From: Paludibacteraceae bacterium
GTDB lineage: Bacteria > Bacteroidota > Bacteroidia > Bacteroidales > Paludibacteraceae
Assembly (NCBI GenBank): GCA_024405875.1
Contig: JAKSOA010000020.1
Coordinates: 1 to 34,488, forward strand
DNA length: 34,488 nt
Direction: 5' to 3'
Position 1 is the stretch's first letter; each line of letters starts with the position of its first letter. The position numbers and the translations under genes were made by a program. This document shows, piece after piece, positions 1 through 34,488 of the stretch. A model generated the notes under the pieces. The model worked only from the letters and a program-made list of their open reading frames with translations, searched no databases and was not told where the DNA came from.

Positions 1-726
1 TCCCTTTTTAAGGACTATGTGCTCCAGACCATTGCTCTTCTGACGGAACGGAATAAGATTGAAATCACCGTATTTTGTAGGCAGATGAACCTCCTCTCCC
101 TTCTCAACTATTGACTCCTCTTTAATACGGTATGCTATCAAGTCTTTTATTGTTATTATTTTTATGCCGAACTTCTCAGCAACTTCCTGAAGTTGAGGCA
201 TACGAGCCATGGTGCCGTCTTCATTCATAATTTCAATAAGTGCGGCGGCGGGATATAGACCTGCAAGGCGGGCAAGGTCAATTGACGCCTCAGTATGTCC
301 GGGACGGCGTAAAACACCCTTGACTTTTGCGTATAGTGGGTTTATATGACCAGGACGTCCGAATGTGGCGGCGGTAGATGCAGGGTCTGCCAACGCTTTA
401 ATGGTGGCGGCGCGGTCTGCTGCAGAGACACCAGTGGTGCAACCCTCAAGTTTGTCAACTGTAATGGTGAACGGAGTTCCAAGAATTGATGTGTTGTTGT
501 CCACTTGCCTGTTCAGTTCCAACTCCTGACAGCGTTCCTCAGTTATGGGGGCGCAAAGAACTCCACGACCGTTCTTCAGCATAAAATTAACCTTCTCAGG
601 TGTAATCATCTCTGCGGCGGTAATGAAGTCTCCCTCATTCTCACGGTCTTCATCGTCAACAACTATAAGAAACTTACCCTCCTTAAAGTCTGCAATAGCC
701 TCATCAATTGTGTTTAGTTTGTACAT
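1..726 (-). CDS. ribBA: RibBA: 3,4-dihydroxy-2-butanone-4-phosphate synthase / GTP cyclohydrolase II (partial)
   Basis: The first 242 codons are visible; the gene runs off the window at position 1. The N-terminal ~200 residues form the RibB domain, which makes the four-carbon riboflavin precursor from ribulose 5-phosphate. The acidic [10 protein letters not shown] loop, GRPGHINPL and [11 protein letters not shown] are all present. After about residue 215 the segment [11 protein letters not shown] begins a RibA domain, which opens the GTP ring, so this is the bifunctional form. The start at 726 gives [11 protein letters not shown], the usual family beginning. It overlaps the 3' end of the upstream permease gene by 23 nt, suggesting co-transcription with cdd and the permease. 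Seen: motifs and overlap. Inferred: that the missing end is a complete RibA. Confidence 0.93.
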
Positions 727-2200
727 ATTTCTTAGGATTTATATATTGCTTCAGTTTTTTAAAGAAATCTTTAACGTCACTAATAGAGAACGCTCCGTTA
801 AGCACAGTATTATCTGTTACCGCAAGGTAGGTGAGGAATATACCTATAGGAAGTAGTATGCTTGGACTGAGCCACATACCTTGCCAAACTTCCCCAATGC
901 CCTCACGTGCTATCTTATATCCTGTGTTGTCTATTATATAATATATGATGAACAGAATTGTTGATATTACAATAGGCATTCCCATACCTCCTTTTCTTAT
1001 TATGGCGCCAAGCGGTGCACCGATGAACAGGAATATGAAGCAGGCGAACGCAAGCGTGAATTTCTTGTGCCACTCTATTCCGTGAACCCTCCGCTCTGAT
1101 GTCATCCAGTCTGTTGTTGCTTTCTGGTAATTGACATCATTGTCTATTGTCTGACAACGTGCTTGAGCCATTTCAACAACTCTCAGATGTTTTGTGGAGT
1201 CAAGTGATGAATAAATTTCATAGAAATCGGGTCTGTTGATAGACTGCTCTCCAATATCACTGGTCTCCTCTGCTATTCTTTGTGTTGTCGTGCTTTCAAA
1301 ATAGGCTTGTTGCTGCCGTTTTGAATTGCTTAAAAAAGCGGAATCTATCCTGAGTTGTATTGAGTCCATTGAGTGCTTTAACGCTCTGGTGTCTTTGCTG
1401 ATATATTGTCCTTCAAGGAATGATGAGTTAATCTCTGCAAAATTTGAGTTGAAATCTATTATAATCTCTTTTTTAGAGAAAGACTCACGGCGATACGGTA
1501 TTATATCCTGGTCAGATGAATAATCCTTGTCTCCACCTTCGGTCATATTCTCAAAAGACTCTCCGTCATAGAGGGTCATAAGCAGGTATGTCTTGTCAGA
1601 TGACATCTCAAGTGTGCCTTTATTCGCAAGAATTATCCCCATATTTTCAAACCCTTTGGAAAGGTCGTAGATGACAACGTCATACATATATCCGTTTCTC
1701 TTTTCTTTCACATACATATTAATACCATCAATATCACTATAGAAAGAGCCCTCCGGGATATTGAGTTCCGGATTTTTTTCTCGTATGGAGAATACAAGAG
1801 TCCACATTTTAACCTGAGCCACAGGTAGAACTTTATCGGCGAAAAAGAAACTGCCTATGGAGATTGACGCCACAAATATTATAAGTGGCATCATTATCCT
1901 GAAAAGTGATATGCCCGCGGCTTTCATTGAGAGTAGTTCCAACCTCTCTCCTAAATTTCCGAAAGTCATCAACGCACCTAATAGTATTGACAGCGGGAGT
2001 GAGAGCGGAACAAGTGAAAGGGCAGAGTAGAAGAATAATTTTATAATTGGCAGCAAACCTGCTCCTTTGCCGATGAAATCATCGGCATAGTGGAACATAA
2101 ACTGCATCACAAGAACAAACAGACTTACAAAAAAAGTTATTGCAAATGTCTTTAAAAAGTTCTTGAGAACATATCTGTGTATGATTTTATTAAGAATCAT
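704..2200 (-). CDS. LptF/LptG family (YjgP/YjgQ) inner-membrane permease
   Basis: This 498-residue membrane protein belongs to the YjgP/YjgQ family, the permease part of the ABC machine that extracts lipopolysaccharide from the inner membrane and passes it to the periplasmic bridge. Six hydrophobic segments are visible: about 16-36, 50-80 (probably one long or two), 103-121, 381-401, 408-427 and 444-462. They flank a large soluble region (about 122-380), the expected periplasmic beta-jellyroll. The motif [18 protein letters not shown] after the second segment is typical. Its ATG overlaps the cdd stop as ATGA, and its end overlaps ribBA. LptF and LptG cannot be separated by eye. The soluble domain is longer than in E. 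coli, as is common in Bacteroidota. Confidence 0.88.
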
Positions 2201-2667
2201 CAGTCATCAGGAAGTATGGAACTGTTGAATTGGAGAGGCAACAGGTCTTGAACATGAGACGCCACTAAAACCTCTTTTGTTCCGTACATTACTATTTTTA
2301 TCTCTGAGCCGAACCTTTTTTGCATCTCAGCAAGCACCTGACAGCAGGAACCGCAAGGCGTTACACATTCATTTGTGAACTTGTCATTTGTATGTGCGGC
2401 TATCGCTATGGCTACTGGTGCTACATCGGGGTGATTTGCCGTGGCATATAATAACGCCACTCTCTCTGCGCAAATTGAATCTCCGTATGCGGCGTTCTCT
2501 TGGTTGGCTCCAGTAATAATTACGCCGTCAGAGAGCAGCACTGCGGCACCCACGTTAAAGTGAGAGTAGGGAGCATATGATTTTTTTGTCATCTCCTTTG
2601 CCCGCTCAACTAATGAGGTGAACTCCGTTGGTGTCTGCTTGAATTTAGTAATCATCTTCCACAGCAT
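2200..2667 (-). CDS. cdd: Cytidine deaminase
   Basis: A 155-residue enzyme that hydrolytically deaminates cytidine and deoxycytidine to uridine and deoxyuridine in pyrimidine salvage. The zinc site is complete: C66-A-E68 in DSICAERV, and C105 and C108 in VTPCGSCCQ. E68 is the proton shuttle. The substrate loop HFNVGAAVLLSDG and GANQENAAYG are also present. The length fits the tetrameric bacterial type. It is the first gene of the cdd-permease-ribBA run. A -7 box (TATCTTTG, minus strand, 2682-2689) lies 15 nt upstream of the first ATG, so the second Met (codon 5, at 2655) is an alternative start. Confidence 0.93.
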   Translation of the reverse strand: MLWKMITKFKQTPTEFTSLVERAKEMTKKSYAPYSHFNVGAAVLLSDGVIITGANQENAAYGDSICAERVALLYATANHPDVAPVAIAIAAHTNDKFTNECVTPCGSCCQVLAEMQKRFGSEIKIVMYGTKEVLVASHVQDLLPLQFNSSILPDD

Positions 2668-2681
2668 TATAATATATCATA

Positions 2682-2689
2682 CAAAGATA
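2682..2689 (-). promoter_or_regulatory. -7 box of the cdd operon promoter
   Basis: TATCTTTG on the minus strand matches the Bacteroidota -7 consensus TAnnTTTG. No convincing -33 TTTG lies at the usual distance. It sits back-to-back with the plus-strand promoter of the glucosaminidase gene. Confidence 0.5.
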
Positions 2690-2697
2690 CTATTTTT

Positions 2698-2729
2698 TTT
2701 GTTTTTGCCGTTAACAATTACTATCTTTG
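2698..2729 (+). promoter_or_regulatory. Promoter of the glucosaminidase/LysM gene
   Basis: TTTG at 2698-2701 and TATCTTTG at 2722-2729 are separated by 20 nt, an ideal Bacteroidota sigma-A promoter. It lies 17 nt before the ATG at 2747. This fixes that ATG as the start and excludes upstream in-frame ATGs, which lie before the promoter. Confidence 0.8.
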
Positions 2730-2746
2730 CTACACATTTTATTGGA

Positions 2747-3607
2747 ATGAGCAAATTTCTTGTCGTTATACTATCCACATTACTTGTTCTGCCTCTCTAT
2801 GCGGACGAGTATGAAGAGTACGTATCAAAATATAAATCCATAGCCATAAGAGAGATGTATGATTACGGAATACCTGCAAGCATTACTCTTGCGCAGGGTA
2901 TTTTGGAATCGGGGCTTGGTAAAAGTGAACTTGCCGTCAACGCTAACAACCACTTTGGTATAAAGTGCCATAATGAGTGGTCTGGTGAGCGTATGTACCA
3001 CGATGATGATGCCAGACACGAGTGCTTCCGTAAGTATGACAATGCTGAGGAGTCATTTATAGATCATTCGCAATTTCTCAAAAACCGTGCCCGTTATTCT
3101 TTCCTTTTTGAACTTGACAGGGCTGATTATAAAGGTTGGGCAAAGGGACTTAAGGAGGCAGGGTATGCCACAGACCCTAAATACCCGGTACGCCTTATAA
3201 ATCTTATAGAGGAGCACAATCTTCATCAATATGACCTTATGTCCCCAGAAGTGGTGTCTGTTAAGGGAAATGTGCGGAAAGACAGTTCTTTGAACATCAA
3301 ACATATATACGCTAAGGAGGGTGATACCTATTACACTCTGTCAAAATTGTATCACATACCTTTTGGTCTTATATATACGTATAATGATGTCAGTAGAGGT
3401 GATCGCCAACCTCAGCCGGGTGATATTATTTTCCTTCAATCAAAGAGGAATAGTTGTGATGAATGTCCCGTTTATATTGTCAAGTCAGGAGATTCAATGC
3501 ATTCGATATCACAAAAATTCGGAGTAAAATTACTAAAATTATATGATTTAAATGATATGCCTTATACAGTTGTTCCTGTGGTGGGGCAGGAGTTAAAACT
3601 TAATTAA
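2747..3607 (+). CDS. Secreted glucosaminidase (GH73-type) with two LysM domains
   Basis: The 286-residue protein starts with a signal peptide (hydrophobic 4-18, LPLYADE as likely cleavage area). A mannosyl-glycoprotein endo-beta-N-acetylglucosaminidase (FlgJ/GH73-like) domain covers about 30-165, with the catalytic Glu at E54 in QGILESGLGKSELA followed by NNHFGIKC. Two C-terminal LysM repeats (about 186-232 and 242-286) should bind peptidoglycan. It probably cleaves glycan strands in the periplasm during wall remodelling. An in-frame reading that starts upstream would run antisense through cdd, so the ATG just behind the promoter is preferred. The following Wzz-like gene begins 11 nt after the stop. 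Confidence 0.9.
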   Translation: MSKFLVVILSTLLVLPLYADEYEEYVSKYKSIAIREMYDYGIPASITLAQGILESGLGKSELAVNANNHFGIKCHNEWSGERMYHDDDARHECFRKYDNAEESFIDHSQFLKNRARYSFLFELDRADYKGWAKGLKEAGYATDPKYPVRLINLIEEHNLHQYDLMSPEVVSVKGNVRKDSSLNIKHIYAKEGDTYYTLSKLYHIPFGLIYTYNDVSRGDRQPQPGDIIFLQSKRNSCDECPVYIVKSGDSMHSISQKFGVKLLKLYDLNDMPYTVVPVVGQELKLN

Positions 3608-3618
3608 ATTTTTTTATT

Positions 3619-4554
3619 ATGGAAAATGAGAATGCTTCAAAGGAATTGGATTTAATTGATATTATAAAAATAGTCTGGGGGTGGTTTTTGAGATTTGTCT
3701 GGGAACCAGCTGTTTTTGTTTTTAAGTTTGTGCTGAGAAGATGGTGGATTGCCGTTCTGGCGCTGTTTGCAGGGTTTGGAATCGCTTTTTATGTAAGTGA
3801 ATATTTCCCGGAATATACAGGTACTATTGTGTATAGGAATAATGTATGTGAAAGCAGTGAGTTTGTCGCTGATGTAAGGCTTATGACCAGAACTTCTCCC
3901 GATAGTAAGGTGCCAGCATTAGGTATTTCAATAAATGATGCTGTTAAAATCAAGGCTATATGGGCACACCAACTTTGTTATACAGACTCCGACCGTTCTA
4001 GTTTTGCTATTGACTTAGCGGATAATTTAGCGGCTCACGGTTGTGCTTCTGTCCCGAATTTGTTTGCTGTTGAGTTTATTGTTTTTGATAAATCTGTTGT
4101 TGATACAATTCAAAGTGCGCTGTTGAGCTATTTTAACAATTCAGAGTATTATTCAAAACAAAACAAATTGCGTTTTGAGTCAGGTAAATCATCGTTGAGC
4201 GTTTTAGAGAGAGAATGTTTGAAACTTGATTCAGTAAGGAATTCTTTAGATGGCCGATCATTGGTCTCTGAAGGCTCAGTTGTTAATGGTATGGTGACAT
4301 CAACCGTTTTAAATCCTTCTGTGATGTCAAGTGAGATTATCAGGTTGAACAATGATAAGACATTTCTTGAAAATGAAATGAAGTTCAACTCAAATGTCGT
4401 TGATGTTGTATCACCTGTAAAAGTTAATTCTGAGCCAAGTAATTTCTTCCTTGTTACTTGGAAAAGTTATGTGATGGTTTGTTTGGTTTTGTTCTATGCG
4501 TTAGCTTTGATAATAGTCTACAGGAAGAATATATCTTCATTTATTAAGGGATAA
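3619..4554 (+). CDS. Wzz-like two-pass inner-membrane protein, function unproven
   Basis: A 311-residue protein with one membrane segment near the N-terminus (about 43-60), a large probably periplasmic region, and a second membrane segment near the end (about 281-303) followed by a short basic tail (YRKNISSFIK). This topology, with the ELDLIDIIKIVW start, resembles Bacteroidota chain-length-determinant (Wzz) proteins, which set polysaccharide length. No diagnostic residue was found, so function is inferred from layout only. It follows the glucosaminidase gene by 11 nt and likely shares its promoter. Its stop codon lies 2 nt from the first copy of the repeat array beside ssrA. Confidence 0.6.
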   Translation: MENENASKELDLIDIIKIVWGWFLRFVWEPAVFVFKFVLRRWWIAVLALFAGFGIAFYVSEYFPEYTGTIVYRNNVCESSEFVADVRLMTRTSPDSKVPALGISINDAVKIKAIWAHQLCYTDSDRSSFAIDLADNLAAHGCASVPNLFAVEFIVFDKSVVDTIQSALLSYFNNSEYYSKQNKLRFESGKSSLSVLERECLKLDSVRNSLDGRSLVSEGSVVNGMVTSTVLNPSVMSSEIIRLNNDKTFLENEMKFNSNVVDVVSPVKVNSEPSNFFLVTWKSYVMVCLVLFYALALIIVYRKNISSFIKG

Positions 4555-4555
4555 T

Positions 4556-4857
4556 GCCCGCAAGCACGCTTCTGCGTGCCGTGCGAAGCACGAATAGCGG
4601 CGATAGCCGCCAAATACGGAACAATCCCCACCAGCTCCACAAAACAAAAAATAGGGTTTCGGAATATCGAAACCCTTTGTTTTGTGGAGCTAACTCCTTG
4701 TTTGATTGGGGACACCCCAAACCCCGCGCTTCGCGGACCACAGAAGTGGTCTTGCCCAATGGGCGGCGGGCTAAAGCCCGCAAGCACGCTTCTGCGTGCC
4801 GTGCGAAGCACGAATAGCGGCGATAGCCGCCAAATACGGAACAATCCCCACCAGCTC
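4556..4857. repeat. ssrA-linked repeat array with an 82-bp perfect duplication
   Basis: Positions 4556-4637 and 4776-4857 are identical over 82 bp, 220 bp apart. Each copy contains a 29-nt GC-rich core (4564-4592, 4784-4812) made of two small stem-loops, a further hairpin (GGCGG/CCGCC-type, AATAGCGG...), and at its end an inverted copy of the tmRNA 3' end (4622-4644 and 4842-4857). Between them lies a diverged unit in the opposite orientation (4686-4755) that starts with GTGGAGCT. Together with the ssrA terminator this fills the gap between the Wzz-like gene and ssrA. No credible protein is encoded. Confidence 0.85.
4633..4691. terminator. Large terminator-like hairpin in the ssrA repeat array
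   Basis: Outer arms of 16 bp (4633-4648 and 4676-4691, AGCTCCACAAAACAAA and its complement) enclose an 8-bp inner stem GGGTTTCG/CGAAACCC with a 6-nt loop. T-rich runs follow the inner stem on both strands, so it could end transcription of the Wzz-like gene from the left and read-through from ssrA from the right. The outer arms repeat the end of the tmRNA acceptor stem. Confidence 0.6.
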
Positions 4858-4863
4858 TTAAAC

Positions 4864-4891
4864 AAAATAAGGTCCACAAGGACCTTATTTT
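4864..4891 (-). terminator. ssrA intrinsic terminator
   Basis: A perfect 12-bp stem (AAAATAAGGTCC/GGACCTTATTTT) with a 4-nt loop begins right after the tmRNA 3' end. On the minus strand it ends in TTTTGTTT. It is extended by an outer 16-bp inverted repeat (4842-4857 against 4895-4910) that takes in the tmRNA 3' end itself. Confidence 0.8.
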
Positions 4892-4892
4892 G

Positions 4893-5287
4893 TGGAGCTG
4901 GTGGGGATTGAACCCACGTCCAAACGAGGAAACGAAATGCTTTCTACACGCTTATCTTGGCTTTGATTTTAGTGGTACCCCAAGACCCAAGCCACCAAAG
5001 GTACCCTTAGCTTCAAATTTTTAACCCATTGGCTGAAGCCACCTCCGGGCGAGTCCCGATTTTTCCGCACCTCCTTGTTCAAACATCCTCGTGACTACGG
5101 CATTTGGGAGATGTCTTGGTCTGGCACCTTGTGCCGGAACTAAGCTGATCTACTATTATTCAATCAAGCAGCAAGAGCAAAATTATTTTCGCCAGTTATA
5201 TTTTGAAAGTTCAGATTAAAGAGCCTCCTTACAACGCTCTGCGTGCTTACACTGCGGTTCTGCCCGCTGTCAAAGCCTGTCAGCCCC
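4893..5287 (-). ncRNA. ssrA: tmRNA (transfer-messenger RNA)
   Basis: The 395-nt RNA rescues ribosomes stalled on broken mRNA. The 5' end GGGGCUG pairs with CAGCUCC near the 3' end, including one G-U pair, to form the alanine-tRNA-like acceptor stem, followed by discriminator A at 4893. The CCA is not encoded. The T arm (GTGGG TTCAATC CCCAC) and the hallmark 5' stretch GACAGGCTTTGACAGCGGGC are clear. The tag frame lies at 5164-5193. A one-piece (not permuted) tmRNA. It lies downstream of RNase Y on the same strand, with its own hairpin leader and terminator. Confidence 0.97.
5164..5193 (-). other. tmRNA tag-peptide reading frame
   Basis: Ten codons from the GGC resume codon read Gly-Glu-Asn-Asn-Phe-Ala-Leu-Ala-Ala-stop. 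The LAA end is the signal read by ClpXP-type proteases. Phe replaces the Tyr commonly found at position 5 in Bacteroidota tags. Confidence 0.92.
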
Positions 5288-5332
5288 CCTTTGTGAGTGG
5301 GTGCGATTTATAATCGCACCCACTCACAAAGG
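5288..5332 (-). repeat. Perfect 21-bp palindrome abutting the tmRNA 5' end
   Basis: Stem 5288-5308 pairs perfectly with 5312-5332, leaving a 3-nt loop. It ends exactly at the nucleotide before the mature tmRNA 5' end. A -7-like box (TACCTTTG, minus, 5327-5334) lies at its distal base. No T run follows it, so it is a poor terminator for the RNase Y gene and looks more like a structured leader of pre-tmRNA. Confidence 0.7.
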
Positions 5333-5342
5333 TAATGATTTT

Positions 5343-6884
5343 TTATTTCGCCACTGCGACGGAGCGGACCTCACGGATTACGGTGATTTTCACCTGTCCC
5401 GGGTAGGTCATCTCATTCTCAATGCGTTTTGCAATCTCACCGCTCAGACGTTCTGTCTCTGCATCGCTGACCTTGTCGGCACCTACAATGACACGAAGTT
5501 CACGTCCAGCCTGAATTGCGTATGTCTTTTGTACACCAGGATAACTCATTGCAAGGTTCTCCAAGTCATTTAATCTCTTAATGTATGCCTCTACAATCTC
5601 ACGGCGTGCACCAGGACGGGCACCTGAAATGGCATCGCAGGCTTGAACAATAGGGGAGATGAGTGATTGCATCTCAACCTCTTCGTGGTGTGCGCCTATG
5701 GCGTTGCAAATATCAGGCTTCTCACCACAACGTTGGGCTATTTTCATACCAAGCAGTGCGTGTGGAAGTTCCTGGTCCTCATCTTCAGCAACCTTTCCTA
5801 TATCGTGCAAAAGTCCGGCACGGCGTGCCTTTTTAGGATTCAATCCAAGTTCAGCGGCCATAACCGCACAGAGGTTTGCTGTCTCACGTGAGTGTTGCAG
5901 AAGGTTCTGTCCGTATGAAGAGCGGTATTTCATCTTACCTATGAGACGTACAAGTTCAGGGTGCAGACCGTGTACGCCAAGGTCTATTGTTGTCTTCTTT
6001 CCAATTTCAACAATCTCATCTTCAATTTGTTTTGTGATTTTGGCTACAACCTCCTCAATACGTGCCGGGTGAATACGTCCGTCTTGAACAAGTTGGTGCA
6101 GGGCAAGCCTTGCAATCTCACGTCTGATAGGGTCAAATGCTGAGAGTACAATTGATTCAGGGGTGTCATCAACAACAAACTCAACACCTGTGGCAGCCTC
6201 AAGCGCGCGTATGTTTCTTCCCTCTCTGCCTATGATACGACCCTTCATCTCATCATTTTCAATATGGAACACTGTAACTGAGTTCTCAATCGCCGTCTCA
6301 CTTGCCACGCGCTGAATAGACCTTATTATTATCTTCTGAGCCTCTTTGTTGCCATTCATTCTCGCCTCTTCCATAATCTCATTTGTGTAGGCGAGGGCTG
6401 CGGTCTGAGCCTCTGCTTTGAGTGACTCAATCATAGAATCCTTAGCCTCTTGTGCGGACATTCCCGCAACAGCCTCAAGTTTCTCAATGGCTTGCTTGTG
6501 CAGGCGGTCAAGTTCCTGGTCTTTCTTTTCAGCAATGTCCAATTGAGCCTCATAAGCATTTTTAAGTTGCTCTATCTCAGCCTCTTTCTTTACAAATCCC
6601 TCTTCTTGAATCTGAAGTTGTTTCTCTTTTTGGGCTATTTTAGCCTCCGCCTGCTGCAGTTTTGAACTGCGTGCGTTTGCCTGTTTTTCATACTCGTTCT
6701 TCAGTTGCAGGTATTTCTCCTTAACTTCAAGAAGTTTTGCCTTCTTTATTGCCTCAGCCTCTAATTTAGCGGTCTCAACAATATCTTTTGATTTTTTACC
6801 CTGGATAAACAGCACCAGCCCAATGGCTAAGCCGCATCCTATTATAAAGGCGACTACAATTAGTATTATAAAAGTTGTGTTCAT
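5343..6884 (-). CDS. rny: Ribonuclease Y
   Basis: A 513-residue membrane-anchored endoribonuclease that starts mRNA decay. One N-terminal membrane segment (about 4-26) is followed by a long Lys/Glu-rich coiled coil (about 30-170), a KH RNA-binding domain with the GxxG loop GRIIGREG (215-222), and an HD hydrolase domain whose metal pair is H360-D361 in LLHDIGK. Length and order match the family. Residues after the N-terminal anchor face the cytoplasm. Upstream on the same strand are zapA and a coiled-coil gene. The 97-nt gap to zapA contains a strong hairpin followed by T6, which could limit read-through into this gene. Confidence 0.96.
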
Positions 6885-6904
6885 AATATGTTATGTTTAA
6901 GTGT

Positions 6905-6963
6905 TAAAAAATGCAACTTTCAAAAACCATACCAATTAAACCGGTGGTTTGTGAAAATTGCAT
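6905..6963 (-). terminator. Terminator or attenuator between zapA and rny
   Basis: Arms 6911-6929 and 6945-6963 pair at 17 of 19 positions around a 15-nt loop. On the minus strand the stem ends in GCAT followed by a T run (6905-6910), then AACAC. It would end zapA transcription or attenuate transcription into rny, whose start codon is 21 nt further on. Confidence 0.65.
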
Positions 6964-6981
6964 TAAATATGTGAGGCTCAA

Positions 6982-7257
6982 TCAGAGTTTCCCCTCTTTT
7001 GACAGGGTCTGTTCAATCTTTAGTTCGGTTGCCTTAAGTTCTTCCTGCAGTTTGAAACTTCTAATCATAAGTTCATACGCCACACGGGAGAGGACCTGTA
7101 TGTTATTTGTATTATTACCAAGTTTGTTGGCCATATCAATGTAAATCATCCTCAGTCTTGACTCCGCTCTTCTGTAAACATCCTCCTTGTCGGCCTCAAT
7201 AGTGATTTGGATAGGCACCTCATTAACCTTTACTGTTATGACTCTGCTTTGACCCAT
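6982..7257 (-). CDS. zapA: Cell division protein ZapA-like
   Basis: A 91-residue cytoplasmic protein with the ZapA layout: an N-terminal beta-rich head (VITVKVNEVPIQITIEADKE), then an extended helix ending in a coiled coil (about 45-85). ZapA bundles FtsZ filaments at the division ring. It lies 8 nt downstream of a small coiled-coil gene that may be its partner. Recognition is from fold pattern and context rather than unique catalytic residues. Confidence 0.8.
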   Translation of the reverse strand: MGQSRVITVKVNEVPIQITIEADKEDVYRRAESRLRMIYIDMANKLGNNTNNIQVLSRVAYELMIRSFKLQEELKATELKIEQTLSKEGKL

Positions 7258-7265
7258 TCCAAAAT

Positions 7266-7547
7266 CTAATTATCACTTAGTTTAGCAATACAAACATCTA
7301 TCTGTGTCATAATATCAGTGATTTTTCTCTTTGCCTCACTGATATCTCCTTTTGACAACGCCACAGTTCCTTTGGCTATCTTTAGATTATCATATTTACT
7401 TTGCAATTCAACACTCTCCGCACTAGCCTTTTTAAGTTCGCTCTTGGTGAACTCCAATTCCTGACTCAACCTTTCAATCTGCGTGTTCTTCTCTTCTATG
7501 AGAGAGAGCAGTGCTTCTATTTTATCAGTCAAAATCATATTGGACAT
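7266..7547 (-). CDS. Small coiled-coil protein next to ZapA (ZapB-like)
   Basis: A 93-residue, almost entirely helical protein with heptad-like Leu/Ile spacing (LTDKIEALLSLIEEKNTQI onward). No enzymatic motif is visible. Its position directly upstream of zapA, and its size, suggest a division-ring partner analogous to ZapB, but that is inference. A -7 box (TATCTTTG, minus, 7579-7586) lies about 32 nt upstream, so this gene and zapA can be transcribed separately from rplS. Confidence 0.65.
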   Translation of the reverse strand: MSNMILTDKIEALLSLIEEKNTQIERLSQELEFTKSELKKASAESVELQSKYDNLKIAKGTVALSKGDISEAKRKITDIMTQIDVCIAKLSDN

Positions 7548-7578
7548 TGACTAGTATGGTCTAATGGTAAATTCGTCA

Positions 7579-7586
7579 CAAAGATA
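7579..7586 (-). promoter_or_regulatory. -7 box upstream of the zapB-like/zapA genes
   Basis: TATCTTTG on the minus strand, just downstream of the rplS terminator. No matching -33 TTTG was found at 19-21 nt. Confidence 0.45.
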
Positions 7587-7630
7587 AAATTTTTTCTTTA
7601 AAATACCACCGATGTCTCACTTGAAAAATA

Positions 7631-7665
7631 AAAAAACCGGCTCTTTTTTTAGAAACCGGTCTTTT
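7631..7665 (-). terminator. rplS terminator
   Basis: On the minus strand AAAAGACCGGTTT pairs with GAGCCGGTTTTTTT (some G-T pairs) around an A-rich loop and ends in a T7 run. It lies 20 nt after the rplS stop codon. Confidence 0.75.
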
Positions 7666-7684
7666 AAGTGATTCTATCAGAGGT

Positions 7685-8038
7685 TTAGATGCCCTTCTCT
7701 TTAATACGGGCTTTCTTACCGGTAAGTTCACGCAAGTAGTAAAGTTTAGCACGGCGTACTTTACCAATTTTGTTAACCTCAACCTTCTCAATGAACGGTG
7801 AGTTGAATGGGAATATACGCTCCACACCAACGCCTTCTGACATCTTGCGGACTGTAAATCTCTTTGTGTCACCGTGACCTGAAATCTTGATTACAACACC
7901 ACGATATTGCTGGATACGCTCTTTGTTACCCTCCTTAATCTTATAGGAAATAGTAACGGTGTCTCCACTTTTGAATTGAGGAAGTGTTCCCTCTTTGCCT
8001 GTGGCAAATGCCTCTTGGGCAACTTTAATTAAATCCAT
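7685..8038 (-). CDS. rplS: Ribosomal protein bL19
   Basis: A 117-residue protein at the interface of the two ribosomal subunits. [29 protein letters not shown] and [21 protein letters not shown] are the family core, and KARIKEK is the basic end. An upstream in-frame Met would extend the protein by 30 residues into the promoter-leader region; [11 protein letters not shown] at 8038 is the normal family start. It is transcribed from a well-formed promoter at 8126-8156 with a leader of about 80 nt and ends at a terminator at 7631-7665, so it is probably a single-gene unit. Confidence 0.96.
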
Positions 8039-8125
8039 TTCTGTATTTTTTAATGGTTTGACATATACGCGCAATATAACAGGTCCCTTAAAACGCCCTG
8101 ACAGAGATTGCGTCAAAACAGGGCA

Positions 8126-8156
8126 CAAAGATAGTGAAAATTAGGAACAGAACAAA
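8126..8156 (-). promoter_or_regulatory. rplS promoter
   Basis: On the minus strand TTTG (8153-8156) and TATCTTTG (8126-8133) are 19 nt apart. The -33 box lies inside the end of a 128-bp palindrome. Confidence 0.75.
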
Positions 8157-8267
8157 AAAAAACGAAGTTTTTTGCAAAAAAGAAGTGTTGTGTGGACTGG
8201 AAACCTGTTTACAAGTACACACAACACTTCTTTTGCAAAAATGGAACATTTTTGGTTCTGTCCTAAT
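8140..8267. repeat. 128-bp imperfect palindrome between rplS and recF
   Basis: The outer ends ATTAGGAACAGAAC (8140-8153) and GTTCTGTCCTAAT (8255-8267) are inverted copies. The inner arms 8171-8194 and 8218-8239 pair over 22 bp with a 2-nt bulge around a 23-nt loop. The arms between are diverged. No terminator T run and no coding potential are seen. No target duplication is evident at its edges. Confidence 0.8.
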
Positions 8268-8280
8268 GCATCCTATCTTC

Positions 8281-8394
8281 ACGAGTAAAACAAACGTAGT
8301 GAGTTTTACGAGTAAAGGTAGTGAAAATTGTATGGTTACGAGTAAAACAAACGTAGTGAGTTTTACGAGTAAAGGTAGTGAAAATTGTAGGGCT
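8281..8394. repeat. Two tandem copies of a 57-bp repeat
   Basis: Units 8281-8337 and 8338-8394 are identical over the first 52 nt. Each unit is itself a diverged pair of ACGAGTAAA...GTAGTGA...TT. An open frame of 88 codons crosses it but only mirrors the repeat (TSKTNVVSF twice), so it is not annotated as a gene. Confidence 0.85.
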
Positions 8395-8408
8395 ACCTAA
8401 TCTGCTTC

Positions 8409-8455
8409 TTGTGCAGTTTAGATGCTAAAAATCTCCTAATTTGTGCAGTTTAGAT
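8409..8455. repeat. Pair of 15-bp direct repeats upstream of recF
   Basis: TTGTGCAGTTTAGAT occurs at 8409-8423 and 8441-8455, 32 bp apart (about three helical turns). The second copy ends 14 nt before the recF -33 box. The placement suits a regulator-binding site, but no regulator is known. Confidence 0.7.
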
Positions 8456-8468
8456 AATTTCAAAAATA

Positions 8469-8500
8469 TTTGGCATTTCAATGGCTTAGCATTAAATTTG
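8469..8500 (+). promoter_or_regulatory. recF promoter
   Basis: TTTG (8469-8472) and TAAATTTG (8493-8500) are 20 nt apart. The ATG at 8470 lies inside the promoter, so translation must begin at 8509. Confidence 0.78.
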
Positions 8501-8508
8501 TACTCTCT

Positions 8509-9618
8509 ATGCTATTGAACAAACTATCAATATTAAATTACAAGAACATTGCTGAGGCTCAGTTGCGGTTCTGTCCTGGAATTAACTGTTTTGTTGGAAA
8601 CAACGGTGCCGGAAAGACCAATATTCTTGACTCCATATACTATCTTGCCTGTACCAAAAGCCGCAGCGGACTTATTGATTCTCAAGTGGTAAGGCACGGT
8701 GAGCAGATGTTTATGCTTGAGGGAGACTTTACCATTGAGGCTCCTGTTGAGGACAGCATAAAGATACAGGCCGGCTATAAGGCAGGCGGACGCAAGAGTT
8801 TCAGGAACTCAGGCAAGGAGTATCAGAGGCTGGCTGACCACATAGGACTTATACCTGTTGTAATTGTTTCTCCTTCAGACAGTTCTCTGATTTCTGATTT
8901 CAGTGACAACCGTCGTCGCTTCATTGATTTTGTAATATCACAATACAGCAAGGAGTACTTGTTACACCTTATTAAATATAACAAACTGCTTCAGCAACGC
9001 AATTCTATGCTGAAACAGCAGATTGATGATGACACAATGTATGAGGTGTGCGAGGCTCAGATGGCGGCATCGGGCAGTGAGATATACAAGGCACGTAAAA
9101 AATTTGTATCCGAGTTCTCAAAAGTGTTCAACGCATACTATAAAAAAATCTCCGATGACAAGGAGAGTGTCTCTATTGCATACAAGTCACAACTTGATGA
9201 CGGTAACTTTGAGGGGCAGTTATCACTTGCAAGACGGGTTGATTTGCTGTTAGGACACACTACAAAAGGCATTCACAAGGATGACCTTGAGATGATGATA
9301 GGTGAGTGGCAAATCAGGAAGGTTGGTTCACAGGGGCAGAACAAGACATTTCTCCTATCACTTAAATTTGCGGAGTTTGAGTATTTGAAACGCATAACAG
9401 GGCGTACCCCGATGTTATTGCTTGATGATATTTTTGATAAACTTGACGCCTCAAGGGTTGAGCAAATAATAAGGATTGTATCAAACGGTGAGTTCGGGCA
9501 GATTTTCATAACCGACACAAACCGTTCAAATCTGGATATTCTGCTTAAACGCTCTTCAAGTGGTGAGTTTAAGATATTTGATGTTGTTGACGGTGTGGTG
9601 ACGGAGGCAAGCGTATGA
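8509..9618 (+). CDS. recF: RecF DNA repair and replication protein
   Basis: A 369-residue SMC-like ATPase that helps load RecA at gaps behind stalled forks. Walker A is GNNGAGKT (30-37), the signature SQGQNKTFLLSLKFAEF is near the C-terminus, and Walker B is PMLLLDDIFDKLD. A longer reading from 8470 would begin within the promoter, so MLLNKLSILNYKNI is taken as the N-terminus, which matches the family. Its stop overlaps the DUF721 gene as ATGA, indicating translational coupling. The pairing of recF with a DciA-like gene is common in bacteria. Confidence 0.94.
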   Translation: MLLNKLSILNYKNIAEAQLRFCPGINCFVGNNGAGKTNILDSIYYLACTKSRSGLIDSQVVRHGEQMFMLEGDFTIEAPVEDSIKIQAGYKAGGRKSFRNSGKEYQRLADHIGLIPVVIVSPSDSSLISDFSDNRRRFIDFVISQYSKEYLLHLIKYNKLLQQRNSMLKQQIDDDTMYEVCEAQMAASGSEIYKARKKFVSEFSKVFNAYYKKISDDKESVSIAYKSQLDDGNFEGQLSLARRVDLLLGHTTKGIHKDDLEMMIGEWQIRKVGSQGQNKTFLLSLKFAEFEYLKRITGRTPMLLLDDIFDKLDASRVEQIIRIVSNGEFGQIFITDTNRSNLDILLKRSSSGEFKIFDVVDGVVTEASV

Positions 9619-9911
9619 AAAGAGTAAGTGTAACACCTATAGGAAAAATTCTATCCGCCTATTTTGATGAGGTTGGCATCGGGGAAAAGATTAGGGAGCA
9701 GCGGTTGCTTGACAATATGGAGAGCGTGCTTGGAAGTTTTATCTGCAAGTATGTGAACAGAAAGTATATTAATAACAAGGTGCTGTATATCTATGTAACA
9801 AACAGCGTTCTGCGAGGTGAACTCTCAATGAATAAACACTCTCTTATTGAGCGTCTGAATGCCTCAGTGTCATCAGATGTGATGGTGATAAAGGATTTGG
9901 TGGTTCGGTGA
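9615..9911 (+). CDS. DUF721 / DciA-like protein
   Basis: A 98-residue protein whose start codon overlaps the recF stop. It has the DUF721 pattern of a small KH-like fold: a helix (IGKILSAYFDEVGIGEKI), then NNKVLYIYVTNSVLRGELSMNKHSLIERLN, the last part typical of the family. DciA proteins assist loading of the replicative helicase DnaB. Whether this short Bacteroidota member does so is inferred from family and linkage to recF. Confidence 0.82.
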   Translation: MKRVSVTPIGKILSAYFDEVGIGEKIREQRLLDNMESVLGSFICKYVNRKYINNKVLYIYVTNSVLRGELSMNKHSLIERLNASVSSDVMVIKDLVVR

Positions 9912-9919
9912 TTTCCCAA

Positions 9920-9999
9920 CGTCATTTTGAGCGAAGCCGAAGGCGTAGCGAAAAATCTCACAATGATTATGAGGTCCTTCGCTGACGCTCAGGATGACG
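9920..9999. repeat. Dispersed CGTCATTTTGAGCG hairpin repeat
   Basis: An imperfect palindrome opening with CGTCATTTTGAGCGAAGC and closing with GACGCTCAGGATGACG, with arms meeting at CTCACAATGATTATGAG. A related copy lies at 14940-15006, and a derived tandem copy at 19009-19080. It fills the gap between the DUF721 gene and yggS. Confidence 0.85.
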
Positions 10000-10027
10000 A
10001 TAAGGTAGAGCATATAGTATTATATAT

Positions 10028-10696
10028 ATGATTAGTGAAAACATAAAACATATCAATGAATCTTTGCCGGCAGGTGTGCGGTTGGTGGCGGTGTCAAAGT
10101 TTAACCCCAATGAGAGCATATTGGAGGCTTATACGGTAGGGCAGAGGCTCTTTGGCGAGAGCCACGCACAGGAACTTGTGCCTAAGGCGGAGGCGTTGCC
10201 AAAGGATATAAGGTGGCACTTCATAGGGCATCTGCAAACCAACAAGGTTAAGTACATTGCTCCGTATGTGTCTTGTATAGAGTCAGTTGACTCTCTGCAT
10301 CTGCTAAAAGAGATAGACAAACAGGCGGCAAGGCACGGCAGAGTTATAAATTGTCTGTTACAGTTTCACGTGGCACAGGAGGAGACCAAGTTTGGCTTTT
10401 CAATTGATGAGTGCCGTGAAATGTTGCAATCTGATGACTTCAAAAATCTTAAAAATATATCAATAACGGGCGTTATGGGAATGGCATCAATAAGTGAAGA
10501 CGCCACACAAATAGAGCGTGAATTTACTCAAGTAAAGGAGACTTTTAACGCTCTCAAGGCTGAATTTTTTGCCGATAAGCCCTCTTTTTGTGAAATTTCA
10601 ATGGGTATGACCCACGATTACCCAATAGCCATACGCTGCGGAGCCACACTTATACGTGTTGGCAGCGGCATTTTCGGGGAGAGAATGTATAAGTGA
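10028..10696 (+). CDS. yggS: YggS/PLPBP family pyridoxal-phosphate homeostasis protein
   Basis: A 222-residue single-domain PLP-binding protein of the alanine-racemase-like fold. The PLP lysine is K24 in VAVSKF. FGESHAQELVPKA, WHFIGHLQTNK, GVMGMASISED and the phosphate-binding end RCGATLIRVGSGIFGERMY are all present. It buffers PLP and affects amino-acid balance; no catalytic activity is known for the family. It stands alone between a hairpin repeat and the ppdK promoter. Confidence 0.94.
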   Translation: MISENIKHINESLPAGVRLVAVSKFNPNESILEAYTVGQRLFGESHAQELVPKAEALPKDIRWHFIGHLQTNKVKYIAPYVSCIESVDSLHLLKEIDKQAARHGRVINCLLQFHVAQEETKFGFSIDECREMLQSDDFKNLKNISITGVMGMASISEDATQIEREFTQVKETFNALKAEFFADKPSFCEISMGMTHDYPIAIRCGATLIRVGSGIFGERMYK

Positions 10697-10705
10697 TAAT
10701 TTTTT

Positions 10706-10736
10706 TTTGTTCTGCGCTTAATTTTCACTATCTTTG
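10706..10736 (+). promoter_or_regulatory. ppdK promoter
   Basis: TTTG (10706-10709) and TATCTTTG (10729-10736) are 19 nt apart, about 48 nt before the ppdK ATG. Confidence 0.8.
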
Positions 10737-10783
10737 TCAGCCCTAAAGAATAGGAGTATAATTCACTTAATAATAAATTAGTT

Positions 10784-13504
10784 ATGGATTCAAAAAAACG
10801 TGTTTACACCTTTGGTAACGGTAAGGCCGAAGGTAACGCAAAAATGCGTGAGCAGCTTGGTGGTAAAGGTGCTAACTGTGCTGAAATGAACTTGATAGGA
10901 GTTCCTGTACCTCCGGGTTTCACAATCACAACAGATGTATGTAATGAGTATTATGAGGTAGGTCAGGAGAAGATTGTTGAGATTCTTCAGGCCGATGTCC
11001 TTGCTGCCGTAAAGCATATTGAGGGTTTGATGAACAGCAAGTTCGGTGATGCTTCCAACCCACTTTTAGTATCAGTACGTTCCGGCGCGCGTGCCTCAAT
11101 GCCTGGTATGATGGATACAATTCTTAACCTTGGTCTTAATGACACAGTAGCTGAGGGTATGGTTAAGAAGACAAACAACCCACACTTTGTATATGACTCT
11201 TACCGCCGTTTTGTTCAGATGTACGGCGATGTTGTACTTGGTATGAAGCCAGTCAACAAAACAGATATAGACCCGTTTGAGGCTATTATTGAGAAAGTTA
11301 AGAAAGAGCAGGGTGTTGTTCTTGACAAAGACCTTTCTGTAGAATCTCTACAAAAACTTGTAAAACTCTTTAAGGAGGCTATCAAGAATCAGACAGGCTC
11401 TGATTTCCCTGAAGACCCTATTGAGCAACTTTGGGGTGCAATCTGTGCTGTATTCCGCAGTTGGATGAATGAGCGTGCCATACTTTACAGAAAGATGGAG
11501 GGTATTCCTGATGAGTGGGGTACAGCAGTGTCTGTAATGGCAATGGTATTTGGTAATATGGGTGACACTTCCGCTACAGGTGTTTGCTTCAGCCGTAACG
11601 CCGCAACAGGTGAGAACCTCTTTAACGGGGAGTATCTTGTAAACGCACAAGGCGAGGACGTGGTTGCAGGTATCCGCACTCCGCAACAGATTACAATTGA
11701 GGGTAGCCGTCGTTGGGCAGAACTTCAAGGTATCAGTGAGGCAGAGCGTGCAAGCAAATATCCTTCAATGGAAGAGGCTATGCCTGAGATATACAAGCAA
11801 TTGAATGACATTCAAAATAAACTTGAGAACCATTACCGTGATATGCAGGATATGGAGTTTACTGTTCAAGAGGGCAAACTTTGGTTCCTGCAGACACGTA
11901 ACGGTAAGCGTACCGGTGCCGCTATGGTTAAAATCGCTATGGATTTGGTACGTGAGGGTCTAATAGATGAAAAGACAGCAGTCCTACGTTGTGAGCCTCA
12001 GAAACTTGATGAACTTCTTCACCCTGTATTTGACAAGGACGCTATTAAGAAGGCTAAGGTGCTTACTCAAGGTCTTCCTGCTTCTCCGGGTGCCGCTTGC
12101 GGTCAGATAGTGTTCCACGCAGATGACGCTCAGGCTTGGCATAAGGATGGCAAAAAGGTTATTATGGTCAGAATAGAGACATCACCTGAAGACCTCGCAG
12201 GTATGAACGCCGCAGAGGGTATTCTTACCGCTCGTGGTGGTATGACATCACACGCCGCCGTAGTTGCCCGTGGTATGGGTAAATGCTGCGTTTCAGGTGC
12301 GGGCGCTCTTATAATTGACTACGCTAAGGAGACTGTTACAGTAGGTGACACAGTGCTTCGTCAAGGAGACTATATCTCACTTAACGGTTCTACAGGTCAA
12401 GTGTTTGCAGGTCAAATTGCAACAAAAGAGGCTGAACTCAGCGGTGATTTCAAGGCTCTTATGGACCTTTGTGACAAATATACAAAGATGCAGGTTAGAA
12501 CAAACGCTGACACTCCCCACGATGCTCAAGTGGCTCGTGACTTTGGTGCCAAAGGTATTGGTCTTACCCGTACAGAGCATATGTTTTTTGAGGGAACAAA
12601 GATTAAGGCCATCCGTGAGATGATTCTTTCAGAGACTCCTGAGGGACGTGAGAAGGCACTTGCCAAACTTCTTCCTTATCAGAAGGCTGACTTCAAGGGT
12701 ATTCTTGATGCTATGGACGGACTTCAGGTAAATATCCGTCTGCTTGACCCACCTCTACACGAGTTTGTTCCTCACGATGAGAAAGGTCAGGAGGAGATGG
12801 CTAAGGAGATGGGCGTAAGCGTTGAGACAATCCAGAATCGTGTCGCCTCTCTTGCTGAGAATAACCCTATGCTAGGACATCGTGGTTGCCGTCTTGGTAT
12901 CACATTCCCTGAAATTACAGCAATGCAGACACGTGCCATCATCAGTGCCGCTTGTGAACTTAAGAAAGAGGGTAAGAACCCAAGACCTGAAATTATGGTT
13001 CCTCTTGTTGGTATTCTTTATGAGTTCAAACAGCAGAAGGAGATTATAGAGAGGGTAGCCGCTCAAGTATTTGAGGAGTACGGCGTTAAGGTTGATATTG
13101 AGATAGGTACAATGATTGAGATTCCACGTGCCGCCCTTACAGCAGACCGTATTGCCACTGAGGCTCAGTACTTCTCATTTGGTACTAATGACCTTACACA
13201 GATGACATTCGGTTACAGCCGTGATGATATCGCTTCATTCCTTCCTGTATATCTTGACAAGAAGATTCTTAAGGTTGACCCATTCCAGGTTCTTGACCAG
13301 CACGGTGTAGGACAACTTATTAAGATGGCTTGCGAGAAGGGTAAGGCTATTCGTCCTAACCTGCGTACAGGTATCTGCGGTGAGCACGGTGGTGAACCAT
13401 CATCAGTTAAGTTCTGTGCAAGCATAGGTATGGATTATGCAAGTTGCTCTCCATTCCGTGTACCTATTGCAAGACTAGCCGCCGCTCAAGCCGCACTCGA
13501 ATAA
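10784..13504 (+). CDS. ppdK: Pyruvate, phosphate dikinase
   Basis: A 906-residue enzyme interconverting pyruvate + ATP + Pi and phosphoenolpyruvate + AMP + PPi in the cytoplasm. The N-terminal nucleotide-binding domain opens with EQLGGKGANCAEM. The swivelling domain carries the phosphorylated His490 in GGMTSHAAVVARG. The C-terminal PEP domain includes GTNDLTQMTFGYSRDD and the catalytic Cys865 in GICGEHGG. The length is normal. A strong promoter and a terminator at 13521-13558 make it a single-gene unit. Its regulatory kinase is not nearby. Codon choice is strongly biased (GGT, CGT, AAG), consistent with high expression. Confidence 0.97.
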   Translation: MDSKKRVYTFGNGKAEGNAKMREQLGGKGANCAEMNLIGVPVPPGFTITTDVCNEYYEVGQEKIVEILQADVLAAVKHIEGLMNSKFGDASNPLLVSVRSGARASMPGMMDTILNLGLNDTVAEGMVKKTNNPHFVYDSYRRFVQMYGDVVLGMKPVNKTDIDPFEAIIEKVKKEQGVVLDKDLSVESLQKLVKLFKEAIKNQTGSDFPEDPIEQLWGAICAVFRSWMNERAILYRKMEGIPDEWGTAVSVMAMVFGNMGDTSATGVCFSRNAATGENLFNGEYLVNAQGEDVVAGIRTPQQITIEGSRRWAELQGISEAERASKYPSMEEAMPEIYKQLNDIQNKLENHYRDMQDMEFTVQEGKLWFLQTRNGKRTGAAMVKIAMDLVREGLIDEKTAVLRCEPQKLDELLHPVFDKDAIKKAKVLTQGLPASPGAACGQIVFHADDAQAWHKDGKKVIMVRIETSPEDLAGMNAAEGILTARGGMTSHAAVVARGMGKCCVSGAGALIIDYAKETVTVGDTVLRQGDYISLNGSTGQVFAGQIATKEAELSGDFKALMDLCDKYTKMQVRTNADTPHDAQVARDFGAKGIGLTRTEHMFFEGTKIKAIREMILSETPEGREKALAKLLPYQKADFKGILDAMDGLQVNIRLLDPPLHEFVPHDEKGQEEMAKEMGVSVETIQNRVASLAENNPMLGHRGCRLGITFPEITAMQTRAIISAACELKKEGKNPRPEIMVPLVGILYEFKQQKEIIERVAAQVFEEYGVKVDIEIGTMIEIPRAALTADRIATEAQYFSFGTNDLTQMTFGYSRDDIASFLPVYLDKKILKVDPFQVLDQHGVGQLIKMACEKGKAIRPNLRTGICGEHGGEPSSVKFCASIGMDYASCSPFRVPIARLAAAQAALE

Positions 13505-13520
13505 ATCCAATATTATATAT

Positions 13521-13558
13521 AAAAAATCCTGACTTCTTTTGAGGTCAGGATTTTTTTT
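13521..13558. terminator. Bidirectional terminator between ppdK and the his/ftsE operon
   Basis: AAAAAATCCTGACTTC and GAGGTCAGGATTTTTTTT form a 9-bp GC-containing stem extended by A-T pairs around TTTT. T runs are available on both strands, serving the converging ppdK and FtsE-like genes. Confidence 0.85.
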
Positions 13559-13572
13559 AGAATATTTCCAAT

Positions 13573-14304
13573 TTAAGCGTCAATAGTGTCTGCTGTTTGG
13601 ATTGCAGTTTTGGATTCTTCTGCGGGAGCGTTTAGTTTTGTGCAGGTGAGGACGCCGTTTTCTATGTGCATCTCATTGCCTGGGAATTGCTCAAGCAGGG
13701 CAAGGTTGTGTGTTGCCATAATTATGGTTGTACCTTCATCTTTGCAGATGCGGTGGAGTAGTTCCATTAGTCCTTTGCCTGTCTCTGGGTCAAGGTTTCC
13801 TGTTGGCTCATCGGCAAGTATAAGTTTAGGTTTGTTAAGCAGGGCACGTGCAATTACTATACGTTGCTGCTCGCCGCCTGAGAGTTCGTGAGGCATCTTG
13901 TATCCTTTTTTCTGCATTCCAACTTCTGACAGAACCTCATCAATGCGTTTCTCCATAACATCTGTCCCGCGCCAATCGGTGGCTTTAAGAACAAACATCA
14001 GATTCTCTTTTACAGAGCGGTCTGTAAGTAGTTGGAAATCTTGGAATATTATACCTATCTTGCGGCGAAGATAGGGAATCTCACGTTTGCTAATGAGGTT
14101 TAGACTGTATTCAAAAACATCTCCTTCGCCACGTTCAATAGGGAGTTCTGCATATATTGTCTTCATAAGGCTGCTCTTGCCGGAGCCAACCTTACCTGTG
14201 AGGTACCAGAACTCGCCTTCACCAATCTCTAACTTGACATCTTGGAGCACTTTTTGCTCTTTCTGGAAGATATCTACATTCTTATATTTTATGAGGGTAC
14301 TCAT
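13573..14304 (-). CDS. ftsE: FtsE-like ABC transporter ATPase
   Basis: A 243-residue ATPase. Walker A is GKVGSGKS (37-44), the Q-loop lies in IIFQDFQLL, the signature is LSGGEQQRIVIARALL and Walker B is LILADEPTGNLDP. The closest family is FtsE of FtsEX, which couples the division ring to peptidoglycan hydrolases. No FtsX permease is next to it. Instead its first 23 nt overlap the end of hisIE, so it is the last gene of the his run. The tail after residue 225 (Ala/Thr/Glu-rich) is probably disordered. Assignment to FtsE rather than a LolD-type ATPase is by similarity of the core and stays moderate. Confidence 0.78.
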   Translation of the reverse strand: MSTLIKYKNVDIFQKEQKVLQDVKLEIGEGEFWYLTGKVGSGKSSLMKTIYAELPIERGEGDVFEYSLNLISKREIPYLRRKIGIIFQDFQLLTDRSVKENLMFVLKATDWRGTDVMEKRIDEVLSEVGMQKKGYKMPHELSGGEQQRIVIARALLNKPKLILADEPTGNLDPETGKGLMELLHRICKDEGTTIIMATHNLALLEQFPGNEMHIENGVLTCTKLNAPAEESKTAIQTADTIDA

Positions 14305-14908
14305 CTTTTGTAACTTTATGACGTTTCTTTAAATCAGTTGCTATATCTTCAATGCTCAACCCTTTTGAGGTGAGCAAAACTATAAGGTGATACATAAGGT
14401 CTGACGCTTCATAAATAAGTCTGTCATTTGTACCGTTTGTAGCCTCAATAACTGTCTCTACAGCCTCTTCTCCTACTTTCTGAGCCATTTTGTTGACTCC
14501 TGCTTGGAATAGTGAAGTGGTATAGGAGCCTTCAGGCATCTCTGCGTGACGTTTCTCTATAAACTCTTGCAGGGTCTTGAGAAACATAATGTCATCAGAT
14601 TTATTCTCTTCTCCCCAACAAGTATCTGTACCTGTGTGGCATACGGGACCGCAAGGGTGCACCTTAATAAGAAGTGTGTCATTGTCACAATCCTCTTTCA
14701 TTGACACTACATTCAAAAAGTTTCCGCTTGTCTCTCCCTTTGTCCAAAGGCAGTTGCGAGAACGGCTCCAGAATGTAACCTTGCCAGTCTCCTGTGTCTT
14801 TTTCAGGGACTCCTCATTCATATATCCAAGCATAAGCACCTTGAGAGTGTCCGCATCCTGGATAATTGCGGGAATAAGACCGTTTTGTTTCTTAAAATCT
14901 AATTGCAT
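14282..14908 (-). CDS. hisIE: HisIE: phosphoribosyl-AMP cyclohydrolase / phosphoribosyl-ATP pyrophosphatase
   Basis: A 208-residue fusion catalysing the second and third steps of histidine synthesis. The HisI half (about 1-110) has SRSRNCLWTKGETSGN and the zinc-binding DCDNDTLLIKVHPCGPVCHTG region. The HisE half (about 112-205) is helical with GEEAVETVIEATN. It follows hisF after a 107-nt gap that contains a hairpin repeat, and overlaps the FtsE-like gene by 23 nt. Confidence 0.95.
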   Translation of the reverse strand: MQLDFKKQNGLIPAIIQDADTLKVLMLGYMNEESLKKTQETGKVTFWSRSRNCLWTKGETSGNFLNVVSMKEDCDNDTLLIKVHPCGPVCHTGTDTCWGEENKSDDIMFLKTLQEFIEKRHAEMPEGSYTTSLFQAGVNKMAQKVGEEAVETVIEATNGTNDRLIYEASDLMYHLIVLLTSKGLSIEDIATDLKKRHKVTKDEYPHKI

Positions 14909-14939
14909 ATTTATTTGGTTATCAGGTAATTTAATATAT

Positions 14940-15006
14940 CGTCATTTTGAGCATAGCGAAAAATCTACTAATCATTATGAGATCCTTCGTTTCACTCAGG
15001 ATGACG
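14940..15006. repeat. Dispersed CGTCATTTTGAGC hairpin repeat within the his operon
   Basis: It opens with CGTCATTTTGAGCATAGCG and closes with CACTCAGGATGACG, a shorter relative of the repeat at 9920-9999. It sits between hisF and hisIE, where a transcript hairpin could affect the expression of the distal genes. Confidence 0.82.
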
Positions 15007-15014
15007 TTGTAAGA

Positions 15015-15770
15015 TTATCTTACTGTAATCCCATTCTCTTTTAAATAACTTTTCAGTTCTTTGATATTAATTTCTCCAAAGTGGAAAACGCTGGCGGCAA
15101 GTGCGGCGTCGGCTTGACCAATTAGGAAAGCATCTTTGAAATCCTCCATTTTTCCTGCTCCGCCCGATGCTATTACAGGAATACTCAACTCATTATGCAG
15201 ACGCAGCAGAGCATCATTAGGGTAGCCTTGTTTTACACCATCGTGGCTCATACTTGTAAAGAGAATCTCACCTGCGCCACGCTCCTGAGCCTCACGAGCC
15301 CAATCAAAGAGTTTTTTGTCTGTCGGCTTGTGTCCGCCGTTTATGTAGCAAGTCCAATCGCCTGGAGCGTCTTCCTTGCCGTCTATGGCTACAACGCAAA
15401 CCTGAGAACCGAAATTTTTTGCAATGTCAGTGATTAACTGAGGGTTACGCAGTGCGGCTGAGTTTATAGATACCTTATCTGCACCGGCGTTGAGCAGTTT
15501 GTCAACATCGGACAGTTCATTTATTCCGCCACCTACTGTGAATGGTATGCTGACATTCGCCGCAACACGCTTTACAACATCAACAAATGTCTTTCTGCCC
15601 TCGTATGATGCTGTAATGTCAAGGAATACAAGTTCATCGGCACCAGCCTCACTATACTGTTTTCCCATCTCCACAGGGTCTCCTGCATCACGGAAATTTA
15701 CAAAATTAACGCCCTTGACGGTTTTTCCGTCCTTTACGTCCAAACATGGAATGATACGCTTCGCTAACAT
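15015..15770 (-). CDS. hisF: Imidazole glycerol phosphate synthase, cyclase subunit HisF
   Basis: A 251-residue TIM barrel that closes the imidazole ring using ammonia delivered by HisH. The catalytic Asp pair is D11 in IPCLDVKDG and D130 in VVAIDGKED. Phosphate loops GGGINE and [11 protein letters not shown] are present. The gene follows hisA by 47 nt; that gap carries heptamer repeats. HisH is encoded two genes upstream in the same run. Confidence 0.97.
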
Positions 15771-15803
15771 ACGGCACTCACTTATTAAGTTATTTACAAT
15801 ATA

Positions 15804-15831
15804 TTAATTGTTAATTGTTAATTATTAATTT
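15804..15831. repeat. Heptamer tandem repeat (TTAATTG type)
   Basis: Four 7-nt units: TTAATTG, TTAATTG, TTAATTA, TTAATTT. The last two form the end of hisA, including its stop codon. Confidence 0.75.
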
Positions 15832-16537
15832 TCAACTCCTCAACTTTTATTCTCCCCTCATATATGGCTTTTCCAAAAATCACAGCAGGAACGCCAGCCT
15901 CGTCAAGTGCCTTGATGTCTTCCATTGAACTTACACCGCCGCTTGCAATAAGGTGCAGGGTAGGGTGCTCTTTCAAAATATCTTTGTAAAGTTCAATTGA
16001 AGGACCTTTCAGCATTCCGTCTTTGGCAATATCTGTGCAAATAACTTTCCTGACTCCCTTGCTTATATAATCTTTCAAAAATTCAAATAAATCAACATCG
16101 GTGTTCTCTATCCACCCCGATACGGCAATTTTTCTCTCCTTTACGTCTGCTCCTAAAATAATTTTGTCTCCACCATATTTTTTCAACCAACCTTCAAAGA
16201 CATTCGGGTTTTTGACAGCGATGCTGCCACCTGTAACCATTGAGGCTCCGCTTTCAAATGCAATACGCAAATCATCATCGGTTTTAAGACCGCCGCCAAA
16301 ATCAATAATAAGGTTGGTTTTTGAAGCAATGGATTCCAAAGCCTTGTAATTTACTATGTGTGACGCCTTAGCCCCGTCTAAATCAACAACGTGCAGGCGT
16401 TTTATGCCTACATCCTCAAATCTCTTTGCCATATCGGCAGGGCACTCACCATAAACTTTCTTAGTGTTGTAGTCACCTTGTGATAGACGGACGCATTTGC
16501 CATCAATTATATCTATTGCCGGTATCAGTTCAATCAT
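15818..16537 (-). CDS. hisA: HisA: phosphoribosylformimino-AICAR ribotide isomerase
   Basis: A 239-residue TIM-barrel isomerase opening the sugar of ProFAR to PRFAR, the substrate of HisFH. The family start [18 protein letters not shown] carries the first catalytic Asp (D9). [16 protein letters not shown] and [12 protein letters not shown] give the second half. It begins 3 nt after the hisH stop, so the two are tightly coupled. Its final codons are part of a heptamer repeat. Confidence 0.96.
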
Positions 16538-16540
16538 AAC

Positions 16541-17125
16541 CTACAAATCTAAGAAATTTTTTAGAATTATACTGCCTACATCTCCGCTTTTTTCAGGGTG
16601 AAATTGTGTGGCGTAGAAATTTTCTTTGTTTAGCGATGCGCTGAACGGCTCAATATAGTCTGTTTTAGCGATTGTCTCTTTGCAGAGAGGTGCGTAGAAA
16701 CTATGTACAAAATATACAAAACTATCCTCTTTGACACCTTTCATTAATCCCGATTTCAAATCATACAGTTGATTCCAGCCCATATGCGGAATCTTCTCTC
16801 TCTCTACGGGTGTAAATCTCTTTATCGGGGTGTCAAATATGCCAAGACAGTCAACATTCCCCTCTTCAGAGTGACGGCACATAAGTTGCATTCCAAGGCA
16901 TATACCCAAGACAGGTTGTCTTAATCCTTTAATCAGAGTGTCAAGACCGTTCTTTCTCAGATAATCCATCGTGGTTGAAGCCTCGCCAACGCCCGGAAAT
17001 ATAACCTTGTCAGCCTTTGAAACCAACTGCTTGTCATCAGTCACCAAAGGCTCAACATCCTCACGGCGTAGTGCGTGCACTACACTGTAAATGTTTCCTG
17101 CGTTATATTTAATCACCGCAACCAT
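16541..17125 (-). CDS. hisH: HisH: imidazole glycerol phosphate synthase, glutaminase subunit
   Basis: A 194-residue class I glutamine amidotransferase supplying ammonia to HisF. The triad is C76 in GICLGMQLMC, with H176 and E178 in TQFHPEKSGD. The oxyanion strand appears as IFPGVGEA. The length is normal. It heads the hisH-hisA-hisF-hisIE order, with purU 49 nt upstream on the same strand. Confidence 0.96.
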   Translation of the reverse strand: MVAVIKYNAGNIYSVVHALRREDVEPLVTDDKQLVSKADKVIFPGVGEASTTMDYLRKNGLDTLIKGLRQPVLGICLGMQLMCRHSEEGNVDCLGIFDTPIKRFTPVEREKIPHMGWNQLYDLKSGLMKGVKEDSFVYFVHSFYAPLCKETIAKTDYIEPFSASLNKENFYATQFHPEKSGDVGSIILKNFLDL

Positions 17126-17130
17126 AAATC

Positions 17131-17165
17131 AGTTGACAGTTGATAGTTGACAGTTGACAGTGAAT
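17131..17165. repeat. Heptamer tandem repeat (AGTTGAC type)
   Basis: Units AGTTGAC, AGTTGAT, AGTTGAC, AGTTGAC and a diverged AGTGAAT between purU and hisH. Confidence 0.8.
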
Positions 17166-17174
17166 AATTGTCCA

Positions 17175-18044
17175 CTATCCAAATACTATCGTCTTGTTCT
17201 TGTAAACCAAAATTTTTCGTTCTATATGTTTCTCTACCGCACGTGAAAGTACCACTTTCTCAAGGTCCTGCCCTTTGTTTATAAGGTTCTCTATGGAATC
17301 TTTGTGTGAGATGCGAGCAACGTCTTGCTTGATTATAGGACCTGCGTCAAGTTCCTCCGTAACATAGTGGCTTGTAGCCCCGATAATTTTAACGCCTCTC
17401 TCAAATGCCGCGTGGTATGGTTTGGCACCTACAAACGCAGGCAGGAAAGAGTGGTGTATGTTTATAATCTTGTTAGGGTATGCCTTAATCATCTCTGGTG
17501 ATATAATCTGCATATAACGTGCGAGAACACAGAATGTTATGCCGTTTTCTCTAAGCAATTGAAGTTCCTTTGCCTCCTGCTCCGCCTTATTCTCCTTTGT
17601 TATTGGGAAATAGTAATAGGGAATATTGAATTTTTCCGCAACCTTCTCAAGTTCAGGGTGATTGCTTATTATGAGAGGAATTTCAACATTCCAGTCCCCA
17701 GCCTCATAATGGGCAAGCAAGTCATACATACAGTGGGCTGATTTTGAGACAAATAGAGCCATTCTTGGCTTTTGTGCGTGGAAATAAATCTGGAAATCCA
17801 TATTGTATTTTTTTGCAATAAGGGTTGAGAAATACTCTTGCACCTTCTCCTTGGGAATTAAAAATTCTTCCAATTCCCATTCTACACGCATAAAGAAAAC
17901 CTTTTGGACTGTGTCCGTATGCTGGTCAAGGTAAATGATATTACCTTTGTTTACATTAATAAACTCAGTTACAGTTGCTATGATGCCCTGTTTGTCAGGA
18001 CAGTGCAGCAACAGCACCGCAGTGTCTTTTATCTCTTTTTCCAT
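17175..18044 (-). CDS. purU: Formyltetrahydrofolate deformylase
   Basis: A 289-residue enzyme releasing formate from 10-formyl-tetrahydrofolate, which balances one-carbon pools and feeds formate-dependent purine synthesis. The N-terminal ACT domain (about 8-90) begins VLLLHCPDKQGIIA. The formyltransferase-fold domain follows, with catalytic His in NIHHSFLPAF (196-200 region) and Asp233 in ELDAGPII. It lies upstream of hisH on the same strand and may be co-transcribed. The gene opposite (nucleoside phosphorylase) is divergent. Confidence 0.94.
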   Translation of the reverse strand: MEKEIKDTAVLLLHCPDKQGIIATVTEFINVNKGNIIYLDQHTDTVQKVFFMRVEWELEEFLIPKEKVQEYFSTLIAKKYNMDFQIYFHAQKPRMALFVSKSAHCMYDLLAHYEAGDWNVEIPLIISNHPELEKVAEKFNIPYYYFPITKENKAEQEAKELQLLRENGITFCVLARYMQIISPEMIKAYPNKIINIHHSFLPAFVGAKPYHAAFERGVKIIGATSHYVTEELDAGPIIKQDVARISHKDSIENLINKGQDLEKVVLSRAVEKHIERKILVYKNKTIVFG

Positions 18045-18085
18045 AATAAGGTGCGAATTTACAAAAAAATATGTAACTTTGATAA

Positions 18086-18113
18086 TTAACTTTTAACTTT
18101 TCATTTTTAACTT
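18086..18113. repeat. Heptamer tandem repeat (TTAACTT type)
   Basis: Units TTAACTT, TTAACTT, TTCATTT, TTAACTT just before the nucleoside phosphorylase gene. The last unit creates a TAACTTTG string (18108-18115) that resembles a -7 box only 8 nt from the ATG. Confidence 0.75.
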
Positions 18114-18122
18114 TGAACTATT

Positions 18123-18986
18123 ATGTATCCTGCTTCAGAACTAATTCTTAACCCCGATGGCTCGGTTTTTCATCTGCATTTGAAACCAGGTCAGTTGGCT
18201 GAAAAAGTGTTGCTTGTTGGTGACCGTAGCCGCACAGATTTGGTGGCGTCTTTTTTTGATTCAATAGAGTGTACTGTGGAGAACAGAGAGTTCAGAACCA
18301 TTACAGGTACTTATAAAGGTAAGAGAGTCAGTGCTTTATCTACGGGTATAGGCACGGGTAACATAGATATTGTTATGAATGAGTTGGACGCACTTGTAAA
18401 TATAGACCTCGCCACCAGATGTGATAAAACTGAGCATACACCGCTTACACTTGTCAGAGTAGGCACTTCAGGAGGCTTGCAACCTTTCTGTCCTGAAGGT
18501 TCGTTTGTTGTTTCTCAGCGTTCTATCGGTTTTGACGGTGTCCTTAATTTCTACGCCGATACAGAGAAAGTCAGAGATTTGGATTTTGAGAAGGCTTTTG
18601 TCAGTCACACTGGTTTTGACGCATCGCACGGCACGCCGTACTGCTCAATAAATAGTGGTGAACTTGTTGAACGTATAGCGGGGAAGGATATGGTAAGAGG
18701 CAACACAATAGCCTCTAGCGGTTTTTACGGACCGCAAGGCAGGCGTTTAAGAATACCTTTGCAAGATGAGAATCTGATTTCAAAAATTGAAAGTTTCTCA
18801 TATAACGGTCAGCAGATTACCAATTTTGAGATGGAGTCATCTGCCTTGGCAGGACTTGCCGGTATGCTTGGACACCAAGCCGCCACAGTATGCCTGATAA
18901 TAGCCAACAGGGTAGGCAAACGCTTCATAGGAGACTATAAGCCTAAGATGCGTGAGTTGGTTGAAACGGTGTTAGAGAGAATATAA
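18123..18986 (+). CDS. Nucleoside phosphorylase (PNP/UDP family, uridine-phosphorylase-like)
   Basis: A 287-residue enzyme of the PNP_UDP_1 family, splitting ribonucleosides with phosphate into base and ribose 1-phosphate. The phosphate site is GDRSR (near 33-37). VRVGTSGGLQP and the ribose/base region NFEMESSALAGL near the C-terminus are clear. Features favour a uridine-type enzyme, but base specificity is not certain by eye. A TAACTTTG box occurs at 18074-18081, and another within the heptamer repeats. It is a single gene followed by a tandem repeat. Confidence 0.88.
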   Translation: MYPASELILNPDGSVFHLHLKPGQLAEKVLLVGDRSRTDLVASFFDSIECTVENREFRTITGTYKGKRVSALSTGIGTGNIDIVMNELDALVNIDLATRCDKTEHTPLTLVRVGTSGGLQPFCPEGSFVVSQRSIGFDGVLNFYADTEKVRDLDFEKAFVSHTGFDASHGTPYCSINSGELVERIAGKDMVRGNTIASSGFYGPQGRRLRIPLQDENLISKIESFSYNGQQITNFEMESSALAGLAGMLGHQAATVCLIIANRVGKRFIGDYKPKMRELVETVLERI

Positions 18987-19008
18987 TAGTAGTGAAACGT
19001 CTCCCACC

Positions 19009-19080
19009 CGTCATCTCGAGCGTCTCTCTCCGTCATCTCGAGCGTCTCTCTCCGTCATCTCGAGCGAAGCGAGAGATCTT
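19009..19080. repeat. 22-bp tandem repeat derived from the CGTCATCTCGAGCG family
   Basis: Two exact 22-bp units (19009-19030, 19031-19052), each CGTCATCTCGAGCG plus TCTCTCTC, precede a third copy (19053-19080) ending AAGCGAGAGATCTT. The third copy can pair CTCGAGCG-type sequence with GCGAGAG. It ends within the stop of the TPR gene, between two converging genes, so it may also act as a terminator region. Confidence 0.85.
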
Positions 19081-20950
19081 AATTTAATCTTAAATAATCC
19101 ACTATGAAATTTATCTCTTCTGCGGAGAACGGGTAGGGAGATTCTTTTAATGCCCTTTCAAGTTCGTGCAGCGGCGTGTAGTGGTGCAGGTAGCCGGCAG
19201 CCTCTTTCTTGTTGCCTTCACTCCACAGACACACACCTATGTAAAAGCAGAATTCAGGAGAGTTTTTTACGTCACTTTGCAGAAACGCCATCTTGTAGAG
19301 TATGTTTAGCGCACCTTTGAAATCACTGCGCATATATTTGCATATAGCGGTGCTGTAAAGGTAGTTAAGGTTCTCAGAATCAGATTCCATTAGAGCGGAG
19401 TAGAGTTTTTCCGCCTCACTATAGTTACCACTCTTCTTGTAGCAGAGTGCAAGGCGTTTCAGGGTGTTCTCTTCGCCCGATTCAATAATGTCAGCCTTCG
19501 TCCAATACTCAATGGCGGCATCATAATTTTGTAATCTGATAAGACAATTACCTATGGCTTTTATGAAAGCAAGGTTTGCGGAGTCAGATGAAAGCAGTTT
19601 CTGATATGCGTCAAGTGCCTCATTGTTAAGTTGTTTGCTGTAATAGAGTGATGCTATCTCAGGCAGGAACGTGTTGTTTGGGTTTATGAAACGGAAGAAC
19701 CTGAGGTTATGCAGCGCCATATCCCCTTCAAAAATATCCTTGTAGTAACGGTGGTCACGATGTAGTTTGAACAGACGGTACAAATCCTGTATGTAATGGT
19801 TTATAGCCTTCTCATCACTCTCATTCTCCTCCCCGATGCCTGACAAAGCCTCATTTTCCGCATTGAGGTTGCTTAGCAGGGTAGTTCTCAATGAGTCTGA
19901 AACAGCCTTTATGTTAAGGCACAGAGAGTACTTGTCACTGTCACACATTGTACTGCTTGAGAGCAGTGTGCTGACAATTGAAATGCCGTCTGCCGAGTCA
20001 TTGAACAGGTCTGCTATGTTCTTGTTATCCTTAAAGAACGGCATCAGCCAATTCTCTATGCAACTGAAAAAACTGAATCCTTTTAGTTGGCTGAATGATG
20101 AGTAGTTTATGTCCGCACCCTCTTGTTGCAGTTGGGCAATGGAACGCATTTTGTCTGCAAGTCCGCTATCCTCAAGTTTGTCTTGAATCTCATAAATCTT
20201 ATCCTCAGGTGCTTTGTTCTCACCTGTTTCATCTGAGGATTTCTCCACATCGGGGGCAATTTTGCTTATGTTAGGAAGTATGCTCTCTTTTATATCATCT
20301 GTTATGCGTTTAGTCTCTGTGCAGCGTAGCAGACTCAGAACAACAGCCTGTGCAAGTTTCACATTCTCATCATCATCAAAAAGCAGGTTGAGTGAATTGT
20401 TGATGGCAGGGTAGTAACTGAGCCTTTCATCGTGGTAGATAAGGGTGAGAATAACTCCTGTTATGCCACGCAGTTTTGTTATGCGGGAAGGGCTTTTACA
20501 GAACTCAATAAGTGCCGTCAATTTCTCTTCCTGGAAAACATTGATGCAGGATAGTGTTACCGCCGATGCCGCCACAGCGCCTTCAATATCATTAGTTCCT
20601 GACGCAAGTGCTGATGCGTATGAAATATGCTCTATATCATAGAGAAGAGGCGTAAATAGTTTTTTGTAAATATCATCTTCGCAATATGATACCGGGATAT
20701 AATCAGAGCAAATGGTGTCAGTGAGTTCGTATGTCTCACGTATGAGATAGTTTATCACCTCTGTGCGTTCCGGGTCTTCTGTCCCGTCTATGTAGTAGCC
20801 TAAAAGAGTGCGGTATGTGTTCTGCAGATTTTGTATTTTGTCTGTGTGCTTATTGCCTATTACAAGTAGTTGCGCAAGTGCTCTCCCCAACGCTTTGGTG
20901 CGGAGAGACTTGTAAACTAATTGCCGTATGTCAACAATATTCTTAGACAA
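19079..20950 (-). CDS. TPR-repeat protein of unknown function
   Basis: A 623-residue, largely helical protein without signal peptide or membrane segments. The last third holds tetratricopeptide repeats, for example NEALDAYQKLLSSDSANLAF, NYDAAIEYWTKADII, NYSEAEKLYSALMESDSENL and DFKGALNILYKMA. The N-terminal part has no motif I recognise. TPRs mediate protein contacts; the partner is unknown. It lies 35 nt downstream of purC on the same strand. Confidence 0.75.
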   Translation of the reverse strand: MSKNIVDIRQLVYKSLRTKALGRALAQLLVIGNKHTDKIQNLQNTYRTLLGYYIDGTEDPERTEVINYLIRETYELTDTICSDYIPVSYCEDDIYKKLFTPLLYDIEHISYASALASGTNDIEGAVAASAVTLSCINVFQEEKLTALIEFCKSPSRITKLRGITGVILTLIYHDERLSYYPAINNSLNLLFDDDENVKLAQAVVLSLLRCTETKRITDDIKESILPNISKIAPDVEKSSDETGENKAPEDKIYEIQDKLEDSGLADKMRSIAQLQQEGADINYSSFSQLKGFSFFSCIENWLMPFFKDNKNIADLFNDSADGISIVSTLLSSSTMCDSDKYSLCLNIKAVSDSLRTTLLSNLNAENEALSGIGEENESDEKAINHYIQDLYRLFKLHRDHRYYKDIFEGDMALHNLRFFRFINPNNTFLPEIASLYYSKQLNNEALDAYQKLLSSDSANLAFIKAIGNCLIRLQNYDAAIEYWTKADIIESGEENTLKRLALCYKKSGNYSEAEKLYSALMESDSENLNYLYSTAICKYMRSDFKGALNILYKMAFLQSDVKNSPEFCFYIGVCLWSEGNKKEAAGYLHHYTPLHELERALKESPYPFSAEEINFIVDYLRLN

Positions 20951-20985
20951 TTTATAATAATTAGTAATTAAGGTGCAACTAATTC

Positions 20986-21924
20986 CTATTTAAATGATGC
21001 CAGATTCTTCTCTATTCTTGCAAGAATGTCAGAGGTGTCTGACTTGACAAATTTTGTGCCTGTTATGTTCTCATATAACTCAATGTAGCGGTTGCTTATG
21101 CCCTCTACTATGGCTGGCGTCATTTCAGGAACTTTCTGTCCCTCTTTGCCTTGGAAACCATTGTCCATAAGCCACTCACGTACAAACTCCTTTGAAAGTT
21201 GTTTTTGAGGCTCGCCGTTCTTGAAACGCTCTTCATAGCCATCGCTGTAGAAATAACGTGATGAGTCAGGAGTGTGAATCTCATCCATAAGGGTTATCTC
21301 ATCACCACATTTGCCAAACTCATACTTTGTATCAACAAGTATAAGACCGCGTTTGGCTGCTATCTCAGTGCCACGTGCAAATAGGGCGAGTGTGTATTTC
21401 TCAAGTTTCTCATACTCATCAGCAGGGATAAGTCCCTTTGCTATGATTTCCTCTTTTGAAATGTCCTCATCGTGCTCACCAATCTCCGCCTTTGTTGTCG
21501 GGGTGATTATAGGGGTAGGGAACTTCTGGTTCTCTTTCATTCCCTCTGGTATTTTAACTCCGCAAATCTCTCTTACTCCGCTTTTGTAGGCACGCCAGGC
21601 GCTGCCACAAAGATAACCTCTTACAATCATCTCAACAGGATAGCCTACACACTTTTTTCCAACGGTCACCATAGGGTCAGGAGTTGAGATTTTCCAGTTT
21701 GGAACTATGTCGGCGGTGTCATCAAGGAACTTTGCCGCAATCTGGTTCAGGATTTGTCCTTTGTAAGGGATTCCCTCAGGGAGTATTACGTCAAATGCTG
21801 AGATACGGTCTGTTGCAACCATAATCAGTGTGTCATCACCAATTGAATATACATCTCTTACTTTGCCGTTATAAATAGCGGTCTGGTTCTTAAACTTGAA
21901 ATTTGTTTTAGTTAACGCTTTCAT
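20986..21924 (-). CDS. purC: Phosphoribosylaminoimidazole-succinocarboxamide synthase
   Basis: A 312-residue SAICAR synthetase joining CAIR and aspartate with ATP in purine synthesis. The N-terminal [42 protein letters not shown] and [26 protein letters not shown] are strong. The length is that of the longer (eukaryote-like) subtype common in Bacteroidota. The upstream gap to phoH (412 bp) is filled with a MITE-like element and hairpins, so the promoter could not be placed. Confidence 0.96.
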
Positions 21925-21956
21925 GATTATATGTTTGTTTATGTTAGTTTTTATAG

Positions 21957-22250
21957 TTTAATAGTTTCTATATACCCTTTCCAGTGGCTCATACCTTCTG
22001 TGAAGGTATTCGTCCCTCCCGTTTGCTTCGCCATTCTTGGCTTCGCTCGGCAGTATCCAAGTGAACTTGGCTTCTGCTCTCACTCGCACAAGAAGTCGGT
22101 TCTGTGAACCTACGGGTCCCTCCCACTTTGGCTACGCCCATTCGTGGCTACGCTCGGCAAAATTCACAAGTGGTTTTGCTCTCGCTTGCACACGAAGTTC
22201 CGACTGCGTGGGTGCAGACGCACTGTCAAGGGTATATAGAAACTTTTAAT
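21957..22250. mobile_element. 282-bp MITE-like element with 17-bp terminal inverted repeats and 6-bp target duplication
   Basis: Perfect 17-bp inverted ends lie at 21963-21979 (AGTTTCTATATACCCTT) and 22228-22244. Directly outside both ends stands TTTAAT (21957-21962 and 22245-22250), a 6-bp target-site duplication. The inside is GC-richer than its flanks and holds two diverged ~90-bp copies of one unit (from about 22012 and 22116), each with CTCGGCA...TGCTCTC. No transposase is encoded, so mobilisation in trans would be needed. Confidence 0.82.
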
Positions 22251-22253
22251 TTT

Positions 22254-22323
22254 GTTAAAACTTCGTTTTAACCATGTTACGTCGTCACTCGGCATAACCT
22301 AAGTAAACTTAGTTATGCTCTCG
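22254..22323. repeat. Two hairpins between the MITE and phoH, including a CTCGGCA...TGCTCTCG repeat
   Basis: GTTAAAAC (22254-22261) and GTTTTAAC (22265-22272) form a perfect 8-bp stem with loop TTC. CTCGGCA (22288-22294) and TGCTCTCG (22316-22323) bracket a stem GCATAACCTAAGT/ACTTAGTTATGC, the same unit type found inside the MITE and at 25218-25250. Confidence 0.8.
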
Positions 22324-22336
22324 TTCCTAGAAACAG

Positions 22337-23263
22337 TCAACTCTTTTCGTATGCTTCAACTATGCGTGAAACAAGTTTATGCCTGATTATATCTTGTTTG
22401 TCAAACTCAATATGAGAGATTCCCTTCACATTTTTGAGTATCTGCATTGCGTTTACAAGTCCACTCTGACCGTTTGGCAAATCTATTTGCGTAATGTCAC
22501 CTGTTATAATCATCTTGGAGTTGAAACCAAGACGGGTGATGAACATCTTAATCTGCTGATTGGTGGCGTTCTGTGCCTCATCAAGAATAATGACCGCATC
22601 AGAAAGCGTGCGTCCCCTCATAAAGGCGAGTGGGGCTATTTGAATGACGTGGTCTTCTATGTACTCCTTTAATTTGAATGGCGGAATCATATCCTCAAGT
22701 GCGTCATACAGCGGTTGCAGATATGGGTCAATCTTATCTTTCATATCGCCAGGCAGAAATCCCAACTTCTCTCCAGCCTCAACTGCGGGGCGTGAGAGTA
22801 TTATTTTTCTTACCTGCTTTGATTTTAGAGCGCTAACTGCAAGAGCAATAGCAGTATAGGTTTTTCCGCTACCTGCGGGTCCTATGGCAAACATCATATC
22901 ATTCTTGCTGAACGCCTTAACAAGTTCCTGTTGGTTCTTTGTGCGTGCTGTTATTGGTTTGCCGTTGAGTCCGTGAAGTATAAGATTGTCTTCTGTTACA
23001 ACATTGGGTTTCCTGCCTTTGACTATGTCAATTATCACCGCCTCTGTTATGGTGTTATACTCAACTATATGTCTCTCTATCGCCCCGATGTTCTCAATAA
23101 ATGTCTTTAAGTCTTCAGCATCGCCACTTGCCTTGATGGCTGTTCCGCGTGCCGTAATCTTTACTTTTGGGAAAAGAGTGCGTAGTAGGTGTATGTTAGT
23201 ATTGTTAACCCCATAAAATACTACAGGGTCAGCATTGCTCAATATGTAGTTCTCTTCAGTCAT
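22337..23263 (-). CDS. phoH: PhoH family ATPase
   Basis: A 308-residue cytoplasmic P-loop protein. Walker A is GPAGSGKT (128-135), Walker B is VIILDEAQN, and ITGDITQIDLP is the conserved third motif. RGRTLSDAVIILDEAQNAT is the family hallmark. PhoH-like proteins are ATP-dependent RNA-associated enzymes whose role is unsettled. The phoH-purC order on one strand is usual in Bacteroidota, though here a mobile element separates them. Confidence 0.93.
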   Translation of the reverse strand: MTEENYILSNADPVVFYGVNNTNIHLLRTLFPKVKITARGTAIKASGDAEDLKTFIENIGAIERHIVEYNTITEAVIIDIVKGRKPNVVTEDNLILHGLNGKPITARTKNQQELVKAFSKNDMMFAIGPAGSGKTYTAIALAVSALKSKQVRKIILSRPAVEAGEKLGFLPGDMKDKIDPYLQPLYDALEDMIPPFKLKEYIEDHVIQIAPLAFMRGRTLSDAVIILDEAQNATNQQIKMFITRLGFNSKMIITGDITQIDLPNGQSGLVNAMQILKNVKGISHIEFDKQDIIRHKLVSRIVEAYEKS

Positions 23264-23271
23264 AATGTTTT

Positions 23272-23383
23272 AGTGAAAAGTTAGTAAAGAAAAAAGAAAA
23301 GTTCCCTCCTAACCTCCCTAAAGGGAGGAACATATTGTACAAACTTTTAACTTTTCACTTTTCTTTTTTCACTTTTAACTCAT
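23272..23383. repeat. Heptamer repeats flanking a GC hairpin between rfbD and phoH
   Basis: Units AGTGAAA, AGTTAGT, AAAGAAA, AAAGAAA (23272-23299) and AACTTTT, AACTTTT, CACTTTT, CTTTTTT, CACTTTT, AACTCAT (23342-23383) are roughly inverted relative to each other. Between them GTTCCCTCC (23301-23309) pairs with GGGAGGAAC (23323-23331), and an inner CCTCCCT/AGGGAGG stem competes. The right-hand units include the rfbD stop codon. Confidence 0.75.
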
Positions 23384-24247
23384 TAAGTTTTTTATGCACC
23401 GCTTCAATGAGCTTTCCCAGTGTGGAATCTCAATTCCAAACGTGTTCTTAATTTTTGCTTTGTTCAGCACGCTGTAACTTGGTCGTGGTGCTTTTGCAGG
23501 GTACTCTTTGCTCTCAATAGGGCGTACTTTGCAGGTTTTGATTCCCGCTATCTCGTGAATTTTAACTGTGAAGTCATACCAAGAGCAGACTCCCTCATTT
23601 GTAAAGTGATATATCCCGCCAAAGTTATTGCCCTCTGCAAATATCTTCTTTGCCACTGTTATCATCGCACCTGCAAGGTCAAGTGCGTATGTAGGTGTCC
23701 CAATTTGGTCAAACACAACGCCAAGAGCCTCACGCTCATTGCCAAGTTTTATCATTGTCTTCACAAAGTTATTGCCAAACTCTGAATATAACCAGGCTGT
23801 TCTTATAACAACGGCTGAAGGAAGTTGCTCAAATATCTTAATTTCTCCCTCACGCTTTGTCTTTCCATAGACAGAGAGCCCGGTGGCTGGCATATCCTCT
23901 GTATAAGGAATGCAACCTGTGCCGTCAAAAACATAGTCGGTGGAGATATGAATGAACGCCGCGTTAAATTTGGCGGCAGCCTTTGCAAGATTGTATGGCG
24001 CAATAGCGTTGACCTTACGGCAAATCTCTTCATTGTCCTCTGCCTTGTCAACTGCCGTATATGCGGCACAATTTAAAATAAGGTCTATCTTGTTATCATT
24101 TACAAATTTCTCAACAGCGGGGTAGTCACAAATGTCAAGAGTATCAACATCTGTCAGAAATACTTTGAAATCAGCCTCTTTCTCAGTCAGAATTCTAATC
24201 TCATTACCCAACTGCCCGTATGAACCAGTCACAAGTATGTTCTTCAT
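23375..24247 (-). CDS. rfbD: dTDP-4-dehydrorhamnose reductase
   Basis: A 290-residue short-chain dehydrogenase making dTDP-L-rhamnose with NAD(P)H. The nucleotide loop is GSYGQLGNEI, and the catalytic Tyr-Lys is in SVYGKTKREGE. STDYVFDG and RTAWLYSEFGNNFVKTM are typical of RmlD. It lies 51 nt after rfbA on the same strand, giving the first and last steps of the dTDP-rhamnose pathway; rfbB and rfbC are not in the window. Confidence 0.95.
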   Translation of the reverse strand: MKNILVTGSYGQLGNEIRILTEKEADFKVFLTDVDTLDICDYPAVEKFVNDNKIDLILNCAAYTAVDKAEDNEEICRKVNAIAPYNLAKAAAKFNAAFIHISTDYVFDGTGCIPYTEDMPATGLSVYGKTKREGEIKIFEQLPSAVVIRTAWLYSEFGNNFVKTMIKLGNEREALGVVFDQIGTPTYALDLAGAMITVAKKIFAEGNNFGGIYHFTNEGVCSWYDFTVKIHEIAGIKTCKVRPIESKEYPAKAPRPSYSVLNKAKIKNTFGIEIPHWESSLKRCIKNLMS

Positions 24248-24263
24248 TTAACAAAATTGAAAG

Positions 24264-24298
24264 TTAATTACTAATTACTAATTGCTAATTACTAATTA
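24264..24298. repeat. Heptamer tandem repeat (CTAATTA type)
   Basis: Units TTAATTA, CTAATTA, CTAATTG, CTAATTA, CTAATTA, ending one base before the rfbA stop codon. Confidence 0.82.
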
Positions 24299-25177
24299 TT
24301 AGTATATCGGTTTCTCGTTTGCAATCTTTATAAGGTACTGCCCGTAACCATTCTTTTTAAGAGGCTCCGCAAGAGAGAGCAGATGAGTGCGGTCAATGTA
24401 TCCGTACTTGTATGCAATCTCCTCAAGACAAGCCACTTGCAGACCTTGACGGCCTTGTATGGTGGCAATGAAGTTTGATGCCTCCAAAAGACTGTCGTGA
24501 GTGCCGGTGTCAAGCCAGGCGACACCACGACCAATAACCTTTACGTTCAATCTGCCTTCTGCAAGATATAGTTTGTTCAAATCAGTAATCTCCAACTCCC
24601 CACGGGGCGACGGTTTCAGGCTCTTAGCCTTCTCAACAACATCATTGCCATAGAAATAGAGACCTGTAACGGCGTAGTTTGATTTTGGCTTAAGAGGTTT
24701 CTCCTCAATGCTCAGACACTTGCCGTTGTCATCAAATTCAGCCACTCCGTAACGCTCAGGGTCATTTACATAGTACCCGAACACTATTGCGCCATCAGTC
24801 AGTTTTGCTGACTCAACAAGCAGATTTGAAAGGTTGAATCCGTAGAATATGTTGTCTCCAAGAACCATACATACACTGTCATTCCCAATGAATTTCTCTC
24901 CTATGATGAATGCCTGTGCAAGCCCGTCGGGCGATGGTTGTATGGCGTATTCAAACTTGATTCCAAGTTGGCTGCCGTCACCAAGCAGGTTCTCATACAA
25001 ATGTATGTCTTGCGGCGTGGAGATGATAAGAATCTCCTTGATACCCGCAAGCATAAGAATTGACACTGGATAGTAAATCATCGGTTTGTCATAAACCGGG
25101 ATAATCTGCTTTGAGATACTCTTTGTAATGGGGTAGAGGCGTGTGCCTGAACCACCGGCAAGAACAATTCCTTTCAT
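24299..25177 (-). CDS. rfbA: Glucose-1-phosphate thymidylyltransferase
   Basis: A 292-residue enzyme making dTDP-glucose from glucose 1-phosphate and d[23 protein letters not shown] holds the nucleotide-binding loop. [27 protein letters not shown] and [20 protein letters not shown] are hallmark segments. The start is preceded by GGAGGA 8 nt upstream, a Shine-Dalgarno-like sequence that is uncommon in this phylum. A -7 box at 25309-25316 implies a leader of about 125 nt containing a hairpin repeat. Confidence 0.96.
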
Positions 25178-25194
25178 AAAAAATTCCTCCGTAA

Positions 25195-25292
25195 TTTTTT
25201 ATGCATTTTTGTCGTGACTCGGCATAACAAGTAAACTTGTTCTGCTCTCGCTACTCCAAAAAGTCATAAAATTTGTTGTTTTTTATGCATTT
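25195..25292. repeat. CTCGGCA...TGCTCTCG hairpin bracketed by 14-bp direct repeats
   Basis: TTTTTTATGCATTT occurs at 25195-25208 and 25279-25292. Between them CTCGGCA (25218-25224) and TGCTCTCG (25243-25250) enclose an ACAAGTAAACTTGT stem. This is the same repeat family as at 22288-22323. It would lie in the 5' leader of rfbA. Confidence 0.78.
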
Positions 25293-25308
25293 AATTATTA
25301 TTAATCTA

Positions 25309-25316
25309 CAAAGATA
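25309..25316 (-). promoter_or_regulatory. -7 box of the rfbA promoter
   Basis: TATCTTTG on the minus strand. The only -33 candidate is TTTC (25338-25341, 21 nt away), which is formed by the adjacent heptamer repeat. Confidence 0.55.
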
Positions 25317-25324
25317 ATGTTTTT

Positions 25325-25352
25325 AAAGGAGAAAGGAGAAAGGAGAAAGGAG
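25325..25352. repeat. Perfect heptamer tandem repeat AAAGGAG x4
   Basis: Four identical 7-nt units lie across the -33 region of the presumed rfbA promoter. Exact identity makes copy-number slippage plausible. Confidence 0.9.
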
Positions 25353-25476
25353 ATTTTTTAAATTTAAACCATCAAAGCTGAATTATCTGTAATGGTGGCT
25401 GGTGAAAATGTCGTTTTAGTGGTATTTTTGCACTTTTAGTATAATATTGATAATCAAATAGTTGTATGTGAAAATA

Positions 25477-25508
25477 TTTGGAAATTGCTACAGGATTCAG
25501 TACCTTTG
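25477..25508 (+). promoter_or_regulatory. Promoter of the ORF6N-RhuM-PLD gene
   Basis: TTTG (25477-25480) and TACCTTTG (25501-25508) are 20 nt apart. The ATG at 25485 lies between the boxes, so translation must start at 25539. Confidence 0.82.
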
Positions 25509-25538
25509 CATATTCATAAATTGAGAAATATAACGGAT

Positions 25539-26789
25539 ATGGCAAAACAACCACACGTCTATACGGTAAGGAATAAAAAGGTGGTGCTTGACCGGGAGTT
25601 GGCGACGGTACTTGGAGTGGAAACCAGAGTGATTAATCAAAAGGTTAAGAGAAACATAAAGCTTTTTAATGAAGATAGTATGTTTCAACTAACTTTTGAT
25701 GAATATGCTGAATTAGAAAATTCAGGATCAAAATCACAAAATTCTGGGTTGATATCACAATTTGTGATTTCAAACAACACTGGCAGAGGTGGTGTAAGAA
25801 AGCTTCCGTTTGCTTTTACAGAGGCGGGTGTTCAGGTTCTGAAAACTCTTATGAAAAGCAGTATGGATATTGACTTTTCTGATGAGCCTCCACTACCTAC
25901 TATCTATGGAGAATCGTGGAATGAAGGCACTGTAGTGCTGTATAATCCTGATGATTCTCTAAAATTGGAAGTGATGATTCAAAATGATACAGTGTGGTTG
26001 TCGCAAGAAAAAATGGCTCAACTTTTTGGCACTCAAAGGCAGGCAATCTCTAAACATTTAAAGAATATTTACGACTCAAATGAACTTGAAAAAAATCAAA
26101 CTTGTTCCATTTTGGAACTAGTTCAAAACGAGGGTGACAAGTATGTCACAAGACAAATTGCCATATATAATTTGGATGCCATTATTTCAGTAGGTTTTAG
26201 AGTGAATACCAAGCGTGGTATATTCTTCAGGCAATGGGCGATAAAAGTTTTGAGAGACTATGCTCTAAAAAGAAATGGTGTAAACTTGCAGATGCAGGAG
26301 ATAAAGGATAGACTTAATGAACATGATGAAATTATAAAGGAGCAACAGAAACAGATAGACTTCATTGTTAACACACGCATCCAACCAACGGAACATATAT
26401 TTATGCAAGGTCAGTTTTTTGATGCGTATAAACTATTTTCTGATTTAATAAGGAGTGCTAAAGAACGTGTGATTATTATTGATAATTATGTGGATGAGAG
26501 CATCCTTAAACTATTGTCTAAGCGTTCTGATGGAGTAGTGGGAGTAATTTATACAAGTGAGAAATGCTACAATAATGAGACATTCAGACTTGATTTGCAA
26601 AAGCATAATGCCCAGTATCCTATAGTGAATGTCTATTCTATGAACAAGGTTCATGATAGGTTTCTGATAATAGATGAGGTACTGTACTCCTCTGGTGGCT
26701 CTTTTAAGGATGCTGGTAAGAAATTGTTCTATTTTGAAAAAATGGAGTTAAGCCCGGAAGAGATACTAAATATTATTTGTCGCCAATAA
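25539..26789 (+). CDS. ORF6N - RhuM - PLD-like fusion protein (accessory)
   Basis: A 416-residue protein in three parts. Residues 7-105 resemble the ORF6N phage/plasmid DNA-binding domain (VLDRELATVLGVETRVINQ, FAFTEAGVQVLKTLM). Residues 135-250 match the RhuM family (NDTVWLSQEKMAQLFGTQ, GFRVNTKRGIFFRQWAIKVL). After a coiled coil (250-285), residues 295-400 look like half of a phospholipase D-type domain, with H372-x-R374-x4-D379 followed by GGS (386-388). RhuM proteins lie in genomic islands, and their role is unknown. The gene is AT-rich compared with its neighbours, has its own promoter, and overlaps the converging S4 gene by 17 nt. The PLD assignment is inferred from the motif. Confidence 0.82.
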   Translation: MAKQPHVYTVRNKKVVLDRELATVLGVETRVINQKVKRNIKLFNEDSMFQLTFDEYAELENSGSKSQNSGLISQFVISNNTGRGGVRKLPFAFTEAGVQVLKTLMKSSMDIDFSDEPPLPTIYGESWNEGTVVLYNPDDSLKLEVMIQNDTVWLSQEKMAQLFGTQRQAISKHLKNIYDSNELEKNQTCSILELVQNEGDKYVTRQIAIYNLDAIISVGFRVNTKRGIFFRQWAIKVLRDYALKRNGVNLQMQEIKDRLNEHDEIIKEQQKQIDFIVNTRIQPTEHIFMQGQFFDAYKLFSDLIRSAKERVIIIDNYVDESILKLLSKRSDGVVGVIYTSEKCYNNETFRLDLQKHNAQYPIVNVYSMNKVHDRFLIIDEVLYSSGGSFKDAGKKLFYFEKMELSPEEILNIICRQ

Positions 26790-27156
26790 GGAAATTATCA
26801 AGGTCGCGGCGCTCTTTTTTTGTGGGGCGTCCGGCGCCGCGGTCCCGTTCTCCTGATGAGACAAGTTTCAAATCCTCAAGTAGTTTCAATTCAGATGCAG
26901 GGGTTATGTCAATCATATATTTTGAAACCTCTTTTGCCCCGACCCTGTTCTCTGTAATGTCTATTATTGTGTATGTGTAGATTATCGGAGGTCTTTTTAC
27001 CTGTATTGTCAGCCCCGATGTCACAACAAAAGAGGGCTTTACGGCTATGCCTCCCACAAGTATGCGTCCCTTTTTGCACTCCTCAGTGGCTATGGAGCGG
27101 GTCTTGAACAGACGCATTGTCCACAACCATTTATCTATGCGTAAACTGCCAGCCAT
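26773..27156 (-). CDS. S4-domain RNA-binding protein (Hsp15-like)
   Basis: A 127-residue protein with an N-terminal S4 RNA-binding domain (about 4-60: RIDKWLWTMRLFKTRSIATEECKKGRILV) and a basic end (RDRGAGRPTKKERRDL). Hsp15 relatives bind stalled 50S subunits that still hold peptidyl-tRNA. Placement 9 nt after pth, which recycles peptidyl-tRNA, supports a ribosome-rescue role, though that is inference. Its 3' end overlaps the convergent RhuM fusion gene by 17 nt. Confidence 0.88.
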   Translation of the reverse strand: MAGSLRIDKWLWTMRLFKTRSIATEECKKGRILVGGIAVKPSFVVTSGLTIQVKRPPIIYTYTIIDITENRVGAKEVSKYMIDITPASELKLLEDLKLVSSGERDRGAGRPTKKERRDLDNFLIGDK

Positions 27157-27165
27157 CAGTGAAGA

Positions 27166-27729
27166 TTATTTGCCGTTGAAGTTTGTCATTGTGAGTTGCA
27201 GCCCGGCAAGGCAGAAACTTTTTATTATCTCTGTGGTTACGGCACAACGCTCATCAATCAGTCTCATCTCATCATCTGTGAATTTGCTTAGCACAAAATC
27301 AATCTGCTGACCTTTTGCAAACTCATTGCCAATGCCGAAACGCAAACGGGCATAGTTCTCAGTGCCAATGAGTTCCTGAATGTTTTTGAGTCCGTTATGG
27401 CCTCCCGCACTGCCTTTCCCTCTCAGGCGAAGTGTGCCAAAGGGTAGTGCAAGGTCGTCAACAAGAACAAGGATATTCTCTGACGGAATATTCTCCTTTT
27501 GCATATAGTAACGCACGGCGTTACCGCTGAGATTCATAAATGTGTTCGGCTTAAGAAGTACAAGTTCTCTGTTCTTCACACGACACTCAGCCACTGAACC
27601 GTAGCGTTGTTCAGTGAAAAAAACATTGGACGCTTTTGCAAAAGCGTCCAACATTATAAACCCTATGTTGTGGCGGGTGCCTTGGTACTCAGGACCAATG
27701 TTACCCAAACCAACTATTAAGTATTTCAT
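27166..27729 (-). CDS. pth: Peptidyl-tRNA hydrolase
   Basis: A 187-residue esterase freeing tRNA from prematurely released peptidyl-tRNA. Catalytic H20 is in TRHNIGF, N10 in GLGNIGPEY, and the Asp is in [25 protein letters not shown] and [12 protein letters not shown] complete the site. Its ATG overlaps the last base of the rplY stop, so the L25-Pth pair is translationally coupled, a very common bacterial arrangement. Confidence 0.96.
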
Positions 27730-28313
27730 TATGATTGAGCGGCTTCGCCTTCAGCGGCGGCCTTAGCCGCACGTGTTGACTTAACGCAAACTACAAGGCT
27801 CTCTTTGTTGTCAACTATCTCAATGTTAGGGAATGAGAGGTCTCCCGCCTTGATTGACTTGCCAACCTCAAGTTTCTCAACATTAACCACAACACACTCT
27901 GGTATGTTCTTGCAAATGCCCTTAACTTTCATTCTGCGCATCTCAAGAGAGAGTTTGCCACCAGCCTTGACACCAGCCGCAAGACCCTCGGTCTTAACAG
28001 GAACCTTGAATACAATAGGTTTCTTGTCATCAACCTCAAGGAAGTCAATGTGAAGAATGTTGTCTGTTACAGGGTGGAACTGAATCTCTTTGATAACTGC
28101 TGAGCAGTTCTTCTTACCAATTGTAAGTTTTACCTCAAATACCTCAGGGCTGTAGATTAGTTTGCGTACAGCGCTCTTTGATACTGTGAAGTTTGTGTTC
28201 TCTTTTTTGCAGCCGTAAAGAACGCAAGGGATTAAATCCTGCTTACGTAGTGCCGCACTGGCCTTCTGACCAAGTTCTGCTCTTGCAGAACCCTCTAATT
28301 CAAATGTTTTCAT
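27729..28313 (-). CDS. rplY: Ribosomal protein bL25, long (TL5/CTC) form
   Basis: A 194-residue protein: an N-terminal 5S-rRNA-binding L25 domain (about 1-90, [13 protein letters not shown]) and a C-terminal TL5 beta domain ([21 protein letters not shown]), with an Ala/Glu-rich tail. The leader of about 87 nt from a clear promoter contains an inverted repeat that could be a control hairpin. First gene of rplY-pth-S4 protein. Confidence 0.95.
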
Positions 28314-28351
28314 TTTGTATAAAATGTGTTACTCAAAGTGGGGCAGAGTTA

Positions 28352-28402
28352 CGCTTTTGACGGATGCGCCCCAATTCCCATCACACTATATTTTCAAAAG
28401 CG
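28352..28402 (-). promoter_or_regulatory. Inverted repeat in the rplY leader
   Basis: TCAAAAGCG (28394-28402) and CGCTTTTGA (28352-28360) can pair over 9 bp in the leader RNA, starting at about the predicted first transcribed base. Ribosomal-protein leaders often carry such control elements. Function not shown. Confidence 0.4.
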
Positions 28403-28406
28403 GGTG

Positions 28407-28438
28407 CGAAGATATAAAAATTTAAGCACACCACCAAA
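28407..28438 (-). promoter_or_regulatory. rplY-pth operon promoter
   Basis: On the minus strand TTTG (28435-28438) and TATCTTCG (28407-28414) are 20 nt apart. The -7 box has one mismatch to TAnnTTTG. Confidence 0.65.
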
Positions 28439-28443
28439 AAAAT

Positions 28444-28478
28444 AACAGTTAACTTTTCACTTTTCTTTTTTAACTATT
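28444..28478. repeat. Heptamer repeat (AACTTTT/CACTTTT type)
   Basis: Units AACAGTT, AACTTTT, CACTTTT, CTTTTTT, AACTATT at the end of thiL. It shares a run of more than 20 nt with the repeat at 23342-23383. Confidence 0.75.
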
Positions 28479-29506
28479 TAAAACCCCGTCCAGCCTTGTG
28501 CCTTTAGTGTCATTTCCGGACCTTCAGGAGTTACAAGAACTCTCTCATTAGGGTCTGATGTGGTGTAGCCTATCACCTTTATGCCTTTGAGTTCGTTCAC
28601 CTTCTCGTGCATTGATACGGGAACAGTGAAGAGTAGTTCATAATCCTCACCGCCGTTCAGGGCGACAGTCATAAGGTTCATATTGAACTCCTCAGCCTGA
28701 ATTGCAGTCTGGTAGTCAACAGGTATCTTCTCTTCATAAATACGGCATCCCACGCCACTCTGCTTGCAAATATGCAGAAGTTCTGATGACAGGCCGTCAG
28801 AGATGTCCATCATAGCCGTAGGCACAATGCCAGCCTTATCAAGTGTCTCAATTATATCTTTGCGAGCCTCTGGCTTCAGTTGGCGTTCAAGCAGGTATTC
28901 CTTGCCGGCAAAATCGGGCTGCATTCCCTCCTCACCGCCTTTCTCAAACACTCTCTTCTCACGTTCAAGTAGTTGCAGACCCATATATGCGGCTCCAAGA
29001 TTTCCGCTTACGCATATAAGGTCATTAGGCTGTGCTGTGTTTCGGCAAACAATCTTACCCTCAATGCCTTCTCCTATGCAGGTTATGCTTATGGTAAGCC
29101 CTGTGGCTGAGGCTGATGTGTCACCGCCAACCAAATCAACAGTGTGGCGCTCACAGGCAAGTTTTATGCCGGCGTACAACTCTTCCAAATCCTCTGTCTG
29201 GAACTTCCCACTCACGCCAAGCGATACTGTAATCTGCTTTGGCTTGCCGTTCATTGCGTAGATGTCAGAGAAATTGACCATAGCCGCCTTGTAGCCAAGA
29301 TGTTTAAGCGGGGTGTAGGTCAAATCAAAGTGTATGCCCTCAAGCAGCAAGTCAGTTGTTACAAGCACACGTGTGTTCTTTTTTGTGTAGTCAAGAATTG
29401 CGGCATCGTCGCCAACACCCTTGACGGTAGAGTCATTCTCTAATTTTAAGTCATTGGTTAGGTGGTCAATAAGACCGAACTCTCCAAGCGTTGATATATC
29501 TGCCAT
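28478..29506 (-). CDS. thiL: Thiamine-monophosphate kinase
   Basis: A 342-residue ATP-dependent kinase making thiamine diphosphate from the monophosphate. GVGDDAAIL near the N-terminus, VTTDLLLEGIHFDL, VNFSDIYAMNGKP, LVGGDTSAS, MMDISDGLSSELLHI and NGGEDYELLFTV are the full set of ThiL/PurM-fold motifs. The rplY promoter lies downstream, so it is probably a single gene. A TACCTTTG box at 29549-29556 (minus) is the likely -7 element. Confidence 0.95.
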   Translation of the reverse strand: MADISTLGEFGLIDHLTNDLKLENDSTVKGVGDDAAILDYTKKNTRVLVTTDLLLEGIHFDLTYTPLKHLGYKAAMVNFSDIYAMNGKPKQITVSLGVSGKFQTEDLEELYAGIKLACERHTVDLVGGDTSASATGLTISITCIGEGIEGKIVCRNTAQPNDLICVSGNLGAAYMGLQLLEREKRVFEKGGEEGMQPDFAGKEYLLERQLKPEARKDIIETLDKAGIVPTAMMDISDGLSSELLHICKQSGVGCRIYEEKIPVDYQTAIQAEEFNMNLMTVALNGGEDYELLFTVPVSMHEKVNELKGIKVIGYTTSDPNERVLVTPEGPEMTLKAQGWTGF

Positions 29507-29518
29507 TACAGGTGGGTA

Positions 29519-29539
29519 TTAATTGTTAGTTGTTAGTAA
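29519..29539. repeat. Heptamer repeat (TTAGTTG type)
   Basis: Units TTAATTG, TTAGTTG, TTAGTAA between thiL and the divergent ABC ATPase gene. Confidence 0.6.
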
Positions 29540-29544
29540 TTATT

Positions 29545-29576
29545 TTTGCAAAGGTACTCATTTATTGCTAAATTTG
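29545..29576 (+). promoter_or_regulatory. Promoter of the ABC ATPase-ruvB operon, overlapping a minus-strand -7 box
   Basis: TTTG (29545-29548) and TAAATTTG (29569-29576) are 20 nt apart, 9 nt before the ATG. Inside the spacer, 29549-29556 reads TACCTTTG on the minus strand, pointing to thiL. Confidence 0.75.
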
Positions 29577-29585
29577 TAGCACTTT

Positions 29586-30296
29586 ATGAGCATTGAACTT
29601 TTTAATATAAAGAAACGGTACGGGAATCAGGTTGTGTTGCCGTCGCTCTCAATGAGTGTGGGCAGTGGTGAGATAGTGGGATTCCTGGGTCCGAACGGGG
29701 CTGGTAAGTCAACCACTATGAAGATTATTACAGGGTTTGTTGTCCCTGACAGCGGTAGTGTGAGTGTGTGTGGCGTGGATATGCTCAAGAATCCCATCGA
29801 GGCAAAAAGGCGTATAGGTTATCTGCCGGAGCATAATCCTCTTTACCCAGATATGTATGTACGTGAGTATCTGGATTTTGTGGCTGGTGTCTATAAAATT
29901 CCGTCAAGGCGTGCAAGGGTTGATGAGGTTATAGAACAAGTTGGTCTGACATCGGAGTATAAAAAAACAATTAACTCACTCTCAAAGGGTTACAGACAAA
30001 GAACAGGATTAGCCGCCGCTATTGTCCATAACCCCGATGTCTTGATTTTAGACGAGCCCACAACCGGTCTTGACCCTAATCAGATTATTGAGATAAGGGA
30101 GTTGATAAAGAGTTTCGGGAAAGAGCGTACTGTGCTCTTCAGTACCCACATTATGCAGGAGGTGGAGGCTGTGTGTGACCGCTTTATAATACTTAACAAG
30201 GGTACTATAATGACAGATAAAAAGGTTTCAGACATAGAGAGGGGCACTCTGGAGAATCTATTCAGAACCTTGACCCTTGACCCTAATTATATATGA
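29586..30296 (+). CDS. ABC transporter ATP-binding protein (GldA-like)
   Basis: A 236-residue ATPase. Walker A is GPNGAGKST (35-43), the signature region is [20 protein letters not shown] (S-K-G-Y variant), and Walker B is [30 protein letters not shown] and [19 protein letters not shown] resemble the GldA/multidrug-exporter group. It is shorter than typical GldA (about 300 residues), and no gliding genes are nearby, so the substrate is unknown. Its stop overlaps the ruvB ATG as ATGA. Confidence 0.85.
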
Positions 30297-31327
30297 TGGA
30301 AGATTTTGATATACATAACAATGCCGCTGAGGAGAGCCGTGATTTTGAGAATGTGCTGCGTCCTCTGACTTTCTCTGATTTTCAAGGACAGAGCAAGATA
30401 GTGGAGAATCTCAAGGTCTTTGTAATGGCTGCACGTATGCGTAAGGAACCCCTTGACCACGTGCTTCTGCACGGACCTCCGGGTCTTGGAAAGACAACTC
30501 TCTCAAATATAATTGCCAATGAGTTGGGCGTAGGCTTTAAGATAACATCGGGGCCTGTGCTTGACAAACCTGGTGACCTTGCCGGTATTCTCACAAGCCT
30601 TGAGCCCAATGATGTCCTCTTTATTGATGAGATACACCGTCTGAGCCCTGTGGTTGAGGAGTATCTCTATTCGGCTATGGAGGATTTCCGTATTGATATT
30701 ATGATAGACAAGGGACCCAGCGCACGCTCTGTTCAGATAGGTCTTAATCCGTTTACACTTGTGGGTGCCACAACTCGTAGCGGACTTTTGACAAGTCCTC
30801 TAAGAGCGAGGTTCGGAATCAACTCACACCTTGAATATTATGATGCGGAGGTGCTGAAAAAAATAGTCAAAAGGTCCGCCTCAATACTTGATACACCTTG
30901 TTATGAAGATGCCGCTGTGGAAATAGCGAGACGCAGCCGTGGAACGCCGCGAATAGCCAACGCTCTACTGCGTAGAGTAAGGGACTTCGCACAGGTAAAG
31001 GGCAGCGGAACCATAACTAAGGAGATAGCCTGTTACGCTCTTGAGGCTCTGAACATAGACAGGTTCGGGCTTGATGAGATTGACAACAAGATACTTAACA
31101 CAATTATTGATAAGTTCTCCGGCGGACCTGTTGGAATTACCACAATAGCCACCGCTCTTGGAGAGGACGCCGGAACCATAGAGGAGGTATATGAGCCCTT
31201 CCTTGTTATGGAAGGCTTTATTAAACGTACTCCACGAGGGCGTGAGGTTACAGAACTTGCTTACAAGCATCTGGGCAAAACGCATAGAATGGGTGGAGTT
31301 TTTCAGGGAAGTTTGTTTGATGAATAA
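30293..31327 (+). CDS. ruvB: Holliday junction branch migration helicase RuvB
   Basis: A 344-residue AAA+ motor driving branch migration with RuvA. Walker A is GPPGLGKTT, Walker B is [10 protein letters not shown], sensor I is [10 protein letters not shown], the arginine-finger region is RARFG, and the C-terminal winged helix has [10 protein letters not shown]. Length normal. Second gene of the ABC ATPase-ruvB-flippase-DJ-1 run; the flippase begins 3 nt after its stop. ruvA is elsewhere. Confidence 0.97.
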
Positions 31328-31330
31328 TCT

Positions 31331-32818
31331 ATGTCAGAAGTAAAAACATTAGCGAAGGATACCGCAATATACGGATTGAGCAGCATACTGGGCAAGTTCC
31401 TTAACTGGTGCCTGGTGCCGCTCTACACATATATGCTCACAAGTAGTGCCGACTATGGTATAGTTACCAATCTCTACGCCTGGACGGCTCTTCTTCTTGT
31501 GATACTAACTTACGGAATGGAGACAGGTCTGTTCCGTTTTCTTAATAAGGGTGATGATAACCCCGATAAGGTTTACGGAACAACTCTGACATCACTATTT
31601 ACCACATCATTCCTGTTTGCTCTTATAGTGGCGTTGTTTGATAAGCCTATAGCAGCCGCTATGGGGTATGAGGCTCACCCTGAGTTTATTGGAATGCTTG
31701 GCGTTGTGGTTGCAATGGACGCTTTTGACGCTATTCCGTTCGCATATCTGAGGTATCTGAAAAAACCGTTGAAATTCGCCGCCCTCAAGTTGTTGATGAT
31801 ATTTGTCAATATCATTATGAATCTATTCTTCCTTGTGGGGTGTCCTGCCATTATGGATTGGAAACCTGAACTAATCTCTTGGTTCTACGACGCCTCATAC
31901 GGAGTAGGGTATGTATTCGTGGCAAACCTCATATCAACAACTTGTGTCACTCTTGCCTTGCTGCCTACTGTATTTTCTGTAAAGCCGCAGTTTGACAATG
32001 CTCTACTTAAGAGAATGTTGCGTTATTCTCTGCCGTTGTTGCTGCTTGGCATCGTGGGAATAATGAACCAGACTGTTGATAAGATTATATTCCCTTATCT
32101 GTATGATGACCCTGCGGAGGGTGCGGCGCAACTTGGCATCTACGGTGCCTGCTTCAAGGTGGCGATGGTTATGATGGTCTTTACGCAGGCTTTCCGTTAT
32201 GCGTATGAGCCGTTTGTCTTTGCAAAAAGCCGTGACGCTGACTCCACGCAGAGTTACGCCATTTCAATGAAGTATTTCCTTATAACATCATTCCTTATAT
32301 TCCTTGGCATCACGTTCTATCTTGACCTTCTGAAATATATTATCCGTGAGGACTATTGGGGCGGTCTGGTCATAGTGCCTATAGTGCTTTTAGCCTATAT
32401 ATTCCAAGGCGTCTATTTTAACCTTTCATTCTGGTATAAACTTAATGACAAGACACGGTACGGAGCCTATATGTCTCTGATAGGGTTTGTCATTAATGTC
32501 GCCCTGATAATAATTCTTGTGCCTATTATTGGCTATGTGGGTGCGGCGCTGGCGTCACTTGCAACCTTCTTTGTAATGATGATTATCTCATATTTCTGGG
32601 GACAGAAATATCTGCCTGTGGCTTATGATTTCAAATCAATAGGCATCTATTTTGTGTTTGCCGCGGTACTTTATTGCGTCAGTCTTCTGTTCTCCCATTG
32701 TATGCGTACATACGCAGGCATTGATAACCCGTGGATAAATATGGCGTTCAATACGCTGCTGTTGTTGCTATACTTAGCGTACTTAGTAAAAAAAGATTTA
32801 CCGATATACAAATTATGA
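31331..32818 (+). CDS. Wzx/MATE-like polysaccharide flippase
   Basis: A 495-residue protein with about 12-14 hydrophobic segments through its length and no catalytic motif. The opening (LAKDTAIYGLSSILGKFLNWCLVPLYTYML) is typical of the polysaccharide-biosynthesis (PST/MOP) exporter family, which flips lipid-linked sugars across the inner membrane. It ends overlapping the next start as ATGA. The substrate is unknown. rfbA/rfbD about 6 kb away supply activated rhamnose, but a direct link is inference. Confidence 0.88.
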   Translation: MSEVKTLAKDTAIYGLSSILGKFLNWCLVPLYTYMLTSSADYGIVTNLYAWTALLLVILTYGMETGLFRFLNKGDDNPDKVYGTTLTSLFTTSFLFALIVALFDKPIAAAMGYEAHPEFIGMLGVVVAMDAFDAIPFAYLRYLKKPLKFAALKLLMIFVNIIMNLFFLVGCPAIMDWKPELISWFYDASYGVGYVFVANLISTTCVTLALLPTVFSVKPQFDNALLKRMLRYSLPLLLLGIVGIMNQTVDKIIFPYLYDDPAEGAAQLGIYGACFKVAMVMMVFTQAFRYAYEPFVFAKSRDADSTQSYAISMKYFLITSFLIFLGITFYLDLLKYIIREDYWGGLVIVPIVLLAYIFQGVYFNLSFWYKLNDKTRYGAYMSLIGFVINVALIIILVPIIGYVGAALASLATFFVMMIISYFWGQKYLPVAYDFKSIGIYFVFAAVLYCVSLLFSHCMRTYAGIDNPWINMAFNTLLLLLYLAYLVKKDLPIYKL

Positions 32819-33354
32819 ATTACGTTTTTCTTGCTGACGGTTTTGAAGAGATAGAGGCTCTTGCCGTTGTGGATATTCTGCGTAGGGCAGACCTTGAGGT
32901 TGCCACAGTTTCAATTTCAAATGGCTACGATGTCATTGGCGCTCACGGCATTGAGGTTGCCGCTGATGTTATGTTGTCTGATATTGACGCCGATGTTGAG
33001 GACTATCTTATTCTGCCTGGCGGTATGCCCGGCTCTGATAATCTGCGAGCCTGTGCTCCTCTTTGTTCAATGCTTAAGTCTCATTTTGCTGGTGGCGGTC
33101 ACGTGGCGGCTATATGTGCGGCTCCCTATATTCTTGGTGATTTAGGAATCCTCAATGGTGCTGAGGCTATATGTTATCCTGGCTTTGAAGAGAGACTTGC
33201 CGGTGCCACTATATCAGAGAATCCGGTATGTAAGAGCGGAAATATAATTACAGGCAAGGGACCTGGTGTGGCTATGCAGTTCGCTCTCGCCATCGTGGAA
33301 GAGCAGTGCGGAGCATCGGTTGCCGCTGGGCTCAAGGCGGGGATGCAAATGTGA
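32815..33354 (+). CDS. DJ-1/YajL (ThiJ) family protein
   Basis: A 179-residue cysteine-dependent protein of the DJ-1/PfpI superfamily. LADGFEEIEALAVVDILRRA carries the conserved Glu (E14), and the nucleophile elbow is AAICAAP with C101. ILPGGMPGSDNL and GKGPGVAMQFALAIVE are typical. Relatives act as glyoxalase or protein-repair factors or oxidative-stress sensors; the activity here is not settled. The start at 32815 overlaps the flippase stop (ATGA); a longer in-frame reading would run inside the flippase gene and is rejected. Confidence 0.92.
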   Translation: MNYVFLADGFEEIEALAVVDILRRADLEVATVSISNGYDVIGAHGIEVAADVMLSDIDADVEDYLILPGGMPGSDNLRACAPLCSMLKSHFAGGGHVAAICAAPYILGDLGILNGAEAICYPGFEERLAGATISENPVCKSGNIITGKGPGVAMQFALAIVEEQCGASVAAGLKAGMQM

Positions 33355-33394
33355 AATTTTTTAACATAAAGTTATATTAAAGGGAAAATTGTTG

Positions 33395-33402
33395 TAACTT
33401 TG
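33395..33402 (+). promoter_or_regulatory. -7 box of the lipoprotein gene
   Basis: TAACTTTG, 41 nt before the ATG. The -33 region (GTTAT near 33371) is degenerate. Confidence 0.5.
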
Positions 33403-33443
33403 CGGAAGTTTATTACTAATGTTGTTTAACTAAAAATTTAAAA

Positions 33444-33896
33444 ATGAAAAAGATGAAAAGGTTATCTGTTTTTTTGAGCGTGTTCGCTATGTTTGCATTA
33501 GTGTCACTGACATCTTGTAAAAAGGTTAATGGAGAGGCTTCAAAGTATGTGGGCTCTTATTCTTTTAATAGCGTTGTAATGGAAGGAAATACAATGACAG
33601 CAACGGAATTTAAAGAGCTTATTAAAACAATGCCAGAAGGAAGTCAAAAGAAGAAACTGACAGCAATGGCAGATATGAGTTTTACGTTGACCGATAGTTA
33701 TAAGTTTAATGGGCACAATTTACCAGATCCATACGGCTCTTTTGGCGATTTTAGTGGTGAATGGGAGTATAGCGCCCCAACCAAAGAGATTATTATGATT
33801 AACAAGAATGAGGGCTTTCAGTGGACTTTTGATGCATTCTCTGATGGAACCATTGGTAAGGAAAATGGAGAATTTAAATTTATCTTGGCAAAGTAA
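33444..33896 (+). CDS. Small lipoprotein, lipocalin-like
   Basis: A 150-residue lipoprotein. The signal peptide (about 1-24) ends in a lipobox LVSLTSC, so Cys25 would be lipidated. The mature part, with GSYSFNSVVMEGN, FTLTDSYKFNGHNL, FSGEWEYSAPTKEIIMINKNEG and a final strand, looks like a small beta-barrel of the lipocalin-like type common in Bacteroidales. No ligand or partner can be named. It has its own -7 box and a terminator right after the stop. Confidence 0.8.
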   Translation: MKKMKRLSVFLSVFAMFALVSLTSCKKVNGEASKYVGSYSFNSVVMEGNTMTATEFKELIKTMPEGSQKKKLTAMADMSFTLTDSYKFNGHNLPDPYGSFGDFSGEWEYSAPTKEIIMINKNEGFQWTFDAFSDGTIGKENGEFKFILAK

Positions 33897-33918
33897 ATTG
33901 CCGCTTACAAAAAACGGG

Positions 33919-33951
33919 GGCTCTTTTTATACGAAAGAGCCTTTTATTTTT
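33919..33951 (+). terminator. Terminator of the lipoprotein gene
   Basis: GGCTCTTT (33919-33926) pairs perfectly with AAAGAGCC (33934-33941), loop TTATACG, followed by TTTTATTTTTTTG. Confidence 0.87.
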
Positions 33952-33981
33952 TTGTATGTATTGATATATTTATTACCTTTG
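33951..33981 (+). promoter_or_regulatory. tRNA-Ala promoter
   Basis: TTTG (33951-33954) and TACCTTTG (33974-33981) are 19 nt apart, 11 nt before the tRNA 5' end. Confidence 0.8.
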
Positions 33982-33992
33982 CGGTGCAAAAC

Positions 33993-34066
33993 GGGGGTTT
34001 AGCTCATCTGGCTAGAGCGCAACACTGGCAGTGTTGAGGTGACCGGTTCGAGTCCGGTAATCTCCA
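33993..34066 (+). tRNA. tRNA-Ala (anticodon GGC)
   Basis: A 74-nt cloverleaf without encoded CCA. The acceptor GGGGGTT pairs with AATCTCC, including G3-U70, the alanine identity pair. The D stem is GCTC/GAGC, the anticodon stem CAACA/TGTTG has loop CTGGCAG (anticodon GGC), and the T stem ACCGG/CCGGT has loop TTCGAGT. It has its own promoter and terminator. Confidence 0.96.
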
Positions 34067-34067
34067 C

Positions 34068-34107
34068 AAAATCAAGGGTTTCCACATTGGAAACCCTTTT
34101 TGATTTT
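34068..34107 (+). terminator. tRNA-Ala terminator, extended by an inverted copy of the tRNA end
   Basis: GGGTTTCC (34076-34083) pairs with GGAAACCC (34089-34096), followed by TTTTT. Outer arms of 15 nt (34059-34073 against 34102-34116) extend the stem into the tRNA acceptor strand. Confidence 0.8.
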
Positions 34108-34393
34108 GTGGAGATTGTCCTTTTTTATTGGGACACATTCCCAAACCTTTGCGTGCTTCGCACGGCACGCAGAAGCGTGCTTTTTTCGTTTGTGGAGATT
34201 TTTCCTTGTTTACGGGGAGTACCCCGAACCCCCTCGCTTCGCGGCACGCAGAAGCCCGCTTTTTTCGTTGGTGGAGATTAGTTCCTTTTTTATTGGGACA
34301 CATTCCCAAACCTTTGCGTGCTTCGCGCGGCACGCAGAAGCGTGCTTTTTTCGTTGGTGGAGATTTATCCTTGTGTGGGGCGTATCCCCAAAA
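34108..34393. repeat. Tandem palindromic repeat array downstream of tRNA-Ala
   Basis: Four units begin with GTGGAGATT at 34108, 34192, 34271 and 34357 (periods 84, 79 and 86; the last truncated). GTGGAGATT is the reverse complement of the tRNA-Ala 3' end. The first three units continue with a GGG...CCC hairpin and a GC-rich core; cores at 34152-34180 and 34317-34345 differ at one base and match those beside ssrA. Open frames across the array are repeat artefacts. Confidence 0.88.
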
Positions 34394-34428
34394 TAAAAAG
34401 CCTTTGAGACAACTCAAAGGCTTTTTTT
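34394..34428 (-). terminator. tRNA-Lys terminator
   Basis: A perfect 14-bp stem AAAAAGCCTTTGAG/CTCAAAGGCTTTTT with a 4-nt loop, immediately after the tRNA-Lys 3' end on the minus strand. Confidence 0.88.
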
Positions 34429-34429
34429 G

Positions 34430-34488
34430 TGAACCGCTTGGGGTTCGAACCCAAGACCCCATCCTTAAAAGGGATGTGCTCTACCTGC
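34430..34488 (-). tRNA. tRNA-Lys (anticodon TTT), 5' part outside the window
   Basis: Seen from the D arm to the 3' end. Anticodon stem CATCC/GGATG with loop CTTTTAA (anticodon TTT), T arm TTGGG TTCGAAC CCCAA, acceptor strand GCGGTTC and discriminator A at 34430. CCA is not encoded. The acceptor 5' strand lies beyond 34488. Confidence 0.93.

Follow-up and report, generated by a model that had tools for sequence, protein, structure and literature searches.

Hairpin-rich repeats at ssrA and tRNA-Ala

Two RNA genes in the window, the whole stretch of 34,488 nt that was analysed, were each followed by an array of short repeats. At both genes the arrangement given in the initial annotation was present: an RNA end, a terminator, an inverted copy of the RNA end, a hairpin and a 29-nt core. 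The features at ssrA were as follows.

4892..5287, minus strand: tmRNA gene (ssrA, tag GENNFALAA), whose 3' end is the copied sequence (ARAGORN; Rfam RF00023)
4895..4910, minus strand: tmRNA 3' end CAATCCCCACCAGCTC, host arm A, 16 nt
4865..4890, minus strand: terminator hairpin separating the two arms (folding)
4842..4857, minus strand: element arm A' of unit 1, a perfect 16-nt inverted copy of the tmRNA 3' end
4784..4841, minus strand: unit 1, with head TTCCGTATTT, hairpin 1 (4817-4831) and the 29-nt core made of hairpins 2 and 3 (4784-4812); R1 model match 4767-4819, 61.2 bits
4692..4751, plus strand: unit 2, in opposite orientation, with head CTCCTTGTTTGATT, hairpin 4708-4718 and core variant 4725-4751; R1 model match 4720-4768, 33.5 bits
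4633..4691, no strand: palindrome separating the head of unit 2 from that of unit 3, in which extra copies of the tmRNA end, AGCTCCACAAAACAAA (4633-4648; inverted 4676-4691), flank a terminator-like hairpin
4564..4637, minus strand: unit 3, with arm 4622-4637, hairpin 4597-4611 and core 4564-4592; R1 model match 4547-4599, 62.9 bits

Beyond unit 1, the ssrA array consisted of two more units, one of them inverted, and reached to about position 4556. The features at tRNA-Ala were as follows.

33993..34067, plus strand: tRNA-Ala(GGC) (ARAGORN)
34059..34075, plus strand: tRNA-Ala 3' end and trailer, host arm A
34076..34096, plus strand: terminator hairpin separating the arms (folding)
34100..34116, plus strand: element arm A', a perfect 17-nt inverted copy
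34117..34180, plus strand: unit 1, with head GTCCTTTTTTATT, GGG-CCC hairpin 34130-34142 and core 34152-34180; R1 model match 34145-34197, 66.8 bits
34191..34259, plus strand: unit 2, with arm TGTGGAGATT (34191-34200), hairpin 34214-34225 and core variant 34233-34259; R1 model match 34228-34276, 26.7 bits
34270..34345, plus strand: unit 3, with arm GGTGGAGATT (34270-34279), hairpin 34295-34307 and core 34317-34345; R1 model match 34310-34362, 61.4 bits
34356..34389, plus strand: unit 4, truncated, with arm 34356-34365, a head and hairpin 34377-34389, and without the core

Three of the six cores at the two loci were identical, one differed by a single base, and two were shorter variants. Folding of the two stretches as single-stranded DNA against dinucleotide shuffles gave z = -10.1 in one and z = -17.6 in the other. 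The arm at tRNA-Ala tracked each species' own tRNA end, reading TTTGTGGAGATT in genome G000 and TGGTGGAGATT in G013. For the tRNA comparison, 100 stretches were taken from a longer tRNA list; the 19 rows with a head and no arm contained false positives of the head pattern, and this count was not used.

A repeat family with host-specific arms

Short hairpin-rich DNA repeats of this kind occurred in dozens of copies per genome in some rumen and gut bacteria. Within one Bacteroidales genus, 14 of 16 genomes (one draft per species, 78-100% complete) contained the family, with at least 140 model matches in total; scoring covered 150 first-look candidates in each genome, which makes these counts lower bounds. 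No description of such a family was found in the literature searched. The repeat unit consisted of the head CCTTGTTTAT and three or four hairpins, with the head pointing to the gene edge. Directly before the head there was often a reverse-complement copy of nearby host sequence, 15-26 nt long in the strong cases. The copied sequences were RNA 3' ends or, more commonly, the regions of start or stop codons, and the element was found facing the gene on either transcription strand. The same element carried other arms at many protein genes. The earlier proposal of a single repeat family, its core shared and its ends specific to the host site, was supported. The family had also been tied to RNA genes, and this restriction was not borne out; only 15 of 83 units were labelled at RNA 3' ends, and most cores lay away from RNA genes, one of the outcomes that had been named in advance as refuting. 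One relaxed-pattern match (L053) looked like coding sequence and was dropped. The arms of two units, L140 and L171, may copy non-transcribed DNA.

The match between arm and neighbour was above chance. After removal of 13 units without 260 nt on each side, 12 with an upstream unit and 11 that were redundant, 83 of the 119 units were compared. The inverted match to a unit's own upstream sequence had a median of 30, versus 13 for swapped upstreams, and exceeded the pooled 99th percentile of the swaps (28) in 49 of the 83 units, although the independent number is lower since several units are orthologous to each other; the other 34 had no strong arm. Swapped controls reached 35 because the arms of the start-codon class resemble one another, so that single matches in this class are weaker evidence than the total. 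The arms were polar, being found on the head side and rarely on the tail side. Tail-side matches above the same percentile were seen in 6 of 83 units with a window of 80 nt, and in 5 and 4 of 83 when repeated at 62 nt, the width of the head window. None of 226 random positions exceeded it. The swap, tail and random-position controls thus supported the original claim that the arms reproduce, inverted, the edge of the neighbouring gene, and spoke against the outcome named at that time as fatal to it, namely that arms match the gene no more often than chance.

Occupied and empty sites

The comparison of occupied and empty sites, which had been proposed as a check, separated the two at ssrA. Among 13 readable genomes, the longest exact inverted copy of the last 20 nt of the tmRNA was 8-16 nt in the five with the element versus 3-6 nt in the eight without it, so the arm was present only where the element was present. 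At metA (12 loci, all but L220-L222 read), the element was found only in G000, the genome of the window, together with an inverted copy of that genome's own metA end. Eight element-free orthologues were read, and seven of them had an inverted match of at most 9 nt, in AT-rich sequence. The element-free metA end of G003 carried a palindrome with an 11-nt inverted match, which implies that copying can happen without the element. In G012, the metA stop codon was overlapped by the next gene. At dapB, each of G000, G011 and G015 had the element, with an arm identical to the start region in that genome; this region of G015 differed from those of G000 and G011, and its arm was likewise its own. G014 had neither element nor arm at dapB. 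A reverse-complement copy present in occupied sites and absent from related empty ones, as expected of template switching, was therefore found at ssrA, at dapB with G014 as the empty site, and at metA with the exception of G003.

In one gene, the arm came from two sources, the 3' UTR in G015 (L154) and the CDS end in G011 (L198). A 2-nt indel was common to both sides of orthologous arms (L185 versus L142 and L204). When 506 start and stop sites without a listed unit nearby were searched, an equally strong palindrome was found in five, three of which were element-linked (L135, L225, and L228) and two of which came from one G003 locus.

Start-codon and stop-codon classes

About 19 of the 49 strong cases belonged to the start-codon class after labels had been corrected by eye (L008, L067, L165, L166, and L194 were moved from "CDSend" to this class, and L163, labelled "CDSstart", was moved to the stop-codon class). 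The distance list held 25 rows, of which L078 and L163 were set aside as stop-class, leaving 23. In 18 of these, 47-52 bp separated the ATG of the gene from its copy, and in three, 82-84 bp; L165 (61) and L142 (70, or 46 by eye with its other CAT) fell outside both groups. This geometry is not predicted by random fold-back and suggests a function or an insertion rule. Part of the start-class loop was alike in different genes, reading about ATATTCTGCAAT..TCAAGG, chiefly in G014 and G015; a loose form of this motif lay near units in 7 of its 22 occurrences, the units making up 12% of the sequence examined. Reading of several start-class units by eye gave no common frame for a small ORF from the copied ATG. 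Taken by itself, the constant geometry argues toward a structured RNA regulator, opposite to the base-pairing data below.

No terminator lay between the arms in the start-codon class, where the copied strand was antisense to the mRNA, and the loops of the stop-codon class were 2-5 nt. These two classes are not produced by a purely terminator-primed fold-back, a part of the suggested origin that was not supported; template switching or fold-back in general was retained as a possibility.

Base pairing and the origin of the arms

Among 1000 arm pairs from 55 units, 966 were Watson-Crick, 8 G-U, 12 A-C and 14 other. Hairpins 2 and 3 were read from alignment A2, built from 98 of 105 sources with 113 of the 119 units (L129, L131, L132, L183, L187, and L206 were excluded). 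Of its 1104 cells, 175 were changed on both sides and 5 on one, 8 were unpaired, and G-U was nearly absent (5 cells). Element hairpins and some arms thus changed on both sides together; simultaneous changes of the kind expected from arm homogenisation were found in hairpins 2 and 3 and in the L185 indel. Covariation tolerating G-U on a fixed strand, expected of a structured RNA regulator, was not seen in the arms, where G-U pairs were fewer than A-C pairs and both strands occurred.

The best explanation, which we regard as moderately probable when taken as a whole, is that a short, gene-free interspersed DNA repeat, built as a chain of small perfect hairpins, spread in one Bacteroidales genus, and that the head-side host strand would fold back on itself and be copied, leaving the reverse complement of the adjoining gene edge before the head in many copies. 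Copying would proceed by fold-back priming at the DNA level or by short-range template switching, either of which fits the arms better than RNA selection because no G-U bias was found. It may accompany insertion of the element next to a free 3' end, or it may follow insertion, upon stalling of synthesis at the element hairpins. The scattered copies and the occupied and empty sites suggest that the element itself moves, rather than being spread by other recombination. Template switching at the element hairpins alone would predict two-sided arms, which counts against this explanation.

Short palindromic repeats are usually regarded as family-constant sequences dropped into a genome; here, many copies open with the mirrored sequence of the site they occupy, even where this is coding. 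With more than 100 natural units at occupied and empty sites, it becomes possible to study how long perfect palindromes arise at genes of bacteria, through a mutation process that is usually observed only as single events. Should the geometry at start codons prove functional, this process would also give rise to new regulatory hairpins, each fitted to the gene beside it. It is conceivable, though doubtful, that the repeat is a self-tailoring mobile element, whose machinery would, at every insertion, fold back the broken host strand and build from the gene edge a fresh site-specific arm, a new complementary end for each site, with the measured geometry keeping essential genes working.

It is unlikely that selection on RNA maintains the complementarity. 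The arm at a start codon would then hide the start, a competing hairpin formed with the head (CAAGGAAAA versus TTTTCCTTG) would free it as a translational switch, and the arm at a 3' end would lengthen the terminator stem. The constant ATG spacing, the partly similar loops and, in L003, L066, L067, L068, and L075, pairings that by eye exclude each other are in line with such a switch. The scarcity of G-U pairs in the arms and in hairpins 2 and 3 is not, and it is not evident what function a 20-nt arm would have at a stop codon where genes are closely spaced, as at metA and the gene after it. Moreover, with elements facing genes on both transcription strands, no single RNA orientation suits both classes.

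An RNA-templated origin is still less probable. Self-priming by a reverse transcriptase at RNA 3'-end hairpins, or snap-back of the cDNA at the 5' end of an mRNA, would yield a product that is then linked to the element and integrated. In its favour are the many arms located at the 3' ends of RNAs and close to mRNA starts, the orientation of both classes, which snap-back at RNA termini would account for, and the lack of a general target-site duplication (see below). Against it, some of the stop-codon cases lie at closely spaced genes, between which an RNA end would not be expected. Least probable of all is the use of pre-existing palindromes at gene edges as preferred insertion sites, for which the natural palindromes of terminators and the G003 metA palindrome could be cited, given that arms were absent from all eight element-free ssrA loci and palindromes from seven of eight element-free metA ends and all but five of the 506 unit-free sites.

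Relation to known elements

Template-switch mutations and the homogenisation of inverted-repeat arms are described as producing reverse-complement repeats in one event, arms that are fixed or homogenised, and several changes together (PMC8794818; PMC8604942), and the present arms resemble such products. The mutations described in those accounts lie in existing genes and stems, whereas the present copies are tied to the head of one interspersed repeat. Perfect inverted repeats overlapping coding sequence are likewise reported for Nematomorpha mitochondria, but those palindromes lie inside genes, and the account does not describe an interspersed repeat family for them (PMC6649704). Mitochondrial double-hairpin elements are adjacent repeated hairpins, those of Allomyces being described as without flanking duplications and with an unknown mover; hairpins 2 and 3 have that form and are likened to them by form alone (PMC2800124). 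Unlike these, the present repeat is bacterial, lies at gene edges and has a head arm copied from its neighbour.

REP elements of the REP/RAYT type are palindromes with GTAG/CGTC tags, and the present repeat shares several of their features, being short and GC-rich, numerous in each genome, mostly extragenic, often paired and often downstream of genes (PMC3733652). Copies of the flanking gene are not among the features described in that account. Unlike in REP/RAYT, the tags were rare, GTAG and CGTC lying by the hairpins in 3 and 3 of 119 units, and neither in G000 nor in the four element-richest genomes did the search for PF01797 detect a Y1 (RAYT-type) transposase, although a gene may have been missed in these drafts. 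PF01797 was present in 2 of the 16 genomes, G001 and G006, with at least three and at least one model matches, neither of them element-rich. Mobilisation by a co-occurring RAYT transposase, for which a check had been proposed, was rejected on the evidence of these drafts. The terminal inverted repeats constant within a family and the target-site duplication that mark a MITE were not found, and the ends varied from site to site. Direct flank repeats exceeded the 99th percentile of the swaps in 13 of 83 units, several of them being array repeats or larger local duplications. A general target-site duplication was rejected: the gene edge recurred as a direct repeat beyond the element at L072 (by eye), L047, and L189, and a longer duplication was present at L009 and L203, but such repeats were not general.

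The element at ssrA and tRNA-Ala and its spread

The window is contig 13 of a draft genome (G000) of 1.85 Mb that is 78.7% complete. Re-reading of the sequence together with RNA gene calls bore out to the base the layout that the initial annotation had proposed at ssrA and tRNA-Ala. Beside both genes the RNA end is followed by a terminator hairpin, an inverted copy of the RNA end (the “arm”) and a head with the sequence CCTTGTTTAT or a similar one; hairpin 1 and a core formed by hairpins 2 and 3 come next. The single-strand DNA folds of the two stretches were far below those of shuffles (z -10.1 and -17.6). The supposed restriction to RNA genes was not borne out. Hairpin 2 had 11 exact copies on 8 contigs of the same genome, and the arms of the copies read there were copied from, among other sites, the starts of dapB and of a fabD-like gene and the metA end (the names dapB, fabD, metA, murC, argG, and prfB are readings of translations, not database results).

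A covariance model of the element, built from 24 copies, gave, at an E-value cutoff of 0.1, at least 140 matches spread over 14 of the 16 genomes of the genus (G000-G015). The counts per genome were lower bounds because 150 candidates were scored in each: 21 in G000, 27 in G011, 20 in G014, 32 in G015, 10 in G013, 8 in G004, 7 in G005, 5 in G012, and 0-3 in each of the rest. A search of 105 sources yielded 119 units. An 84,980-species collection, from which records very close to the window's genome may be absent, contained 14 stretches with an exact match to the pattern of hairpins 2 and 3, all of them in records titled Bacteroidales or Paludibacteraceae. The records bearing it were three relatives with a shared core (uncultured Bacteroidales RUG163 and RUG243, and Paludibacteraceae Horse_feces163) and RGIG8195, a water-buffalo rumen record (genus unchecked). 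Literature searches, with few subscription journals and no bioRxiv preprints within reach, turned up no description of such a family.

Many arms match the adjoining gene edge

Each of 83 non-redundant units with 260 nt on both sides, some of them mutual orthologues, was scored by its best inverted match immediately preceding the head. The median score was 30, against a median of 13 (99th percentile 28, maximum 35) when units were scored with the upstream halves of other units. The proposed match between arm and neighbour was thus above chance, with 49 of the 83 units exceeding 28 on the head side and none of 226 random places in the same loci doing so. For the tail, the number of the 83 units above 28 was 6 when the window measured 80 nt and 5 or 4 at the width used for the head. 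The strong arms were 15-26 nt long. Among gene edges near a unit, 6/37 stops and 7/21 starts scored above 28; away from any listed unit, 2/288 stops, both in locus L219 of G003, and 3/218 starts did, all three starts (L135, L225, and L228) being actually element-linked.

Automatic labels corrected by eye assigned the 49 strong cases to start-codon regions (about 19), CDS ends (10), and RNA 3' ends of tRNAs, tmRNA, and 5S rRNA (10); 10 were unlabelled, some of which had arms copied from plain intergenic sequence (L140, L171). The element faced the gene irrespective of gene strand. In the CDS-end class the stop codon was mostly in, or a few bases from, a loop of 2-5 nt (offsets -8 to +11 in 11 rows), and in the RNA-end class the terminator was the spacer between the arms. 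In the start class, which had 23 cases, the distance from the gene ATG to the mirror ATG was 47-52 bp for 18; three others lay at 82-84 bp, one at 61 and one at 70 (46 with another CAT). A functional leader switch at starts may also exist and would be compatible with an origin by copying. Comparison by eye with Bacteroidetes promoter motifs led nowhere.

Direct copies of gene edges were also seen. The element stood before genes starting MYNNYFF (murC-like) in L046, L047, and L189, where the near side had the mirror copy and the far side a 21-nt direct copy of the start, exact in L047. In L009 and L203 it was flanked on each side by the end of a prfB-like gene, about 45-60 bp long, a direct edge duplication.

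Occupied and empty sites

Among 14 full tmRNAs in the 16 genomes, the 3' flank could be read for 13. Within 150 nt, the final 20 nt of the tmRNA recurred in exact inverted form over at most 16 nt in G000 and 8 nt in G004, G008 (a contig-end site judged by eye), G011, and G013, all with the element, whereas it was 3-6 nt in the eight genomes without it (G002, G003, G006, G007, G009, G010, G014, and G015). The arms extended into the trailer in all five element-bearing genomes.

For metA, 9 of 12 orthologues were read. G000 alone carried the element, and there the metA end of that genome recurred in inverted orientation (a 13-nt exact run, longer allowing a 1-nt gap). Seven others had inverted matches of at most 9 nt, the 9 being AT-rich sequence of G013. 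The G003 orthologue (L219) lacked the element and had at its stop a palindrome arm of 11 nt, a perfect palindrome with TTGCTTCGCAA in the middle and no model match, so mirror copies of gene ends can arise without the element. Just upstream of dapB, model matches were found in G000, G011, and G015, each with an arm identical to its own start region; both the start region and the arm of G015 differed from those of G000 and G011. G013 kept a short palindrome, CATAAATTTTTA gaa TAAAAATTTATG, and G014 had neither element nor arm.

DNA or RNA level

In the arms of 55 units, 1000 pairs contained 8 G-U and 12 A-C, so for neither strand was there evidence of selection at the RNA level. Hairpins 2 and 3 showed 175 double versus 5 single changes, with 8 unpaired, in 1104 cells. 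Orthologous arms shared a 2-nt indel (L185 versus L142 and L204). At one locus in two species the arm came from the 3' UTR (L154) or the CDS end (L198), and the third orthologue (L077) had the core without head or arm. Template switching creates reverse-complement repeats and fixes stem pairing, according to PMC8794818, and homogenisation of inverted-repeat arms is described in PMC8604942.

tRNA genes and a second palindrome family

Among 169 tRNA genes read in 7 genomes, 15 had an inverted copy of the tRNA end (at least 8 nt within 90 nt); for a control segment of the tRNA the figure was 2/169. The head was also present at 11 of the 15; tRNA-Phe had a divergent head by eye, L302 belonged to another palindrome family, and two looked like chance matches, including one from G007, a genome without a model match. 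After tRNA-Lys in L017, a variant element seems, by eye, to have landed within an arm that was already there, so that GTGATC is now separated from CCCGGTGGGGCT.

A second, different family of nested palindromes was seen directly after tRNA-Pro, Ser, Val, and Tyr at these loci:

L019, L022, L026, L037, L043, and tRNA loci among L239-L319

Its core was like CGTCAAGAG-TTTA-CTCTTGAAAG, with the tRNA trailer as the outer stem. It followed tRNA-Pro(tgg) in G000, G011, G013, G014, and G015, and in the stretch at tRNA-Val of G015 (L302) the end of the tRNA was repeated in inverted form over 12 nt.
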